A program made the position numbers and the translations under genes. A DNA stretch of 61,609 nucleotides from Rhodovarius crocodyli (GTDB lineage: Bacteria > Pseudomonadota > Alphaproteobacteria > Acetobacterales > Acetobacteraceae), in the NCBI GenBank assembly GCA_945901085.1, contig CAMDJV010000022.1:1-61609 (forward strand), read 5' to 3'. Shown here in pieces: positions 1 to 61,609 of this stretch. A model generated the notes under the pieces. It saw only the letters and a list, made by a program, of their open reading frames with translations, did not search any database and had not been told where the DNA came from. Numbering within the stretch: position 1 is the first letter of the stretch; each line of letters starts with the position of its first letter.

Positions 1-408
1 TTCAGCCTGCCTTATTGCCTGGCTGCCGCGCTGCATGATGGCCCGCTGACCCCGGCGAGCTTCACGCCGCATGCCATTGCCCGGCCGGAGGTGCTCGACC
101 TGCTGGCCCGAACCGACATGCTGCTCGACCCAGCGCAGCCCGCCAGCCGTGCGATTGGTGACGCGGTGGAGACCGGCACGGTGCGCGTTTTCCTGCGCGA
201 TGGCACCATGCGCGAGGCCAGCGCTGTGACGCCGCATGGCCACCCGCGTGACCCGCTGAGTGCCGCCGAGCTGGAGGGCAAGTTCCGTGCCTGCGCAGCC
301 GCTGGGGCCCTGCCGAGCCAGGCCACGGAACAGGCGGTGGAACTCCTCGCACAATTCAACAGCCTCGACTCACCGGAGGCGCTGCTGCGGACGCTGGAGG
401 CGGCATAG
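1..408 (+). CDS. MmgE/PrpD family protein, C-terminal part (5' cut by window edge)
   Basis: The reading frame is open from the first base and stops at 406-408, leaving about 135 residues. It begins with FSLPYCLAAAL, the conserved S-x-PY-x-x-A-x-AL segment of the MmgE/PrpD family (2-methylcitrate dehydratase, iminodisuccinate epimerase and relatives). It ends with a GHPRDPLS segment followed by LEGKFRA, which is the usual C-terminal signature. Family members dehydrate or isomerise small di- and tricarboxylates in the cytoplasm. The N-terminal two-thirds lie outside the window, so substrate and start are unknown. It faces the minus-strand mandelate-racemase relic and CaiB gene, which also act on organic acids. 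Confidence 0.85.
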   Translation, partial: FSLPYCLAAALHDGPLTPASFTPHAIARPEVLDLLARTDMLLDPAQPASRAIGDAVETGTVRVFLRDGTMREASAVTPHGHPRDPLSAAELEGKFRACAAAGALPSQATEQAVELLAQFNSLDSPEALLRTLEAA

Positions 409-636
409 TCGCAAGGATCATGAACTATGAATAAGAGCCGGACTAGAACGCTGCGGAAATTGATAATAATCGAAAATATCGTGGACACGGCGTCACGGGC
501 GCAATCTATTTCAACGGCCTGTAATTGTCTATTTTGTCAGTGAACTCGGTCAGCAGCGCCGGGTACTTTTTCCTGGGCCTGCTTGCACCTGCTGTCCATA
601 AGCACAGCACTGGTCGCGTCGCAAAAAAGCGTTAAA
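409..636. other. AT-richer intergenic junction, no gene recognised
   Basis: This stretch lies between the MmgE/PrpD stop and the broken end of the racemase relic and is visibly richer in A and T than its neighbours. A short minus-strand frame ending near 517 reads like a protein tail (YPALLTEFTDKIDNYRPLK) but matches no family I know. It may be debris from whatever replaced the 3' part of the racemase gene. Confidence 0.4.
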
Positions 637-1032
637 TGCGGGGATCGCGTCGCGCGACTTGCCGAGCAGCTGTTAGAACGGCACGCCCAAAGCCTTGCCC
701 GCGATGTCCCACAGCGCGATATCCATCGCCCCGATTGCCCGCGGCGAGGTTTGCCGCACGCGCGACCAGATGCGCGCATTCAGCTTCTCGCGGTCGAAGG
801 GATCGAGGCCCAGCACCACCGGCTTCAGGCTTCGGATCAGCGCCGCGCCCTCTGCGTCCGCGCCATTCGTGGCGCTGCCGAGGAAGGCGTGGCCTGTCAC
901 GCCCTCATCCGTCTTGATGGCGAGCAGGCCGAGGATGCTCTCGCCGGTGCCCTGCGCGGCATGCGCGCCGTAGCTGATCTTGGGAATGCCGGTCCAGCGG
1001 AACAGCGTGAGCGTGACATCGGTGATCTTTAT
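637..1032 (-). pseudogene. Mandelate racemase/muconate lactonizing enzyme (enolase superfamily) N-terminal relic
   Basis: The minus strand encodes IKITDVTLTLFRW, then GAHAAQGTGES, AIGAMDIALWDIAGKALG and VPF, the N-terminal domain of a mandelate racemase/galactonate-dehydratase-type enzyme. Three lesions are visible. The expected ATG is ATA at 1030-1032. A TAA at 673-675 sits where the family has Tyr in F-Y-x-L-L-G, because the frame continues after it as QLLGKSRDAIPA. Homology then ends near 637, so the barrel domain with its metal ligands and catalytic lysine is missing. The ATA overlaps the TAA stop of the CaiB gene. One G-to-A change would convert an ancestral ATGA overlap into today's ATAA. 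It cannot make an active enzyme. Confidence 0.85.
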
Positions 1033-3368
1033 GCGCTGATCCTCTCCTGCGGCGGCGTGCTGCGCGGCTTGCGCTCGGCCGCCGGAATGGCCTCGGTGCC
1101 AATGACCTGGTCGGCCGTGAGGGCGGCGATGCGTTCGGCATCCAGTCCGAGCAGCCCGCCCAGGATGGCGTCGTTCTCCTGGCCCAGCGTGGGCGCCGCG
1201 CGCGTGATGGGCAGGGGCCCGCCGCGCAGGGGGCGGAAGGGCGCAGAGGGCAGCATGTGCCTGCCCATGAAGGGGCGCTCCGCCTCCTGCCAGAAGCCGC
1301 GGGCGAGGAGATGCGCGTCGTTCCGCAGCCCGGTGGGCCAGCGCACCACGCCGGCGGCGATGCCATGCGACTGCAAGCCCCTCATCGCCGCATCGGCGTC
1401 CTGGCCGCGCGTCCATTGGCCGATGATCGCTTCCAGCTCATCCTCTCGCGCGCGGCGTGCTTCGAGATCGAGGCTTGCGAGATCGGCGCGGCCCAGCAGC
1501 GTGCAAAGCCGTATCCAGGCCGTGTCATCGGTCACGGCGATGGCGAGCCAGCCTTCCGCGGCACAGGGGAAGGCGCCGTGCGGCGCCATCATCGGGTGCC
1601 GGTTGCCGCGCCGGGGGCCAGGGTCGCCGAGCGCTGATTGCGCGATCATCCACGGTGCGACAAGCGGGAACATGCACTCGACCTGCGCGAGGTCGATGTG
1701 CTGGCCCTCGCCCGTGGCCTTGCGGTGCAGCAGCGCGGTCAGCAGCGCAGCGGCGGCGTTCAGTCCACCCACGGGGTCGCCATAGGCGAGCTGGTTGGTC
1801 ATCGGCACGGCGTCAGGGGGGCCGGCCACGGTGGGCAGGCCCGAGGCGTGCTCCAGCGTCGAGCCATAGGCGCGCGCGTCGCGCCACGGGCCCTCCGCGC
1901 CGAAGGCGGGCATGGAAAGCATAACGAGGTCGGGCCTTGCGCGGCGCAGCACCGTGTAGTCCAGGCCGAGCTTGGGTAGCACCTCGCGCGCGTAATTTTC
2001 CACCACGGCGTCGCTTTCCGCCACCAGGCGCTGCAGCAGCGCCGCACCCTCGGGCCTGCTGAGGTCGAGCGTGATGCCGCGCTTGTTGCGGTTCTGAAAG
2101 GCGAAGCGCACATCCCGCTCATAGCGGCGCTCCTCAAAGAAGGCCGCGCGCGGATCCACGCCGCGCCACCAATCGGGATATTGGATCGCCTCGACCTTGA
2201 TAATCTCGGCCCCCAGATCACCCAGGCTGCGCGTGCAATAGGGCCCGGCCCAACCCATGGAGAGGTCCACGACGCGCAGCCCCTCCAAGGGCAGGCTCTG
2301 CACCGCCTTGGCGCCATACAGCGCGGGCGCCGCGGGTGGTTCCTGCTGCGGCACCGGCGCGTTGCGCGGCGGCGTGCGGGTGAGGCGCTGCGGCAGCGTC
2401 GGGCCCTCGAAGCGCAGACTGCCCAGGCGCACGCGCTGGAAGGCATCGCGCGCGCGATGCGTGGGCGTGGCCAGCAGCGTCGCCATCTCGGGCACGACGG
2501 CGAAGGGCAGGCGGCGGGCCAGCGCCTCCTCGAACCAGCTTTCGGCGGTACGTTCGAGCAGCTTTGCTGAGAAGATCGCATCCAGCCGGTCGGCCTGACG
2601 CATGCGGTCGAAGCCGACGATGAGGTCGGGATCCTGGCCGAGTTCGGGCAGCCCCAGCATCTCGCAATAGCTGCGCCACTGCGCGGGGGTGACGATGGTG
2701 ACGCCGAGCCAGCCCTCGCGGCAGCGATAGACGCCCATCGGGCAGGTCGGTGCGAAGCGGTTGATGCCGAGCCGCTGCTCCACCTCCGGGTTGGTCACGG
2801 CCTGCGCCGCCTGGTATTCGGCGATAGAGATATTCGCCTCGTGGATACTGGCTTCCATGCGCCGCCCGCCGCCGCCCCAAAGCGATCCCGCGGTGGCGAT
2901 GAAGGCGGCGATGCCGCCCAGAACCTCGCCCGCGATGCCGCCCAGCATGGCGGGTGGCCCTTCCACAGGGCCGGTGCAGGCGAACACACCGGCCAGCGCG
3001 CGGCAGGTCACATCCGTTGCGGCGAAGCCTGCATAGGGACCGCTCTCGCCGAACCAGGAGATGCGCGTGGCAATGAGATGCGCGGGCAGCGCCTCATCGG
3101 GTGGTGGTGCCGCGCGCGCGTCCAGCAACACATGGCAGCCTGGCGCGAGTGCGGCGACGCTGCCGGTGGCGGCATGCTTGTTGGTGTTCAGCCAAGCCTG
3201 GAGCGCAGAGCGGCCTTGCACGAGCGGCCAGGCCGTGTGAAGCGGATCGTCGGGCGCGTCGAGCTTGCGCACCTCCGCGCCGAAATCGGCGAAGAGCTTT
3301 CCCGCATAGGCGAGCGCGGCACCGCCGCCCACTTCGAGCACGCGAATCCCGCTAAGGGCTTCTGCCAC
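1029..3368 (-). CDS. Tandem CaiB/BaiF family CoA-transferase (two-domain, 779 aa)
   Basis: Two CaiB-type (class III) CoA-transferase repeats lie in one chain. The first starts at LSGIRVLEVGG (about residue 5) and the second at LEGLRVVDLSMGWAGPYC (about residue 361). Single-domain family members are about 400 residues, so this is a head-to-tail fusion. Class III enzymes move CoA between organic acids through an aspartyl-CoA intermediate. The second repeat keeps that Asp in GQHIDLAQVE (about D559). The first has Glu at the matching place (GRRMEASIHE, about E172), so only one half may be catalytic. Start: the GTG at 3368 has AGGAGG six bases upstream; an upstream ATG at 3395 lacks a ribosome site. 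It would activate the acid handled by the neighbouring racemase relic or carboxylase. Confidence 0.9.
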   Translation of the reverse strand: MAEALSGIRVLEVGGGAALAYAGKLFADFGAEVRKLDAPDDPLHTAWPLVQGRSALQAWLNTNKHAATGSVAALAPGCHVLLDARAAPPPDEALPAHLIATRISWFGESGPYAGFAATDVTCRALAGVFACTGPVEGPPAMLGGIAGEVLGGIAAFIATAGSLWGGGGRRMEASIHEANISIAEYQAAQAVTNPEVEQRLGINRFAPTCPMGVYRCREGWLGVTIVTPAQWRSYCEMLGLPELGQDPDLIVGFDRMRQADRLDAIFSAKLLERTAESWFEEALARRLPFAVVPEMATLLATPTHRARDAFQRVRLGSLRFEGPTLPQRLTRTPPRNAPVPQQEPPAAPALYGAKAVQSLPLEGLRVVDLSMGWAGPYCTRSLGDLGAEIIKVEAIQYPDWWRGVDPRAAFFEERRYERDVRFAFQNRNKRGITLDLSRPEGAALLQRLVAESDAVVENYAREVLPKLGLDYTVLRRARPDLVMLSMPAFGAEGPWRDARAYGSTLEHASGLPTVAGPPDAVPMTNQLAYGDPVGGLNAAAALLTALLHRKATGEGQHIDLAQVECMFPLVAPWMIAQSALGDPGPRRGNRHPMMAPHGAFPCAAEGWLAIAVTDDTAWIRLCTLLGRADLASLDLEARRAREDELEAIIGQWTRGQDADAAMRGLQSHGIAAGVVRWPTGLRNDAHLLARGFWQEAERPFMGRHMLPSAPFRPLRGGPLPITRAAPTLGQENDAILGGLLGLDAERIAALTADQVIGTEAIPAAERKPRSTPPQERISA

Positions 3369-3407
3369 GCGCTTCCTCCTGATTTTTTTAAACATAGATC
3401 CAGAGGG

Positions 3408-3635
3408 CTACGCGGCGTCAAGCGGCGGTGTGGCCGCGTTGATGGCTGGAAGTCGCCGCAGCTGCGCATCCGCATAGACCCAGATGTCCCGCTGGACATC
3501 GTGCCCCGCGAGCGAAACTTCGGCACGGCACAGCGCGCGGATCACCTCATGGTGCGGGTGATCCTCGCGCTGGTGGAGGAAGCGCGGCTGCATTAGGCCG
3601 GCGTTGAGCGGGACGCATTGCCGCCAGGTTTTCAT
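3408..3635 (-). CDS. Possible short or remnant coding sequence, not recognised
   Basis: A 75-codon minus-strand frame ends 40 bases upstream of the CaiB start. From about codon 9 on its codons end mostly in G or C, like real genes nearby, and it reads NAGLMQPRFLHQREDHPHHE then AEVSLAGHDVQRDIWVYAD. I do not recognise the family. The ATG at 3635 has no clear ribosome site, so this may be the tail of a lost longer gene. It could also be chance. Confidence 0.3.
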   Translation of the reverse strand: MKTWRQCVPLNAGLMQPRFLHQREDHPHHEVIRALCRAEVSLAGHDVQRDIWVYADAQLRRLPAINAATPPLDAA

Positions 3636-3666
3636 CCGGAGAGGTGTTGACAGGGGCGCGCATCTG

Positions 3667-3682
3667 TTTTCGAGTCCGAAAA
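3667..3682. promoter_or_regulatory. Perfect inverted repeat, candidate operator upstream of the carboxylase operon
   Basis: TTTTCGAGTCCGAAAA has two 6-base arms (TTTTCG/CGAAAA) around a 4-base centre. It lies 43 bases before the biotinyl-protein start, in the only region that can hold divergent promoters for the carboxylase and CaiB operons. No regulator gene is adjacent, so the binding protein is unknown. Confidence 0.35.
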
Positions 3683-3725
3683 GAATAAGGCGCAGGCTTC
3701 AACCGCGCCGTGAGGAAATGCGCGC

Positions 3726-3953
3726 ATGGCCGAGAACATCGTCACAATCCGGTCCGAAATTGGCGCTTTAGTGTGGAAGATCGCAGCACCGGCTGGCACG
3801 GCCCTGGCCGAGGATGACACCATCATCATCCTGGAATCCATGAAGATGGAGATTCCCATCATGGCGCCGCATGCCGGCACCGTGGTCGAGATCCTCGTTA
3901 CGGAAGGCCAACAGGTGGAGGAGGGCCAGGCCGTCGCCACCTTCCGGCCTTAG
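3726..3953 (+). CDS. Biotin carboxyl carrier (biotinyl-domain) subunit of an acyl-CoA carboxylase
   Basis: This is a stand-alone 75-residue biotinyl domain. The biotin attachment site ESMKME centres on Lys40, with the flat hammerhead pattern EIGALVWKIAAPAG before it and APHAGTVVEI after it. It carries carboxybiotin between the carboxylase and transferase subunits encoded directly downstream. The stop (TAG, 3951-3953) is followed after three bases by the next ATG, so the genes are co-transcribed. The start has GAGGAA eight bases upstream. Separate small BCCPs of this kind occur with acetyl-, propionyl-, geranyl- or methylcrotonyl-CoA carboxylases; the sequence alone does not decide which. Confidence 0.93.
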   Translation: MAENIVTIRSEIGALVWKIAAPAGTALAEDDTIIILESMKMEIPIMAPHAGTVVEILVTEGQQVEEGQAVATFRP

Positions 3954-3956
3954 GTC

Positions 3957-5339
3957 ATGGATGTGACGGTCCTCATCGCCAATCGCGGCGAGATCGCCGC
4001 CCGCATTGCCCGCACCTGTGCGCGGATGGCCATCCCCAGCGTCGCCGTCTATTCCGATGCGGATGCGACGGCGCTGCATGTCACGGCCGCTGACAGCGCG
4101 CAGCGGATCGGCTCGGCGCACCCGCGCGAGAGCTACCTCTGCATCCCCGCGATCATCGCGGCCGCCGAGCGCAGCGGCGCGCGCTACGTGCATCCGGGCT
4201 ACGGCTTTCTCTCCGAGAATGCCGACTTCGCCGAGGCCTGCGCGGCCGCCGGCCTCACCTTCATCGGCCCCTCGCCTGCCGCCATCCGCGCCATGGGCGG
4301 CAAGGCCGCAGCTCGCCTGCTGGCCGAGGCGTCCGGCGTGCCGTGCCTGCCGGGTGACGCGGGTGCCGACCAGTCGGAGGAAGCGCTACTGGCTGCCGCC
4401 ACGCGCATCGGCTTTCCGGTGATGGTGAAGGCCGTCGGCGGTGGCGGGGGGCGCGGCATGCGCCGCGTGGCTGATGCAGCTGCCTTCCCCGCGGCGCTGG
4501 CCGCCGCCCGGCGTGAGGCCGCCATCTTCGGCGATGACCGCATGCTCATCGAAAAGCTTGTGGAATCCGCGCGTCATATCGAGGTGCAGATCCTCGCCGA
4601 CAGCCACGGCAACGTGCTGCACCTGCACGAGCGCGACTGCACCCTGCAGCGACGCCACCAGAAGCTGGTGGAGGAATGCCCCGCACCCGGCATGGACGCG
4701 GCGTTGCGCGCCGAACTCGGCCGCCGCGCCTGCGCCCTGGCCCGTGCCGTCGGCTATGTCGGCGCGGGCACCGTCGAGTTCATCGCCGAAGCGCCCCTGC
4801 GGGCCGAAAGCATCTGGTTCATGGAGATGAACACCCGCCTCCAGGTGGAGCATCCGGTCACGGAAATGGTGACTGGTCTCGATCTTGTGGAATGGCAGTT
4901 GCGCATCGCGCGCGGCGAGGCGCTGCCGTTCACCCAAGCCGATATCCGCCTTGATGGCCATGCGGTAGAGGCACGGCTTTGCGCCGAGGATCCTGCACGG
5001 CAATTCCTGCCCTCACCGGGCCATCTCACCGCGCTCAGCCTTCCCGCGGAGGCACCCGGCCTGCGCGTCGATTCCGGCGTACGCGTGGGTGACATCGTGA
5101 CCGCCTACTACGATTCCATGCTGGCCAAGATCATCGTTCACGCCCCCACCCGCGCGCTGGCCTTGCAGCGCCTGGCCGATGCGCTGGATTCATGCCGGAC
5201 CGGGGGCGTGCGTCTGAACGCCGGCTTCCTCGCCGCAGCACTCCGCAGCGATGAAATGCGTGAGGCGCGCATGGACACAGGCTTTCTGGAATCCGCGCGA
5301 AAGCGCCTCGTCGAATCCGCGTTGAAGGAACCCGCCTGA
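3957..5339 (+). CDS. Biotin carboxylase subunit of acyl-CoA carboxylase
   Basis: This 460-residue ATP-grasp enzyme carboxylates biotin on the BCCP using ATP and bicarbonate. Seen in order: the N-terminal ANRGEIAARI segment, HPGYGFLSEN (about 79-88), the glycine-rich ATP loop VGGGGGRGMRR (about 160-170), HERDCTLQRRHQK (about 224-236) with the catalytic-site arginines, EMNTRLQVEHPVTE (about 290-303) and the C-terminal domain ending near VESALKEPA. Length is normal for a separate biotin carboxylase subunit; there is no fused BCCP because that is the preceding gene. Only one base separates its stop from the transferase ATG, which implies translational coupling. Confidence 0.95.
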   Translation: MDVTVLIANRGEIAARIARTCARMAIPSVAVYSDADATALHVTAADSAQRIGSAHPRESYLCIPAIIAAAERSGARYVHPGYGFLSENADFAEACAAAGLTFIGPSPAAIRAMGGKAAARLLAEASGVPCLPGDAGADQSEEALLAAATRIGFPVMVKAVGGGGGRGMRRVADAAAFPAALAAARREAAIFGDDRMLIEKLVESARHIEVQILADSHGNVLHLHERDCTLQRRHQKLVEECPAPGMDAALRAELGRRACALARAVGYVGAGTVEFIAEAPLRAESIWFMEMNTRLQVEHPVTEMVTGLDLVEWQLRIARGEALPFTQADIRLDGHAVEARLCAEDPARQFLPSPGHLTALSLPAEAPGLRVDSGVRVGDIVTAYYDSMLAKIIVHAPTRALALQRLADALDSCRTGGVRLNAGFLAAALRSDEMREARMDTGFLESARKRLVESALKEPA

Positions 5340-5340
5340 C

Positions 5341-6900
5341 ATGACCTGGCAACCCGAACTCGACGAACTGCGACTGCGCGAGGCTCATGCGAAGATGCTG
5401 GGCGGCGCCGACAAGATCGCGCGGCAGCATGCGGGTGGGCGCCTCACCGTGCGCGAGCGCATCGATGGCCTGGCCGATGCCGGCACCTTCCACGAGATCG
5501 GCGCCATCGCCGGCAAGGCCGAGTATGACGCGGCGGGCAACCTCACCAGCCTCACGCCGTCCAACTGCGTGATGGGGCGCGCGCAGATCGACGGCCGGCC
5601 CGTCATGCTGCTTGGCGACGACTTCACCGTGCGCGGCGGCTCGGCGGATGCGACCATCCGCGAGAAGCCGATCATGGCAGAGCGCATGGCCTACGAGTTC
5701 CGCCTGCCGCTGATCCGCATCATCGAGGGCTCGGGTGGCGGCGGTTCGGTCAAGACGATCGAGACGACGGGGCGCGCGAACCTTCCAGGCGGCGTGGGCG
5801 GGGGTGCGCTCTACCATTACACGGGCGCCAATCTGAGCATGGTGCCGGTGGTGGGCCTGGGGCTGGGCTCCGTCGCTGGATTGGGTGCCGCACGATTGGC
5901 CGCCACGCATTATTCCATCATGACCAAGAACACCTCGGCGATGTTCGTGGCGGGCCCGCCCGTGGTGAAGCGTCTGGGCGAGGACCTGACCAAGCAGGAA
6001 CTGGGCGGCTGGGAAATCCAGACCAAGGCAGGCGCGGTGGACCATGCGGTGGACAGCGAGGAGGAAGCCTTCGCCTGCGCGCGGCGCTTTCTCTCCTACC
6101 TGCCGTCTTCCGTTTACGGCACGCCACCCGTGACCCCCTGCGACGATGATCCGAACCGCCGCGACGAGAAGCTGTTCAAGGCCATCCCGCGCGACCGCCG
6201 GCGCGTTTACCAGATGCGCCCGATCATCGACACTATCGTGGATAAGGGCAGCTTCTTCGAGATGGGTCGTATGTTCGGCCGCAGCGTCATCACCGGCTTC
6301 GCGCGCTTCAACGGCATGCCCGTGGCGCTGATGGCGAGCGACCCGTTCTTCTATGGCGGCTCCTGGACGGCGGATGCCTGCGCCAAGGTGATCCGCTTCG
6401 TCGACCTCGCCGAAACCTTCCACATGCCCGTCATCTACCTGCAGGACTGCCCAGGCTTCATGGTAGGGCTGGAGGCCGAGAAGGCGGCGACTATCCGCCT
6501 GGGCGTGCGCGCCATGGCGGCGGTGAACCAGACGACGGTGCCCTGGTGCACCATGATCATCCGCAACGCCTTCGGCGTCGCTGGTGTGGTGCACCAGCCG
6601 GCTGGCCGCCTCTCGTTGCGCTACGCCTGGCTTTCCGCGCGCTGGGGCTCGCTGCCGCTCGAGGGCGGCATCGAGGCGGGCTATGCGGCTGACCTGGCCG
6701 CGGCGGATGACCGCGATGCCAAGCTGGCCGAGATCGAGGACCGACTGAACCTGCTCCGCAGCCCCTTCCGCACCGCCGAGACCTTCTGGGTGGAGGAGAT
6801 CATAGACCCTCGCGACACGCGCCGGCTGTTGTGCGACTTCGCGCAGCTCGCACAACCGCTGCTCACGCCCACCCCCTCTGCGGTGAAGATGCGGCCATGA
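5341..6900 (+). CDS. Acyl-CoA carboxylase carboxyltransferase (beta) subunit
   Basis: This 519-residue crotonase-fold carboxyltransferase transfers CO2 from carboxybiotin to an acyl-CoA. The N-terminal half contains RIDGLADAGTFHEIG and IIEGSGGGGSVKT. The C-terminal half contains DPFFYGGSWTADACAKV, a CPGFMVG segment and FGVAGVVHQP. These are the two acyl-CoA and biotin subsites of the propionyl/methylcrotonyl-type family. It completes a compact BCCP-BC-CT set. Two Bug binding proteins follow, the first overlapping its stop by ATGA. Substrate is not determinable; the CaiB-type transferase opposite suggests an imported organic acid is first converted to its CoA ester and then carboxylated. Confidence 0.92.
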   Translation: MTWQPELDELRLREAHAKMLGGADKIARQHAGGRLTVRERIDGLADAGTFHEIGAIAGKAEYDAAGNLTSLTPSNCVMGRAQIDGRPVMLLGDDFTVRGGSADATIREKPIMAERMAYEFRLPLIRIIEGSGGGGSVKTIETTGRANLPGGVGGGALYHYTGANLSMVPVVGLGLGSVAGLGAARLAATHYSIMTKNTSAMFVAGPPVVKRLGEDLTKQELGGWEIQTKAGAVDHAVDSEEEAFACARRFLSYLPSSVYGTPPVTPCDDDPNRRDEKLFKAIPRDRRRVYQMRPIIDTIVDKGSFFEMGRMFGRSVITGFARFNGMPVALMASDPFFYGGSWTADACAKVIRFVDLAETFHMPVIYLQDCPGFMVGLEAEKAATIRLGVRAMAAVNQTTVPWCTMIIRNAFGVAGVVHQPAGRLSLRYAWLSARWGSLPLEGGIEAGYAADLAAADDRDAKLAEIEDRLNLLRSPFRTAETFWVEEIIDPRDTRRLLCDFAQLAQPLLTPTPSAVKMRP

Positions 6901-7853
6901 AATGCCTGATTCTTCTTGCGGGATTGCTGCTGAGTCTTCCTGTCGCGGCACAAACCTTCCCTGAGCGCACACCGCGCATCCTCGGCGGCTTCGCGGCCGG
7001 CGGCACGAGCGACATCGTCAACCGCATCCTCGCCGAAAGCGCCGCCACAACGCTGGGCATGCGTCCGGTGGTCGAGGTGAAGACCGGCGCCAACGGCTTT
7101 ATCGCCGCCGCCGAGGCCGTTCGCAGCCCGCATGATGGGCACACCATCGTGCAATGCTCGACCGGGCTGCTGACCATCACGCCGGAACTGCCCGGCGCGA
7201 ACATGGCGATCGACCCGAACCGCGACCTAATCCCCATCGCCAACTTCGCGCATTCCACGCAGGTGATGGTGGTGGCGACGAACTCGCCTTACCGCACGGT
7301 GGCCGATTTTCTGGCCGCCGCCCGTGCCCGCCCTGGCACGCTGACCTATGCGAGTGCGGGCATCGGCGCCGTCTCCCACCTCTCGGGCGCGCGTCTCGAA
7401 CGGATGGCGGGCGTGCAGCTTGTGCACGTGCCCTATCGCGGTGCAGCACTCGGCGTGCTCGACGTGATGGCCGGGCGTGCCGACACCATCATCACCAACC
7501 TGGGCGACGCCGCGGCGCAAATCCGTGCCGGCGAGATGCGCCTGCTCGCCTTCGCCGATGGCATCGGCTCGCCCGCCTATCCCGGCGTGCCGCAAATCAG
7601 CGAGGCGGTGCCGGGCTATGCCGTCAGCGGCTGGTTCGGCTTTTGCGCCCCGCGGGGCACGCCGGAGGCCGTGGTTGGCCGCTGGTCCGAGGCAATTCGC
7701 ATCGCCACGCAAGACCCGACGACGCAGCGTCGCTTCTCCGAAAGCGGCCTGGTGCCGCGCTACGAGGCGCCCGCCACCTTCAGCGCCACAATCGCCGGCG
7801 ATCGCGCGATCTGGCGCGACGTGATCCGCGGCGCCAGCATCCGCGTCGAATAG
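6897..7853 (+). CDS. Bug/TctC-family tripartite tricarboxylate transporter substrate-binding protein
   Basis: This is a 318-residue periplasmic binding protein. The signal peptide MKCLILLAGLLLSLPVAAQ is followed by the Bug fold. Family marks are PRILGGFAAGGTSD near the start, where most members have a V-x-x-x-PGG loop, then VEVKTGANGFIAAEAV and later VPYRGAALGVLDVMAGR. Its ATG overlaps the carboxyltransferase stop (ATGA), so it belongs to the carboxylase operon and probably presents the substrate. No TctA/TctB membrane genes are in the window, so it must use a permease encoded elsewhere or act as a sensor component. Confidence 0.9.
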   Translation: MKCLILLAGLLLSLPVAAQTFPERTPRILGGFAAGGTSDIVNRILAESAATTLGMRPVVEVKTGANGFIAAAEAVRSPHDGHTIVQCSTGLLTITPELPGANMAIDPNRDLIPIANFAHSTQVMVVATNSPYRTVADFLAAARARPGTLTYASAGIGAVSHLSGARLERMAGVQLVHVPYRGAALGVLDVMAGRADTIITNLGDAAAQIRAGEMRLLAFADGIGSPAYPGVPQISEAVPGYAVSGWFGFCAPRGTPEAVVGRWSEAIRIATQDPTTQRRFSESGLVPRYEAPATFSATIAGDRAIWRDVIRGASIRVE

Positions 7854-7866
7854 GAAGAGACGCATC

Positions 7867-8820
7867 ATGGCCCGCCGCTTCATCCTCGCCGCAGTTCTCG
7901 CACTGGTCCCCGCGCTGGTTTCCGCGCAGGAACGCCCGCCCCGCATTCTCGCAGGCTTCGCGCCCGGCGGCACCGGCGACCTTGTGGCGCGGCTGATCGC
8001 CGAGGGCATCGGCAACGTCACCGGCACGCGCGTCATCGTGGAGAACCGCACCGGGGCCAATGGCCTCATCGCCGCTGAAGTCGTTGCGCGCGGGCCGGCC
8101 GATGGCGCGACGCTGCTGCAATGCCCGATGGGCAGCATGACCATCAGCCCAGCACTTCCCGGCGCCGTCTTACCGATCGATCCGCGCACGGAACTGATCG
8201 GTGTCGCGAATATCGCGCTCTCCAGCTATGGCGCGGTGACCGGCGCGCAAGGCCCCTACCGCTCGATGGCCGAGGTGGTCGCCGCGGCGCGCGCCCGGCC
8301 CGGCAGCATCACCTATGCCAGCGCCGGCGTCGGCTCCGCGCAGCACCTGACGGGCGCACGCCTAGCGGCGATGGCGGGGCTGGAACTGGTACACGTGCCC
8401 TATCGCGGCGCAGCGCCCGCCTCGCTCGATGTCATCGCCGGACGGACAGACCTGCTCATCACCAATCTCGGCGACGTAGTGCGCCAGATCCAGGGCGGCG
8501 AGTTGCGGCTGCTGGCCCTGGCCGACGCACAGGGTGTGCCCGAATTCGCCAGCGCCCCGCGCCTCACCGATACCGTGCCCGGGCTGGAGGTGGCGGGCTG
8601 GTTCGGCCTCTGCGGCCCGCGCGGCATGCCCCGGGAGAGCATCCGCCGCTGGGCCGAGGCGACCGAGCGCGCCCTGCAGGACCCTACGCTGCGCCAGCGC
8701 CTGCTCGACAACGGCCTAACGCCGAACTTCGAGGGGCCGGATGAATTTGCCCTCCGCATGGAGCGCGACCGCCTCGCCTGGGGCGAGACGATCCGGCGCG
8801 CAAATATCCGAGCCGACTAG
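7867..8820 (+). CDS. Second Bug/TctC-family substrate-binding protein
   Basis: This 317-residue paralogue of the preceding gene starts 13 bases after its stop, with AAGAGACGC upstream. The signal peptide MARRFILAAVLALVPALVSAQ is followed by PRILAGFAPGGTGD, VENRTGANGLIAAEVV and VPYRGAAPASLDVIAGR. The two proteins share the same unusual AGF/GGF-A-x-GGT loop, which points to a local tandem duplication and probably related ligands. A third Bug start downstream (8878) is decayed. It again lacks a membrane partner in the window. Confidence 0.9.
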   Translation: MARRFILAAVLALVPALVSAQERPPRILAGFAPGGTGDLVARLIAEGIGNVTGTRVIVENRTGANGLIAAEVVARGPADGATLLQCPMGSMTISPALPGAVLPIDPRTELIGVANIALSSYGAVTGAQGPYRSMAEVVAAARARPGSITYASAGVGSAQHLTGARLAAMAGLELVHVPYRGAAPASLDVIAGRTDLLITNLGDVVRQIQGGELRLLALADAQGVPEFASAPRLTDTVPGLEVAGWFGLCGPRGMPRESIRRWAEATERALQDPTLRQRLLDNGLTPNFEGPDEFALRMERDRLAWGETIRRANIRAD

Positions 8821-8877
8821 CGGCACCCGCCGAGTTTCTGCTGCCCTGGCCTCAATGCAATGCCGAGGAAACATGCT

Positions 8878-8994
8878 ATGGACACGACGCATCGCGGCAG
8901 CGCGCTGACCTTTGCCGGGGCCGCTGCGGGTCTATCCACAGCCCGTCCGCGGACCGCCGATTTCCCGGAAAAGCTGCTGCGGATCATCATGCCC
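8878..8994 (+). pseudogene. Bug-family binding protein, N-terminal relic
   Basis: The ATG at 8878 has GAGGAAACATGCT upstream. It begins a short frame with a leader-like stretch (SALTFAGAAAGLS) and then DFPEKLLRIIMPY, the start of the mature Bug domain (typically DFP-x-K-P-I-R-x-I-V-P-Y). Family similarity stops there. About 40 codons survive of some 320, making this a third, dead member of the tandem. Confidence 0.65.
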
Positions 8995-9589
8995 TATCTT
9001 TGCCGCCATCCAGGGAAGCGTCATGGTGCCATCCAGTTTGCAGCAGGGGGAAGGGCAGCGGCCCAGTGTCAGTTTGAGGCTGTGGTTCTGAAGCCTTGGG
9101 CAAAGGTCACAAACCGCAACCCATATTTTTGGCTTGGCGCTAGCTTTGCGGCGCGCTCTTGCCCCCCGCATACGACATGGCCAGGAAGGACCCTGGATTA
9201 GTACTGCGCCTCAGCTTCGACTGGCCGGTGCCCTGTCTTGGAAGCCACCGGCCGCAGCCGCATCTTCAGCGACTAACGAGACACTACCCAATCCAGATTC
9301 TGCTGGGGAGTGCGAAGATGTAGCGCTTCGCATTTTTCTTCGGGCACAGCTTCAGGCCGCCCGTCGCCGCGTCAGCCCGTAGTGCATGGCAAGAACGCGG
9401 AGTGCGGAGACCAGCAGAGGTGGGAACCGGAATCCAACCTGCTCTGAGCGTTGCTCGGAAAATGGCTTTATTCCTAGCCAGGGACCTTCCAGCGCCCTGA
9501 CTAAGCAAGGTACGGCCAGGCGCCACATCCGCCCCCGCCAGTACTTGCAACCCGACCCGATTGGGCAGCGCCCGCAGCGTTTGACCGGC
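8995..9589. other. Long non-coding or decayed stretch between opposing operons
   Basis: The carboxylase/Bug operon ends on the plus strand and the GMC oxidoreductase ends on the minus strand, leaving about 600 bases. Frames on both strands are short and none gives a family signature. A minus-strand frame around 9420-9590 (RALPNRVGLQVLAGADVAPG) has coding-like base use and might be a decayed gene tail. I see no tRNA, repeat or convincing terminator. Confidence 0.4.
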
Positions 9590-11206
9590 CTACGGGCTTG
9601 CGTTTGGCCGGCCAAGCATCATCGCCGCAGCCTTCGCCGCAATCATCATAGTCGTCGCATTGGTATTGGCCGAGACGATACGCGGCATGACAGAGGCATC
9701 GGCCACGCGCAACGCGTTGATACCGCGCAACCGAAGCTCCGGCGTCAAGGGCGCGCCGTCACCGCCCATGCGGCAACTGCCACACAGGTGATAGACGGTC
9801 GCTCCCTTGGCCCGCGCATAGGCGAGCAGCGCGTCATCGCTGGCTTGCTCCGCGCCGGGCGCTGTCTCCGCCGCAGACCAGGGCGCCAGGGCTCGCGTGC
9901 CCAGCAACCGCCGCGCGATACGCAGCCCGGTTATGGCGGCCTCGCGGTCCTCCGCCGCCATCAGGTAGTTCGGCTGGATGGCCGGCGCTTGGCGTGGGTC
10001 TGCGGTGCGGGCGCGCACGCATCCTCGGCTTTCCGGTCGGCATTGCCAGACGCCGATGGTCATGCCCGGCAAATCCTGCAATCGCCCCGTCACGCCCTCT
10101 TCCGAATAGGAGGCTGGGGTGAAGACGAATTGGAGGTCGGGCTCGTCAAGCGTGTCGGAGGAGCGCGCGAAGGCGCCGGCATGGGCAGGGCTGAAGGCCA
10201 GCATGCCGCGCCGCGTCAGCAGCCAGCGCGCGATCTCCCACCAGAGGCGCGGCGGGCGCGCCTGCTCGTTCAGCGTGACCGGGCGGGTCACTCGATGGAC
10301 CACGCGCATGGCATAGTGGTCCTGGAGATTCTCACCGACGCCGGGATTGTCGGCGATGACGGGCACGCCCAGCGCATGGGAGAGGGTCGCCGGGCCGAGT
10401 CCTGAGACCTGCAGAAGATGCGGCGTGCCGATGGCACCCGCGGCCAGCACGATCTCGCCCCGCGCATGCGCAGTCAGCAGGTTGCCATCCTGGGCGAAGG
10501 TGATGCCGGTGGCGCGGCCTGCTTCCGTCTCGATGCGCAGGACCACGGCCCCGGTGACGACGCGCAGGTTCTCGCGGCTGCGAACCGGCGCCAGGAAGGC
10601 GCTCGCGGCGCTGAAGCGGCTGCCGTGGCGGATGCTGCGCTGATAGGTGAAGACGCCCTCCTGCGCCGCGCCGTTGTAGTCGGGGTTGCGCGGCAGCCCG
10701 CATTCCGGCGCGCCGTCCAGGAAGGCCGCGACGATCGGGTGCAGCGCCGGGACGTCCGAGACATGCTGCGGCCCGCCAGCGCCGCGATACGCATCATCAC
10801 GGTAATCCTCGATGCCGCGGAAATGCGGCAGCACATCCGCATGCGACCAGCCCCGGCAGCCCGTCTGCGCCCAGTCGTCGAAATCCCGCGCCGAGCCACG
10901 TACCCAGAGATGCCCATTGATCGAGGAGGAACCGCCGAGCACGCGGCCGCGCGGCGTGTGCATCACCCGGCCCTCCACGCCGGGGCCGGGTTCCGAGGAG
11001 AAGTTCCAGTTGAAGCGCGGGTCGCGAAAGGTCTTGAGAAACCCGGCGGGGACCTGGAGGTAAGGGTGCCGCGCCTCGCCGCCCGCTTCCAGCAGCAGCA
11101 CGCGGCGGGCTGAGTCGGCGGAGAGGCGGTTGGCCAGCACACAGCCGGCGCTGCCCCCGCCCACGATGATGTGGTCCCAATCGCCCTCGAAGCGCGCGGC
11201 GCTCAC
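9590..11206 (-). CDS. GMC family FAD-dependent oxidoreductase (choline dehydrogenase-like)
   Basis: This 538-residue flavoprotein oxidises an alcohol group. The N-terminal FAD-binding motif IIVGGGSAGCVLANRL (about 13-28) is followed by LLLEAGG, GRVLGGSSSINGHLWVRG (GMC signature 1) and AAGAIGTPHLLQVSGLGP (signature 2). The C-terminal CGSCRMGGDG and ANTNATTMMIAAKAA bracket the active-site His/Asn region. The start is the GTG at 11206, which overlaps the TGA of the dioxygenase gene (GTGA); upstream in-frame codons lie inside that gene. Length matches choline and polyethylene-glycol dehydrogenases. The coupled Fe(II)/2-oxoglutarate dioxygenase suggests successive oxidation of one substrate, but it is not identified. 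Confidence 0.92.
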   Translation of the reverse strand: MSAARFEGDWDHIIVGGGSAGCVLANRLSADSARRVLLLEAGGEARHPYLQVPAGFLKTFRDPRFNWNFSSEPGPGVEGRVMHTPRGRVLGGSSSINGHLWVRGSARDFDDWAQTGCRGWSHADVLPHFRGIEDYRDDAYRGAGGPQHVSDVPALHPIVAAFLDGAPECGLPRNPDYNGAAQEGVFTYQRSIRHGSRFSAASAFLAPVRSRENLRVVTGAVVLRIETEAGRATGITFAQDGNLLTAHARGEIVLAAGAIGTPHLLQVSGLGPATLSHALGVPVIADNPGVGENLQDHYAMRVVHRVTRPVTLNEQARPPRLWWEIARWLLTRRGMLAFSPAHAGAFARSSDTLDEPDLQFVFTPASYSEEGVTGRLQDLPGMTIGVWQCRPESRGCVRARTADPRQAPAIQPNYLMAAEDREAAITGLRIARRLLGTRALAPWSAAETAPGAEQASDDALLAYARAKGATVYHLCGSCRMGGDGAPLTPELRLRGINALRVADASVMPRIVSANTNATTMMIAAKAAAMMLGRPNASP

Positions 11207-12063
11207 GCGGCGATGGCGAGCGTCGGCGCGGTGCCGGCGACGCAGGTGCGCACCATGTGGCGGCGCTCCGTCGTCGTGGCGAAGGGGGTGGCGCGGTGCA
11301 GCACGGCGCGATTGTCCCACATCACCAGGTCATGCGGCCGCCATTTGTGCGAGTAGGTGAAGGCGCGCTGCGTCGCATGCGCCATTAGGCGGTCGATCAG
11401 CAGGCGGGACTGCGCCTCGTCCATGCCCTCGATGCCGCGCGCATGGGCACCGAGATAGAGCGCGGGGCCATAGGGGTTCTCTTCCAGAACCAGGGCCTGG
11501 CGCACCGGCGGGTGCTGGTGGCGCTCGGCCTCGCTCACCAGTGCGGCATCCACCCGCGCGCGCGACCAGCCGAAATCATGGATGGCGACGCGGCCGCGCA
11601 AGCTGGCCCGCTCGGCCGTGTCCAGCGCCGCGAAGGCCCCGCGCATGGAGGCGAATTCCGTGTCCCCGCCGGCCGAGGGGATTTCGCGCGCCGAGAGCAG
11701 CGAGGCATGGGCGGGCACCGGCTTGAACGACGAATCATGGTGCCAGAAGCGGTTGGCCTTGTTGTTCAGCAATTGCTTGTCGGTGGGCGGCGCGATCTCG
11801 CCGGCCGGGCCGATATTGGAGAGGATGATCACCGGGCTGCCCGCCCCGGGCGCACCGGGGCGGGTGCGCTCCAGCGGCCCGAAGCCCTCGCTGAAGGCGA
11901 TCTGCGCCGCGTCGTCGAGGCGCTGGTCGGGGAAGACCAGCACCGAGAAGAGGTCGAGCGCATCGCGCAGCGCGGTCATCATCGGCCCATCCACGCCGCT
12001 CGCGATGTCGAGGCCCGTGATGCGGGCGCCGAGGATGGGGGTGAGGGGAGTGACCTGCAACAT
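11203..12063 (-). CDS. TauD/TfdA family Fe(II)/2-oxoglutarate-dependent dioxygenase
   Basis: This 286-residue jelly-roll dioxygenase carries the iron ligands RFWHHDSSF (H-x-D, about H108 and D110) and the distal His in VMWDNRAVLHRAT (about H256). An Arg-rich segment TTTERRHMVR follows, where 2-oxoglutarate binds. The N-terminus LGARITGLDIASG is typical of the TauD/TfdA family (taurine, 2,4-D, alkylsulfate dioxygenases). The start is the ATG at 12063 with GGAGGAAACATCCC upstream, not the longer in-frame ATG at 12138. It overlaps the GMC gene by four bases. The reaction is probably hydroxylation that releases or activates an acidic substrate. Confidence 0.92.
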   Translation of the reverse strand: MLQVTPLTPILGARITGLDIASGVDGPMMTALRDALDLFSVLVFPDQRLDDAAQIAFSEGFGPLERTRPGAPGAGSPVIILSNIGPAGEIAPPTDKQLLNNKANRFWHHDSSFKPVPAHASLLSAREIPSAGGDTEFASMRGAFAALDTAERASLRGRVAIHDFGWSRARVDAALVSEAERHQHPPVRQALVLEENPYGPALYLGAHARGIEGMDEAQSRLLIDRLMAHATQRAFTYSHKWRPHDLVMWDNRAVLHRATPFATTTERRHMVRTCVAGTAPTLAIAA

Positions 12064-12168
12064 GGGATGTTTCCTCCGTCCCGCATCATGGCGCCGGGCC
12101 GCCTGCAGGCGCCAGACGGCATTTTGGAGAAACACCATGCCGTTTATCGGCAGAATGGAAGGGGATGG

Positions 12169-13065
12169 TCAGGCGGCCCTCGCGAGCAGATGCGCGACGA
12201 AGGCGGCGATCTTGGCGGGGAGCCGCTCGGCGCGGGCGTGCACGGCATGGATCTCGGCCTGGTAGCGCTCGGGCCAGGCGGGCAGCTCCGGCAACAGCGC
12301 GATGAGATGGCCTGAAGCGACATCCTCGCCGACCATCCATTCCGGCAGCAGCACCAAGCCCATGCCGTCCAACGCGGCCTGGCGCAACGCCTCCCCGCTG
12401 TTGGAGCTGAAGGGTCCACTGACCGCGATCTCCTGCCGCCCGCCTGCCGCCGTGGCGAAGACCCAGACCGGCGCCTCCTCTGCCTCGCGATAGGTCAGGC
12501 AGGGGTGCTGGAGGATCGCATCGGCGGTGGCGGGGGCGCCGTGGCGCGCGAGATAGCCGGGGCTGGCGCAGAGGATGCGCCGGCCCGAGGCCAAGGCATG
12601 CCCGGTGTAGGATTTGCCGCTGGGCAGGCCCAGGCGGATGACGAGGTCCACCCCATGCGCCGGCACCAGGCCGGTCTGCTCGGTCAGGGCGAGGTCGATC
12701 TCCACCCGCGGATGCGCCGCGCGGAAGGCGGCGAGATGCGGCACCACATGGCGCAGCGCGTAGGAACGCCGGGCAACGATGCGCAGCGTGCCGGTCGCTT
12801 CCTCGTGCATCTCCCGCGCCTCGACCATGGCGGCCTCGAGCCCCTCGAGCAGCGGCGCGACGCGGGCTGCGAGGCGCCGCCCGGCCTCGGTGGGCGCGAC
12901 ATGGCGCGTCGTGCGGTCGAAGAGCCGCAGCGCGATGTCGTCCTCCAATTCACGCAGCGCGCGCGAAGCGGCTGTTGCCGAGAGGCCGAGCGAACGCCCC
13001 GCCGCCGCGATGCCGCCGCGATCGAGGGTGCGCAGGAAAAGCCGAAGGGCGGTCAGCCGGTCCAT
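12169..13065 (-). CDS. LysR family transcriptional regulator
   Basis: This is a 298-residue regulator. The winged-HTH occupies about residues 1-60: MDRLTALRLFLRTLDRGG, LGLSATAASRALRELEDDI, LFDRTTRHVAPTEAG. A LysR substrate-binding domain with TLRIVARRSYALRH follows. It lies on the same strand between the MetX-like hydrolase and the dioxygenase-GMC pair rather than divergent from a target, so it is probably cotranscribed with what it controls. The start at 13065 matches the family N-terminus; only a weak GAGG lies upstream. Confidence 0.9.
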   Translation of the reverse strand: MDRLTALRLFLRTLDRGGIAAAGRSLGLSATAASRALRELEDDIALRLFDRTTRHVAPTEAGRRLAARVAPLLEGLEAAMVEAREMHEEATGTLRIVARRSYALRHVVPHLAAFRAAHPRVEIDLALTEQTGLVPAHGVDLVIRLGLPSGKSYTGHALASGRRILCASPGYLARHGAPATADAILQHPCLTYREAEEAPVWVFATAAGGRQEIAVSGPFSSNSGEALRQAALDGMGLVLLPEWMVGEDVASGHLIALLPELPAWPERYQAEIHAVHARAERLPAKIAAFVAHLLARAA

Positions 13066-13084
13066 GCGGCCTCGCTGGTGCGGC

Positions 13085-14245
13085 TCAACCCGGGCAGCGG
13101 TCCGGGCGGGCCCAATGGCGCGGATAGCGCGGGCCGCTGAAGCCCGGCCGCCCGTCCTCAATGCGTTGCAGCAGGTCACGGATTTCCGTCGTGATGGTGG
13201 CGATACCGCGCGGGCTGCGCGTGCCGCCATGGCCGCCGAGATCGTCGATATCCACCAGCTTGGCGTCCGGGGCGTGCATCCCCACGGTCAGCACGCCGCT
13301 TTCGCCGGGCGGCAGCAACTGGTCGAAGCAATTGGGGATCAGCAGCAGCCGCGCGCGGATCGTCCGTGATGCCGCGGTGAGGTCGCCATTGAAGGGCGCC
13401 GCGGCCGCGATGTCATGGCTTTCGATCGCCCAGGTCCGGTAGATCCAGTCGCGCGCCTGGGTGGTAGTACCAATCTGCCCGACCTGCTGGGCGTAGTTGC
13501 GATGCACCGCGCCCGCATCGCCGAACAGCGCCTCATAGCCGCCGGCAGAGATGCCGAAGGCGTTCTGGATGATCATGCCGACGCCCGTGCCGCGGCGCGG
13601 CGGATCGTCATTCGGGTAATTGCCGTCGCGCCACTTCGGATCGAGCGTGATGGCCTGGCGCGCCGCCTCCCAGATGAAGTTCACCTGGCGATTGGCATGC
13701 GCCTGCGGCACCAGCGGAATGACCGCCTGCATGAAATCCGGATACTGCACCGCCCATTGCAGCGATCCGATGCCGCCCATCGAGGTGCCCGTCACCGCGA
13801 CCAGCCGGCGGATGTTCAGGCATTCCGTCACCATTCGGTATTCCGCCTGGACCATGTCTCGCATGGTGAAGCGCGGGAAGTTCATGTTCATGCCGGACCG
13901 CGTAGGCGAGGTCGTGGCGTTTGGATCGAGCGAGGCAACGCCCACCGTATCGGGCTGGATGACGAAGTACTTCGCCGTATCGAGCGCACGACCCGGCCCC
14001 GCCCAGACGGATTGCGTTGTGCGGTCCCCGCGCAGCCCATGCAGCGAGAGAATCGCGTTGGAGCGATCGGCATTCAGCGTGCCATGGGTGATGAAGGTCA
14101 TCCGGAAATCGGGGATGACCTGGCCGCTTTCGAGGCGTAGGTCGCCCAGCTGGCAGGTCCGCACGGGTGGCGTCTGGGCCATTGTTGGCGCGGCCATAAG
14201 GATGATGCCGAGCAACCAGGCCGGCGCCGCAATCTTTTCAAACAT
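13085..14245 (-). CDS. Exported alpha/beta hydrolase, homoserine acetyltransferase (MetX)-like
   Basis: This 386-residue alpha/beta-hydrolase begins with a signal peptide (APAWLLGIILMAAPTMAQ). It continues with DLRLESGQVIPDFRMTFITHG, the MetX-type opening. The nucleophile elbow is GTSMGGIG (about Ser155). A late Asp (PNCFDQLLPP) and His (DDLGGHGG) complete the triad. True MetX enzymes are cytoplasmic; the leader peptide and absence of methionine genes suggest an exported esterase or acyl hydrolase instead. The ATG at 14245 has GGAGGAAAGATCT upstream. Its stop lies 19 bases before the LysR start, so the two probably form one transcript. Confidence 0.88.
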   Translation of the reverse strand: MFEKIAAPAWLLGIILMAAPTMAQTPPVRTCQLGDLRLESGQVIPDFRMTFITHGTLNADRSNAILSLHGLRGDRTTQSVWAGPGRALDTAKYFVIQPDTVGVASLDPNATTSPTRSGMNMNFPRFTMRDMVQAEYRMVTECLNIRRLVAVTGTSMGGIGSLQWAVQYPDFMQAVIPLVPQAHANRQVNFIWEAARQAITLDPKWRDGNYPNDDPPRRGTGVGMIIQNAFGISAGGYEALFGDAGAVHRNYAQQVGQIGTTTQARDWIYRTWAIESHDIAAAAPFNGDLTAASRTIRARLLLIPNCFDQLLPPGESGVLTVGMHAPDAKLVDIDDLGGHGGTRSPRGIATITTEIRDLLQRIEDGRPGFSGPRYPRHWARPDRCPG

Positions 14246-14330
14246 AGATCTTTCCTCCGTCTCGGTGCGTTCCTGACGACCGTTGCCGGAGAGGTTCGCA
14301 GGCAATAGCGACGGCCGTCCAGCCTGCCCT

Positions 14331-14446
14331 TCATCGCCGCTCGCCGCGCACCAGCAGCACACAGAGAATGGCGATACCCGAGGTTGTTACGCACATGCCA
14401 AAGGCGTTGAGGTACCCGATCATCGCTGCCTGGCGATCCACTTCGC
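14331..14446 (-). pseudogene. C-terminal relic of a DHA2-type MFS drug-efflux permease
   Basis: Reading from an in-frame TAG, the minus strand gives REVDRQAAMIGYLNAFGM, then a hydrophobic run and a stop at 14331. The R-Q-A-x-M-I-x-Y-x-N-x-F motif followed by the last membrane helix is the end of EmrB/QacA-type (14-TM) permeases. Only about 38 of some 500 codons remain. Confidence 0.65.
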
Positions 14447-14711
14447 GCTAGCGGCGGGCCAGCCCCTGGGCTTGGTCTGCCGCGAAAATCCCAGGAAACC
14501 CGCCACTCAGTGCGGCGGCAGTTCATGCGGAGTACATGGATCGTATGGCAACCGGCGGAGGAGGTATGACCTGGTACAGGCGGTCGCCGGTCGTGAGGCG
14601 CGAGGCCGCATGTGCTGGAATTCGAACCAGGCGAACGAACGCGACCGCGCCGCAACCGGCGGCAACCAGTGACCTCAGAAGAGCGCTATTCAACCGGCGC
14701 CCTCTGCATTG
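14447..14711. other. Gap without recognisable gene
   Basis: These 265 bases separate the MFS relic from the SDR stop. All frames are short and show no family signature on either strand. They are probably debris from the deletion that removed the permease gene. Confidence 0.4.
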
Positions 14712-15401
14712 TCACAGCGAACTGCCGCCGCAGATCAGCATCTGCTGGCCGGTGATCGCGCCAGCCTCTGGGCCGAGCAGGAAGGCCGTCAGCGCCGCGA
14801 CCTCTTCCGGGCTAATGTAGCGCCCGATCGGCGGCAGCTTCGGCGCAACGGCGCTGCGCGCCGGGTCACGCAGCATCGGCGTGTCGGTTGCGGCGGGTGC
14901 GACGACATTCACCGTGATGCCGCGCGGCGCGAGCTCGATCGCCCAGGAGCGCGCCATGGCAACGAGCGCTGCCTTGGTTGCGGCGTATTGGCTGCGACCC
15001 GCCGACCCCGCGGCTGTGCGGCTGCCGAGCAGCACGATGCGTCCGCCATCCGGCATGCGCGTGACCAGCAGGTCCGCCAGCAGCGACGCCGCCTCGACAT
15101 GCAGACGCCACAGCGTGCGGCCCGTCTCCGCATCCAGCGCGCCCACCACGCCGCCGCGCATGAGGCCGGCGGCGTGCACAAATGCGGTGGGGCTCAGGCC
15201 GGCCACCGCAGCGGGCAGGGCCATCGCGTCGAGCAGATCCACCGCGCGGTGCGTGTAATTGGCATCGGCGAGGCCGGGATCGTTGCGGCTGAGGCCGGTT
15301 ACCCGCCAGCCTTCCCGCAGCAGCCGAGCGACGATGGCTGCACCAATGCCGGAGCTGGCGCCGGTGACGATGGCGTGTCTCTCGGCTGATCCTGGTGTCA
15401 T
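14712..15401 (-). CDS. SDR family NAD(P)-dependent oxidoreductase
   Basis: This 229-residue short-chain dehydrogenase has the nucleotide-binding motif TGASSGIG (about 13-20), the structural VHAAG segment where NNAG is usual (about 75-79), and the catalytic Y-x-x-x-K in SQYAATKAAL (Y139, K143). A GSRTAAGSAGRS loop supplies the serine. The C-terminus with ITGQQMLICGGSSL is the usual family ending. The ATG at 15401 has AAAGGAGATG upstream. It is divergent from the IclR regulator gene, a typical arrangement for a regulated catabolic oxidoreductase. Substrate unknown. Confidence 0.92.
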   Translation of the reverse strand: MTPGSAERHAIVTGASSGIGAAIVARLLREGWRVTGLSRNDPGLADANYTHRAVDLLDAMALPAAVAGLSPTAFVHAAGLMRGGVVGALDAETGRTLWRLHVEAASLLADLLVTRMPDGGRIVLLGSRTAAGSAGRSQYAATKAALVAMARSWAIELAPRGITVNVVAPAATDTPMLRDPARSAVAPKLPPIGRYISPEEVAALTAFLLGPEAGAITGQQMLICGGSSL

Positions 15402-15433
15402 GCGGCGTCATCTCCTTTGCTCATGCGATCCGC

Positions 15434-15461
15434 TTGACAGGGCGCCTAACCACCGGATACC
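15434..15461 (+). promoter_or_regulatory. Candidate sigma70-type promoter of the iclR operon
   Basis: A perfect TTGACA (15434-15439) is followed after 16 bases by GATACC (15456-15461), a moderate -10 match. Transcription would begin near 15468, upstream of both possible iclR starts and just before the inverted repeat at 15476. Confidence 0.4.
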
Positions 15462-15475
15462 AAGATTTGAGAAAA

Positions 15476-15489
15476 CGAACAAGTGTTCG
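15476..15489. promoter_or_regulatory. Perfect inverted repeat, candidate IclR operator
   Basis: CGAACAAGTGTTCG has arms CGAACA and TGTTCG around two bases. It lies just downstream of the predicted promoter and overlaps the upstream alternative GTG (15483), which suggests autorepression and favours the start at 15522. IclR proteins commonly bind short palindromes of this size. Confidence 0.4.
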
Positions 15490-15521
15490 CAATCCGATCA
15501 TTTGTCAGGGAAGCGTCAGCA

Positions 15522-16349
15522 GTGGAAGGCATACGGGGGCGCGTCGAGAACCCCAAGAACCTGGTGCAGTCTGTGGCCAAGGCCTTCGCCGTGCTGAAGG
15601 CCTTCGGGCCGGCGCGTCCTGAGATGACTGTCGCCGAGGTCGCGGGATTGACCGGGCATGACCGCGGCACTGCCTTCCGCCTGATTCACACCCTGGTAGA
15701 TCTCGGCTACCTGCGCCCCGTGCCGGAGGGGCGGCGCTTCCGACTCACGCTGAAGTGTCTTGAGCTCGGCTATGCCGCGCTCTCGGCCGGCGACCTGCCC
15801 ACGCATGCCTTTCCGCTGCTGCGTGAACTGGTGCCCGGCGTGGCCGATGCTGGCTCCCTTGGCGTGCTGGAGAAGGGTGAGGTGATTTACCTCGCCCGTG
15901 TCGAGGCAGGACTGGAGCACCATGGTGTCGTGCGCCGCCCCGGCACGCGCATCGGCGCCTATGCCACCGCCTTAGGCCAGGCGATCCTGGCTTGGCTGCC
16001 GCGCGACGAGCAGGTCGCGCAGCTCGAGAGTGTTCCGCGGGTGAAGCTGTCCGACCGCACCTTGACGGAGATTGATGCGTTACTGGAGCGGCTGGATGCG
16101 GTGCGCGCCTGCGGCTACGCGATTTCGGATGGTGAGAACGCCTATGGCCTGCGCACCGTCGCGGCCCCAGTGCTTGATGCGCGCGGCGCGCCGGCGGCCG
16201 GGGTGAGCCTGACCATTGGCGGGGGCAGGCTGGCGCTACCCGATTTCATCGCCCAGACCGCGCCGCGCGCCTGCGCCCTAGCTCAGGACCTGGGCACCGC
16301 GCTGCGTTTGTCGCTCGGTACCATCGGGGCTGGCGGGACGATGCGATGA
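15522..16349 (+). CDS. IclR family transcriptional regulator
   Basis: This 275-residue regulator has an N-terminal winged HTH (NLVQSVAKAFAVLKAFG then VAGLTGHDRGTAFRLIHTL). It continues into the IclR effector domain, with VGVLEKGEVIYLARVE-like spacing, GTRIGAYATALGQAILAW and AYGLRTVAAPVLDARG. The GTG at 15522 leaves the usual short leader before the HTH. The GTG at 15483 would start inside an inverted repeat. It probably controls both the divergent SDR gene and the downstream BNR/DapA-type/Bug operon. Its stop overlaps the next short gene by ATGA. Confidence 0.9.
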   Translation: MEGIRGRVENPKNLVQSVAKAFAVLKAFGPARPEMTVAEVAGLTGHDRGTAFRLIHTLVDLGYLRPVPEGRRFRLTLKCLELGYAALSAGDLPTHAFPLLRELVPGVADAGSLGVLEKGEVIYLARVEAGLEHHGVVRRPGTRIGAYATALGQAILAWLPRDEQVAQLESVPRVKLSDRTLTEIDALLERLDAVRACGYAISDGENAYGLRTVAAPVLDARGAPAAGVSLTIGGGRLALPDFIAQTAPRACALAQDLGTALRLSLGTIGAGGTMR

Positions 16350-16549
16350 CCCGGCCAGTGCTGCGCCTGATCGCCGACGACCTGACTAGCGTGCTGGCCT
16401 CCGCCGCCGAATTGACCGGGCTGTGTGACCCGGTGCCCCTGCGCTGGACGGATGACGTTGACGTAGCTGCCATCCGCCGCCTGCTCGACAACAACCCGCG
16501 CGAGATGAGTTACAAGCAAATTCTCGCGATCTATCGCGCGGCCCTGTGA
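16346..16549 (+). pseudogene. Collapsed four-carbon acid sugar kinase (DUF1537-like) start joined to another gene's tail
   Basis: This 67-codon frame opens with VLRLIADDLTSVLASAAEL. That resembles the N-terminus of four-carbon acid sugar kinases (L-R-x-I-A-D-D-x-T-G-A). After LRWTDDVDV it switches to AAIRRLLDNNPREMSYKQIL and ends AIYRAAL, which looks like the C-terminus of an iron-containing alcohol dehydrogenase. The full proteins are about 400 residues each. An internal deletion that fused the two ends in frame is the simplest reading. It is tightly spaced: ATGA overlap upstream, ten bases to the next gene. Confidence 0.55.
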
Positions 16550-16559
16550 GGAGATACCC

Positions 16560-17741
16560 ATGCCCGACGCCGGCGTGATCGACCGCCCCGAAATCCTCGC
16601 CCCCGCACCGGGCGACCCGGCGCGCATGGAGGCCTTCATACCCACACCCTGCGTGCAGAACCACGCGGCCTTCCTGCTGCCACTTCCCGGTGGCGATGTG
16701 GGCTGCGTGTGGTTCGGCGGCACGCAGGAGGGCGTGCCAGACATCTCGGTACACTTTTCACGCATGGAAGCCGGCGCGGATCGATGGTCGCCGGCGGTGC
16801 GGCTGTCGGACGATCCGACGCGATCCGAGCAGAACCCGCTGCTGTTCAACGCGCCCGATGGCCGGTTGTGGCTGCTGTGGACGGCGCAGGTCTCCGGCAA
16901 CCAGGACACCGCCATCATCCGTCGCCGTATCTCGGCCGATGGCGGACGCAGCTGGGGGGCGATCGAGACGCTGTTCGGCGAGCAGCCCGGTTTCGGCACC
17001 TTTATCCGCAGCCCCATCGTGGTGCTCGACAATGGCGATTTGCTGCTGCCGATCTGGCGCTGCACCAAGCCGCCAGTAGGCGCCTGGATCGGTGATCTCG
17101 ACACCAGCTCGGTGATGATCTCCGCCGATGCCGGCGCCACCTGGACGGAAATTGCCGTACCCGGCAGCACGGGCTGCGTGCATATGAGCATCGTCGATTT
17201 GCGCGACGGCACTCTGGCGGCGTTCTATCGCAGCCGCTGGGCGGATCGGATCTATCGCAGCCAGTCTTCGGATGGTGGCCGAAGCTGGTCCGCGCCGGAA
17301 CCCACCGAACTGCCCAACAACAACTCGTCCGTGATGGTGACGCGCCTTGCCGATGGTCGGCTCGCCATAGTCTACAACCATTCGAGCGAGGCGGATGCTA
17401 CTGGCCGGCGCCTGTCGCTCTATGACGACATCGGCGGCGATGACCTCGCCCCCGCCGCCCCGCCCGCGGGCCGCAGCGCCTTCTGGGGCGCGCCGCGCGC
17501 ACCGATGACGCTGGCGCTGTCCACCGACCAGGGCCGCACGTGGCCGGTTCGGCGCGACCTTGAGACCGGCGATGGCTACTGCCTGACGAACAATTCGAAG
17601 GACCAACTCAATCGGGAATTCTCCTATCCGTCGCTCTGCCAGACGCCCGATGGCGCACTACACATCGCCTACACCTATTGGCGCCAGGCTATAAAATACG
17701 TGCGCGTCGCACCCGACTGGGCGTTAGGATACGGCGCATGA
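16560..17741 (+). CDS. Sialidase-like BNR/Asp-box beta-propeller protein
   Basis: This 393-residue protein carries four Asp boxes (S-x-D-x-G-x-x-W): SADGGRSW (about 125), SADAGATW (about 188), SSDGGRSW (about 236) and STDQGRTW (about 321). That spacing is expected for a six-bladed sialidase propeller. There is no signal peptide, so it should be cytoplasmic, unlike classical secreted sialidases. GAGGAGATACCC precedes the ATG. It overlaps the DapA-type lyase gene (ATGA) and belongs to the IclR operon. No other sialic-acid catabolic genes are present, so the substrate is probably an imported acid or sugar acid rather than a sialoglycan. Confidence 0.85.
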   Translation: MPDAGVIDRPEILAPAPGDPARMEAFIPTPCVQNHAAFLLPLPGGDVGCVWFGGTQEGVPDISVHFSRMEAGADRWSPAVRLSDDPTRSEQNPLLFNAPDGRLWLLWTAQVSGNQDTAIIRRRISADGGRSWGAIETLFGEQPGFGTFIRSPIVVLDNGDLLLPIWRCTKPPVGAWIGDLDTSSVMISADAGATWTEIAVPGSTGCVHMSIVDLRDGTLAAFYRSRWADRIYRSQSSDGGRSWSAPEPTELPNNNSSVMVTRLADGRLAIVYNHSSEADATGRRLSLYDDIGGDDLAPAAPPAGRSAFWGAPRAPMTLALSTDQGRTWPVRRDLETGDGYCLTNNSKDQLNREFSYPSLCQTPDGALHIAYTYWRQAIKYVRVAPDWALGYGA

Positions 17742-18628
17742 CGGAACAGCATCCGCGCGGCGTTTACTCCGCTGCGCTGACCCCGGTGACCACAGAGGGC
17801 ACGCCGGACGCCACACTGTTCGTCACCCATTGCCGGCGCCTGCTGGCCGAGGGCTGCGACGGGATCGCGATGCTCGGCACCACGGGCGAGGCGAACTCCT
17901 TTGCCAACGACGAACGCCGAGCTCTGCTGGAGGCGGTGGTCGCCGCCGGTATCGCACCCGACCGACTGCTGCCCGGCACCGGCGTCGCCGCGCTCAGCGA
18001 GACGGTGGCGCTGACCCGGCACGCGCTGTCTCTTGGTGTGACCACGGTCGTGATGCTGCCGCCCTTTTACTACAAGGGCGTCACCGAGGACGGGCTGTTC
18101 GCCGCCTATGCCGAGGTGGTGCAGCGCCTAGCAGATCCGCGGCTGCGCATCGTGCTGTATCACATCCCGCAGATGTCGGCAGTGCCGATCCCCTTCCCGG
18201 TGATCGCGCGGCTGCGCGCCGCCTATCCCGGCACTTTCAGCGGGATCAAGGATTCCGCCGGCGACCTCGCGCATATGGAGGCGCTGGTCGAAGCCTGTCC
18301 CGGCCTCGCCGTGCTGGCGGGCGCCGACCCGCTGATGCTGCCGTTGCTGCGCAAGGGGGGCGCGGGCTGCATCACCGCGACCTCTAACCTGGTCGCTGCC
18401 GATCTTGCCTTCGTGTTCCGCCACTTCTCTGACCTCAACCGGGCGGCGGAGGTGGAGGCCGCGCAGGCGCGCATTGTCGCCATGCGCAATCGTGCGTCGC
18501 GCTTCGCGCAGATGGCGTCGCTGAAGGCGTTGCTCGCGGACCGCACCGGGGAGGAAGGCTGGCATCGCCTGCGTCCGCCGCTCCTGCCGCTGAGCGAGGC
18601 TGAGCGCGGCGCGCTGCTCGTCGAATAA
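17738..18628 (+). CDS. Dihydrodipicolinate synthase family aldolase/lyase
   Basis: This is a 296-residue class I aldolase of the DapA/NanA barrel family. MLGTTGEANSF (about 45-55) is the carboxylate-binding loop. Tyr141 (VLYHIPQM) and Lys171 (SGIKDSAGD) are the catalytic pair, the Lys forming the Schiff base with a 2-oxo acid. The family cleaves or condenses 2-oxo acids (N-acetylneuraminate lyase, 2-keto-3-deoxygluconate aldolase, DapA). Genomic context argues for a catabolic lyase. The ATG at 17738 overlaps the BNR gene stop. There are 54 bases to the next Bug gene. Confidence 0.92.
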   Translation: MTEQHPRGVYSAALTPVTTEGTPDATLFVTHCRRLLAEGCDGIAMLGTTGEANSFANDERRALLEAVVAAGIAPDRLLPGTGVAALSETVALTRHALSLGVTTVVMLPPFYYKGVTEDGLFAAYAEVVQRLADPRLRIVLYHIPQMSAVPIPFPVIARLRAAYPGTFSGIKDSAGDLAHMEALVEACPGLAVLAGADPLMLPLLRKGGAGCITATSNLVAADLAFVFRHFSDLNRAAEVEAAQARIVAMRNRASRFAQMASLKALLADRTGEEGWHRLRPPLLPLSEAERGALLVE

Positions 18629-18682
18629 TCGTTTCAACACGGGCGCCTGCAATGTTGCGCAGCCCTTCGGAGGGAAATTACC

Positions 18683-19660
18683 ATGAACCGTCGTCATCTT
18701 CTCGCCACTGCCGCCGGCGGCGTTGCGGCCTTGGCCGCGCCTGCCATCCAGGCCCAGGAAGCCTGGCCGCATGCACGGCCGATCCGCGTGATCTGCCCCT
18801 GGCCACCAGGGGCTGCGAATGACGCGCTGGCGCGGTTGACGGCGGCACGCCTGCAGGAAAAGCTCGGCGCTACCGCCGTGGTCGAAAACCGCACCGGCGG
18901 CGCCGGCCTGATTGGGACCAATGCCGTTCTCCAGGCGGCGCCGGATGGCTACACCCTGCTTGCCTCTGCCTTCAACACGGCGGTCATGCCGCTGGTGCTG
19001 CGCGGGGCGACCTTCGATCCGCAGCGCGACCTCGAAGTGATGGCCCGCACGGCAGCCGCGCCGCTGGTCATGGTGATGAGCGCCCAGCGCCCCCAGCGCA
19101 CACTGGCCGAGGTGCTCGCGGCCGCCAGGGAACGGCCGCAGGAGTGGAACTTCGCGCTCTCCTCGCTCGGCTCGGCCGGGCACCTCGCGACCGTCGATTT
19201 CATGCGCCGCAGTGGCGTTCAGATCAATCTGGTGACATATCGCGGTACGCAACCCGCGCTGACCGACCTGATCGCGGGCAACGCCCAATTGCTCATTGAC
19301 CCGAGTTTCGCCCTGCTGCCGGCTGCCGCCGATGGTCGGGTCCGCGCGCTTGGCATCGCGACGGCAGCGCGCTCGAGCCTGGCGCCGAACGTGCCGACCA
19401 TGACGGAGGCCGGCCTGCCCGGCTTCGAGTTCCAATCCTGGTACGGCGTCTGGGCCCCGAAGGGCACGCCGGCTGAGATCAACCAGCGAGTAAACGACCT
19501 GATGCAGGAGACGATGCGCGAGCCGGCCATCCTCGAGCGGCTGAGAAGCCAGATCCTGGAACCGGTGATGGAGAGCATTGTGGACACGCGGCGCTTTATC
19601 GCCTCCGAGATCACCCGCGCCACCGAGCTGCTGCACAGCGTCAACTACCAGCCCGAGTGA
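18683..19660 (+). CDS. Bug/TctC-family substrate-binding protein
   Basis: This 325-residue periplasmic binding protein has a leader with twin arginine near its start (MNRRHLLATAAGGVAAL), then the mature domain at WPHARPIRVICPWPPGAAND. VENRTGGAGLIGTNAVL and VTYRGTQPALTDLIAGN are the recognisable ligand loops. GGAGGGAAATTACC precedes the ATG. It is the predicted uptake component of the IclR operon, serving the BNR protein and lyase. No TctA/TctB genes are nearby. Its stop overlaps the start of a truncated paralogue. Confidence 0.9.
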   Translation: MNRRHLLATAAGGVAALAAPAIQAQEAWPHARPIRVICPWPPGAANDALARLTAARLQEKLGATAVVENRTGGAGLIGTNAVLQAAPDGYTLLASAFNTAVMPLVLRGATFDPQRDLEVMARTAAAPLVMVMSAQRPQRTLAEVLAAARERPQEWNFALSSLGSAGHLATVDFMRRSGVQINLVTYRGTQPALTDLIAGNAQLLIDPSFALLPAAADGRVRALGIATAARSSLAPNVPTMTEAGLPGFEFQSWYGVWAPKGTPAEINQRVNDLMQETMREPAILERLRSQILEPVMESIVDTRRFIASEITRATELLHSVNYQPE

Positions 19661-19842
19661 CGAGGGCCGCCATACGGAGCAGGCGCATGCTGGTGATCGG
19701 TGCGGGCGCAACGGTTCTCGGCGCGCCGGGCATCGGGCGCGCGCAAGCGGCTTGGCCGCTGGGCCGGCCGATCCGCGTGATTTGCCCCACGCAGCCGGGC
19801 GCGGCGGATGACATGCTGGAGCGCCTGCTGCGCAGCGTGTGA
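19657..19842 (+). pseudogene. Bug-family binding protein, N-terminal relic (61 codons)
   Basis: A GTG overlapping the previous stop (GTGA) opens a leader (IRSRRMLVIGAGATVLGAPG) and then WPLGRPIRVICPTQPGAADD, closely matching the start of the adjacent Bug protein. It ends LERLLRSV-stop where homology breaks off. About 80 per cent of the gene is gone, so it is a truncated tandem duplicate. Confidence 0.8.
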
Positions 19843-19959
19843 ATAAGCACCGAAGTGGGACCCCCTACGAATTCTGCATAAGCTCTTGCGGATGCGGAAT
19901 TTTATTTGGGGTGAGGTGCCGATCAGGACCCCATTTGAACGCCATATTTCTAATCCTTC

Positions 19960-20292
19960 TCAATAGGTTAGAAGAAGTTGCGGCCGGCGTCCCGCTACGG
20001 TGCCGCTCCACACCAGTACCTCTACCTCGTGGCCCCTCTTATTCAGGCCCGCAGCGAATCCGCCTATCGTGTGCTGCGCCCAGCCCGTCGCCCAGGCGTT
20101 CTGCGCGACGGTCGCGCACTTCGGGCCGGCGACGCAACACCGCGACTACGTTGGTGACGCCTTCTGCCAAATTGATCACCTCGACGGTGGCGGCGGGCGC
20201 GACTTCCTTCACGGTGGCCGCGGCCACGACGGCGCGAGGGTTGAGCGGCGGATTGGGCGGGGTGAACCAGAACGGGCAGCAGGGTTCCCGGC
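19960..20292 (-). pseudogene. Frameshifted unidentified gene relic downstream of hyuA
   Basis: Immediately after the HyuA stop the minus strand reads PFWFTPPNPPLNPRAVVAAA, then ATVEVINLAEGVTNVVAVL. After a frame change near 20110 it reads AWATGWAQHTIGGFAAGLN, then KRGHEVEVLVW, and stops at 19960. Both parts have coding-like base use and read naturally as one protein interrupted by an indel. I do not recognise the family. It would be an eighth gene of the importer-hydantoinase operon. Confidence 0.45.
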
Positions 20293-20293
20293 T

Positions 20294-22318
20294 TTATCCC
20301 CTCATGATGATGGCGCCGGAGGGTTCGACCTCGGCCGTCCAGCCCGGCGGCACCAGGGTGGTGGCGTCCAATTGCGTAATGATGGCGGGGCCGGAAATGC
20401 AAGCGCCTGCCCCCATGCCTGAACGGTCATAGATGGCGGCCCGGGCCTGGCCCTCCGGCAGCCGTATGCGCTGGTGGCCGATGGGCCGGGCAGTGCCCGG
20501 CGCCGGGCGGGCCGCGGCCGCGCCATGCAGTCGACCGGTGGCGGTGATCCGCAGGGTGACGATCTCGATGCCGATGCCGGGCAAATCGAAGCCGTAGAGC
20601 GCACGATGGGCCTCCGCGAAGGCCTCGCCCAGCCCGCTCAGGCCGGACCAGGGGATGGGCAGTTCGAAGCCCTGCTCCGCATAGCGCATCAGCACGCTGA
20701 GGGCACTATTCCGGTCGGCCGGGGGCACGGCTTCATCGGCGAACCAAGTCACGGCGTCAGCCTCCAGCGCTGCAAAGCCGGCTTCCAGCTTGGCCGCGGC
20801 GGCTGCGGCCAAGGGCATGGTCACGCTGCGCGAAAACTCGGCCCGCAGATCCGCCGCCACCAGCCCCTGGGCGCACAGCACGCCGGGCGCGCGCGGCACC
20901 AGCACGGTGCGGATGCCCAGAAGCGTGGCCAGCGCTGCGCCATGCAGCGGCCCGGCCCCGCCGAAGGGTACCAGGGCAAAATCGCGCGGATCATGCCCGC
21001 GCTCTACGGAGACCACGCGGATGGCGCCGACCATGTTGTTGTCGGCAATGGCTAGGACGCCGCGCGCCGCCGCCTCCACGGACAGGCCGAGCGGGCCGGC
21101 GATGCGTGCCAGCGCCGCCTCTGCCCGCGCCGCATCCAGCGCCATGCGCCCGCCCAGCAGGCTGGCCGGCAGATGGCCGAGGTAGAGATGCGCGTCGGTG
21201 ACGGTCGGCTCCTCGCTACCCTTCCCATAACAGGCGGGGCCGGGCGCGGCGCCCGCGCTTTTAGGGCCCACCGTCAAGGCGCCACCGGGCGAAACCCGGG
21301 CGATGGAGCCACCGCCGGCACCGATCGTCACCATGTCCAACATTGGCAGTGGCAGTGGCCAGGGGCCGACCCGACCGGATTGCGTCAGGCCTATCCGCCC
21401 CCCCGTGATCACGCAGATATCAGCTGAGGTGCCGCCGATATCCACGGTGATGAGGTTGTCGAAACCCGCCGCCGCGCCGTCCGCCCGCGCGCCTACCACG
21501 CCGGCGGCGGGGCCGGAGAGTGCGGTCTGCGCCGGCGCGCGGCGGATGGCGGCGGCACCGGCGACGCCGCCATTGGATTTCATCAGCAGCAGGGGGGCTG
21601 AGACCCCGGCCTCGGCCAGCCGCGCCTCCAGCCGCGCGATGTAGGTCGAGACGGCGGGCATCACGGCAGCGTTCAGAACGGTCGCCATCGAACGCTCATA
21701 TTCGCGCACCACCGGCAGGACCTCGTGCGAGGCGGTGATGGCCAGGCCGGGCAGAAGCCCGCGCAGGAGGGTGGCGGCGCGCGCTTCATGCGCGGCGTTG
21801 GAAAAGCTGTGCAGGAAGCAGATGGCCAAGGCCTCCGCCGCCATCGCACGAATGGCCTCGGCCACGCCCGGCAGGGCCGCTTCGTCGAGCGGTGTGATTT
21901 CCTGGCCATCGGCGCCGATACGTCCGGCGACTTCAAATACATGCTCAGGCGGCACGGGGCGGCGCGGCTTCACCCAGGCCCAGAGATTGTCTCGCCGGGG
22001 CAGGTCGGCGCGGCCGATTTCCAGCACATGGCGGAAGCCCTGGGTGGTGATCAGCGCCGTGCGGGCGGTGCGGCCTTCCAGAATCATGTTGGTCGCTACC
22101 GTGGTGCCATGCAGCACCCGGCCGACCTGGGCGGGGTCCCGCCCGGCCTCGGCCAGCGCCATCAGCACGCCGGTCAGAAACCCCTCGGAAGGGTCATGCG
22201 GGGTCGAGGGGGTCTTGGCCGTCCAGGACTCGCCGGTGGCGACATCCTGCAAGGTGACATCAGAAAACGTGCCGCCGATATCCACAGCAACGAGAAGCGG
22301 GCGCTCAGCCGAGGACAT
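20294..22318 (-). CDS. hyuA: Hydantoinase/oxoprolinase family protein, HyuA-type subunit
   Basis: This 674-residue ASKHA-fold ATPase subunit has an N-terminus VAVDIGGTFSDVTL followed by HGTTVATNMILEGR, both standard for N-methylhydantoinase A/5-oxoprolinase/acetophenone-carboxylase alpha. Later it has VDIGGTSADICVI (second phosphate-binding motif) and FGGAGPLHGAALA. With HyuB it performs ATP-dependent opening of a lactam, hydantoin or related ring, or carboxylation of a ketone. The ATG at 22318 overlaps the end of hyuB by 14 bases. It is the last gene of an operon that begins with an ABC importer, so the substrate is imported. Confidence 0.93.
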   Translation of the reverse strand: MSSAERPLLVAVDIGGTFSDVTLQDVATGESWTAKTPSTPHDPSEGFLTGVLMALAEAGRDPAQVGRVLHGTTVATNMILEGRTARTALITTQGFRHVLEIGRADLPRRDNLWAWVKPRRPVPPEHVFEVAGRIGADGQEITPLDEAALPGVAEAIRAMAAEALAICFLHSFSNAAHEARAATLLRGLLPGLAITASHEVLPVVREYERSMATVLNAAVMPAVSTYIARLEARLAEAGVSAPLLLMKSNGGVAGAAAIRRAPAQTALSGPAAGVVGARADGAAAGFDNLITVDIGGTSADICVITGGRIGLTQSGRVGPWPLPLPMLDMVTIGAGGGSIARVSPGGALTVGPKSAGAAPGPACYGKGSEEPTVTDAHLYLGHLPASLLGGRMALDAARAEAALARIAGPLGLSVEAAARGVLAIADNNMVGAIRVVSVERGHDPRDFALVPFGGAGPLHGAALATLLGIRTVLVPRAPGVLCAQGLVAADLRAEFSRSVTMPLAAAAAAKLEAGFAALEADAVTWFADEAVPPADRNSALSVLMRYAEQGFELPIPWSGLSGLGEAFAEAHRALYGFDLPGIGIEIVTLRITATGRLHGAAAARPAPGTARPIGHQRIRLPEGQARAAIYDRSGMGAGACISGPAIITQLDATTLVPPGWTAEVEPSGAIIMRG

Positions 22319-24023
22319 CGGCGTATTCCCCACGGTGGAAGGCTTTGGTGGCTGGGCGAGGGCCGTTGCGAGTGCCATCGCGCAGAACGCCGTAATCGCG
22401 CGCCGCCGCCTCGGCACTGACGAAGCCGCCGCGGATATCGGCCAGCACGGCCTCTACCGGGCGATCATGCGGGTGGCCCCAACCACCGCCGCCGCCGGTG
22501 AACAGCCGCACGATGTCGCCCCGCTTCAGCCGCGTGCCGTCCGAGAGTGAGGGCAAACGCCGCTCATCTGGCCGGCCTGGATTGACCACGGCACTGCCCA
22601 CGCCGCCGTTCATGCCGCCCGCCACGCCCCAGGGCGGGTTCAGCACTGTGTCGACCCGCACGGCGAGCGTGGCGCTCTCGGCGACGATCTCGTAGTCCCG
22701 CTCCACCCCGCAGCCCCCGCGATAGCGCCCGGGCCCGCCGGAGTCGCGGTGAAGCGCGTAACGCAGCAGCCGGATCGGGTAGGAGAGTTCCATGAACTCC
22801 ACCGGGTAGTTTTCCTGGGCGACGAAATAGACGGCGTCGGTGCCATCGGCGAAGGGCCGCGCGCCATAGCCCACCCCTACGCCATCGCTCATCAGAAAGC
22901 CCTCGCCGCGCAATGTTAGCACGACGTAGGCGGAATGGGCGGCGGGCGCTTCTCCGGCGCGGGCGGTGGCGACCAGGCCATGGAAGGCCGCCAGCAGCCG
23001 CATCATGGTGATGCCGCGCAGGCCGAGGGGCGCCGGCGCCCGCGGCGCCAGCAGCGAACCGGGGCGCAGCCGCACCTCATCCAACGCGCGCGGGCCGCCG
23101 GCATTCAGCACCTGGCCTTGCTCACCCTGGAGGAAATAGAGCCCCAGCGCCATGCCCGGCACGTCGGGGTGCATCAGCAGGTTGACCGGTCCCGCTGCCT
23201 GGTCGTCCGTTTCGGTGGTGTCGAGGATGAAGCGGTCATCCTCCGTGCGGATCAGAGCCAGACGCAGCCGGAAGGGGCCGTTCCCCTGACCGTCTGAATC
23301 GATCGCGTCGGTGAAGCGGGTAACACCCACCGGAAACGTCGCGCGCAGCTTGTCGCGCACCACGGTCTCGGTACGGGAGAGCAGCTGCGCCAGCGCATCG
23401 GCCAGCACATCGGGGCCGAAGCGCTGGGCGATTTCCTCCAGCCGCTTCTCGCCCAGGCGGACGGCGGCCATCAATGCGCGGGTGTCGCCCTGCGATTGCA
23501 TGGGGTAGCGGCCGTTGCGCCAGAAGACTTCCAGCAGCGCCTCATTCGTCTCGCCGCCGCGCATAAGCCGCACGGGGGGGATGATGATGCCCTCCTGAAA
23601 ATGATCCGTGGCATCGGGGCTGAGCGAGCCGGGCCGCAGCCCGCCAATATCGGAAAAATGCGCCCAGCCCATGACGAAGCCGATGCGCTGGCCGTCTACG
23701 AAGGCGGGGGCCAGGAACACCTGGTCGTTGGAATGAGAGACGGCACCGCGACTGCCATAGCAGTCATTGTACCAGTAGAGATCGCCGGGGAGCATGGATT
23801 CGAGCGGGAATTTCGCGGCCACCGGGCCCACGATATCGCCGAAGATCGGTAAATCGCTGCCCACCGCCATCGCACCATCCGCGTCGAACAGGGCGGTATA
23901 AAAGTCCTTCTTCTCACGGATGAACGCTGACATGGCGGTGCGTTCCAGCAACGCCTCCATCTCGGCCTGCGCGGCGCGGGCGGCGCCGCGGATGATTTCC
24001 AGCGTGACGGCGTCACAGCTCAT
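22305..24023 (-). CDS. hyuB: Hydantoinase/oxoprolinase family protein, HyuB-type subunit
   Basis: This 572-residue partner of HyuA starts with DAVTLEIIRGAARAAQAEME and carries LLERTAMSAFIREKKDF, FGDIVGPVAAKFP, WYNDCYG and SHSNDQVF, all typical of N-methylhydantoinase B/5-oxoprolinase beta. The C-terminal glycine-rich FTGGGGGWGHP is also a family mark. The ATG at 24023 overlaps the ATPase gene stop (ATGA). Gene order B then A and separate subunits are usual in proteobacteria; eukaryotic oxoprolinases fuse them. The ring substrate cannot be inferred from the sequence. Confidence 0.93.
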   Translation of the reverse strand: MSCDAVTLEIIRGAARAAQAEMEALLERTAMSAFIREKKDFYTALFDADGAMAVGSDLPIFGDIVGPVAAKFPLESMLPGDLYWYNDCYGSRGAVSHSNDQVFLAPAFVDGQRIGFVMGWAHFSDIGGLRPGSLSPDATDHFQEGIIIPPVRLMRGGETNEALLEVFWRNGRYPMQSQGDTRALMAAVRLGEKRLEEIAQRFGPDVLADALAQLLSRTETVVRDKLRATFPVGVTRFTDAIDSDGQGNGPFRLRLALIRTEDDRFILDTTETDDQAAGPVNLLMHPDVPGMALGLYFLQGEQGQVLNAGGPRALDEVRLRPGSLLAPRAPAPLGLRGITMMRLLAAFHGLVATARAGEAPAAHSAYVVLTLRGEGFLMSDGVGVGYGARPFADGTDAVYFVAQENYPVEFMELSYPIRLLRYALHRDSGGPGRYRGGCGVERDYEIVAESATLAVRVDTVLNPPWGVAGGMNGGVGSAVVNPGRPDERRLPSLSDGTRLKRGDIVRLFTGGGGGWGHPHDRPVEAVLADIRGGFVSAEAAARDYGVLRDGTRNGPRPATKAFHRGEYADVLG

Positions 24024-25003
24024 CCGGCGGCTTCCCAGTGGTGGCAGGCAACGCTGTGACCGGTCTCCACGGCCTCAGGTGCCGGGTCGGTGCGGGCGCA
24101 TTCCGCGCTGGCCAGGGCACAGCGGGGATGGAAGCGGCAGCCGTCGGGGACGCGCTTCAGCGAAGGCGGCTCGCCCGGCAGCGAGGGGCCGGCGGCGCGC
24201 CCGTCCAGATGCGGGGCGGCGGCCAGCAAGGCGCGGGTGTAGGGGTGGCGGGGATTGGAGAACAGTGCATCGGCTGGCGCTTCCTCGACGATGCGGCCGA
24301 GATACATCACGCCTACACGATCACACACCCGGCGCACCACCGTCAGGTCATGCGAGATGAACAGGTAGGTCAGCCCGAACCGCCCGCGCAGGTCATCCAG
24401 CAGCTGTAGCACCGAGGCCTGGACGGAGAGATCCAGCCCCGCCGTGGGCTCGTCCAGAACCACCAGCCGGGGGCGCAGAAGCAGAATACGCGCAAGGCCG
24501 ATGCGGCGTTGCTGACCGCCGGATAGCTCATGGGGGTAGCGATCGGCCATGGCGGGACTGAGGCCCACGGCGTCGAGCATCGCGGCGATGCGGCTCGTGC
24601 GTTCCGCCGGCGCCACGCCGTGGATGGCCATCCCTTCTGCCAGGGTTGCGCCCACCCGCCACCAGGGGTCCAGCGCCGCACCGGGGTCCTGATGGACATA
24701 CTGGATGTCGCGCCGCGCCGCGCGGGCGGCGGGCGGGGCGAGGCCGGACACCCGCGCGCCATCAAGCAGAATTTCGCCCGCGGCTTCGCGCTGCAGCCCG
24801 AGCAGGGTGCGCGCCAGGGTGGTCTTGCCGCAGCCGCTCTCCCCCACCACGCCATAGGCCTCGCCGGCCCGGATCGAGAGATTGACCCCATCCACCGCGC
24901 GCAGCGGCTGCGCCGCGCGGAACAGTCGGGCGGGCCGGCCGAGATCGGTCATGAGCCCACGCGCCGCCAGAAGCTCAGACAAGGGCAGGCTCCGGATGTG
25001 CAC
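24020..25003 (-). CDS. Dipeptide/oligopeptide-type ABC importer ATPase (DppF-like)
   Basis: This 327-residue ATPase has Walker A GESGCGKTT, signature LSGGQQRRIGLAR and Walker B LVVLDEPTAGLD. The C-terminal oligopeptide-transporter extension carries GCRFHPRCALASAECA, whose cysteines may bind an Fe-S or zinc site in this subfamily. It is the second ATPase of the importer. The ATG at 25003 lies 29 bases inside the preceding ATPase gene; a TTG at 24981 would give a tighter overlap. Its stop is fused by ATGA to hyuB, tying transport and hydrolysis in one transcript. Confidence 0.93.
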   Translation of the reverse strand: MHIRSLPLSELLAARGLMTDLGRPARLFRAAQPLRAVDGVNLSIRAGEAYGVVGESGCGKTTLARTLLGLQREAAGEILLDGARVSGLAPPAARAARRDIQYVHQDPGAALDPWWRVGATLAEGMAIHGVAPAERTSRIAAMLDAVGLSPAMADRYPHELSGGQQRRIGLARILLLRPRLVVLDEPTAGLDLSVQASVLQLLDDLRGRFGLTYLFISHDLTVVRRVCDRVGVMYLGRIVEEAPADALFSNPRHPYTRALLAAAPHLDGRAAGPSLPGEPPSLKRVPDGCRFHPRCALASAECARTDPAPEAVETGHSVACHHWEAAG

Positions 25004-25916
25004 AGGCCAGGCTGCGGCCCTCGGTGATGGCCAGCAAGGGCGGCACGGCGTCGGCGCAATGTGCTTGCGCCTGCGGGCAACGGGGATGAAAGCGGCAGCC
25101 CGAGGGCTGCGCTGTGGCCGGCGGCACGGTGCCGGGAATGCCCGCCAACTCCACCGCCCGGTCGGGGTGGCAGGCTAGCAGCAGGCGTGTGTAGGGGTGG
25201 GTGGGGGCGTCCAGAACGGCACGCGTCGGCCCGGCCTCTGCCACCCGGCCGGCGTAGAGCACGGTCACCGCATCGCAAAGGCTGGCCAGGACGCCGAAAT
25301 CATGCGTGACGAACAGCATGGACAGCCCCCGCGCCCGTGCGATTTCCCGCAGCAGGCCAAGGATTTCGCGCTGCGTCGTCACATCCAGCGCGGTTGTCGG
25401 CTCATCGGCGACGACCAGGCTGGGCTCACAGCTCAGGGCGGCGGCAATGAGCAATCGCTGGCGCTGGCCGCCCGAGAATTCATGCGGGTATTTTCGTAGC
25501 GCCGCCTCAGGGTCCGGCAATTGTACGGCGCGGAGCAGGTCCAGCAGCTTGGCACGATGGTCGGCGCGCGTGCCCGTCGCGTGGCGGCGCATGATCTCAA
25601 AAATCTGGTCGCCGGCGCGGAAGGTGGGGTTGAGCGAAAGATAGGGGTCCTGCGGCACGAAGCCGATGCGGCCGCGCGCCTGCGCCGCCTGGTCAGGCAA
25701 GATGTCGCGGCCCTCGAACATCACCCGCCCCCGCGCGGTGGCGCCGCGCGGCAATATCCCCAGCATCGCCCGCAGCAGGGTGGATTTGCCGCAGCCGCTT
25801 TCCCCCACCACGCCCATGATCTGACCGGGTGCAACCGTGATGGACACACCATCGAGGATTTGTGCGCCCCCGCGCATATCCACCCGCAGCCCCTCGATAT
25901 CGAGCAGGGCGGTCAA
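24975..25916 (-). CDS. Dipeptide/oligopeptide-type ABC importer ATPase (DppD-like)
   Basis: This 313-residue ATPase has Walker [10 protein letters not shown], signature [12 protein letters not shown], Walker [13 protein letters not shown] and the C-terminal GCRFHPRCPQAQAHC cysteine motif. Residues before TALLDIEGLRVDM belong to the upstream permease gene read in another frame. The likely start is therefore the TTG at 25916 that overlaps the permease TGA (TTGA), or a nearby weak start. It pairs with the DppF-like ATPase to drive uptake through the two permeases upstream. Confidence 0.9.
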   Translation of the reverse strand: MTALLDIEGLRVDMRGGAQILDGVSITVAPGQIMGVVGESGCGKSTLLRAMLGILPRGATARGRVMFEGRDILPDQAAQARGRIGFVPQDPYLSLNPTFRAGDQIFEIMRRHATGTRADHRAKLLDLLRAVQLPDPEAALRKYPHEFSGGQRQRLLIAAALSCEPSLVVADEPTTALDVTTQREILGLLREIARARGLSMLFVTHDFGVLASLCDAVTVLYAGRVAEAGPTRAVLDAPTHPYTRLLLACHPDRAVELAGIPGTVPPATAQPSGCRFHPRCPQAQAHCADAVPPLLAITEGRSLACAHPEPALV

Positions 25917-26755
25917 TGCCGGCTCCGCCTGAGACGTGGGTCCGCAGCATCGCGCAGACCATCGCCAAGCAGGTTGAAGCCCAGCACCAGCAACAGGATG
26001 GCAAGGCCCGGGAAGGTGGCGAACCACCACGCATCGGGCAGATGCTGCCGCGCCTCGGATACCGCCAGCCCCCAATCGGGCGTGGGCGGAGTGGCGCCAA
26101 CGCCGAGGAAACCGAGGATGGCGGCGGTCAGGATGGTGAACCCCATGCCAATGGTGGCCCGCACCAGCACCGCCGGCGCGGCATTGGGTAGAACATGCAG
26201 GAACAGGATCCGTGCGGGATGGGCGCCGATGCCCGCCAGTGCATCCACGAACAGCGCGCCGCGCAGCCGCCGCGTCTCGGCAAAGACAGTACGGGCAAAA
26301 AAGGGCCAATAGGTGAGGGCGAGGGCCACCATGGCGGTGAAGATGCCCGGCGCCAGAAGCTGCCCCAAAGCCAGCGCCAGGATCAGCTGCGGCACCGCCA
26401 GGAAGACGTCGGTGAAGCGCATCAGCCCCTCCGACAGCCAGCCATCGCGCCAGCCCGCGATCAGGCCGACAGGCACGCCGATCAGCATGGCCGCCAGCAC
26501 CACGGCCAGCGCAACCAGCAAAGCGCTGCGCGTGCCCAGGATGACGCGGGAGAAGATGTCGCGGCCCAGATTGTCGGTGCCGAACAGGAACTCGGCCGAG
26601 GGCGGTCGCAGCCGCTGCATGATGTTGCTTTCAAAGGCGTCGTCGGGAAACGGCGCCAACCATTGCGCGAAGGTCGCCACAAAGACGGCGAACACCACGA
26701 TGAGGAGCCCAAACGCTGCCACCGGATCACGCATCAGGTGCCGCAGCGCGGTCAT
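25913..26755 (-). CDS. Dipeptide/oligopeptide-type ABC importer permease (DppC-like)
   Basis: This 280-residue inner-membrane permease has an N-terminal helix (AAFGLLIVVFAVFVATFAQW), then the DppC hallmark FLFGTDNLGRDIFSRVILGTR. Further helices follow, and near the C-terminus the LPNAAPAVLVRATIGMG coupling region, then GFLGVGATPPTPDWGLAV. Its ATG overlaps the DppB-like stop (ATGA) and its stop overlaps the next ATPase start. Confidence 0.93.
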   Translation of the reverse strand: MTALRHLMRDPVAAFGLLIVVFAVFVATFAQWLAPFPDDAFESNIMQRLRPPSAEFLFGTDNLGRDIFSRVILGTRSALLVALAVVLAAMLIGVPVGLIAGWRDGWLSEGLMRFTDVFLAVPQLILALALGQLLAPGIFTAMVALALTYWPFFARTVFAETRRLRGALFVDALAGIGAHPARILFLHVLPNAAPAVLVRATIGMGFTILTAAILGFLGVGATPPTPDWGLAVSEARQHLPDAWWFATFPGLAILLLVLGFNLLGDGLRDAADPRLRRSRH

Positions 26756-27759
26756 TGCAGAGCCACCCGCGGGTCGATCAGCGCCTGCGCCACATCCACC
26801 AGCACATTGACCGCGGCATAGATCACGCCGACCACGAGTGTGACCGCCAGCAGTGCCTTGTAGTCGGCCGAGAGGATGGCCTGTACCGCATAGGTCCCCA
26901 AGCCGGGCCAGTCGAACACCGCCTCAATGGCCACGGCACCCGAGATCAGTGCGCCGAACAGCAGGCCGATCTGAGTGACGGTCACTGTGATGGCGTTGCG
27001 CAGCACATAGATGGTGGCGAGGCGGAACCGGCCGTAGCCGGCGGCACGGGCATACAGCACGTAATCCTTCTGCAACGCCTCCAGCACACCCGAGCGGGTG
27101 AAGCGGGCGATGGTGGCCAGCCCCGGCAGCGCCAGCGTCACCGCTGGCAGCACGAGGTGCCGCGCCGCATCGACGAACATGTCGCCGCGGCCGGCCAGAA
27201 GGCTGTCGATCAGCAGGAAGCCCGTGACGCGGGGCGGCAGGCCCAACGGAACATCCATTCGCCCGCGCAGGGGGAGCAGGTCCCACTCCATGGAGAATTG
27301 CAGCTGCAGCATGATGGCTAGCCAGAAGGAGGCCATGGCCAGCCCGCCCACGCTCAAAACCCGCACCAGATGGTCAATCGGCCCATTGTGGTTCAGCGCC
27401 GCCAGCAGCCCGAGCGGGATGCCCAGGCAGGTCGCCAGCAGCAACGCCACGAAGGTGAGTTCCAGAGTTGCCGGCAGGCGGCGAGCAATGTCCTCCGAGA
27501 CAGGTCGGCCGGAGAAGATGGAATTGCCCAGGTCGCCCGACAGCACCTGACGCATATGCACCCACGCCTGCTCCATGATCGGACGATCCAGGCCGTAGCG
27601 GGCACGGATATCGGCGATTTGCGCCGGGGTGGCCGCATCCCCCGCCAGCGTCGCCGCCGGGTCGCCGGGAATGACCCTGGAAAGGATGAAGGTTAGCACC
27701 ACCAGCCCGAACAGGGCCGGCAGCGCCAGGGCGATGCGGCGGGCGATGTAGGCCAGCAT
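26752..27759 (-). CDS. Dipeptide/oligopeptide-type ABC importer permease (DppB-like)
   Basis: This 335-residue permease begins MLAYIARRIALALPALFGL and carries LSRVIPGDPAATLAG and IADIRARYGLDRPI, the DppB N-terminal pattern. The EAA-like coupling loop YARAAGYGRFRLATIYVLRN follows, and the C-terminus is VLVDVAQALIDPRVAL. The ATG at 27759 overlaps the binding-protein stop (TGATG), although a GTG one codon earlier is possible. It works with the DppC-like subunit to move a small peptide-sized solute into the cytoplasm. Confidence 0.93.
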   Translation of the reverse strand: MLAYIARRIALALPALFGLVVLTFILSRVIPGDPAATLAGDAATPAQIADIRARYGLDRPIMEQAWVHMRQVLSGDLGNSIFSGRPVSEDIARRLPATLELTFVALLLATCLGIPLGLLAALNHNGPIDHLVRVLSVGGLAMASFWLAIMLQLQFSMEWDLLPLRGRMDVPLGLPPRVTGFLLIDSLLAGRGDMFVDAARHLVLPAVTLALPGLATIARFTRSGVLEALQKDYVLYARAAGYGRFRLATIYVLRNAITVTVTQIGLLFGALISGAVAIEAVFDWPGLGTYAVQAILSADYKALLAVTLVVGVIYAAVNVLVDVAQALIDPRVALQ

Positions 27760-29330
27760 CACTCCGCCAGCGACATCAGCCGGATCTCACCGCCCGACCC
27801 GACGGGCGAGAAGGTATAGCCTTCGATCCTGCGCGACAGGCCGCGCAGGTTGACCGTATTGTACACCCAGATATCGGGCGCATCGGCCACCACGCGACGT
27901 GTTGCATCGGCATAGAGGCGCTGGCGCTCCTCCCGGTTCAGGCTGGTGCGGGCGGCGCGCAGCAGGCGGTCAACCTCGGGGTTGGAGTACCACGACGAGG
28001 CCTTCCAGGTGCCATGGAACTGGCTGTCATACATCTGGCCCACCCAGTTTTCCGGATCGACGAAATAGGTCGAGACCCAGTGGATCCACATGTCCGGCGT
28101 CGTCTCCGAGCGGGTGGTGGAGCTGGTGATGCCGGGCCAGGTATTGGGGACGATGCGCAGCGTGATCCCCAGGCGGCGCAGGTCAGCCTGATACATCTGT
28201 GCTGCCTGGACGGTCTGCTCCAGCTCGTTCTGGACATGGATTTCCAGCGGGCGGGACAGGTCCACACCGGCGGCGCGCGCGGCGTCACAATGCGCCCGGG
28301 CCCGTGTCAGGTCGAAGGCATAGGGCACGAGGTCGGGCGGGTTGCCCCAGAGGTTATTCGGGTTCGGCCCGCCATTGCGCACCACGAAGCCGCGCAGGAT
28401 CACATTGTTGAAGCCCTCATAGTTGAAGGCATGCGTCAGGCAGAGCCGCGCGTCCCGGTTGTTGAAGGGCGAGCGCATGTTGTTCATGCGGATGACGAAG
28501 ACGCGCATGCTCTCGTCACGTGCAACCCGAGTACGGGGGTTGCGCTCCACCCGCTCAACCTGGTCGGTCGGCAGGTAGCTGTCGGTGGCGTCTATCTCGC
28601 CACGCAGCAGGGCGAGGACGCGGGTGGAGGTTTCCATGACCGGGCGCGCGCGCACGGTTTCCACCGGGCGCGGGTTGCCGGCCCAGCCGCGGAAGAAATC
28701 CGGGAAGCGCTGGATGTCGAGCGAGACGCGCGGCTGGTAATTGCCTGGCAGCACCGAATAGGCGCCCGACCCCGCACTGTTCACCGCCAGCCAGGCCGCA
28801 CCCCAGTCATTATTGACCACGTTCGGTGCGATGGCCCGGGGGTTGACGATGGCAACCAGCGGCATGGCGGTGAGGAAGGGCGAATAAGGCGAGCTGAGCA
28901 CAAAGCGCACCGTCAGCGGCCCGGTGGCCGTCACCCGGTCAGGCGTAAGCACTGGGGTGAAGGCAGCCGAGGGCCCACGGTTCATCGTCAACAGGCGGCG
29001 GAAGGAATAGACAACATCCTCGGCTGTCATCGCGCTGCCGTCATGGAACTTCACGCCGGCCCGCAGCGTGAAATCCCAGGTCAGCCCGTCGGCCGAGACG
29101 GTGTGGCTTTCCGCCAGCCAAGGTTCCAGGCGCGGCGGATTGCCCTGGTAGCGGTAGAGACCGTCATAGACATTCAGCAGCACAAACTGGCTCGGGACGT
29201 CAAAAATGGCATGCGGGTCCAGCGTGGCCGGCAGCGTGTCGCCCCAGACCAAGGGGCGGGGGGCCTGAGCCTGGGCGGGCTGCGCCGCCAGCATGACCAA
29301 AGCCAGAAACGCCGAACGCAGGAGATGCAT
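27759..29330 (-). CDS. Family 5 extracellular solute-binding protein of the importer
   Basis: This 523-residue periplasmic protein has signal peptide MHLLRSAFLALVMLAAQPAQAQ. The SBP family 5 hallmark WDFTLRAGVKFHDGSAMTAEDV follows, and FEYEG-like NYEGFNNVILRGF lies mid-protein. It is the first gene of a seven-gene minus-strand operon (binding protein, two permeases, two ATPases, HyuB, HyuA). Family 5 proteins bind peptides, nickel, opines or other small solutes. Context suggests a cyclic amide or its peptide-like precursor. The ATG at 29330 fits the signal peptide best; an in-frame ATG lies 33 bases upstream. Confidence 0.92.
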   Translation of the reverse strand: MHLLRSAFLALVMLAAQPAQAQAPRPLVWGDTLPATLDPHAIFDVPSQFVLLNVYDGLYRYQGNPPRLEPWLAESHTVSADGLTWDFTLRAGVKFHDGSAMTAEDVVYSFRRLLTMNRGPSAAFTPVLTPDRVTATGPLTVRFVLSSPYSPFLTAMPLVAIVNPRAIAPNVVNNDWGAAWLAVNSAGSGAYSVLPGNYQPRVSLDIQRFPDFFRGWAGNPRPVETVRARPVMETSTRVLALLRGEIDATDSYLPTDQVERVERNPRTRVARDESMRVFVIRMNNMRSPFNNRDARLCLTHAFNYEGFNNVILRGFVVRNGGPNPNNLWGNPPDLVPYAFDLTRARAHCDAARAAGVDLSRPLEIHVQNELEQTVQAAQMYQADLRRLGITLRIVPNTWPGITSSTTRSETTPDMWIHWVSTYFVDPENWVGQMYDSQFHGTWKASSWYSNPEVDRLLRAARTSLNREERQRLYADATRRVVADAPDIWVYNTVNLRGLSRRIEGYTFSPVGSGGEIRLMSLAE

Positions 29331-29358
29331 CTTCAAGGTGTCGCCCTCGCATTGTTGG

Positions 29359-29368
29359 ATCATATGAT
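29359..29368. promoter_or_regulatory. Palindrome in the divergent region, candidate operator
   Basis: ATCATATGAT is a perfect 10-base palindrome 29 bases upstream of the binding-protein start. It lies between that operon and the divergent LLM monooxygenase gene, so one regulator could control both. No regulator is encoded alongside. Confidence 0.3.
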
Positions 29369-29539
29369 AACGGCAGGGCGTCGAGCGCAACCACCCCTGT
29401 CGCGAGGGATGATCAATCGCGGCCGCCGGCTGCCCCGTCGATGGGCTGAGGTGCCACCGATGCGGGCAGTACGGCTTCCAGCACACCGCGATTGCGCCCA
29501 TGCTGCCGTGCCACTCGTTCAGAAGAAGGTCAGCGCGGC

Positions 29540-30850
29540 TTGTCCAATTCCCACCGGCAGATGCATCTCGGCGTTTTCGTCCTCGGCACCGGCAATCACC
29601 ACGCCGGTTGGCGCTACCCCGGCGCCGCCGACAGTTTTCTCAGCCTCAAGGGCATCCAGACCATTGCGGCGACGGCCGAGCGCGGCAAGTTCGACCTGCT
29701 CTTTCTGGGCGACGGGCTGGCGGCAAAGATGGGCGATCACCCCTCCTTCCTGGTGCGCTTCGAGCCCATCACGATGCTGGCCGCGCTGGCCGCCACCACC
29801 ACGCATCTGGGCCTGGGTGCCACCGCATCCACCACCTACAACGAGCCCTACAATGTCGCGCGCCTCTTCGCCTCGCTCGATCATCTCAGTTCGGGCCGCG
29901 CGGCGTGGAATGCGGTGACCAGCTCCGGCCCCGCCGCGGGCTCCAATTTTGGCCGCATCCACCCCGCCCATGACGCGCGCTACGAGGTCGCCGATGAGTT
30001 TGTCGATGTCGTGCGCGGCTTGTGGGATTGTTGGGATGACGGCGCCGTGGTCGCGAACCGCGAGACCGGGCGATATGTGGATGAAAGCCGCGTCCGCGCG
30101 CTCGATCATGTCGGCCGTTTCTTCCAGGTGAAGGGGCCCATGACCACGGCGCGCTGCCCGCAAGGGCGGCCCGTGATTATCCAGGCCGGATCCTCCGAAC
30201 CCGGCCTGGAACTGGCGGCCCGGACGGCAGAGGTGGTGTTCTCGGTCGTGCAGGATTTCGCCGAGGCACAGGCCGCCTACCAGGCGCTGAAATCCCGGCT
30301 GCACCGCTTCGCCCGAACGCCGTCCGATGTGGCACTTCTACCGGGCGTGATGCCGATCATCGGCCGTACGGATGCCGAGGCGCGGGATAAGCTCAACACC
30401 CTGCAATCCTTCCTGGGGCCGACCAGCGCGCTGACCATGCTCTCCGGGCGGTTGGGCATGGATGTCTCTGGCTTCGACCCCGATGACCTGGTGCCCGACC
30501 TGCCGCTGCCGGACACCTCGCACGGCTTCGCCCGTGCCATGCTCTCCAAGGCGCGGAGGGAGCGGATGACCTGGCGTGACCTGAGCAACCTGACCGGTGC
30601 AGCACGAGGACACTGGGTCATCTGCGGCACTCCCGCCCATATTGCCGACACGCTGCAGGAATGGTTCGAGGGCGATGCTGCGGATGGCTTCAACATTCTA
30701 CCCGCCTATTTCCCGCAGGCCTTCGACGAATTCGTCGATGAGGTGGTGCCCATTCTGCAGGAGCGCGGGCTGTACCGGCGCGACTACACGGGCACCACTT
30801 TGCGGGATCACCTGGGCCTACCGCGTGCGCCGAACCTGCTGTTTGACTAA
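29540..30850 (+). CDS. LLM-class FMN-dependent monooxygenase (NtaA/SnaA/DszA type)
   Basis: This 436-residue TIM-barrel flavin monooxygenase uses FMNH2 from a separate reductase. It starts MHLGVFVLGTGNHHAGWRYP, then has GKFDLLFLGDGLA and LDHLSSGRAAWNAVTS, the NtaA/SnaA/DszA signature. RPVIIQAGSSEPGLELAA, AEVVFSVVQ and the C-terminal HWVICGTPAHIADTLQEWF follow. Subfamily members oxidatively cleave nitrilotriacetate, dibenzothiophene sulfone or EDTA. I chose a TTG at 29540 (AAGGT upstream, N-terminus SNSHRQMHLG); the ATG at 29561 is the alternative. Its stop is one base from an IS630 tail. It is divergent from the hydantoinase operon, hence perhaps coregulated. Confidence 0.9.
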   Translation: MSNSHRQMHLGVFVLGTGNHHAGWRYPGAADSFLSLKGIQTIAATAERGKFDLLFLGDGLAAKMGDHPSFLVRFEPITMLAALAATTTHLGLGATASTTYNEPYNVARLFASLDHLSSGRAAWNAVTSSGPAAGSNFGRIHPAHDARYEVADEFVDVVRGLWDCWDDGAVVANRETGRYVDESRVRALDHVGRFFQVKGPMTTARCPQGRPVIIQAGSSEPGLELAARTAEVVFSVVQDFAEAQAAYQALKSRLHRFARTPSDVALLPGVMPIIGRTDAEARDKLNTLQSFLGPTSALTMLSGRLGMDVSGFDPDDLVPDLPLPDTSHGFARAMLSKARRERMTWRDLSNLTGAARGHWVICGTPAHIADTLQEWFEGDAADGFNILPAYFPQAFDEFVDEVVPILQERGLYRRDYTGTTLRDHLGLPRAPNLLFD

Positions 30851-31149
30851 TACCAAATCCCGCTGATCAAAACCGGTGCGCCCAGTCTCGCAGGCCTATC
30901 GACATGATGCGCCAAGGCATCTCGATCAGCCGGTTCCAGTAGAAGCAACAGTGCCCGACAATGTCGTCGTCGTCGGCAAACACCCGGTTGGAGAGCCAGT
31001 TGTCGCGCATAAACTGCCAGACGTTTTCCATCACGTTCTGCTCCGGGTACTTCGCTGGTAGCGGAAGGACGGTGGGGTACCTCGAGGTCTGCTGACAGAT
31101 GCCACCCGGCCTGATCCAGCAGCAGCACCGCGTGCCGACCTGGCTCGAC
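30851..31149 (-). mobile_element. IS630-family transposase C-terminal remnant 1, with terminal end TACCAAATCCC
   Basis: The minus strand encodes VEPGRHAVLLLDQAGWHLSA. After a small frame-breaking loss comes VLPLPAKYPEQNVMENVWQF, then DNWLSNRVFADDDDIV and MPWRIMSIGLRDWAHRF-stop. These are the last third of an IS630/IS-DDE transposase, including the third catalytic acidic residue region (PEQNVMENVW). The element end at 30851 reads TACCAAATCCC, next to a TA as expected for IS630 targets. It abuts the LLM gene stop. The 5' two-thirds and the other end are missing. Confidence 0.85.
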
Positions 31150-31570
31150 CATCCGCGCCGCGGTCACGGCGTCATAGTCTCGGCCATTATCCGCCAGCGT
31201 CACCGGCAGATCGGGATGCCGCATGCGCCAGCGGGCGATTGCCAGATCGATATATGCTGGTGCCAACTCGATCGCGCGCACGCGGCGGCCGGTGCGCTGG
31301 GCGACGAGAATGGTGGTGCCAGAGCCGCCGAAGGGTTCGAACACCAACTCGCCCTCATCGGTGTAAGCCCGCATCAGGAACTCCGGCAGCACCACCGGAA
31401 ACACCGCGGGGTGCTCCGTCTCGATGCCACGGCCTTTGAGGCGTGTAAGGCGCAGGACGTTGTCGGGGATCCGGAAGTCCTGCACCGGCAGGCCAGCATG
31501 CTGGTATTCGGAGATGGTGCCGTCAGCCGCGCGCGGCCCGCTGCCCTTATGGCGGCGCTCTGAAGCTTGG
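31150..31570 (-). pseudogene. DNA N-4/N-6 adenine or cytosine methyltransferase relic, fused to the IS630 tail
   Basis: The minus strand reads DFRIPDNVLRLTRLKGRG and ETEHPAVFPVVLPEFLMRAY. Then comes VFEPFGGSGTTILVAQRTGR (SAM-binding motif I placed C-terminally, as in beta-class enzymes) and AIELAPAYIDLAIARW. The catalytic DPPY motif and the N-terminus are absent, and the frame runs straight into the IS630 piece near 31150. Such methylases are common on phages and plasmids. The fragment is dead, but its open frame could mislead automatic annotation. Confidence 0.8.
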
Positions 31571-31577
31571 CGGTGGC

Positions 31578-32606
31578 TCAGTCCACCGCCAGATCACTCG
31601 CCAGATGGAACAGGCAATCGCCCCGCTTGGTGCGGGCGGGAATGCGCTGACACATCACCATGCCAGCCGCCTTAAAGGCGATTTCGACCGGCTTCTGCCA
31701 TGGCGTCTCAGGGGTGTGGATGCGCGCGGCCGGCTGGCCCGCCACCACCATATCGCCCAAAGCCACCAGGGGCTCGAACACCCCGCCCTCGGGCGCATAG
31801 ACGTAGTAATCCTGACCACGGACATCGAGGAAGCGGGTCGGCTCCGGCGGTTCCTGCCAATGCGTCTGCCCGATGATGCCCAGATGCACCAGCAGATTGC
31901 GCAAGCCGCGCTCGGCAATCTTCAGCCCTGCCGGATTGACCGTGCCACAGCCCCCCAACTCGGTGCCGAGTGAGATGCTGCCGCGCCTGTCCGCGCCACT
32001 GCCCAAAGTCTGATCGCCACCCTGGCCCTGGGCGCCGCCCTGGATGTAGCAGAAGGGGGCGCCAAAGGCCCGCAGCGCCGCCAATTGCTTGGCATAGAGT
32101 GCCGGATCAGCCGATTGCTTGGCCAATGCACAGGGCACGTAGTTCAGCGAAGACCCGCCCGAATGCAGGTCAATCACCAGATCAGCCAGCGGGATCAATT
32201 GGCTGTCGATGAAATGCGCGATCTGCCGCGTCACCGTGCCATCCGGGTCACCCGGGAAGATCCGGTTCATGTTGAGGTCATCAATCGGCGAAACCCGCCG
32301 CCCAGCCAGCGCCGCCGGATAATTCGCCATGGGCAGAATGATCACCCGGCCCTGGACCATGTCCGGGGTGAGCCATTGCGCCAGATTGGTCAGCGCCACT
32401 TGGCCCTCATACTCGTCGCCATGATTGCCCGAGGTGAAGAGCGCCGTCGGCCCCTCGCCATTCTTCACCACCACGATAGGGATGGGCAGGAAACCATAGG
32501 CGCTGTCATGGGTGGAATGGAACAGCCGAATAAAGCCGGTCTGCCGACCATCGCGGGCCAGATCTACTTCGGGGACCAGGCGTGAGGGGCGAGGGGTGTC
32601 TGGCAT
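31578..32606 (-). CDS. Succinylglutamate desuccinylase/aspartoacylase family deacylase
   Basis: This 342-residue zinc carboxypeptidase-fold enzyme removes an acyl group from an amino acid or similar amine. Zinc ligands are visible in SGNHGDEYEG (H62, E65) and DLHSGGSSLNY (H148). A C-terminal barrel-sandwich domain (VYAPEGGVFEPLVALGDMV) is present, as in DoeB-type N-acetyl-diaminobutyrate deacetylases and related proteins. It is the last gene of the DMFase/importer operon, seven bases after the ATPase stop, so it should act on an imported N-acylated compound or on a product of the DMFase-like enzyme. Confidence 0.9.
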   Translation of the reverse strand: MPDTPRPSRLVPEVDLARDGRQTGFIRLFHSTHDSAYGFLPIPIVVVKNGEGPTALFTSGNHGDEYEGQVALTNLAQWLTPDMVQGRVIILPMANYPAALAGRRVSPIDDLNMNRIFPGDPDGTVTRQIAHFIDSQLIPLADLVIDLHSGGSSLNYVPCALAKQSADPALYAKQLAALRAFGAPFCYIQGGAQGQGGDQTLGSGADRRGSISLGTELGGCGTVNPAGLKIAERGLRNLLVHLGIIGQTHWQEPPEPTRFLDVRGQDYYVYAPEGGVFEPLVALGDMVVAGQPAARIHTPETPWQKPVEIAFKAAGMVMCQRIPARTKRGDCLFHLASDLAVD

Positions 32607-32612
32607 GGCGGT

Positions 32613-33605
32613 TCAGCCTTTTGCGGGGTGGATCAGATGGCAGGCCACCTGGTGGCCCGGAGTGGCTGGCAGCAATTCTGGCGCCCGCTCACGACAGAGG
32701 GGCATCACATGCGGGCAGCGGGTGTGAAAGCGGCAGCCCGAGGGTGGGTTGATCGCGCTCGGAATATCACCGGCAATGCGCACTCTGCGCCCGCGCGAGC
32801 GATTGGCCGGGTGAGAGGCCGGAACAGCGCCGATCAACGCCTGGGTGTAGGGGTGCAGCGGCGCGTCATAAATCGCCCGCTTCTCGGCCACCTCCACCAC
32901 CCGGCCCAGATACATCACCGCCACCCGGTCCGAGATATGGCGCACCACCGAAAGGTCATGGGCGATGAAGAGATAGGTCAGCCCCATCTCGCGCTGCAGA
33001 TCCTGCAACAGGTTCACGATTTGCGCCTGCACCGAGACATCAAGCGCCGAGACCGCCTCATCACAAACGATCAGTCGCGGCTTGAGGATCAGCGCGCGGG
33101 CGATGCCGATGCGCTGGCGCTGCCCGCCGGAAAACTCATGCGGAAAGCGCTCCATGGCGCGGGTCGGCAGGCCCACGCGTTCGAGCATCGCCCGCACCTC
33201 GCGCCGCGTTGCTTCGCCCGCTTTGGCGCCGTGGATGATCAGCGGCTCGGCCACAATGTCTTCCACCGTCATGCGCGGGTTCAGCGCGCCATAAGGGTCC
33301 TGGAAGACGATCTGCATGCCGCGCCGCACCGGGCGCATGGCAGAGCGGGGCAGGGTGGTGATGTCCTGGCCATCGAAGCGCAGCCGCCCGGCGCTGGGCT
33401 CGATCAGCCGCAGCAGCAGCCGGCCCAGGGTGGATTTGCCGCAGCCGGATTCACCCACCAGCCCCAGCGTCTCGCCGGGCATAATGCTGAGCGAGACCCC
33501 ATCAACCGCGCGCAGCCGCGCCCCGGGCCTGAGACCCAAAAATCCACCACCGCCCACCTCGAAATATTTCTCCAGGCCCAGCGCCTCGACCAAAGGCTGG
33601 GTCAT
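32613..33605 (-). CDS. Oligopeptide-type ABC importer ATPase (OppF/DppF-like), second cluster
   Basis: This 330-residue ATPase has Walker [13 protein letters not shown]-loop [12 protein letters not shown], signature [15 protein letters not shown] and Walker [13 protein letters not shown] (Ala replaces the usual Pro after DE). The C-terminal Opp extension has [15 protein letters not shown]. The ATG at 33605 overlaps the preceding ATPase TGA (ATGA); a longer upstream frame lies inside that gene and is not used. It is a distant paralogue of the ATPase at 24020. Confidence 0.93.
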
Positions 33606-34576
33606 GAGGCGAGTTCCCGGGCGCGAAAGCAGGCGGCGCTGTGCTCGGCCTGTAGGCTTTCCAGCAGCGGCACGGCCTCGGTGCAGGCGGGCTGGGCCAT
33701 GGCGCAGCGCGGGGCAAAGCGGCAGCCGGGCGGGCGGCGCGAAGGCTCGGGCAGGGTGCCCGGAATGGCCACCAGCCTTGGGCGGTCCTCGGTCAGCGAG
33801 GGCACGCATTCCAGCAACCCGCGCGTATAGGGATGCAGCGGCTGGTCGAAGATGCGCGCCACCGGCGCCTGCTCGATCACCCGGCCGGCATACATCACCA
33901 GCACCCGGTCCGCGGTCTCGGCGATCACGCCCATATTGTGGGTGATGATGATGATACCCATGCCGAATTCGTCGCGCAGATCCATCAGCAGATCGAGGAT
34001 TTGGGCCTGGATGGTGACGTCGAGCGCAGTGGTAGGCTCATCGGCGATCAGCAGCCGCGGCTGGCAGGCCAGCGCCATGGCAATCATCACCCGCTGTCGC
34101 TGGCCGCCCGACATCTGGTGCGGGTAGTCATCCAAGCGCCGCGCGGCGGCCGGAATGCCCACCTTGTCCAGCATGGCGATGGCACGCGCGCGCAATGCGG
34201 CGGGGGCCAGCCGCTCATGCGCGCGGATCGTCTCCATGATCTGCTCGCCGATCGAGAAAACCGGGTTCAGCGAGGTCATCGGCTCCTGAAAAATCATGCC
34301 AATGCCAGGGCCGCGAATGGGCTGCATCTGCCGCTCCGAAAGCCCGGTCAGCACCCGGCCATCGAAGCGCACCAACCCCGCCGCAATCCGCGCCGGCGGC
34401 GAGGGCAGCAGCCCCATGATGCTGAGTGCGGTGACCGATTTGCCACTGCCGGATTCACCCACAATGCCCAAAATCTCACCCGGCTTGAGGGAGAAGGACA
34501 CATCCTCAATGGCATTCACCTCGCCGCGCTCGGTCATGAAGGCGGTGGTGAGGTTTTCGACGTCGAGCAGGCTCAC
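33602..34576 (-). CDS. Oligopeptide-type ABC importer ATPase (OppD/DppD-like), second cluster
   Basis: This 324-residue ATPase has Walker [10 protein letters not shown]-loop [14 protein letters not shown], signature [15 protein letters not shown], Walker [13 protein letters not shown] and the C-terminal [15 protein letters not shown] motif. It starts with a GTG at 34576 overlapping the permease TGA (GTGA), and its own stop overlaps the OppF-like ATG. These overlaps indicate one coupled translation unit. Confidence 0.93.
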
Positions 34577-35448
34577 TGCTGAATCCGCAGCCGGGGGTCG
34601 AGCACATCGCGCAAGCCATCGCCCAGCAGGTTCAGGCCCATGACGGTGATCATCAGCGCCACACCGGGAATGGTGATGATCCAGGGTGCTTCACGCATGA
34701 AATCCCGTCCCTCGGACATGATGTTGCCCCAGGTGGGTGTGGGCGGCACCGCGCCCACGCCGAGGAAGGAGAGTGTTGCCTCCGACAGCACGGCATAGGC
34801 GAAGAGGAAGGAGAGCTGCACGATCATCGGCGCCACCGCATTGGGCAGGATATGGTGGCGCAAAATCCGCCAATGCCCGGCACCCGCAGCCACCGCGGCC
34901 TGCACATACTCCATCTCCCGCAGCACAATAACCGAGGAGCGCACAATGCGCGCGGTGCGCGGAATATAGACGATGCTCAGCGCCAGAATGACATTGATGG
35001 TCGAAGGCCCCAGCACCGAGGTGACGGCAATGGCGAGCAGGATGGCGGGGAAGGCCATCAGCGCGTCATTCACCCGCATGAGAACATTGTCGAGCCGGCG
35101 GAAATACCCCGCCGCCGCGCCGATTAGCGTGCCGAAGACCGCATTGAGCACCACTACCGAGGCGCCAATGAGCATGGAGAGCTGCGCCCCCCACACCACG
35201 CGCGACCATAGGCTGCGGCCAAAACTATCTGTGCCGAACACCCAAGCCCCGCCCGGCCCCAGGAACTTGTTGCGCATCGACAGCCGGTTCGGATCCACAT
35301 CGGTGATGAAGGGCGCCGCCGCCGCGACAATTGCCACGATGCCAAACAGGACAAACCCGCTGACAAAAAGCCGGTGCCGGAACAGCCGCCGCAAAGTGGC
35401 CCGCGCGGGGTGAATGCGGCGTTCGGGGATATCCTCAGCGTCAGCCAT
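34573..35448 (-). CDS. Oligopeptide-type ABC importer permease (OppC-like), second cluster
   Basis: This 291-residue permease has a hydrophilic N-terminus ([17 protein letters not shown]), then [20 protein letters not shown], the DppC/OppC hallmark. [20 protein letters not shown] is the coupling loop, and [20 protein letters not shown] and [14 protein letters not shown] close the protein. The ATG at 35448 overlaps the OppB-like stop by eight bases. Five or six membrane helices are evident. Confidence 0.93.
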
Positions 35449-36406
35449 AGCGCACCCGCGGGTCGAGCACGGCGTAGAGCACATCAACCAGAATATTCAC
35501 CGCCACCAGAAAAGCCGTCACCAATAGCAGCCCCCCTTGCACCATCGGGTAGTCCCGGTTCAGCACCGCCTGGGTCAAAAGCAGCCCCATGCCGGGCAGG
35601 GAGAACAGCGCCTCCGTCACCACCGCGCCTGAGAGCAGCAGGGAGACGATAATGCCCACCACGGTCACGATCGGGATCAGCGCATTGGCCAAAGCGTGTT
35701 TGAGAATCACCACCCGCCCCGGCAGCCCCTTGGCCCGCGCGGTGCGGATATAATCCTGCCGCAGCACCTCCAGCATGGAGGAGCGGGTGATGCGCGCAAG
35801 CAACCCCGCCTGCAGCAACGCCAGCGAGAAGGCCGGCATGGTGGTGCTCTGCACCCAGCCCCAAGGGTCCTGGCTGAAGGGGATATAGCCGCCGCTCGGC
35901 AGCCAGCCGAGCTTCACGGCGAAGAGGATGATCATGAGCAAACCGAGAAAGAAATTGGGCACCGAAATGCCGATCATAGCGAACATCATGGCCGCCTGAT
36001 CCATCCAACTATTCTGCCGGAGTGCGGCGATGATGCCGCATCCAATACCGATCATCAGCGTCATCAGCAGCGCATACATCGAAAGCCCAATGGTCACCGG
36101 CAGCCGCTCCATGGTCGCCGGCAGCACGCCCTTGCCCAACAGCAGAGAGCGACCGAAATCACCCTGCAAAATGCCCTTGTAGTATTGTGCTAGCTGGAAG
36201 ATCAGCGGTTCATCCAGCCCCAGATCATGGCGCAACTGCGCAATCTGCGCCGGTGAGGCAGACAGCCCGGCAATCGCCGCCGCCGGATCACCCGGGATCA
36301 GCCGCATCAGCCCGAAGCTGATCAGGCTGACGATCAGCAGAACCGGTATGGCGCCGAACAGGCTGCGTATGGCGAGCCTGATCAACTCAGCGCTGCACCC
36401 AAACAT
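35441..36406 (-). CDS. Oligopeptide-type ABC importer permease (OppB-like), second cluster
   Basis: This permease of about 315-321 residues carries GAIPVLLIVSLISFGLMRLI, PGDPAAAIAGLSASPAQIAQ and LRHDLGLDEPL, then the coupling loop YIRTARAKGLPGRVVILKHA and a C-terminal [14 protein letters not shown]. The start is uncertain. The ATG at 36406 overlaps the binding-protein gene by 20 bases without a ribosome site. A TTG at 36385, just past that gene's stop, would give LIRLAIRSLFG, the normal family N-terminus. Confidence 0.9.
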   Translation of the reverse strand: MFGCSAELIRLAIRSLFGAIPVLLIVSLISFGLMRLIPGDPAAAIAGLSASPAQIAQLRHDLGLDEPLIFQLAQYYKGILQGDFGRSLLLGKGVLPATMERLPVTIGLSMYALLMTLMIGIGCGIIAALRQNSWMDQAAMMFAMIGISVPNFFLGLLMIILFAVKLGWLPSGGYIPFSQDPWGWVQSTTMPAFSLALLQAGLLARITRSSMLEVLRQDYIRTARAKGLPGRVVILKHALANALIPIVTVVGIIVSLLLSGAVVTEALFSLPGMGLLLTQAVLNRDYPMVQGGLLLVTAFLVAVNILVDVLYAVLDPRVRYG

Positions 36407-37952
36407 TGGAGAAGCGCGGAATTCGGAACGGCACAAAGCCCTGCACATTGGCCCGCACAGCTTGCACCTTGGTCAATGCGCCGAAGGGATAGGCATAGGC
36501 GCGCTCCAGAACCAGGGCCTGCATGCGGGCGAAGGCGGCGTTGCGCGCCGCCTGGTCGGGCAGATTGTTCATATCGTTCCAGGCGGCCATCACCTCCGGG
36601 TCATCGCGGTCATCGCGCGGGCGATAGGCGGCATTGGGCGAGACCAAGAATTGCATGGTGGCCAGGGCGCCCAGCGCCGGCTGCGTGCCCCAGCCACTAT
36701 GGAAGAAATGCCACTCACTGCTGTTGAGCTGCTGCGACATCTGAATCGAGGTCGGCCAATCCACCACCCGCAGGCTGGCATTGATGCCCACCGCCTTGAG
36801 CTGCTGCTCCATCACCAGCGCCGCATTATACATCGGCGGATAGTCACGGTTGGTCAGGATAATGATCGGCTCATTGCGATAGCCGGATTCGCGCAGCAAG
36901 GCCCGGGCGCGGGTGGGGTTGTTGATATTGTAGGTCTCCCGCCCCGCCTCCGAATAGGTCGCCTGGTTGGGGTATTGGAAGCCGATATTCAGCCGGAAAT
37001 TGCCATCCGTTGCAGCATCCATAATGTCCTCGGCGCCGAGTGCTGCCTGCACCGCGCGGCGGAAGACCAGGTTGTTGGTGGGCGCCACCGAGACATTGGG
37101 CAGCGCGATCTGAATCCACCAATTCTGCAAGGGCAGCACGGTGATGGCACGGTTGCGGCGCAGCCCTTCCAGCGAGCGGGTGGGCACATCCTCCACCGCC
37201 TGCAGCGCGCCCGTCTCCAGCCCCGCCACGCGGGCCGAGGCCTCGGTGACGATGCGGAAGGTCACGGTATCGACGCAGGCGACGCGATAGCCACCAAAGC
37301 CGGTGCGCTGCTCAAAGGCGGTGTTCGGTTTATAGCCATCATACCGGCCGAGCCGGGCATGGCTGCCGGGGGTGAATTCCAGCAGGCGGAAGGGGCCGGT
37401 GCCGATGCTGCGCAGCTGCTGGCGCTCATCATTCTCCAATTCCGAGGGCACGATCACGATCGGCACCGAGAAAGACGACAGCGCCTCGATGAAGGTGGGC
37501 TGCGCCCGCTTCATGCGGATGACGAAGGTCATCGGATCTGGGGTGTCCCAGCCCGCCACATTGTCCAGCGTGCTGCGCTGCAGGCCGATGCGATTGTAGC
37601 GGTTGAAGGAGGCCGCGACATCGGCCGAGGTCAGTGCCTTGCCATTGTGAAAGGTCACGCCAGAACGCAGCCGGAAGGTGTAGGTCATCCCATCGGCCGC
37701 CGCATTCATGCTTTCGGCGAGTTCGAGAATGGGGTTGTTGTTCTCGTCCCTGGTCATCAGGGTCTCGAAGATATTCATCGCGATATTGCGGGTGGAAATC
37801 GTGCTGGAGGTCATCTGGTCCAGGGAATTCACATTCGCTTCCTGGCCGAACACGATGTCGCCGCCGCGCACCGGGCAGGTGAAGCGCTCCGCATGCAGCG
37901 ACCCTGCCATGGCCAGGGAGACGAGGCAGGTGGTGAGGGCCAAGCGTTTCAT
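36387..37952 (-). CDS. Family 5 extracellular solute-binding protein, second cluster
   Basis: This 521-residue periplasmic protein has signal peptide MKRLALTTCLVSLAMAGSLHA. The family 5 hallmark is TYTFRLRSGVTFHNGKALTS, followed by DVAASFNRY. AAAGGGAATCCGGAT precedes the ATG. It is only distantly similar to the binding protein at 27759 and lacks its N-terminal wording, so the two importers likely take different solutes. It is the second gene of the operon after the DMFase-like enzyme, 52 bases downstream. Confidence 0.92.
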   Translation of the reverse strand: MKRLALTTCLVSLAMAGSLHAERFTCPVRGGDIVFGQEANVNSLDQMTSSTISTRNIAMNIFETLMTRDENNNPILELAESMNAAADGMTYTFRLRSGVTFHNGKALTSADVAASFNRYNRIGLQRSTLDNVAGWDTPDPMTFVIRMKRAQPTFIEALSSFSVPIVIVPSELENDERQQLRSIGTGPFRLLEFTPGSHARLGRYDGYKPNTAFEQRTGFGGYRVACVDTVTFRIVTEASARVAGLETGALQAVEDVPTRSLEGLRRNRAITVLPLQNWWIQIALPNVSVAPTNNLVFRRAVQAALGAEDIMDAATDGNFRLNIGFQYPNQATYSEAGRETYNINNPTRARALLRESGYRNEPIIILTNRDYPPMYNAALVMEQQLKAVGINASLRVVDWPTSIQMSQQLNSSEWHFFHSGWGTQPALGALATMQFLVSPNAAYRPRDDRDDPEVMAAWNDMNNLPDQAARNAAFARMQALVLERAYAYPFGALTKVQAVRANVQGFVPFRIPRFSNVWVQR

Positions 37953-38004
37953 ATCCGGATTCCCTTTGGAAACTGACAAACTGTCCAACGCGTGACGCGG
38001 AGCG

Positions 38005-40158
38005 TCAACCGGCGGCGAATCGCCGCAATACATTTTCCATGATGCGGCTGACCGGCCCCTGGAAGCCGCCGCCCTGCCATAGGCTGCCGCACCAGGTGAT
38101 GGAGCCCACGGCAAACACCTCGCCCCCGCCGGGGGTGGTGAAATGCACGATCTCGGCCCGCTTCAAGGCATCGGCCTTCTCGCCGCTGATGGTGGTGACG
38201 TGGGAGAGCAACTCCTCCGGCACGGTGACGAAGGAGGCCGGTGGGTCCTCCGAGCGGGCCAGAATGGCCGCATTGGCCGGGGTGCCGAGGGTGAAATCCG
38301 CCCGGTCCAGTTCGAAGCCGGCAGCGCCTCCGCCGGATAGGCCATAATCGCCGAAGGTCTCGCCCTCTACGCCCTCGAACACCCAAGAATACCCTGCTGC
38401 GGCAGGCAGCTTGCGATAATGCGTGCCCTCGAACATCCCCTGGCCGGAAAACCCAACCCCGGCCAGTTTCTGCGGCGGCCTGCCATTGCGGCGCCACAGC
38501 CCGCCATATTGGCCATCCAATTGCTGGTAGTATTCGCCCGGATTGGCGGCCCAGGCGCGGATGCCGCCCTCGGCGCGGCGCACCTCCAGCATCCCCGGCA
38601 TGGTTGCGATGCGCCAGTAAAACCCATTGCCGCCAAGATACATCATCCGGCCCTGGCCCTGGGTGTATTCGGCCAGCGCATCGAGGGTTTCGGGGGTGTG
38701 GTATTCCGGGTGGCTGCCGGTCAGCACAACCTTATAAGGGGCGAGCAGCGCCGCACCCTCCTCATGCAAATCCTCATCGGTCACGACATCAAAATCGATG
38801 CCCTTCGCCTCCATCCAGGCCAGCAGATGGGTGTCGGCCGGATAATGCCGCAGGCCCGAGCCCAGCGGGTCGTTGAAGGTGAGAAAACCCGGCCGCATGG
38901 TCAGAATGGGCCGCAGCCGCGAGGAGAGCGCGATGCCAGAATTATCAAGATGGCGGTTGTAGGTGGACGAGCCATAGACCGGGAAATCGCTGGGATTATG
39001 CGGATAAGCCCCCCAAGCCGCCACCCGCGCCTTATAGGCGGCATCGTTGTTGCCCCGCGCATGATTGGCATAGGCCTGATAGGTGAAGGTGGAGGCGAGG
39101 AAGACCACCGGCGCACCAGCCACACCCCGCGGCGGCAGGATATAAAGCGGCAACCAATCCTCACCAGCCGCGCAGGTGAGATGCAGCGCATAGGCGCCAC
39201 TGCGCAGCCCCTCGGGCACAATAAATTCGAAATCGGTCTCCCAACCGCAATCACCCAGGTCATCAGCGTGGAAATGAATGGCGCCGTAATCGGCCGGCGC
39301 ATGCCGCCAGCACATTTCAGCGCCGCTCCAGGCCGCGCCGGCCATTGCACGGGTGGGCGCATTGACCAGCACGCCATGGCAGGCCTGGGGGCCGATATCG
39401 GCAATATCCTGGGTGCTGATGTCGCGCGAAAAATCCCATGCGGCCAGAACAGCCGGGGGCGTGCCCGCCCATGCGGCGCAAAAACCTGCATGCAGCGCCG
39501 GCGCCTCTATTCGCCCGGTGAAATGGACACGGGGGCAGCCGACATCACGCGCGGCGATCAGCAATTGCCCGGCCCCATCGGGCAACACGAGGCCGGGATG
39601 GCTGGCCTGGGCCAGGCTGGCCTCCCCGCCCGCGAGGCTTTGCTGGCCCAGCAGGATTTGGCCCGTCGCCGGGTCAGCGCTCAGCCACAGGCGCATCCAT
39701 TGCCGCAGCGGCCAGGCATGGCTGGTGGCCAGAAGCAATGCTGTCTCGCCCATCCGAATTTCAGCCCAAGCACCATCAGGCCCCACACCCAAGGTAACGG
39801 TAGAACCCGGCTGTTCCTCGCTCAGCACCGCAGCGGCATCGCCCGGCATCGCCTCCAGCATCACCAGCGCCGACCAGCAGCACGGCCCCGCCGGGCGACG
39901 CGGCGGATTGGCCACAATCGCATAGGAGCCCGGCCGGACAGGCTGGTGCCGCCCCGCAAAGCCATGCTCGAAAACGCCCGATAAATCTTCAAACCGCAGG
40001 CCCGGCCCCTCGGGGTTGGGGTCGCCCGAGATCACCCGCACCAGCCTCGCCCGCACCGGCCCGCCACCCGGCACGCTGACTTTGGCGGCGAAACCCTCCC
40101 CGGCCCGGTGAGAGAAGCGATCAAGATAGCCGGTGATCGGCAATTCGGCATGCGGCAT
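38005..40158 (-). CDS. N,N-dimethylformamidase large (beta) subunit family protein
   Basis: This 717-residue protein has an N-terminal concanavalin/jelly-roll-like part (ITGYLDRFSHRAGEGFAAKV). The C-terminal half is DMFase-type: WLPLYILPPRG, VVFLASTFTYQAYANHARGN, RPGFLTFNDPLGSGLRHYPA, VVTDEDLHEEGAALL, VVLTGSHPEYHTPETLDALA and MMYLGGNGFYWRI. This domain resembles the non-haem-iron amidohydrolase fold known for DMFase, with Tyr/Glu/Glu iron ligands. No small (alpha) subunit gene is adjacent, whereas classical DMFase needs one. GGAG precedes the ATG at 40158. It heads the importer-deacylase operon and lies divergent to the class II aldolase. Confidence 0.88.
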   Translation of the reverse strand: MPHAELPITGYLDRFSHRAGEGFAAKVSVPGGGPVRARLVRVISGDPNPEGPGLRFEDLSGVFEHGFAGRHQPVRPGSYAIVANPPRRPAGPCCWSALVMLEAMPGDAAAVLSEEQPGSTVTLGVGPDGAWAEIRMGETALLLATSHAWPLRQWMRLWLSADPATGQILLGQQSLAGGEASLAQASHPGLVLPDGAGQLLIAARDVGCPRVHFTGRIEAPALHAGFCAAWAGTPPAVLAAWDFSRDISTQDIADIGPQACHGVLVNAPTRAMAGAAWSGAEMCWRHAPADYGAIHFHADDLGDCGWETDFEFIVPEGLRSGAYALHLTCAAGEDWLPLYILPPRGVAGAPVVFLASTFTYQAYANHARGNNDAAYKARVAAWGAYPHNPSDFPVYGSSTYNRHLDNSGIALSSRLRPILTMRPGFLTFNDPLGSGLRHYPADTHLLAWMEAKGIDFDVVTDEDLHEEGAALLAPYKVVLTGSHPEYHTPETLDALAEYTQGQGRMMYLGGNGFYWRIATMPGMLEVRRAEGGIRAWAANPGEYYQQLDGQYGGLWRRNGRPPQKLAGVGFSGQGMFEGTHYRKLPAAAGYSWVFEGVEGETFGDYGLSGGGAAGFELDRADFTLGTPANAAILARSEDPPASFVTVPEELLSHVTTISGEKADALKRAEIVHFTTPGGGEVFAVGSITWCGSLWQGGGFQGPVSRIMENVLRRFAAG

Positions 40159-40271
40159 GGTCTGGCTCCGGGCTGAGAATGTGATGCTCCGCGCCACCTC
40201 GCCCGCGGTCAAGCGGTGGTCAGCCCAGCCCCCGCCGTGCCAGTCTCAGCGATCGGCAGGGAGAGACGAGC

Positions 40272-41033
40272 ATGGCCAATGTGGTAACCGGCCTGAGCAG
40301 CAGCCAGGCAGAAGAGCAGGAATGGGCGCAGCGCTGTGACATGGCGGCGGTGTTTCGCATCGGCGCGCGGCTGGGCTGGAATGAGCATATCGGCAACCAC
40401 AACAGCCTGATGCTGCAGGGGCCCGAGCCGCTCTTTCTGATCAACCCCCGCGGCTTCCTGTTCCAGGAATTGCGCGCGAGCGACCTGATCGTTTGCAACC
40501 TTGCGGGGCAGGTGCTGCGCGGCAAGGGCGAATTGCGCAAGGTTGCCTTCCACATCCATGCCCGCATCCACATGGCCAACCCCAAGGCGGCCTGCGTGGT
40601 GCATGTTCATCCGCGCTACCTCACCGCATTGTCGATGATCGAGGGTGCGGAATTCTCCCTCTCGCACCACAACAGCCTGCTGCTGAACGACCGCACGGTC
40701 TATGATGGCGAAGGCAATGAGCCCGTGCATGATGATGCCGAGGGCGACCGCATCGCGCGCCTTATGGGCGATAAGACCATCATGCTGATGCGCGGCCATG
40801 GCGTCACTGTGGTCGGCCCCACGGTGCATGACGCCTTCGATGAGACCTATATGGCCGAGCGCACCTGCATGTATCAGATCACGGCCATGCAAACCGGCCA
40901 GCCCCTGCACAAGCTGCCCGAAGGCCTGCGCCGCAACCACACCGGCCCCTGGGGCGAGCGGCTGGATGCCCGCCTGCATCTCGACGCCTGGCGCCGCGTG
41001 CTGGACCGTGAGGAGCCGGACTATGCCCGCTAA
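40272..41033 (+). CDS. Class II aldolase/adducin family protein
   Basis: This is a 253-residue zinc aldolase-fold protein. LGWNEHIGNHNSLML gives the N-terminal binding segment and NPRGFLFQEL the phosphate-like loop. KAACVVHVHPRYLTAL (H-x-H) and MRGHGVTVVG supply the zinc-binding histidines. The family includes L-fuculose-phosphate aldolase and decarboxylases or dehydratases. GGGAGAGACGAGC precedes the ATG. It is divergent from the DMFase operon, with 113 bases between, and could share its control. Confidence 0.9.
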   Translation: MANVVTGLSSSQAEEQEWAQRCDMAAVFRIGARLGWNEHIGNHNSLMLQGPEPLFLINPRGFLFQELRASDLIVCNLAGQVLRGKGELRKVAFHIHARIHMANPKAACVVHVHPRYLTALSMIEGAEFSLSHHNSLLLNDRTVYDGEGNEPVHDDAEGDRIARLMGDKTIMLMRGHGVTVVGPTVHDAFDETYMAERTCMYQITAMQTGQPLHKLPEGLRRNHTGPWGERLDARLHLDAWRRVLDREEPDYAR

Positions 41034-41044
41034 GGGCCAGAACC

Positions 41045-41362
41045 TCAGCGCGGCCTGACCGGCAGGCCCTGCGCCTGGAACCGCGCTTCCACCACATCGA
41101 GGTCATGCAACCCGGCGGGATTGGCCCGGCTGGGTTGCTCATGCAGGCGCGCCGCCCGATGGGTCCGCCACAGCTGCAGCAGTCGGGCCAGTTCCGGCAG
41201 CGGCGCCTGATGATCATCCACCGGCAGGTCGATATCGGAAAAATCGTCGGTGGTGATCAGGCGCAGCGCCGCCGATCGGCGGCCCTCGCCAGGCTGCCAG
41301 GCGGCGTCCGCCACGGCGATGTTGGTGACGTGGTTTTCCGCATCAAGAATTGCGTATCGCAT
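41045..41362 (-). CDS. Small hypothetical protein
   Basis: This 105-residue frame reads MRYAILDAENHVTNIAVADA, then ALRLITTDDFSDIDLPVDDH, and is Pro/Arg-rich at the end. The opening (M-R-Y-A-I-L-D-x-x-N-x-V-x-N) resembles small phage-tail-associated hypotheticals, but I cannot assign a function. It is convergent with the class II aldolase. GGGGA lies 11 bases upstream. Codon use looks genuine. Confidence 0.5.
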   Translation of the reverse strand: MRYAILDAENHVTNIAVADAAWQPGEGRRSAALRLITTDDFSDIDLPVDDHQAPLPELARLLQLWRTHRAARLHEQPSRANPAGLHDLDVVEARFQAQGLPVRPR

Positions 41363-41439
41363 CAAACAATTCCCCAAATCCGCAACGCGCCGTCGCCGCC
41401 GTCCTTGTGGGCAGCAGCCCAGCCACCTGCGAAGCCTAG

Positions 41440-41823
41440 ATCGGCCATATCCTGCGGCATTGGTCCTATCGCAAGGAAGCCTTCGACGGGGTGCTCCCCG
41501 CCTTCATCGGGAATTTCATGTGCCCGGGAAATCTCGATGGCGGTTTCGCCTATTGCCGCGCCGCCCATGCCGGACGCATCGCCATGATGCAGGGCACGGC
41601 GCCGGCCTTGTCGCCCATCACCCTTCCCACCTGCTTCCGGTGGGCGGAGCATGACCCGCTCTTCTCCTTCGCCTGGACGGGCCGCCTGGCCGAGACTTTT
41701 CCCAAGCTCGACCTGGCAATGTTCCCCGATGTGGGCCATTTTCCGCATCCTGAGAATTTCTATCGCGCCGCCAGCGGGATCAGCGTTTTTTTGCACGGCT
41801 CGCCTGACCAGCGCCACCCCCTC
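41440..41823 (+). pseudogene. Alpha/beta-hydrolase C-terminal relic reading into the downstream gene
   Basis: After an in-frame TAG the plus strand encodes IGHILRHWSYRKEAFDGV, then LPTCFRWAEHDPLFSFAWTG and FPDVGHFPHPENFY, the cap and C-terminal part of a haloalkane-dehalogenase/epoxide-hydrolase-type enzyme. The late Asp and His (EHDPL, VGHFPHPE) are present but the nucleophile half is missing. The frame has no stop of its own and runs in frame into the deacetylase, making a misleading 423-codon frame starting at GTG 41491. Confidence 0.7.
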
Positions 41824-41847
41824 TCAACCCCAGCACCGGAGTTCCGA

Positions 41848-42762
41848 ATGGCTTACGAGGTAACCCGCGATTTCATTGGCTACGGCGCCAATCCGCCCGA
41901 TCCACAATGGCCCGGCGGCGCCAAGATCGCGGTCAATTTCGTGATGAATTATGAGGAAGGCTCCGAGCCCTCCTACGAACTCGGCGATGGCATCACCGAG
42001 AATGGCCTGACCGAGGCATCCGGCCTCAATCAAGTAAAATCCGGCCGCGACCTCGCTGCCGAAGGGATGTTCGAATATGGCAGCCGGGTGGGTTTCTGGC
42101 GCCTGATGCGGCTGTTCCAGGAACGCGGCCTGCCGATGACGGTCTTCGGCTGCGCCATGGCACTGGAGCGCAACCCCGAAGCCGCCGCCGCCATCCGCGC
42201 CGCGGGCTTCGATGTCTGCTCGCATGGCTGGCGCTGGGTGAAGCATTTCGAACTCTCCGAGGAGGAGGAGCGCGAGCATATCCGCCTCGCCGTTGCCAGC
42301 CAGGAGAAGAGCGTCGGCCATCGGCCGGATGGCTGGTATTGCCGCTATGGACCCTCGGTGAACACCCGGCGGCTGGTAGTGGAGGAGGGCGGCTTTCTCT
42401 ATGACAGCGATTATTACGGCGATGAATTGCCGATCTGGAAGACCGTGGATGGCAAGCCGCATCTCGTCGTGCCCTATTCGCTCACCAATAATGACGGCAA
42501 ATATGCCGGCTGGATGGGCACCTCCGACCAGTGGTTCTCCTACATCCGCGACGCTTTCGACATGCTGTATGAGGAAGGTGTGAAGGGCCAGCCGAAGATG
42601 ATGTCGATTGGGCTGCATATGCGCCTGATCGGCCATCCTGCGCGGGCGGTGGGGCTGCAAAGGGTGCTGGACCATATCGCCAGCCGCAAGGATGTCTGGA
42701 TCACCCGGCGGGTGGATATCGCCAGGCACTGGGTCGCCACCCACCCTTATAAACCGGGCTAG
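41848..42762 (+). CDS. PuuE-type allantoinase / polysaccharide deacetylase family protein
   Basis: This 304-residue NodB-fold protein opens with VTRDFIGYGANPPDPQWPGG, then KIAVNFVMNYEEGSEPSYEL, the wording of PuuE-type allantoinases, followed by FGCAMALERNPE and DVCSHGWRWVKH. PuuE hydrolyses the hydantoin ring of allantoin; relatives deacetylate or open other cyclic amides. The ATG at 41848 has CGGAG nearby and is preferred over the longer frame from the hydrolase relic. It precedes the polyamine-type ABC operon by 120 bases containing hairpins, so it is probably a separate transcript. Confidence 0.85.
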   Translation: MAYEVTRDFIGYGANPPDPQWPGGAKIAVNFVMNYEEGSEPSYELGDGITENGLTEASGLNQVKSGRDLAAEGMFEYGSRVGFWRLMRLFQERGLPMTVFGCAMALERNPEAAAAIRAAGFDVCSHGWRWVKHFELSEEEEREHIRLAVASQEKSVGHRPDGWYCRYGPSVNTRRLVVEEGGFLYDSDYYGDELPIWKTVDGKPHLVVPYSLTNNDGKYAGWMGTSDQWFSYIRDAFDMLYEEGVKGQPKMMSIGLHMRLIGHPARAVGLQRVLDHIASRKDVWITRRVDIARHWVATHPYKPG

Positions 42763-42791
42763 CGGCGTAAGCCGCCCATTATCCAGGCAGT

Positions 42792-42813
42792 AGCGCCTTC
42801 TTTGGGCGCTTTC
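42792..42813 (+). terminator. Hairpin with short T tract, possible weak terminator
   Basis: AGCGCC (42792) pairs with GGCGCT (42805-42810) around a seven-base loop and is followed by TTT. It lies 30 bases after the PuuE-type gene stop. A smaller stem GCGGC-GTAA-GCCGC sits directly at that stop (42762-42775). The tail is short, so termination would be partial at best. Confidence 0.4.
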
Positions 42814-42815
42814 AG

Positions 42816-42840
42816 GCATGGCGGGCCCAACTCGCCATGC
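42816..42840 (+). repeat. Perfect 8-base inverted repeat before the polyamine-type ABC operon
   Basis: GCATGGCG and CGCCATGC flank a nine-base loop, 43 bases upstream of the first ATG of the operon. It could be a regulatory stem-loop in the leader, a transcription-factor site, or the second half of a tandem terminator. No T run follows. Confidence 0.4.
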
Positions 42841-42882
42841 TGGGGCAATGGCTGAACAGCCCGCTGATGTTAATTTGCGCGA

Positions 42883-43989
42883 ATGCCAGACCAGATGCAG
42901 CCGGTCCGAACCCTTGCCCCCGCCGGCCACCGGCTGGATATCGAGGCCGTGCGCGTGCGCTATGGCCAGACCCTGGCGGTGCGGGATGTGACGCTCAATG
43001 TGGCGCCCGGCGAGATTCTGGCGCTTCTCGGCCCCTCGGGCTGCGGCAAGACCACATTGCTGCGCAGCATCGCCGGCTTCATCCGCCCCGATCAGGGGCG
43101 CATCACCGTCGATGGCCGCGCTATTGACCGCCTGCCGCCCGGCCAGCGTGGCGTGGGCATCGTCTTTCAATCCTATGCGTTGTTTCCGCATATGAGTGCG
43201 GCCGAGAATGTGGCCTATGGGCTGGAGGCGCGCGGCCGGCCGAAGCAGGAGATCGTGCAGCGGGTCGAGGCCACGTTGGCCGCGGTGCGGATGTCGGGCT
43301 TTGCCGCCCGCCGCCCGGCCAATCTCTCGGGCGGGCAGCAGCAGCGCGTGGCCCTCGCCCGCGCCCTGGTGATCGAGCCTTCCATCCTGCTGCTCGATGA
43401 ACCCTTTGCCGCCCTCGACCGCTCCCTGCGGTTGGATCTGCAATTGGAGATCAAACGCATCCAGCGCCGCTTCGGCGTCACCTGCGTGCTGGTCACCCAT
43501 GACCAGGATGAGGCGATGAGCATGGCCGACCGCATGGCGGTGATGAATGCCGGCCAGGTCGAGCAGGTGGGCCCACCCACCGAACTTTATGACACCCCGG
43601 CCACCGCCTTCGTTGCCGGCTTCGTCGGCACCACCAATCGTCTTTCCGGCGTGGTGGAGGCGGTGATGGGCGAGGCGCATGACATCCGCCTCGACGTTGG
43701 CGGCGTGATGCGGGTGCAAAGCCCGCGCACCTTCAGCCGTGGCGCCCGAGTGCTGCTCTGTGCTCGGCCCGAGCAATTAACGCTGACCGGCGGCGAGGCC
43801 GGCTTCGCTGCCGAATTGCGGCTTTCCCTGCCGCTTGGCCCCTCGGTCATCCATGATGTGGTGGCCGGCGCGACCGAGTTGAAACTGCAGCAGGCCCGGC
43901 ACGGCGCGCCGCCGCCGCCTGGCCCTGTGCGCATTGGCCTGCTGGCCGGTGCCCGTCCCAGCCTTTTCCCGGAAGGAGATACGCCATGA
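42883..43989 (+). CDS. Spermidine/putrescine-type ABC importer ATPase (PotA-like)
   Basis: This 368-residue ATPase has Walker A GPSGCGKTT, Q-loop VFQSYALFPHMSAAENV, signature LSGGQQQRVALARAL, Walker B ILLLDEPFAALD and H-loop LVTHDQDEA. A C-terminal TOBE domain (LSGVVEAVMGE, ARVLLCARPEQL) follows. It belongs to the PotA/FbpC/CysA-type group rather than the Opp type. It is the first gene of a four-gene plus-strand operon; its stop overlaps the binding-protein ATG (ATGA). Confidence 0.93.
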   Translation: MPDQMQPVRTLAPAGHRLDIEAVRVRYGQTLAVRDVTLNVAPGEILALLGPSGCGKTTLLRSIAGFIRPDQGRITVDGRAIDRLPPGQRGVGIVFQSYALFPHMSAAENVAYGLEARGRPKQEIVQRVEATLAAVRMSGFAARRPANLSGGQQQRVALARALVIEPSILLLDEPFAALDRSLRLDLQLEIKRIQRRFGVTCVLVTHDQDEAMSMADRMAVMNAGQVEQVGPPTELYDTPATAFVAGFVGTTNRLSGVVEAVMGEAHDIRLDVGGVMRVQSPRTFSRGARVLLCARPEQLTLTGGEAGFAAELRLSLPLGPSVIHDVVAGATELKLQQARHGAPPPPGPVRIGLLAGARPSLFPEGDTP

Positions 43990-44999
43990 CCGAGTTCAAC
44001 CGCCGCAGCCTATTGGCCGGAATGGGGGCCGCTGCCCTGCCGCTGGCCGCCCAGGCGCAAACCGCAATGACCGCCGCCGTTTATCCCGGTGGCTGGGATG
44101 AAGCCTTGGCCAATGTGCTGGCCCCGGCGCTGCGCGCCCGGCACAATGTGTCGGTCGCATTCGATCCGCTCTTCGCGGTGGACCAGATCGCCAAGGCCCG
44201 TGCCGCCCGCGGCACGCCGCCCTTCGATGTCTTCGTCCTCGACCCCGGCCCGCGCGTCAGCGGCATTGATTTCTCGCTCTTCGAAAGCTTCGACCCCACC
44301 CGCCTGCCCAGCCGGGGCGTGCTGCCCGATGGTTATGCGGATGCGCAAGGTGCTGCCGTGGCCGCACAGGTGGTGGGCATTGCCTATAACCCCACCAAGG
44401 TGCCCAAGCCCACCGGTTGGCGTGACCTGTTCCAGCCGCAATTCGCCTCCAAACTGGGGCTGACCGGCTTTGGCACCACCTTCGGCACCATTTCGCTGAT
44501 CGAGATGGCCAAGGCGCTGGGCGGCAGCGAGGCCAATATGGATCCGCTCTTCACCGAGCTGCGCCGTATCAAGCCCTCCGTCGCCGCGGTGGCGCAGCCC
44601 GCCGCCATGCCTGGCCTGTTCCAGCAGGGACAGATCGATCTGATGTACACCAACACATATACGGTGACGCTGCTGCGCTCGCGCGGTGTGCCCATCGCCT
44701 TTGCGGTGCCTGAGACCGGGGCCGCCGCCTTCGTCACCACCATGCATATCGCCAAGGGCAGCCGGAACATCGCCGCCGCCTATCAGTATATCGACTCCAT
44801 GATCAGCACGCCGGTGCAAACCGCTCTGGCTGCGGCACCGTATTTCTTTGTTCCTGTGAACAAGGATGTGACTCCGGGCGAAGATGTGCCGATGCGCTCG
44901 ATCAGCGAGATCAACCGCTTCGTTACCCATGATTGGAGCGTGATCAACCCGCTGCGAGCCGGTTGGATTTCTCGCTTTAACCGCGAGATGGCGGGCTAA
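43986..44999 (+). CDS. Extracellular solute-binding protein, polyamine/iron(III)-type (PotD-like)
   Basis: This 337-residue periplasmic protein has a twin-arginine-type leader (FNRRSLLAGMGAAALPLAAQ). It continues with TAAVYPGGWDEALANVLAP, then FDVFVLDPGP, VVGIAYNPTKVPKPTGWRDL and a C-terminal KGSRNIAAAYQYIDSMIS, a PotD/family-1 type layout. Ligand identity is open: spermidine, putrescine, thiamine, iron and other small amines are all bound within this family. It overlaps the ATPase gene and sits four bases before the first permease. Confidence 0.92.
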   Translation: MTEFNRRSLLAGMGAAALPLAAQAQTAMTAAVYPGGWDEALANVLAPALRARHNVSVAFDPLFAVDQIAKARAARGTPPFDVFVLDPGPRVSGIDFSLFESFDPTRLPSRGVLPDGYADAQGAAVAAQVVGIAYNPTKVPKPTGWRDLFQPQFASKLGLTGFGTTFGTISLIEMAKALGGSEANMDPLFTELRRIKPSVAAVAQPAAMPGLFQQGQIDLMYTNTYTVTLLRSRGVPIAFAVPETGAAAFVTTMHIAKGSRNIAAAYQYIDSMISTPVQTALAAAPYFFVPVNKDVTPGEDVPMRSISEINRFVTHDWSVINPLRAGWISRFNREMAG

Positions 45000-45003
45000 A
45001 ACC

Positions 45004-45834
45004 ATGGAAGCGCGCGGTGTCTGGCGCTTGGCCTTGCCGCTGGGCATCGCGCAGCTTCTGTTCTTTGCCGCGCCGCTCTTGCTGCTGGCCGGCACCTCAT
45101 TTTCCACTGATGAGAATCTGACCCAGACCAGCCTGCGTGCCTGGCGGGAGGTGGTGGGCGATACCTTCCACATCCAATCCGCCATCAACACCCTGCGGCT
45201 TGGGGCGCTAGCGGTCTGCGCCACGGCGCTGCTGGCGGTGCCGCTGGCGCTGCTCCACCTCGCCGCCGGGCCCGTGCTGCGGCGGATCATTTTGATCGCC
45301 GCAGTGCTGCCACTCTTGACCTCGGTGGTGGTGCGCACCTTTTCGTGGATCGTCATTCTGGGGCGCGAGGGGGTGATCAACACCACGCTCATGGGCCTGG
45401 GCCTCACCAGCGCGCCCATTGCCCTTCTCCAAACCGAACACGGGCTCGTCCTGGCACTGACGCAAATCGAAATGCCGCTCATGCTCCTGCCGCTGATCGC
45501 CGCCATGGCGCGGATTGACCCCGCGCTACTCGATGCCTCGGCCTCGCTGGGCGGTTCGCTGTTCCGCACCCTGCGCCGGGTGGTGCTGCCGCTGGCGCTG
45601 CCGGGGTTGCTGGCCGGTGCCACCCTGGTCTTCGCCTCCGCCACCACGGCCTTCATTTCCCAAGGTGTGATTGGCGGCGGGCGGCTGAACTACCTGCCGG
45701 CCTTGGTCTGGCAGAATGCGATGGTGGTGTTTGACTGGCCTTTGGCCGCCGCCATGGCGCTGACGCTGATGGCCTCGGTGCTGATGGTGGCGGGGCTTTT
45801 ATCGCTGCTGGGGCGGGGGGCGCGGCATGCATAG
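45004..45834 (+). CDS. ABC importer permease (PotB-like)
   Basis: This 276-residue permease has six predicted helices (LALPLGIAQLLFFAAPLLLL first) and the EAA coupling loop LLDASASLGGSLFRTLRRVV, followed by LPLALPGLLAGATLVFASAT. It pairs with the next permease, whose ATG lies eight bases inside its end. It is typical of the PotB/CysT group. Confidence 0.92.
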   Translation: MEARGVWRLALPLGIAQLLFFAAPLLLLAGTSFSTDENLTQTSLRAWREVVGDTFHIQSAINTLRLGALAVCATALLAVPLALLHLAAGPVLRRIILIAAVLPLLTSVVVRTFSWIVILGREGVINTTLMGLGLTSAPIALLQTEHGLVLALTQIEMPLMLLPLIAAMARIDPALLDASASLGGSLFRTLRRVVLPLALPGLLAGATLVFASATTAFISQGVIGGGRLNYLPALVWQNAMVVFDWPLAAAMALTLMASVLMVAGLLSLLGRGARHA

Positions 45835-46645
45835 ATTTTCCGGCGGTGATAAGGCGCTGGCGCTGCTGATCATGGCATTGGCAGCCCTCGCGCTGCTGGT
45901 GCTGGTGGGGCCGGTGCTGGTGGTGCTGATTACCTCCTTCACCACCTCCCAGGCGCTGCGCTTCCCGCCGCCGGGGCTGACGCTGCGCTGGTATCAGGAA
46001 TTGTTCGACCCAGTGCGCTCGGCACAGATCCATCGCGCGGCCGGCAATTCATTGCTGGTGGCGACGCTCACGGCCATCGCCGCCACGGCCCTCGCCACCG
46101 GCGCGGCGCTGGCCATCGCACGCTCACGCGCCGGATGGGCGCGCTTCGCCGAGGGCGCCTTCATGGCCCCGCTGGTGCTGCCAGGTATCGCCTTTGGCCT
46201 GGCGGCGCTGATGTTCTTCTCCTGGCTGCACCTGCCGCCCTCGCTGTGGCTGCTGGTGGCGGGGCACGCCATGATCGCCGGGCCCTTCGCGCTGCGCACC
46301 ATTGGCGCCTCCGCCGCGGGGCTGGACCCTGCCTTGCTGGAAAGCAGCGCCGCCCTGGGCGCCTCGCCCTGGCGCACCTTCCGCCGGGTGGTGCTGCCAC
46401 TCATCATGCCGGGCGTGGCCGCCGGCGCCTTCCTGGCCTTTGTCTCGTCGCTCGATAACGTGCCGGTCTCGCTCTTCCTCTCCTCGGCACAGACCGACAT
46501 GCTACCCATCCGGCTCTGGGGCATGATGGAGACGGCGCTGGACGTGCGGGTGGCCGCGGCCTCCGGCGTGCTGGTGGCGGTGGCCTTTACGCTGTTGCTG
46601 GTGATGGACCGCGCTGTCGGATTGGTGCGACGGATGAGTGCTTGA
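45827..46645 (+). CDS. ABC importer permease (PotC-like)
   Basis: This 272-residue permease has strongly hydrophobic helices (LALLIMALAALALLVLVG first) and the coupling loop LLESSAALGASPWRTFRRVV, followed by LPLIMPGVAAGAFLAFVSSL, the PotC pattern. It is the last gene of the four-gene operon; two G/C-rich hairpins follow its stop. Confidence 0.92.
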   Translation: MHRFSGGDKALALLIMALAALALLVLVGPVLVVLITSFTTSQALRFPPPGLTLRWYQELFDPVRSAQIHRAAGNSLLVATLTAIAATALATGAALAIARSRAGWARFAEGAFMAPLVLPGIAFGLAALMFFSWLHLPPSLWLLVAGHAMIAGPFALRTIGASAAGLDPALLESSAALGASPWRTFRRVVLPLIMPGVAAGAFLAFVSSLDNVPVSLFLSSAQTDMLPIRLWGMMETALDVRVAAASGVLVAVAFTLLLVMDRAVGLVRRMSA

Positions 46646-46660
46646 GGGGGGGGGCGCTTA

Positions 46661-46710
46661 GGAAGGCTCTGCCTTCCCAAACCCATCCGCAAAGGGCCGG
46701 GGGGCCTTTG
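46661..46710 (+). terminator. Two hairpins after the polyamine-type ABC operon
   Basis: GGAAGGC-TCT-GCCTTCC (46661-46677) is a perfect seven-base stem. CAAAGGGCC pairs with GGCCTTTG (46690-46710), with one bulged G. They lie 16 and 45 bases past the permease stop. There is no T tract, so the terminator role is inferred from position. Confidence 0.4.
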
Positions 46711-46723
46711 ATCCCGGTAATTC

Positions 46724-46912
46724 TTACCCTACGGGCTGGCCCATGGCGGCCTCATATCGCGCCCGCCAGCGCGGCAGCACTGCCGGATTGATCACCCTGG
46801 GTGGCATTCGCCCGGCCGCCAGATTGGAAAATGCCAGCGCCGCGATGCGTGTGATATTGGCCCGGCTTTGCCGCGTCACACCCGCAGTGTGCTGGCTGGC
46901 AATCACCGCCTT
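46724..46912 (-). pseudogene. D-isomer 2-hydroxyacid dehydrogenase, C-terminal relic cut by IS630
   Basis: The minus strand reads AVIASQHTAGVTRQSRANIT, then LAAGRMPPRVINPAVLPRWR and stops at 46724. S-Q/P-H-x-A-G-x-T followed by R-I-A-x-x-A and PPRVINP is the end of D-2-hydroxyacid (phosphoglycerate-type) dehydrogenases, including the catalytic His. Upstream sequence is replaced by an IS630 end at 46914, so only about 60 of some 320 codons remain. Confidence 0.75.
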
Positions 46913-46913
46913 A

Positions 46914-47130
46914 TACCAAATCCCACGCATCAGAACCGATGCGCCCAGTTGCGCAGGCCGATGGACATGATGCGCCACGGCATCTCGATCAGCCGGTTCC
47001 AGTAGAAGCAGCTGAGACCGACGATGTCGTCGTGGCCAGTGAACACCCGGTTGGATAGCCAGTTGTCGCGCATGAACTGCCAGACGTTTTCCATTACGTT
47101 CAGCTCCGTGCACTTCGCTGGTAGCGGCAG
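46914..47130 (-). mobile_element. IS630-family transposase C-terminal remnant 2
   Basis: The minus strand encodes LPLPAKCTELNVMENVWQFM, DNWLSNRVFTGHDDIV, then LSCFYWNRLIEMPWRIMSIG and LRNWAHRF-stop, closely matching remnant 1 at 30851. The same terminal TACCAAATCCC is present, again at a TA. Only about 70 codons remain and the 5' break lies near 47130. The copies differ at many positions, so they are old or came from two related elements. Confidence 0.85.
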
Positions 47131-47223
47131 GGCGTGGCCGCGCTGCCTGAGAAGCGCAAGCCGGGCTTCGTGCCGACAAGCCCGGTGAGAGGGGATGGGC
47201 GGGCCGGTCGCACGGATGATGAT

Positions 47224-48092
<869 letters not shown>

Positions 48093-48096
<4 letters not shown>

Positions 48097-50432
48097 GAGG
48101 TTGTCCTGTGTTGTAGTGCCGCCCAGATCCGGTCTGGCGTCGCTGGTTGCGCGGGCAAATAGACGCCCACCCCTGCCAGGGCGTCATTCACCGCATTCAT
48201 CACGGCGCCGATGCCGCCCATCGTGCCGCCCTCCGCCATGCCCTTGATCCCGGCGGGGATGCCGATGGCTGGTGTGGGGTGATGGCTGACTTCGAAGCAG
48301 GGCAGATCGCCGGCCCGGGCCATCGCGTAATCCATGAAGCTGCCCGCCAGCATTTGGCCATCCGGGCCATAGGCTGCGTGTTCCATGATGGCGCCGGACA
48401 GGCCCATGGCGGTGGCGCCATGGGTTTGGCCCTCCACGATCATTGGGTTGATCAGGGTGCCGGCATCCTCGGCAATGACGTGGCGCAGAATGGTGAGCGC
48501 ACCCGTCTCCGTGTCGATTTCCACAACGCAGGCATGGGTTGAATTGGAATAGGTCATGGCCGGCGGATCGAAGGCCTCGATATGATGCAGCCCCGGGGCC
48601 ATGCCCGGCGGCAGCCGCAGCGGGTCCAGATGCGCGATGCGCGCCAGGGCGGCCAGGCTGAGCCCGGTTTCTAGCTCGCCCTCCGCCACCCGGCGGATCA
48701 CTTGGCCCGCGCGCATCTCCAACCCGTCTGCGCTATTGAGGTTGAGCAGATGGGCGGCCAGTTCCAGCAGCTTCAGGCGCAAGGCCAGCCCGGCCAGGCG
48801 CAACACCCCGCCGCCCGCCGCAGCGCCGCGGCTACCCCGGCTGCCCATACCATAGGGGGCGATATCGGTGTGGCCCAGTTGCATGGTCACCTGCCCGGCC
48901 TCCACGCCCAGTCCTGAGGCCACCGCCTGGGCCAGCGTGGTTTCATAGCCCTGGCCGGAGCCCATCAGCCCACAAGCTGCGATGATGGCGCCGGAGGGCT
49001 CAATGCGCAGGCTCGCCACCTCATGCCCCGAACCGGCAATGCCCGCCGCCTTATAGAAGGCGCTGCCATAGGTCGTGCTTTCCACAACGCTGCACAGGCC
49101 AATGCCGCGCAGCATGCCAGCCTGTTGCGGTTGCTCACGCCACTTTTCATAATCCAGCGCTGCCACGGCGGCATCAAGCGTCGCCCGCGGCGAGAGAGCG
49201 GCATAATGCTCGCCCGTTGCCGTCATCCATGGCAGGTCCTGCGGGCCGAGACTGTTGCGCCGCCGCACCTCCAGCGGGTCCAGCCCGCATTGCCGGGCGA
49301 TGGCGTCCATCGTGCCCTCCATCACCCAGGCGGTAATGGCCATGGGCGCGCGCATCGGCCCGCTCGGGCATTTATTGGTCAGCCAGACGGTGACGTCATA
49401 GCCGTAATCGCGAATCCGATAGGGGCCGGGCAGAATCAGCGCCACCACGCGGGCCATGTAATTGGCCGGGAAGAAGGACCATGCGCCGAAATCGGCCTCC
49501 ATCCGGGCGCGCAGAGCCAGGATGCGGCCCTGCTCATCAATCGCGGCTTCGGTGGTGATCGTCTCTTCGCGCGCATGCAGCGCGGCCATCAGATTCTCGC
49601 CCCGGCTTTCGCGCCAGCGCACCGGGCGACGCAGCAGGCGGGCCGCGGCGGCGACGCAAAAATCCTCGCGCAGCGGGATGATTTTTTGGCCAAAGCCACC
49701 GCCCATCTCGGGGCTCTCCACCGTCACTTGCGCTTCCGAAAGCCCCAGCCTGCCTGCCAGCGCCGAGCGATAAGGATGCGGCGCCTGGGTGCCCACGCGC
49801 ATGGTCAAATGCTGACGGCCGGGGTTCCACTGTGCCAGCACACCGCGCGGCTCGATCGGCGCATGGGTCTGCCGGTGTTGCGCGAAACGGGAGGTGACAA
49901 TGCTTGCCGCCCCGGCAAAGGCCGCATCCAGCCCCGGCGAGGCAAAAGCCTGGTGCGAGACGCGGTTGGACGGTAAGGCAGGGTCCACCAGCACCGCGCC
50001 GGGCGCCGCCGCATCCGCCATGCTGGCAACCACGGCCAGGGGCTGCCAGGATACCTCCACCAATTCGGCGGCATCGGCGGCGAGGGAGGGATCCTCAGCC
50101 AACACCATGGCCACCGGATCCCCCACAAAACGCGCGGTCTCAGAGGGCAGCACCGGCATTTCCATCGGCCGCAGCCCCTCGATGGGCGGCGCCATGCGCA
50201 GCGGGGCCACGAGCCGGGCCAGCGCCTCGCCGGTCAGCACTGCCACCACGCCGGGCAGGGCCAGGGCGGCTGCTGTATCAATGCCCAGAATGCGCGCATG
50301 GGCATGCGGGCTGCGGATGAAGACGGCATGCAGGCAACCGGGGGGGCTGGGGATATCGTCGAGAAAGCAGCCCTCGCCGGTCAGCAGCCGGGCATCCTCG
50401 CGCCGGCGCAGCCGCTGGCCCAGGGCTGTCAC
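48093..50432 (-). CDS. Xanthine dehydrogenase family molybdopterin-binding (large) subunit, unaccompanied
   Basis: This 779-residue molybdenum hydroxylase large subunit starts with LGQRLRRREDARLLTGEG, the CoxL/XdhB-type N-terminus. EMGGGFGQKI, GPMRAPMAITAWVMEGTMD (cofactor loop) and AIGIPAGIKGMAEGGTMGGI with the catalytic Glu follow. It lacks the fused Fe-S and FAD domains, and no small or medium subunit genes lie nearby, although most of the family needs them. The GTG at 50432 overlaps the ATPase TGA (GTGA). It is cotranscribed with a sugar-type importer, suggesting aldehyde or heterocycle oxidation of the imported compound. Confidence 0.9.
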
Positions 50433-51472
50433 AGCCGCGTCTCGCTCGCCTTGTCGAAGATGTGCAGCCGCGCCGGGTCGATGCCGAAGCTGAGCCTGTC
50501 GCCCGGCGCGGCGCGCCATTCCTTCGGCACCCGCAGGGTGAGGGCCACGCCGCCCTCGGCCAGTACATCCAGATGGGTCTCCGATCCCAGTGGCGAGACC
50601 AGCTCGACCCGCGCCGTGACATCGCCACCGGCTGAGACATCCTCGGGCCGCAGGCCTAGCACGACGGCGCGGCCTTCCTGTGGCGGGTTGGTCAGGGCCA
50701 GACGGAAATCGCCGCGGGTGAAGGCGCCGCCCGCGATCACCCCCTCGACCAGATTGATCGGCGGGCTGCCCAAAAAACCGGCGACAAAGATATTGGCCGG
50801 GCGCTCATAAATCCCCTCGGGCGTGTCGAGCTGCTGGATCAGCCCGCCCTTCATCACCGCGATGCGGTCCGCCAGCGTCATCGCCTCGGCCTGGTCATGG
50901 GTGACATAGACAAAGGTGGCTTTGAGCTCCTGATGCAGCCGCTTGATCAGGCCGCGCATGGAAAGCCGCAGCGTGGCATCGAGGTTGGAGAGCGGCTCAT
51001 CCATCAGGAAGACCGAAGGCTTGCGAACGATGGCGCGGCCCAGCGCCACGCGCTGCCGCTGCCCGCCGGAAAGCTCGTTCGGCCGGCGGCCCAGCAGATG
51101 GGTGATCTCCAACTGTTCGGCGGCAGCACCCACCGCGCGCTCAATCTCCGACGCTGATTGGCCGCGCAACCGCAGTGGGAAGGCGATATTCTCGCGCACC
51201 GTCTTGTTGGGGTAGAGAGCATAGGATTGGAAGACCATCGCCACCTCGCGCTTATGCGGCGGCGTCCAGGTCACCTCGGTCTCGTCGAAGAGCAGACGGC
51301 CGGCGGAAATTTCCTCGAGCCCCGCAATCATGTTCAGCGTGGTGGTCTTACCGCAGCCCGAGGGGCCGAGCAGCACCATAAACTCGCCATGGCCGATGCT
51401 GAGTTCGAGCGCATCAACCGCCAGGACGGCTCCATAGCTCTTGGTCAGTGCGGCACAGGTGATCCGTGCCAT
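50429..51472 (-). CDS. Sugar-type ABC importer ATPase (UgpC/MalK-like)
   Basis: This 347-residue ATPase has Walker A GPSGCGKTTTLNMIAGLE, Q-loop MVFQSYALYPNKTVRENI, signature [15 protein letters not shown], Walker B VFLMDEPLSNLD and H-loop YVTHDQAEA. The C-terminal TOBE/OB domain follows (FGIDPARLHIFD). It energises the two permeases upstream. Its stop is coupled to the molybdenum-hydroxylase gene and its start lies three bases after the second permease stop. Confidence 0.93.
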   Translation of the reverse strand: MARITCAALTKSYGAVLAVDALELSIGHGEFMVLLGPSGCGKTTTLNMIAGLEEISAGRLLFDETEVTWTPPHKREVAMVFQSYALYPNKTVRENIAFPLRLRGQSASEIERAVGAAAEQLEITHLLGRRPNELSGGQRQRVALGRAIVRKPSVFLMDEPLSNLDATLRLSMRGLIKRLHQELKATFVYVTHDQAEAMTLADRIAVMKGGLIQQLDTPEGIYERPANIFVAGFLGSPPINLVEGVIAGGAFTRGDFRLALTNPPQEGRAVVLGLRPEDVSAGGDVTARVELVSPLGSETHLDVLAEGGVALTLRVPKEWRAAPGDRLSFGIDPARLHIFDKASETRL

Positions 51473-51475
51473 GGC

Positions 51476-52393
51476 TCAGCCCTTCACCGCGCCGGCGGTC
51501 AGGCCGGAGACGATATAGCGCTGGAACACCACTGCCATGAGCACGGGCGGGATGATCGCGATCACGCCTGCGGCATTGACGAAGGAGAAGCTGGTGGTGA
51601 AGTCCATGATGAAGCCTGAAATGATGATGGGCAGCGTCTGCGCCGCCACGTTCTGGGTGAGCACGAGGGCGAAGACGAATTCATTCCATGAGGTCAGGAA
51701 GGCGAAGGTGAGCGAGGCCACCAGCGCGGGCAGCGAAAGCGGCAGATAGACATGCCACAAGGCCCGCCCATGGCCGCAGCCATCAATCCGCGCGGCGCGG
51801 TAGAGGTCCCGCGGGATTCCCTCGAAATAGGAGATCAGGATGAAGATGGTGAAGGGCACGGTGATGGCCAGATAGGTCACCACCAGCGCGCCGAGTGAGT
51901 TGATGAGCCCCAGATTGCGGATGACCAGAAACAGCGGCACCACCAGGGCGATATCGGGCACCACGCGGGTGGCCAGCACGGTGTAGAGCGTGGCCCGGCG
52001 CCCGCGGAAATCGATCACCGCAATGGCATAGGCGGCGGTCACGCTCAGCAGCAGGTTCAGCGCCGCCACCCAGAGGCCGATCACCAGCGAATTGCGCATC
52101 GCCGGCAAGAGATTGGCAGCGCCCGAGGGCAGGAAGCTGCTGGTCAGCGCCTCACCCTGCCGGCGGTTCTCATAGGTCACCACCCGGTCGGCCGCGGAAA
52201 AAATCGCCTCGAAATTGGCGATACTGGGGTTTTGCGGCAGCCAATTCGGCGGCACCCGGGTGATTTCCGCCTCGCTCTGCAGGGAGGAGGAGACCAGCCA
52301 GGCCACCGGCCCCGCGACATAGAGGACAAAAAGCGCCGAAAACAGCGTGAGAAGGATGGCGCGGGTCACCCGCGGTGCCAGCGGCTTTTTCAT
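51476..52393 (-). CDS. Sugar-type ABC importer permease (UgpE/MalG-like)
   Basis: This 305-residue permease opens with a helix (AILLTLFSALFVLYVAGPVA). It has NSLVIGLWVAALNLLLSVTA and the MalG coupling loop IPRDLYRAARIDGCGHGRAL, followed by LPLSLPALVASLTFAFLTSW. The C-terminal VFQRYIVSGLTAGAVKG ending is diagnostic of the MalG subfamily. The ATG overlaps the upstream permease stop (ATGA). Confidence 0.93.
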   Translation of the reverse strand: MKKPLAPRVTRAILLTLFSALFVLYVAGPVAWLVSSSLQSEAEITRVPPNWLPQNPSIANFEAIFSAADRVVTYENRRQGEALTSSFLPSGAANLLPAMRNSLVIGLWVAALNLLLSVTAAYAIAVIDFRGRRATLYTVLATRVVPDIALVVPLFLVIRNLGLINSLGALVVTYLAITVPFTIFILISYFEGIPRDLYRAARIDGCGHGRALWHVYLPLSLPALVASLTFAFLTSWNEFVFALVLTQNVAAQTLPIIISGFIMDFTTSFSFVNAAGVIAIIPPVLMAVVFQRYIVSGLTAGAVKG

Positions 52394-53268
52394 ATCCGTT
52401 TGCCCAGAAAGCGAATGACGGCCCAGCTCAGCGCAAAGGTGGTGATGGCCAGCACATAGGACATGGCCGCCCCGGTGCCGAAGCGCAGCGAGCGGAATGT
52501 CTCAACATAGATCAGCCAGGAGAGGGTGAAGGAGGCATCGCCCGGGCCGCCCTGGGTCATGATCAGGAAGAGGTCAAAATGGCGGATCGAGATCATCGTC
52601 TCATAGACCAGCACCAGCATCAGCCCCGGCCGCAGCGCGGGTAAGGTGACGTGGACAAAACGCTGCCAGATATTGGCGCCATCCACCCGGGCTGCGCGAT
52701 AGAGGTCCTCAGGGATCGCCTTCATGGTCACGATCATCAGCAGGGCCGCGAGCGGCATCTGCTTCCAGATCGCCGCATTGGCGATCAGCAGCAGGGTGAT
52801 GTCAGGGTCACCCAGCCAGACGCGATAGCGCTCCAGCAGGCCCACCTGCACCAAAAGCCCGTTCAGCAGCCCATAGGTCGGGTCATAAATCCATTTCCAC
52901 ATCAGCCCATTGACCACCGAGGGCGTGGCCCAGGGCACCAGCAGCAGGGCCGAGAGCAGGCGCTGGCCGGGAAATACCTCGTTCAACAGCAGTGCCACCA
53001 GCACGGCCAGGAAGGTCGTCACCGCCACGCAGACCAGTGTATAAACAGTTGTCCGCGCAACCGCCGTCCAGAACCGTGCATCGTCGAAAATACGCAGGTA
53101 GTTGTCGAAACCGACAAAAGGCCGGCGCAGCGGCCGGGTCAGCACAATGTCATGCAGGCTGACCCAGAAGGAATAGATGATAGGGAAGGCGGCCACGACC
53201 AGCAGCACCGCCAGCACCGGAAAGACCAGCAGGGCCGCACTGCGCTCGTCATAGCCAAAACGTGTCAC
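52390..53268 (-). CDS. Sugar-type ABC importer permease (UgpA/MalF-like)
   Basis: This 292-residue permease has a first helix VLAVLLVVAAFPIIYSFWVS, then FVGFDNYLRIFDDARFW, the standard UgpA/LacF wording. VPWATPSVVNGLMWKWIYDP and the coupling loop IPEDLYRAARVDGANIWQRF follow. It lies one base after the binding-protein stop and overlaps the next permease by four bases. Confidence 0.93.
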   Translation of the reverse strand: MTRFGYDERSAALLVFPVLAVLLVVAAFPIIYSFWVSLHDIVLTRPLRRPFVGFDNYLRIFDDARFWTAVARTTVYTLVCVAVTTFLAVLVALLLNEVFPGQRLLSALLLVPWATPSVVNGLMWKWIYDPTYGLLNGLLVQVGLLERYRVWLGDPDITLLLIANAAIWKQMPLAALLMIVTMKAIPEDLYRAARVDGANIWQRFVHVTLPALRPGLMLVLVYETMISIRHFDLFLIMTQGGPGDASFTLSWLIYVETFRSLRFGTGAAMSYVLAITTFALSWAVIRFLGKRI

Positions 53269-53269
53269 C

Positions 53270-54604
53270 TCAGCGGAACGCCCGCTTCAGCTCCGTCCAT
53301 TTCGCCCCGGCCGCGCGCATCGCGGCCTCCGGCTCGGCGCGGCCGAGGCAGACATTCTGCCAGGCCTGGTTGGAGGTCTCGACCCATTCACCAAACCAGG
53401 GCGAGATCACATCCTTCTTGCGGGCAAGGCCAGCCTGCTCGGCCACCACCGCACCACCACCGGCCCAGCGCTGCCAGAACTGCACCACCTCAGGGTCCTG
53501 TGCCAGCGGCACGGCGCAGGAGGGCAGGCCCATATCGGTCAGCAGCAGCTTTTGCATGGAGTAATTGCCGGCCGTGTCGCGCCCGCCGAAGAACTCGATG
53601 AAGCGCAGCGTGCGCTCCCGCCTGGCCCGGTCAGCCTTGGCGCCGGGGGTCATGCCCCAGAAGCGGATCCAGCCGCAGGTCTCATGCGTGCCCGAGGGGC
53701 CGCCCTTTGGCATGAGGGCCAAGCGAATCTTGCCGGCCGCGCTGGATTGCGCGGGGTCGTTCAGCGCGCGGATGCGATAGGTTGGCACGATGGCGAAGGC
53801 ATGGGCGCCGCTCCCGAAGGCGCGCAGGCCGTTGATCTCGCCGGTCTCCACCGCGCCGGGGGAGAGGATGCGGTGGGTGTGGATCGCCTCGCGCAGGAAG
53901 CGCGCCGCGCGCACCGCGCCCCGATTGGCATCGGCCATCACCGCATTGCCGGCATCATCGACGAAACGCCCACCGAAGGAAAAATTCAGCGCCGAAACAA
54001 ACTCGATCAGCCAAGTATCCGCGGCCAGGGAGAGCAGCAGCGGGAATTCGGCCACGCCCTGCTGCTTCATGCGCAGGGATTGTTCGACCACCTCCTCCCA
54101 AGTGGTGGGCGGGGTGGTGATGCCGGCGCGGGCCAGCATGTCGGTATTGACCATGAAGGACATGTGGTCGCCGTAATAGGCCAGCCCGTATTGCTTGGCT
54201 TTATAGACCATGGATTGGGTGCAATAGGCGGTGGTTTCGGCATTGTAGCGGGTCAGTGCCGACACGTCGGAAATATCGGCCAGCCAGCCGGCCTCGGCGA
54301 ATTCCGGCAGCCAGGCATCGGAAATCCAGGAGCAGTCGATGGGCGCATTGGCCACCAGCCGGGTGACCAGCGCGGTGCGGTACTGCGCCCAGGGGAAATT
54401 CTCGTAATTCACCGCAATGCCGGTGGCGGCCTGGAAGGCGGAGATCTGTGCGCGCACCTGATCCACGGCGGCGGACCAGCCGATGAAATTCACCGCGCCC
54501 GCGGGCTGGGCCAGCGCGGCCGGCCCGGCGCCCAGCATCATCGCGGCGGAAGCGGCGCCGGCAGCGGCGGTGCGGCGGCTGAACGACTTGGCGGGTGAGG
54601 TCAT
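53270..54604 (-). CDS. Family 1 extracellular solute-binding protein (UgpB/MalE-like)
   Basis: This 444-residue periplasmic protein has a twin-arginine-type leader (SFSRRTAAAGAASAAMMLGA). VNFIGWSAAVDQVRAQISAF, WISDAWLPEFAEAGWL, YYGDHMSFMVNTDMLARAGI and the family wording PPTTWEEVVEQSLRM follow. The likely solute is a sugar, polyol or glycerophosphodiester-like compound, but the coupled molybdenum hydroxylase suggests something less ordinary. It is the first gene of the six-gene minus-strand operon. Confidence 0.92.
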   Translation of the reverse strand: MTSPAKSFSRRTAAAGAASAAMMLGAGPAALAQPAGAVNFIGWSAAVDQVRAQISAFQAATGIAVNYENFPWAQYRTALVTRLVANAPIDCSWISDAWLPEFAEAGWLADISDVSALTRYNAETTAYCTQSMVYKAKQYGLAYYGDHMSFMVNTDMLARAGITTPPTTWEEVVEQSLRMKQQGVAEFPLLLSLAADTWLIEFVSALNFSFGGRFVDDAGNAVMADANRGAVRAARFLREAIHTHRILSPGAVETGEINGLRAFGSGAHAFAIVPTYRIRALNDPAQSSAAGKIRLALMPKGGPSGTHETCGWIRFWGMTPGAKADRARRERTLRFIEFFGGRDTAGNYSMQKLLLTDMGLPSCAVPLAQDPEVVQFWQRWAGGGAVVAEQAGLARKKDVISPWFGEWVETSNQAWQNVCLGRAEPEAAMRAAGAKWTELKRAFR

Positions 54605-54999
54605 CCTGGGTGTCCCTTGGCAATCGTGAAGAATTTGTGGCTAAAACGCGGTCAAAGTCTAGCCGGTGGATGCCCTCGCCGCCATCGCGGCCGCGGATGT
54701 GATACAATCTATAGGGACCGAAGAGGGGCTGGCTCACGCACGCCGCGCGCCCGACCGGCTTTGGGTGCAGATCGGCGTGGTTGCCCAGCGCGGGCGACGG
54801 CAAATGACAGAGATGGCACTGCACCATCCCAAGCACGACCCGACACCATGCCCCCCCCGCCACCTGTAACATCAAGCCCGATGAGGCGGTGCTCCACCCG
54901 ATCCGAGCGATCCAGCAGCAGCCGGAATTCATCGTCGCTCTGACAGCCCGCTTGGAAACCCTCGAAGCAGCGACAAGTGCTGGAGGACGCAATGCTTAA
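54605..54999. other. Upstream region of the importer operon with a short coding-like tail
   Basis: The first 60 bases should hold the promoter of the minus-strand importer operon (a TTGACC lies near 54648 on the minus strand, without a clear -10). Further on, a plus-strand frame reads AVLHPIRAIQQQPEFIVALT, then ARLETLEA, and stops near 54999. Such coiled, ALTARLETLEA-like tails end phage tail-fibre proteins, but this is too short to assign. Confidence 0.3.
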
Positions 55000-55190
55000 T
55001 CCTTGTGACGGCCTGACACGTGGGCACCAGCGGCTCCGCCCCCAGCGCGGCCAGCCGCGTCCGCGTCCAGGGGGGCCTGCATCACCTCCCGGAACAGCGC
55101 CGCGATTCGATCGACCAAGAGGCGGGGCATCCAGGCTGGGCCGGGCCAGACAGCGCAACGATGCCCGACATCACGGGTCACGAGTGCCAC
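55000..55190 (-). pseudogene. Bug-family binding protein, frameshifted C-terminal relic
   Basis: The minus strand reads WMPRLLVDRIAALFREVMQA in one frame. After a frame change it continues RLAALGAEPLVPT. Together these match the Bug C-terminus (P-x-x-V-D-R-I-x-A-L-x-R-E-V-M-Q-x-P then R-L-A-x-L-G-A-E-P). Little else of the gene survives. It is the third Bug relic in the window. Confidence 0.55.
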
Positions 55191-55364
55191 CTAGGCGAGG
55201 TCGAAGCGCCCCATGCGATTTCGCCTTTCCTGTGCGGCATAGCTCGCAGCAAGCCTGCGAGACTTGGCGCCGGTGCAGCAGCCGGGACCAGGGATCGCGG
55301 GCCGCAGCACCAACCCCGGGCACCGGGCCATCAGCGCCAATGCCACCACCCGCCCGTTCCTGCC
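55191..55364. other. Gap without recognisable gene
   Basis: Between the Bug relic and the aldolase stop no frame on either strand shows a family signature, and no hairpin terminator is evident. Confidence 0.4.
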
Positions 55365-56069
55365 TCAGCCACCGACGGTTTTGTCCACGACATCGCAGAG
55401 GCGCTGCAGGCGCACCACGGCGTCCTTTTGCAGCGCCGCCTCCATGTCGGGGTGGCCGATCACCGTGCGCCAGACCGCACGCCCGGCCAGGAAGCCCGAG
55501 GCGCCCTCCCGACACGCCCATTCGACGGCCTGCGGAAAAGCGTCGGGCGTGACGCCGGAGGACAGCACGACCCAGGGCCCGTTCACAATGCGCGTCAGTT
55601 CGGCGCAGGCACGCCGGACCACTGCCTCCGGTCCGTTACCGAAGAGCGGCATCTCCGCCTTGTAGATATCGGCACCGCGTCCGCCCAACTCCTGCGCGGC
55701 GGGCAGGATACCCTCGGCAGTGTCCCATGCGCGGCCGTCGCGTGGCTTGCGGCAGACCGGCTCCACAATGCTGACCATGCCTGCGGCCCTGCACCGCGCG
55801 ACGAAATCATCCACCAGGGCGATGCGCGCCTCTGGATTTCCATCCGGGCGCCAGATGACCAGCAGCTTCAGCGCGGCCGCACCCTCGGCCATGACCTTCG
55901 CCGGCACAACCTCATCGTCGATTCGGGAATCCGCCACCAATTCGCCCGGGCCAGGCAGAAGGATATCCGCGGCGGCGATCAGCGCGCAGCCCGGCGCGAC
56001 CGCACCTTCCGCAATGGCCCGGTCCCATGCGAACTCGCGGTCAAGCAGCGCCGCCGAGGCATAGGGCGT
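55365..56069 (-). pseudogene. LacD/YihT-type aldolase lacking its N-terminus, fused to a permease fragment
   Basis: From YASAALLDREFAWDRAI to the stop, about 234 residues match class I aldolases of the LacD family. GAAALKLLVIWRPDG, GMVSIVEPVCRKPRDG, GADIYKAEMPLFGNGPEAVV (Schiff-base Lys) and WVVLSSGVTPDAFPQAVEWA followed by GASGFLAGRAVW are all recognisable. From memory they resemble E. coli YihT (sulfofructose-1-phosphate aldolase) more than tagatose-bisphosphate aldolase. About 55-60 N-terminal residues, including the first strand, are missing. They are replaced in frame by a permease piece, giving one open frame from GTG 56267. Catalytic residues remain, so residual function cannot be excluded, but a whole barrel is unlikely. 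Confidence 0.7.
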
Positions 56070-56279
56070 CAGCACCAGCACCGTTCGTGTCCCGGTCAGC
56101 CCCACCTCGGTGAACATCACGAGCCAGGGCAGCAGGAACAGCGTCCCCGGCGCCATGCGCGCAAAGAGGGTGGCTGTTGCCGGCCATGTCATGCGGTGCC
56201 ACGCCATGGCGAAGGCCGCCGGGAAGCCGAGTGCGAGGCCGAACAGCGTGGAGCCGCCGGAGACCACAAGGCTGTTCCA
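56070..56279 (-). pseudogene. MalG-type sugar ABC permease fragment inside a chimeric frame
   Basis: The minus strand encodes WNSLVVSGGSTLFGLALGFP and AAFAMAWHR, then PGTLFLLPWLVMFTEVGLTG and TRTVLVLT, an internal piece of a MalG/UgpE-type permease spanning two helices. It joins an HTH-gene start on one side, in another frame, and the aldolase in frame on the other. Sugar permeases and LacD/YihT aldolases are natural operon partners, so both scraps may come from one lost sugar cluster. Confidence 0.65.
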
Positions 56280-56282
56280 GGT

Positions 56283-56379
56283 GGCCGAGCCAGCGCCACC
56301 GCTCCAGCGTCCGCGGGCTCACGCTCCAGCGACGAGCGAGATGCACCTGATTGAAGTGTGCGATAGGAATATCACTCAT
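56283..56379 (-). pseudogene. AlpA/excisionase-like HTH gene, N-terminal stub
   Basis: The ATG at 56379 overlaps the Cro-like gene stop (ATGA). It encodes IAHFNQVHLARRWSVSPRTL, then ERWRWLG, the opening of a phage or element helix-turn-helix protein (L-A-x-R-W-x-x-S-x-R-T-L-E-R-W-R). After WLG the sequence becomes the permease fragment, so the element boundary or a deletion junction lies near 56280. Confidence 0.6.
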
Positions 56380-56603
56380 GATGATTTCCTCGAAGACAAT
56401 CGATTGGCATTGTTTTTTTCCAATCGAGTGATGAAAGTCACGACCTTGTCGGCCGTGGCTAGGCTAGGGGAGCGCCCCCAGCGCAAATGCGTGATAAAGC
56501 TTGGATCTCCAACCACTTCTCGGCCGAAATCAGTAGCTTTCATGCGCGAGGCCTTAAGGAAGGCCTCGACCGCTTCGGAAAAATGTTCGGTGTACGTTCT
56601 CAT
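56376..56603 (-). CDS. Small Cro-like DNA-binding protein
   Basis: This is a 75-residue basic protein with a predicted helix-turn-helix: AVEAFLKASRMKATDFGREV, then DPSFITHLRWGRSPSLATAD. It is divergent from an S24 (CI-type) repressor with 92 bases between, the classic Cro/CI layout. It overlaps the HTH stub downstream. It probably binds the inverted repeats in the shared region. No strong ribosome site is seen before ATG 56603. Confidence 0.65.
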   Translation of the reverse strand: MRTYTEHFSEAVEAFLKASRMKATDFGREVVGDPSFITHLRWGRSPSLATADKVVTFITRLEKNNANRLSSRKSS

Positions 56604-56695
56604 GGCTGGCGATAGGAATGACCATCAATCGCCTGTTGGTCAAACAATTAAAATAGGCTATTCCCTATCTCTGCATCGCCAAGGAGTTAGCAGTC
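56604..56695. promoter_or_regulatory. Divergent Cro/CI-type promoter-operator region
   Basis: TGACCA (56619-56624) and TGGTCA (56637-56642) form a perfect inverted repeat with a 12-base centre. GATAGGAAT (56611) recurs inverted as ATTCCCTATC (56660). CGATAGGAAT also appears at 56361, inside the start of the HTH stub. A TTGGTC-17-TATTCC promoter toward the repressor is possible. AAGGAG (56681-56686) serves the repressor ATG. Confidence 0.55.
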
Positions 56696-57409
56696 ATGGA
56701 CCTCGATCCGATCCGGCTGAAGATCATGAAACTCATCCAAAATTCGGACAGCAACCTGAAAAACGCGTCCATCGCGATCGGGCGGAACGCGGCCTATCTG
56801 CACCAGTATCTGTATCGGGGAACACCGAGGATCCTGCCGGAGGATGCCCGCGAAGCGCTGGCTGCTCATCTTGGAGTGGACGATGATAGCCTCAGACCAC
56901 CAGGCAGCGTGAAGCCAGAGCCGGTCGAGGCTGCACCTGATGTAGCTACCGTCGCCCCTGCACGGCGGCGCGCACGCCCATCGGTCGACGGCTTCGCTGC
57001 TGTGAGCGAACTCGATGTTCGCGCCTCGGCAGGTGCCGGCGCGATTTTTGATGGGCTGGAGGAGAGCCGCGCGACTTGGCTGTTTCCAGCCCCCGTTATC
57101 CGGCACGAATTCCGAGCTCGACCGGAGGATCTCCGGATGCTCACCATCGACGGAGATTCGATGGAACCGCTCCTGTCGTCGGGCGATCGAATCCTGATCG
57201 ACACCAGTCAGCGCGTGCCGGTGCCGCCCGGGATCTTTGTGATCTGGGACGGGATGGGTATCGTGGCTAAGAGGGTGGAGCACGTGCCGAATTCGGAGCC
57301 AGCCACCATTGTCATCAAGTCGGTGAACCCGGACTACCAGACCTATGAGCGCGGAGCTGAGGAAGTGAACATCATTGGCCGGGTAATCTGGTCGGCGCGG
57401 CGCCTATGA
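56696..57409 (+). CDS. S24-family (CI/LexA-like) phage repressor
   Basis: This is a 237-residue repressor. An N-terminal helical DNA-binding part (IGRNAAYLHQYLYRG, HLGVDDDSLRPPG) is followed by a basic linker and the S24 self-cleavage domain. Catalytic Ser155 is in TIDGDSMEPLLSSGDRIL and Lys192 in GIVAKRVEH. The stretch VRASAGAGA (about 108-116) is a plausible cleavage region. On DNA damage such repressors autocleave and induce the element. Position and divergent Cro-like gene support this role. AAGGAGTTAGCAGTC precedes the ATG. Confidence 0.88.
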   Translation: MDLDPIRLKIMKLIQNSDSNLKNASIAIGRNAAYLHQYLYRGTPRILPEDAREALAAHLGVDDDSLRPPGSVKPEPVEAAPDVATVAPARRRARPSVDGFAAVSELDVRASAGAGAIFDGLEESRATWLFPAPVIRHEFRARPEDLRMLTIDGDSMEPLLSSGDRILIDTSQRVPVPPGIFVIWDGMGIVAKRVEHVPNSEPATIVIKSVNPDYQTYERGAEEVNIIGRVIWSARRL

Positions 57410-57434
57410 AGAAAGCCATGCCAGGAATTCGCGC

Positions 57435-57875
57435 GTGACCAATGAAGATGCCCTGCGGGAGAAGCTCCGCAAGATCGAGGCCCTATTTGCCGGCGCTGCG
57501 AGCAGCGGGGAGAAAGCTGCGGCTGACGCTGCGGCCCAGCGCATTCGAGCGCGTTTGCGCGAGGCTCAGGCCGAAGCCAAGCCGGTAGACATCAAGGTTT
57601 CGGTTCCGGATATTTGGTCGCAGAAGCTGTTTATCGCGCTATGCCGACGATATGGGCTGAAGCCCTTTCGGTATCGCCGCATGCACCGCCAGTCCCTCAT
57701 CGTCCGTGCGCCGCGCGCCTTCGTGGATAAGGTGCTCTGGCCTGAGTTCCAGCAATTGAGCAGCGCTTTGACCGCCTATATTGCCGAAATCACGGATCGA
57801 ATGATCCGCGAGGAAATTCACGGCGACGTGGCCGATGCCGACGAGCTTGATGAACCCAGGCAGATCAGCCGATGA
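57435..57875 (+). CDS. Hypothetical protein, DUF2786-like N-terminus
   Basis: This 146-residue protein opens with LREKLRKIEALFAGAASSGE, then AAADAAAQRIRARLREA, a pattern of the DUF2786 family often carried by phages and plasmids. A central WSQKLFIALCRRYGLKPF-RYRR segment and a helical C-terminus follow. The GTG at 57435 follows the repressor stop by 25 bases, so it may be part of the repressor transcript. Function unknown. Confidence 0.65.
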   Translation: MTNEDALREKLRKIEALFAGAASSGEKAAADAAAQRIRARLREAQAEAKPVDIKVSVPDIWSQKLFIALCRRYGLKPFRYRRMHRQSLIVRAPRAFVDKVLWPEFQQLSSALTAYIAEITDRMIREEIHGDVADADELDEPRQISR

Positions 57876-57963
57876 GGCGCTTTCTGCTCGGTGCCGTTCA
57901 GGTGGGGGCACTTGGCCTGGCAGCGTCCGACGTCATGAGGGTCACCTTTTGGTGAACCCCGGC

Positions 57964-58821
57964 ATGCTAGAAAATCCCAGTGTAAAAGCATGGCTGGGCG
58001 GCATTGAGCCCGCCTGGACGCTTCTGGACCAGCACAGCTTTGCTGCATTGCAATGGCCGCCAATGACGTCTGACAGCGCAATCTATCTGGCCAGAAACCT
58101 CACGCCAAACGAGATGGCGCAATCAGCCGTTGCGTCCAACTTGGCAATGCTGCTCCGCACAGCCACTGCAGCTCCTGGATTGAAGCTCACGGCGACGGGA
58201 AACCTGGCACGCAGTGTCGTCGCAGAGATGATCAACCGTTTCATCTGGCCCAGCTTCGACAAAGACCAGCTCTTTCGCATGAACAAGGTCGTCAACGAGC
58301 ACGACTTCTGGCCTCTCCTGTTTATTCGGCAACTCGCCCAAACCGTGGGTTTCCTGCGAAAATCGAAGGGCCACTTCAGGGCCGCGCCACTCGGCCGTGA
58401 AGCCATCACCGAAGTGAACCTGCCTGTGCTGCAGGCGCTGCTGTTTCATGTGGCGATGTGGCAAATCGATCTGCGTGATTTCGGGAGCGGCATGCATGGC
58501 CGTTGGCCCCAGGGAGATGTCAGCGTGGTTCTGTGGTCGCTCTCGGTGGCGGCCAATGATTGGCAGTCGCCGGAGCGTCTGACGCGCCTGTGCACGATCC
58601 CGAACAATAGCGTGCTGGCGGCGGAATGGGATTCCGGCAGCATGATAATGGAGGCACGCATTCTCCGACCGCTGCACTGGTTTGGCCTGCTGGATCATAA
58701 GCAAGAGGCGATCGAGGGACGACCTTTTGGCGAGCGGCGGTTTTACCGAAAGACGGACCTGTTTGATCGTTTTATTTCATTCGACGTGAAGACCGAGGCA
58801 AGCGGAGCGATTCGGCATTAG
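57964..58821 (+). CDS. Conserved-looking hypothetical protein of the mobile region
   Basis: This protein has about 285 residues from ATG 57964 (GTG 57952 is equally possible). It includes WLGGIEPAWTLLDQHSFAAL, GLKLTATGNLARSVVAEMIN, DFWPLLFIRQLAQTVGFLRK and HWFGLLD near the end. The GLKLTATGNL motif recurs, in my recollection, in plasmid or element hypotheticals, without known activity. Base use is less GC-rich than the operons to the left. It probably belongs to the same element as the S24 switch. Confidence 0.65.
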   Translation: MLENPSVKAWLGGIEPAWTLLDQHSFAALQWPPMTSDSAIYLARNLTPNEMAQSAVASNLAMLLRTATAAPGLKLTATGNLARSVVAEMINRFIWPSFDKDQLFRMNKVVNEHDFWPLLFIRQLAQTVGFLRKSKGHFRAAPLGREAITEVNLPVLQALLFHVAMWQIDLRDFGSGMHGRWPQGDVSVVLWSLSVAANDWQSPERLTRLCTIPNNSVLAAEWDSGSMIMEARILRPLHWFGLLDHKQEAIEGRPFGERRFYRKTDLFDRFISFDVKTEASGAIRH

Positions 58822-58939
58822 CGAGGGCATCCAGGCGGTGCCGCCAATTTCGCTCTGGTGCTTTCTTTCTCCCTGAACTTCGCGCCCCGCGTATCTGTTG
58901 TTTCGTTCACACAGGATGGCGGTAGATCGTCGCACTACG
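58822..58939. other. Gap before the recombinase module
   Basis: No gene is recognised in this gap. It should contain the promoter for the four-gene recombinase module that follows, but no strong -35/-10 pair is visible. Confidence 0.4.
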
Positions 58940-59161
58940 ATGATCACGAACCCCGCCAGCCGGACAAAAAATCTCCATCTCCCACCCCACCTGCGAGAGG
59001 TCTGCCGCCTCCTTGCCGCAGGCTTGGTGCGGCTGCGCAGCCACGACGCCGAAGATAGGGCAGGGGAGGGCAGTCATGCTCGGGGGACTGGAGACATTCG
59101 CCTACACTCCACCGCCCGCCAGCGCCGTCATGCGAACCCCAACAGAAAGGGACTCGCATGA
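58940..59161 (+). CDS. Small hypothetical protein heading the recombinase module
   Basis: This 73-residue protein reads LHLPPHLREVCRLLAAGLVR, then GDIRLHSTARQRRHANPNRK. The ending resembles small proteins (S-L-H/D-F-T-x-x-Q-S-G-H-A-x-P) found just upstream of DUF2924/recombinase pairs in alphaproteobacteria, as I recall them. The stop overlaps the DUF2924 ATG (ATGA), which supports a real gene. The ATG at 58916 is an alternative start. Confidence 0.6.
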   Translation: MITNPASRTKNLHLPPHLREVCRLLAAGLVRLRSHDAEDRAGEGSHARGTGDIRLHSTARQRRHANPNRKGLA

Positions 59162-59655
59162 CCAGACGATCATCTGCCGCGCCCGTGGCAGGCCCCACCA
59201 TTCCGAAAATACCACCGACCGAGGTGCTCGGCCGGCTGGCGGCGCTGCAGGCGGCGCCCATCGCCATGCTCAAGCGGCAATGGCGCGAACTCTATGGCAA
59301 AGACGCACCGCCCTTCAGCCGAAGCTACATCACCAGCAGATTGGCCTACCGCATCCAGGAACTCGCATATGGCGGGCTAAAGCCAGAGACGGCCGACCGG
59401 CTGGTGGCGCTGGGCGAGCAATTGGATGGCGGGAATGTCGTCCTGCGCCGCATCCGTGCTGACGGACGGCCGCTGGCCGGCACGCGCCTGATCCGCGAAT
59501 GGCAGGGCGTGCAGCATGTCGTCACGGTGCGCATGAACGACTTCGAATTCGAGGGGCGGCCCTACCAGTCGCTCTCGGCCATCGCCCGCCACATCACCGG
59601 CACGCGCTGGAATGGCTGGACGTTCTTTGGGCTGAAGGGGAGGGCAGGGGCATGA
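59158..59655 (+). CDS. DUF2924 domain-containing protein
   Basis: This 165-residue basic protein includes LAALQAAPIAMLKRQWRELY, PFSRSYITSRLAYRIQELAY, GTRLIREWQGVQHVVTVRMN and FEFEGRPYQSLSAIARHITG, then WNGWTFFGL, the DUF2924 pattern. It is always near serine recombinases in my experience of this family, and here its stop overlaps the recombinase ATG (ATGA). A DNA-binding accessory or directionality role is plausible but unproven. Confidence 0.88.
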   Translation: MTRRSSAAPVAGPTIPKIPPTEVLGRLAALQAAPIAMLKRQWRELYGKDAPPFSRSYITSRLAYRIQELAYGGLKPETADRLVALGEQLDGGNVVLRRIRADGRPLAGTRLIREWQGVQHVVTVRMNDFEFEGRPYQSLSAIARHITGTRWNGWTFFGLKGRAGA

Positions 59656-61004
59656 GCCGCAGCACCCGCATTGAGCCGGCGATGCCGGCCACCACGAAGA
59701 AGCTCCGCTGCGCGGTCTATACGCGGAAGTCCACGGACGAGGGGCTGGAGAAGGAATTTAACACCCTCGATGCGCAGCGCGATGCATGTGAGGCCTACGT
59801 GGCCAGTCAGCGCGCCGAGGGCTGGGTGCTGGTCCGAGACCGCTACGATGATGGCGGGTTCAGTGGCGGTACCCTCGACCGCCCTGCGTTGAAGCGATTG
59901 CTGGCCGATATCGAGCAGGGGCTTATAGACAATATTGTGGTATATAAGGTCGACAGGCTTAGCCGATCACTCATGGACTTCGCCAAGCTCGTACAGACAA
60001 TGGAAGACCACAGCGTTACCTTTGTGAGTGTAACTCAGTCCTTTTCCACAACGACGTCGATGGGCCGGCTGACGCTCAACATGCTGCTCAGCTTTGCACA
60101 ATATGAACGAGAAATTATTGGCGAGAGAATCCGCGACAAATTTGCGGCCTCGCGCGCCCGCGGGATGTGGATGGGGGGCAAGGTGCCGCTCGGCTACGAC
60201 GTGGTGGCCAGGAAGCTGATCGTGAACGAGGACGAGGCACCGCGGGTGCGACGCGTATTCGAGATTTTTGCCGAGACGGGATCGGGCATCGAGACGGTGC
60301 GGCGACTGCAGGGGGAGGGGGCCACCAGCAAGACGGGGCGGCCGCTGGACAAAGGCGACGTCTACAAGCTGCTGAACAACCGGACCTATGTTGGCGAGGC
60401 TGCGCACAAGGGGCAGGTCTATCCCGGCGAGCATCAGGCAATCGTGCCGCGGGAACTCTGGGATCAGGCGCATGCCGTGCTTCAGATCAGCCCGCGGGTC
60501 CGCGCCAACCAGAACCGGGCGCAGACGCCGGCGTTACTGAAGGGGCTGATCTTTGGTGTGGATGGCCGGGCGCTGTCGCCGACGCACGCCAGAAAAAATG
60601 GCCGGCTATACCGCTACTACGTGGCGCAGCGCGTGCTGAAGGGCGACGCTGCCGGCGACGACAGCATCGTGCGCCGGGTGTCGGCGGCAGAGATCGAGGC
60701 GGCGGTGGTGGACCAAGTGCGCGCGCTGCTGCGGCAGCCGGAGATCGTGGTCGGCACCTGGCGGGCGGCACGCAGGGATGCGCCCGAGCTGACAGAGGCC
60801 GAAACCCAGGATGCGCTGCATCGGCTCGACCCGCTGTGGGAGCATCTATTCCCGGCGGAGCAAGCGCGGATTGTACGGTCGCTGATGGAGCGGGTGGTGG
60901 TGGGCCCGGCAGGCGCCGACATTCGGCTGCGGCTGGACGGGTTGGGCAGCCTCGTTCGCGACCTGGGCGCGATAGTCCCGGATTCCCTGAGGGCAGCGGC
61001 ATGA
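59652..61004 (+). CDS. Large serine recombinase (site-specific integrase/invertase)
   Basis: This is a 450-residue serine recombinase. The N-terminal resolvase domain has catalytic Ser27 in CAVYTRKSTDEGLE, then YDDGGFSGGTLDRPALKRLL, VVYKVDRLSRSLMDFAKLVQ and QYEREIIGERIRDKFAASRA. The recombinase domain has GYDVVARKLIVNEDEAPRVR and GDVYKLLNNRTYVGEAAHKG. The zinc-ribbon region appears reduced: no clear Cys pairs at GLIFGVDGRALSPTHARKNG, where CGLI-C-G is usual. It would integrate or excise the element. It is coupled by ATGA on both sides. Confidence 0.92.
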   Translation: MSRSTRIEPAMPATTKKLRCAVYTRKSTDEGLEKEFNTLDAQRDACEAYVASQRAEGWVLVRDRYDDGGFSGGTLDRPALKRLLADIEQGLIDNIVVYKVDRLSRSLMDFAKLVQTMEDHSVTFVSVTQSFSTTTSMGRLTLNMLLSFAQYEREIIGERIRDKFAASRARGMWMGGKVPLGYDVVARKLIVNEDEAPRVRRVFEIFAETGSGIETVRRLQGEGATSKTGRPLDKGDVYKLLNNRTYVGEAAHKGQVYPGEHQAIVPRELWDQAHAVLQISPRVRANQNRAQTPALLKGLIFGVDGRALSPTHARKNGRLYRYYVAQRVLKGDAAGDDSIVRRVSAAEIEAAVVDQVRALLRQPEIVVGTWRAARRDAPELTEAETQDALHRLDPLWEHLFPAEQARIVRSLMERVVVGPAGADIRLRLDGLGSLVRDLGAIVPDSLRAAA

Positions 61005-61393
61005 CGACCGCCACCAGCATTACGGTCCGGGTGCCGCTGGCAATCCGGCACCGGCCGGGCCGGAAGACCATCGTCGTGCCGGCAGAGGCTGGCCCGGCCG
61101 CTGTCCCCACACGTGCCGATCCGGCGCTGGTGAAGGCCCTGGCTCGTGCCCACCGGTACCAACGAATGCTCGACCAGGGGCGCCATGCTTCGTTGACTGA
61201 ACTGGCGGCGGCCGAAAAGGTCGACCGGTCCTTCCTTGGAAAACTCCTAAGCCTGACGCTGCTGGCGCCGGATCTGGTTGAGGCGATCCTCGAGGGCCGT
61301 TGCGATGCCGGCCTGCCGGCCCTTCTTCGCCCTTTTCCGGCATCCTGGCATGAGCAGGCCAGCACATTGGCCGCCGGAAGCAGCCCGGCTTAG
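61001..61393 (+). CDS. Small protein downstream of the recombinase, HTH-like
   Basis: This 130-residue protein reads AIRHRPGRKTIVVPAEAG, then LVKALARAHRYQRMLDQGRH and LAAAEKVDRSFLGKLLSLTL, then LAPDLVEAILEG. The ELAAAEKVDRSFLGKLLSLTLLAP stretch looks like a helix-turn-helix, as in small proteins that follow alphaproteobacterial recombinases. The ATG overlaps the recombinase stop (ATGA). A role in control of recombination is only inference. Confidence 0.75.
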   Translation: MTTATSITVRVPLAIRHRPGRKTIVVPAEAGPAAVPTRADPALVKALARAHRYQRMLDQGRHASLTELAAAEKVDRSFLGKLLSLTLLAPDLVEAILEGRCDAGLPALLRPFPASWHEQASTLAAGSSPA

Positions 61394-61609
61394 GCCCAAC
61401 CAAACAATCTCAAAGGCTCATGGGACGATTCGGCTGAAGGGCGCGCCATCTGACATGCCAATAAACAACCAAGCTCGGGGGTAATACGTCCAGGATTTCA
61501 GCCCTGGTTCTCATCGCGAGGCGAAGCGAATGCGCAACTCACAGCGCGAACCTCTCAAAAATTCTATTATTAAACAGTTGCCTAAAGCTCGGGAAGAAAA
61601 CGGCGAAGT
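61394..61609. other. AT-richer tail of the window, no gene
   Basis: After the last small gene the sequence becomes richer in A and T. I see no tRNA, direct repeat or convincing att core. A small stem CCAGG-ATTTCAGC-CCTGG (61490-61507) is the only structure noticed. The element end may lie here or beyond the window. Confidence 0.4.

Follow-up and report, generated by a model that had tools for sequence, protein, structure and literature searches.

Importers of the peptide type that are encoded together with enzymes for their cargo are already known as a general design, as in the EDTA operon, in iaaA-gsiABCD and in the HyuAB proposed for lactam opines. The EDTA operon of Chelativorans (eppABCD, emoA, emoB) combines, in the part of the source cited here, a NikA/DppA/OppA-type importer with a C-N-cleaving, FMNH2-dependent monooxygenase of the LLM/NtaA family (PMC7312458). 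In the Ti plasmid opine regions, importer genes and HyuAB lie in one catabolic region, as the excerpted sources have it (PMC6733357, PMC8554961). CapAB of Pseudomonas jessenii is a two-subunit ATP-dependent lactam hydrolase with ATP motifs, a metal tetrad and the B-A gene order, and the word "transporter" is absent from the text of the caprolactamase paper (PMC8453981). In Escherichia coli the isoaspartyl dipeptidase gene precedes a peptide-type (glutathione) importer in iaaA-gsiABCD (L223). We found no description in the open-licence literature of the two operons discussed below, which share this general layout.

The window, by which we mean the whole analysed stretch of 61,609 nucleotides, holds 14 operon genes, all on the minus strand and lying between the stop codon of HyuA at 20294 and the ATG of DMF at 40158. 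The earlier note had described two operons with this content, and a domain profile search found every one of the 14 genes present and in its stated family. Both operons encode a complete Dpp/Opp-type ABC importer, made up of an SBP_bac_5 binding protein, two OppB/OppC-type permeases and two oligo_HPY-tailed ATPases. In operon 1 these are the family 5 solute-binding protein S1 (27759..29330, SBP_bac_5 239 bits), the permeases B1 (26752..27762, BPD_transp_1 and BPD_transp_1_N) and C1 (25913..26755, BPD_transp_1 and OppC_N) and the ATPases D1 (24975..25916, TTG start at 25916) and F1 (24020..25003), both with ABC_tran and oligo_HPY. They are followed by the two subunits of an ATP-dependent lactam/hydantoin hydrolase, the metal-binding HyuB (22305..24023, PF02538 413 bits) and the ATP-binding HyuA (20294..22318, PF01968 and PF05378), which starts at the ATG at 22318 with a longer alternative possible at 22417. 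Operon 2 runs from DMF, a DMFase-family iron-tyrosinate amidase (38005..40158, PF20254 304 bits), through the family 5 solute-binding protein S2 (36387..37952, SBP_bac_5 213 bits), the permeases B2 (35441..36406, BPD_transp_1 and BPD_transp_1_N) and C2 (34573..35448, BPD_transp_1 and OppC_N) and the ATPases D2 (33602..34576) and F2 (32613..33605), again both ABC_tran and oligo_HPY, to its last gene DEAC, an aspartoacylase/DoeB-like zinc deacylase (31578..32606, PF24827). Two genes lie on the plus strand: LLM, an NtaA/DmoA-family FMN-dependent monooxygenase divergent from S1 (29561..30850, TIGR03860 525 bits), and ALD2, a class II aldolase/adducin-family protein divergent from DMF (40272..41033, PF00596 137 bits).

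The junctions are as tight as previously described, with 11 of the 12 overlapping or lying no more than 22 bases apart. Overlaps of 4 bases join S1/B1, B1/C1, C1/D1 (at the TTG start), F1/HyuB, C2/D2 and D2/F2; HyuB/HyuA overlap by 14 bases and B2/C2 by 8, S2/B2 by 20 or with a 1-base gap depending on the start codon, D1/F1 have a 29-base overlap or a 22-base gap, and 6 bases separate F2 from DEAC. The exception is the 52-base gap of DMF/S2, which is the link between the DMFase-like gene and its importer. The claim of translational wiring to the importer does not hold for this gene, DMF being divergent from the importer in 8 of the 10 loci holding both DMF and S2. Scanning 19700-32000 for promoters and terminators gave no signal exceeding shuffles, and no tandem repeats were found in 29000-32000.

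We think it likely that the locus holds two separate modules for scavenging nitrogen and carbon, in each of which a peptide-type ABC importer is co-expressed with enzymes that cleave its cargo. What we observe directly is the gene content, the order and its conservation, the active-site residues, the closest solved relatives and the loss of the peptide-amine aspartate. The genome itself has 40 SBP_bac_5 matches, so two peptide-type importers within 20 kb are unsurprising by themselves. The pairing of importer and C-N hydrolase is more than chance: none of 10 genes near other peptide-type importers in the same genome, hand-picked from the neighbour list with the HyuA-like gene of C47 omitted, falls into any known family of C-N hydrolases, and one of them is a DUF1028 gene.

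The binding proteins also point away from peptides. DppA D408 and OppA D419 are the aspartate that binds the peptide amine, and in DppA R355 is a second residue that marks peptide specificity. The aspartate column is a gap in S1, in S2 and in all 31 S1 and all 11 S2 orthologues, and the R355 column has Q in S1 and N in S2, the alignment being distant at these positions. Neither protein carries the marks of Dpp/Opp-type di-/oligopeptide specificity, and judged by these residues both look unlike ordinary peptide binders. GsiB likewise is without the DppA/OppA aspartate and has Ser there; the E. coli enzyme encoded beside it is of a different family from the window enzymes. Predicted structures of S1 and S2 have a mean pLDDT (57.2 and 51.3) too low to serve in a fold comparison.

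For the hydrolase of operon 1, HyuA has two DIGGT motifs and GAAPGP, conserved as in CapA, and D40, H97, D100 and H122 of HyuB occupy the CapB metal ligand positions and are invariant across an 18-row alignment. With ATP motifs in the A subunit and an Asp-His-Asp-His tetrad in B, HyuBA belongs with the ATP-dependent hydantoinase/oxoprolinase proteins (HyuAB/CapAB), of which the genome has 8 HyuA loci. It differs from caprolactamase proper, a candidate we rejected, in scoring 476 bits (HyuA) and 202 bits (HyuB) on the CapA and CapB models against an NCBIfam cut-off of 1000. The 15 plasmid records matching the window HyuB at 1e-100 include no Agrobacterium record, so the Ti plasmid HyuAB are not close relatives.

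The order S1-B1-C1-D1-F1-HyuB-HyuA is kept in 7 other genomes (L017, L066-L071) among 146 searched. HyuB is followed by HyuA in 78 of 80 loci, and 66 named HyuB loci extend far enough upstream to be assessed for an importer. In 56 of these a peptide-type importer precedes HyuB in the same orientation, the other 10 lacking one by our criterion. The importer is of the S1 type in 29 and of another type in 27, with permeases and ATPases 31-48% alike to those of operon 1; in 15 of these 27 the binding protein went unrecognised by our queries. An ATPase gene lies within 250 bases of HyuB in all 29 S1-type loci, and the other-type importer does so in 18 of 27, with 0.6-2.0 kb between in the remaining 9. 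The HyuB tree requires 7 changes of importer state, with at least 2 for the S1 type. S1-like proteins also occur with no HyuBA orthologue in the fetched stretch (L080, L082, L083); the L084 stretch stops at the importer, and L081 and L095 carry HyuA of 43-44%. M20 and M28 peptidases are found in many related HyuBA loci, which the two-module account leaves unexplained, and the window has none of those queried for.

LLM probably belongs with operon 1 as a partner. Its TIGR03860 score of 525 bits is well over the cut-off of 280, and its gene lies between the operons where the earlier note had placed it. That note had left it unlinked, and had left oxidation out of the substrate range, but in many genomes a monooxygenase of this kind is tied to HyuBA and the importer. 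A gene 69-78% identical to LLM stands beside S1 in 8 of 29 S1-type loci, and an NtaA-family monooxygenase occurs in four placements in 20 of the 56 importer-bearing HyuB loci; it is missing from 21 of the 29 S1-type and 15 of the 27 other-importer loci. Chance would give about 0.03 per 20 kb, a rate based on 6 over-cut-off copies in the single 3.85 Mb genome of the window and on a different threshold from the locus counts. Importer, HyuBA and monooxygenase were seen together in Roseomonadaceae/Acetobacteraceae and in Reyranella; in Rhizobiales the importer stays with HyuBA, and the stretch shows no monooxygenase. LLM itself singles out no particular substrate: its PDB relatives DszA (330 bits), NTA monooxygenase (329) and YtnJ (328) score alike.

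Operon 1 is best read as an importer, a monooxygenase and an ATP-dependent lactam/hydantoin opener; for both operons, co-transcription, substrates, reaction order and the roles of LLM and ALD2 in the pathways are what we infer. The importer would bring in a small cyclic amide, be it a lactam, a hydantoin or an N-carboxyalkyl amino acid able to close into a lactam. ATP-dependent activation of the ring amide would fall to HyuA and its hydrolysis, at a metal site, to HyuB, and LLM may cleave a further C-N (or C-S) bond oxidatively, before or after ring opening. A bolder reading, which we rate as rather unlikely, makes operon 1 and LLM a three-part pathway for a naturally occurring N-substituted cyclic amide. 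Its cargo might, for instance, be the lactam form of a compound resembling an opine or an aminopolycarboxylate metallophore; after import HyuBA would open the ring with ATP, and LLM would then strip the molecule at nitrogen. A neighbouring idea, which we consider about as unlikely, is an aminopolycarboxylate/opine system in which HyuBA opens the lactam form of an N-carboxyalkyl amino acid and LLM removes the N-carboxyalkyl arm. The EDTA operon gives a precedent for such an importer with such a monooxygenase in the portion cited (PMC7312458), the opening of lactam opines is proposed for the Ti plasmid HyuAB in the cited part of PMC6733357, and EmoA and NTA monooxygenase are among the PDB relatives of LLM. 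However, LLM is as near to DszA and YtnJ as to NTA monooxygenase, with EmoA farther (239 bits), and the peptidases of relatives are again left unexplained. In further contrast to the EDTA operon as excerpted, the window has a ring-amide hydrolase, no flavin reductase gene was found beside LLM, and no flavin reductase/iminodiacetate oxidase (EmoB- or IdaA-like) gene among the scanned neighbours of LLM and both operons. We also rate as rather unlikely the use of hydantoins, with HyuAB opening 5-substituted rings. The family of the hydrolase would fit, locus L096 has an Asp/Glu/hydantoin racemase family gene with M20 hydrolases, and a PuuE-like allantoinase gene is nearby in the window. The best models of the two L096 M20 proteins are, however, glutamate-carboxypeptidase-like and dipeptidase-like with no carbamoylase model at 1e-12, and the window has no homologue of them or of the racemase at 1e-8. 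The classical hyuABC operon was rejected, none of the genes of operon 1 being a carbamoylase (HyuC) and the window being free of homologues of the two L096 M20 proteins at 1e-8.

The cargo of operon 2 would be an amino acid carrying an N-acyl group, and probably a beta-amino acid. DMF is identical to the N-acetyl-(R)-beta-phenylalanine acylase of PDB 8huy at 364 of 710 residues (51%), with the same iron-ligand residues: Y363, Y400 and E485 are the equivalents of DMFase Y399, Y440 and E521, and Y, Y and E stand there in all 51 tblastn alignments covering them. The PF20254 domain and these ligands put it in the DMFase family. DMFase proper, the activity proposed earlier, is rejected as the acylase is far closer (681 bits against 384 for DMFase 6lvb), and at this identity an N-acyl (beta-)amino acid is a more probable substrate than an alkyl formamide for what looks like an acylase. 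The gene for the DMFase small subunit adjoins that of the large one, and beside DMF there is no room for it, the gaps being only 52 bases on the S2 side and 113 on the ALD2 side. The sole NCBIfam model matched by DEAC is TIGR02994 (DoeB, N-acetyl-L-2,4-diaminobutyrate deacetylase), at 306.5 bits below the cut-off of 402.7; its best PDB match is 3cdx (291 bits), with DoeB 6twm at 256, and the zinc motifs that we take to mark the deacylase family are present. DMF and DEAC would cleave one amide bond apiece, and the released acid might be processed by a class II aldolase or, in relatives, a 2-hydroxyacid dehydrogenase. Operon 2 is also conserved, usually with DMF divergent from importer and deacylase, and since both gene orders recur in relatives, that of operon 1 intact, the lack of conservation named in the earlier note as a refutation does not apply. 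Of the 16 loci L017-L032, 6 have DMF and no S2, L028 among them being a short contig. Among the 146 genomes, 14 have a DMF and 12 a DEAC orthologue, and 10 have both (p 7e-11, kinship ignored, as relatedness among genomes is uncorrected in all our Fisher tests and shuffles).

In L101 a class III aminotransferase is encoded near DMF; it has 42 PDB matches at 1e-60, to general class III enzymes and omega-transaminases. No beta-phenylalanine aminotransferase is named among them, which weakens a beta-phenylalanine pathway. Because class II aldolase, 2-hydroxyacid dehydrogenase and omega-aminotransferase recur near DMF, pantoate and beta-alanine would fit as products. The Pseudomonas pantothenase works through an acyl-enzyme, and this would argue against an iron-tyrosinate amidase in this role. 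We hold it highly improbable that DMF is the pantothenase, a protein whose identity is stated to be unknown in the cited part of PMC10393543.

The operons do not make up a single system: for the most part they are found apart. Uptake of a small amide or ring amide and its C-N hydrolysis in the cytoplasm, as in the earlier note, is still the natural reading, but the note's single modular system is not supported. The S1-type importer occurs in 7 and operon 2 genes in 16 of the 146 genomes, and the 2 that have both (p 0.17) are no more than chance would give. It is quite unlikely that DMF/DEAC and HyuBA act in sequence on one imported molecule. HyuB and DMF orthologues, each present in 14 of the 146 genomes, do share 7 of them (p 4e-5, kinship ignored), with p 0.001 within our count of 89 same-family genomes, and the operons are adjacent in the window and, arranged differently around ALD2, in Humitalea rosea (L017, L145), the only such cases among the loci fetched. 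Yet most genomes with the S1-type importer or operon 2 are without the other, each operon has an importer of its own, and the boundary in the window is a methylase remnant carrying one copy of a dispersed repeat. At the other extreme, that these are ordinary peptide or nickel importers with unrelated hydrolase genes as mere neighbours seems very improbable to us. The number of SBP_bac_5 matches makes chance neighbours possible, but the gene order is conserved, orthologous HyuBA are flanked by differing importers and S1 and S2 are without the peptide-amine aspartate.

SBP_bac_5 importers and HyuAB exist in many copies in these bacteria, mostly annotated as a generic transporter or "hydantoinase/oxoprolinase", and the conserved set of importer, monooxygenase and ring-amide hydrolase offers a handle on true substrates. 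DMF shows that the label "N,N-dimethylformamidase" can mislead for an acylase clade. If the substrates were natural lactams, opines or metallophores, a new path of catabolism would come into view for bacteria living in fresh water or with plants. Beyond the earlier note, ALD2 recurs with operon 2, and an ALD2-type gene adjoins DMF in L017, L018, L022, L032, L059 and L102.

The earlier note had described two operons of like plan, each with a peptide-type importer joined to C-N-cleaving enzymes, and had taken them for one modular system that imports and hydrolyses small amides or cyclic imides. The observation is confirmed, and the interpretation is supported in the pairing of hydrolase with importer but not in the single system. 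All fourteen genes were found on the minus strand, in the families stated: a binding protein, two permeases, two ATPases, HyuB and HyuA in operon 1 (S1-B1-C1-D1-F1-HyuB-HyuA, HyuA stop at 20294), and a DMFase-like enzyme (DMF, ATG at 40158), importer genes of the same five kinds and an aspartoacylase/DoeB-like zinc deacylase (DEAC) in operon 2 (DMF-S2-B2-C2-D2-F2-DEAC). The tight junctions also hold for the most part, as at 11 of 12 the genes overlap or are at most 22 bases apart, and only DMF and S2 stand farther off from each other, with a gap of 52 bases. The two importers did not arise by recent duplication, because their mutual identity is only 27% for S, 35% for B, 39% for C, 44% for D and 50% for F. 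The window is contig C22 of the host genome (G000), a 3.85 Mb draft in 91 contigs, 96.8% complete.

An ortholog search with HyuB, S1, DEAC and DMF as queries covered 146 other genomes, and the full order of operon 1 is kept in seven of them (L017, L066-L071). Named genomes were then scanned with 18 aligned HyuB proteins; the best 80 of 210 relatives were taken as loci, chosen by HyuB similarity with their neighbours ignored, and HyuB is followed by HyuA in 78 of these 80. Importers were counted in the 66 loci with at least 6.5 kb upstream. The S1-type importer is present in 29, every time with an ATPase gene no more than 250 bases from HyuB. In 27 the importer, likewise of the peptide type and on the strand of HyuB, is a different one (no more than 250 bases from HyuB in 18, with 0.6-2.0 kb between in 9). 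Its permeases and ATPases share 31-48% identity with those of the window, and in 12 of the 27 loci a binding protein could be recognised for it, at 26-31% identity. The remaining 10 have no peptide-type importer upstream, and three of these (L211, L218 and L220) have such genes at another place in the locus. The importer states, three in all, require 7 changes on a HyuB tree of 81 rows, compared to a mean of 30.2 with shuffled labels. Since near-copies make such clustering expected, it says little more than that the importer type beside HyuBA changed at least twice; the S1-type importer takes 2 changes, and well-supported branches force 2. The strongest argument that import and ring opening would belong together is the presence of unlike importers beside orthologous hydrolases.

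Two importers lying close together say little by themselves, because the genome has 40 SBP_bac_5 matches in 3.85 Mb and many of these genes are isolated, with no recognised permease and ATPase genes adjoining. For comparison, ten genes were chosen from the surroundings of other importers in this genome, a selection rather than every neighbour, with the HyuA-like gene of contig C47 left out. A family scan placed none of the ten in a known C-N hydrolase family; they are an aminotransferase, a DUF1028 protein (unknown function), a photolyase, an O-antigen ligase, a LacI-type regulator, two CoA-transferases, a sugar-type binding protein, a 2-hydroxyacid dehydrogenase and a phosphodiesterase. The genome has eight HyuA loci, and a peptide-type importer is found at those in the window and on C47. 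The latter locus (L118, G000:C47, 2923-12103) is the genome's third operon built in this way; here S-B-C-D-F come after a HyuA-like gene that, at about 1281 codons, may be long enough for a fused HyuA-HyuB. At four other HyuA loci (L137-L140) tripartite-type binding-protein genes adjoin HyuA or HyuB, and at L136 a PotA-type ATPase gene lies two genes away from HyuB. The SBP_bac_5 matches include five binding-protein genes that stand in succession on contig C1 (82203-89881).

The gene LLM (29561-30850, plus strand), situated between the two operons, encodes an NtaA/DmoA-family FMN-dependent monooxygenase that scores 525 bits on TIGR03860. Counting proteins at least 40% identical to it or to the LLM of L096 (these two are 43% identical), LLM is present in 8 of 29 S1-type loci, 12 of the 27 that have the different importer and 1 of the 10 remaining. 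About 0.03 would be expected per 20 kb, a value taken from the 6 over-cut-off copies in the 3.85 Mb of the host genome alone at a different threshold. LLM is divergent from S1 in L141, L170, L189 and L197, on the same strand ahead of S1 in L143, L155, L164 and L167, behind HyuA in L172-L175, L195, L199 and L200 (with an M20 gene intervening in L173 and L174), and a pair ahead of the importer in L201, L202, L204, L209 and L215. Shared ancestry inflates the locus count, but LLM presence requires 8 changes on the HyuB tree (52 rows labelled), and thus LLM is predicted to belong with HyuBA and the importer in many genomes, despite being missing from 36 of the 56 importer-bearing loci. Locus L110 (6556-15568) has another NtaA-family monooxygenase, encoded in an 814-codon frame, a few kb from a peptide-type importer that is accompanied by a DUF1028 gene.

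Relatives hold further neighbours of HyuBA. M28 peptidase family proteins occur in 21 of 27 other-importer loci, 2 of 29 S1-type loci and 3 of 10 remaining loci, and M20 hydrolases in 10, 3 and 5 of these, respectively. An aspartate/glutamate racemase family protein (L096, L098, L099) and a quinone-reductase-like protein are also seen. The best models for the M20 proteins of L096 are glutamate-carboxypeptidase-like and dipeptidase-like, with no carbamoylase model among those listed. The M28 gene is divergent from the importer, often with M20 genes, in L096, L100, L172-L175, L177, L181, L182 and others.

The plan of importer plus enzyme is already known, given three precedents, and the combination of HyuBA with LLM is a variant of it. 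The EDTA operon joins a NikA/DppA/OppA-type importer to an FMNH2-dependent monooxygenase (PMC7312458), HyuAB genes in the opine regions of Ti plasmids are proposed openers of lactam opines (PMC6733357, PMC8554961), and in E. coli the peptide-type importer genes gsiABC are preceded by iaaA. No description of importer, HyuBA and LLM together was found in the open-licence literature searched.

The top PDB match of DMF is N-acetyl-(R)-beta-phenylalanine acylase (8huy), which scores 681 bits and shares 364 of 710 residues with it, compared to 384 bits for DMFase 6lvb. The iron ligands of DMFase, Y399, Y440 and E521 (PMC7686228), correspond to Y363, Y400 and E485, which are conserved in each of the 51 tblastn alignments that span these positions. 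DEAC scores 306.5 bits on DoeB, under the cut-off of that model. The ATP motifs of HyuA and the metal tetrad of HyuB (D40, H97, D100, H122) match those of CapAB (PMC8453981). The sequence of HyuA does not show whether a lactam or a hydantoin is the substrate, because N-methylhydantoinase 7hk5 (428 bits) and 6yra, an entry named 5-oxoprolinase (414 bits), score alike. In E. coli DppA and OppA an Asp holds the peptide amine. In a distantly aligned region, this column is a gap in S1, S2 and all 31 S1 and 11 S2 orthologues aligned, Ser in GsiB and Pro in NikA. At the column of DppA R355, S1 has Gln and S2 has Asn. These residues argue against ordinary dipeptide cargo and do not name the real one.

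Operon 2 was followed in 16 loci (L017-L032), all with DMF of at least 54% identity, leaving out L039 and L059 (contig ends) and the plasmid locus L101, which is without an S2 orthologue. S2 lies beside DMF in 10 of the 16. The co-directional order with DMF first proved not to be general, as only L017 and L018 share it with the window; in the other eight S2-bearing loci (L019, L020, L022-L025, L027, L032) DMF is divergent from the importer. DEAC is the last gene of the importer operon in 8 of the 10. L024 begins at a contig end inside the importer genes, L025 has no DEAC found at the locus, and in both genomes DEAC is on another contig. Orthologues of DMF (at least 61%, two partial) and DEAC (at least 60%) occur in 14 and 12 of the 146 genomes and together in 10 (p 7e-11 by a Fisher test that makes no correction for relatedness). 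Next to DMF there is a class II aldolase gene in L017, L018, L022, L032 and L059, and in L102 (DMF 49% identity). In L019, L020, L023, L024, L027 and L028 the gene after DMF encodes an Ldh_2 family hydroxyacid dehydrogenase, and a class III aminotransferase gene adjoins DMF in L031 and L102 and is one gene off in L101. The window has no homologue, at 1e-8, of the relatives' M20, M28, racemase, quinone-reductase, Ldh_2 or aminotransferase proteins.

HyuB (at least 66%) and DMF orthologues, in 14 genomes each of 146, coincide in 7 (p 4e-5; p 0.001 among 89 same-family genomes), and S1-type importers (at least 69%) and operon 2 genes (DMF or DEAC), in 7 and 16 of 146, coincide in 2 (p 0.17). Humitalea rosea DSM 24525 (L017) has both operons, which diverge there on either side of the aldolase gene; Rhodovarius lipocyclicus has operon 1, and the ortholog search found no operon 2 orthologues in it. 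In the window operon 1 comes after operon 2, and the two are separated by a C-terminal fragment of a CcrM-like DNA methylase (30847-31485, minus strand, Pfam positions 157-219 of 221), whose end is overlapped by the first copy of a 225-base direct repeat (30847-31071 and 46910-47134, 87% identity between copies). Among nine genomes from the genus, 4 contain the repeat family, the host genome included, and in genome G003 it stands mostly at contig ends. The roughly 16 kb between the copies holds operon 2, the aldolase gene and a PuuE-like allantoinase with its own ABC genes. We read the adjacency of the operons as mosaic, and thus two modules are likelier than the one system proposed.

The third HyuA operon has a similar methylase fragment directly after its importer genes (C47:2460-2675). 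The PuuE-like allantoinase, which scores 390 bits against a cut-off of 425, and the ABC transporter genes that come after it (41845-46645, plus strand) give the window its third importer next to a C-N ring hydrolase.
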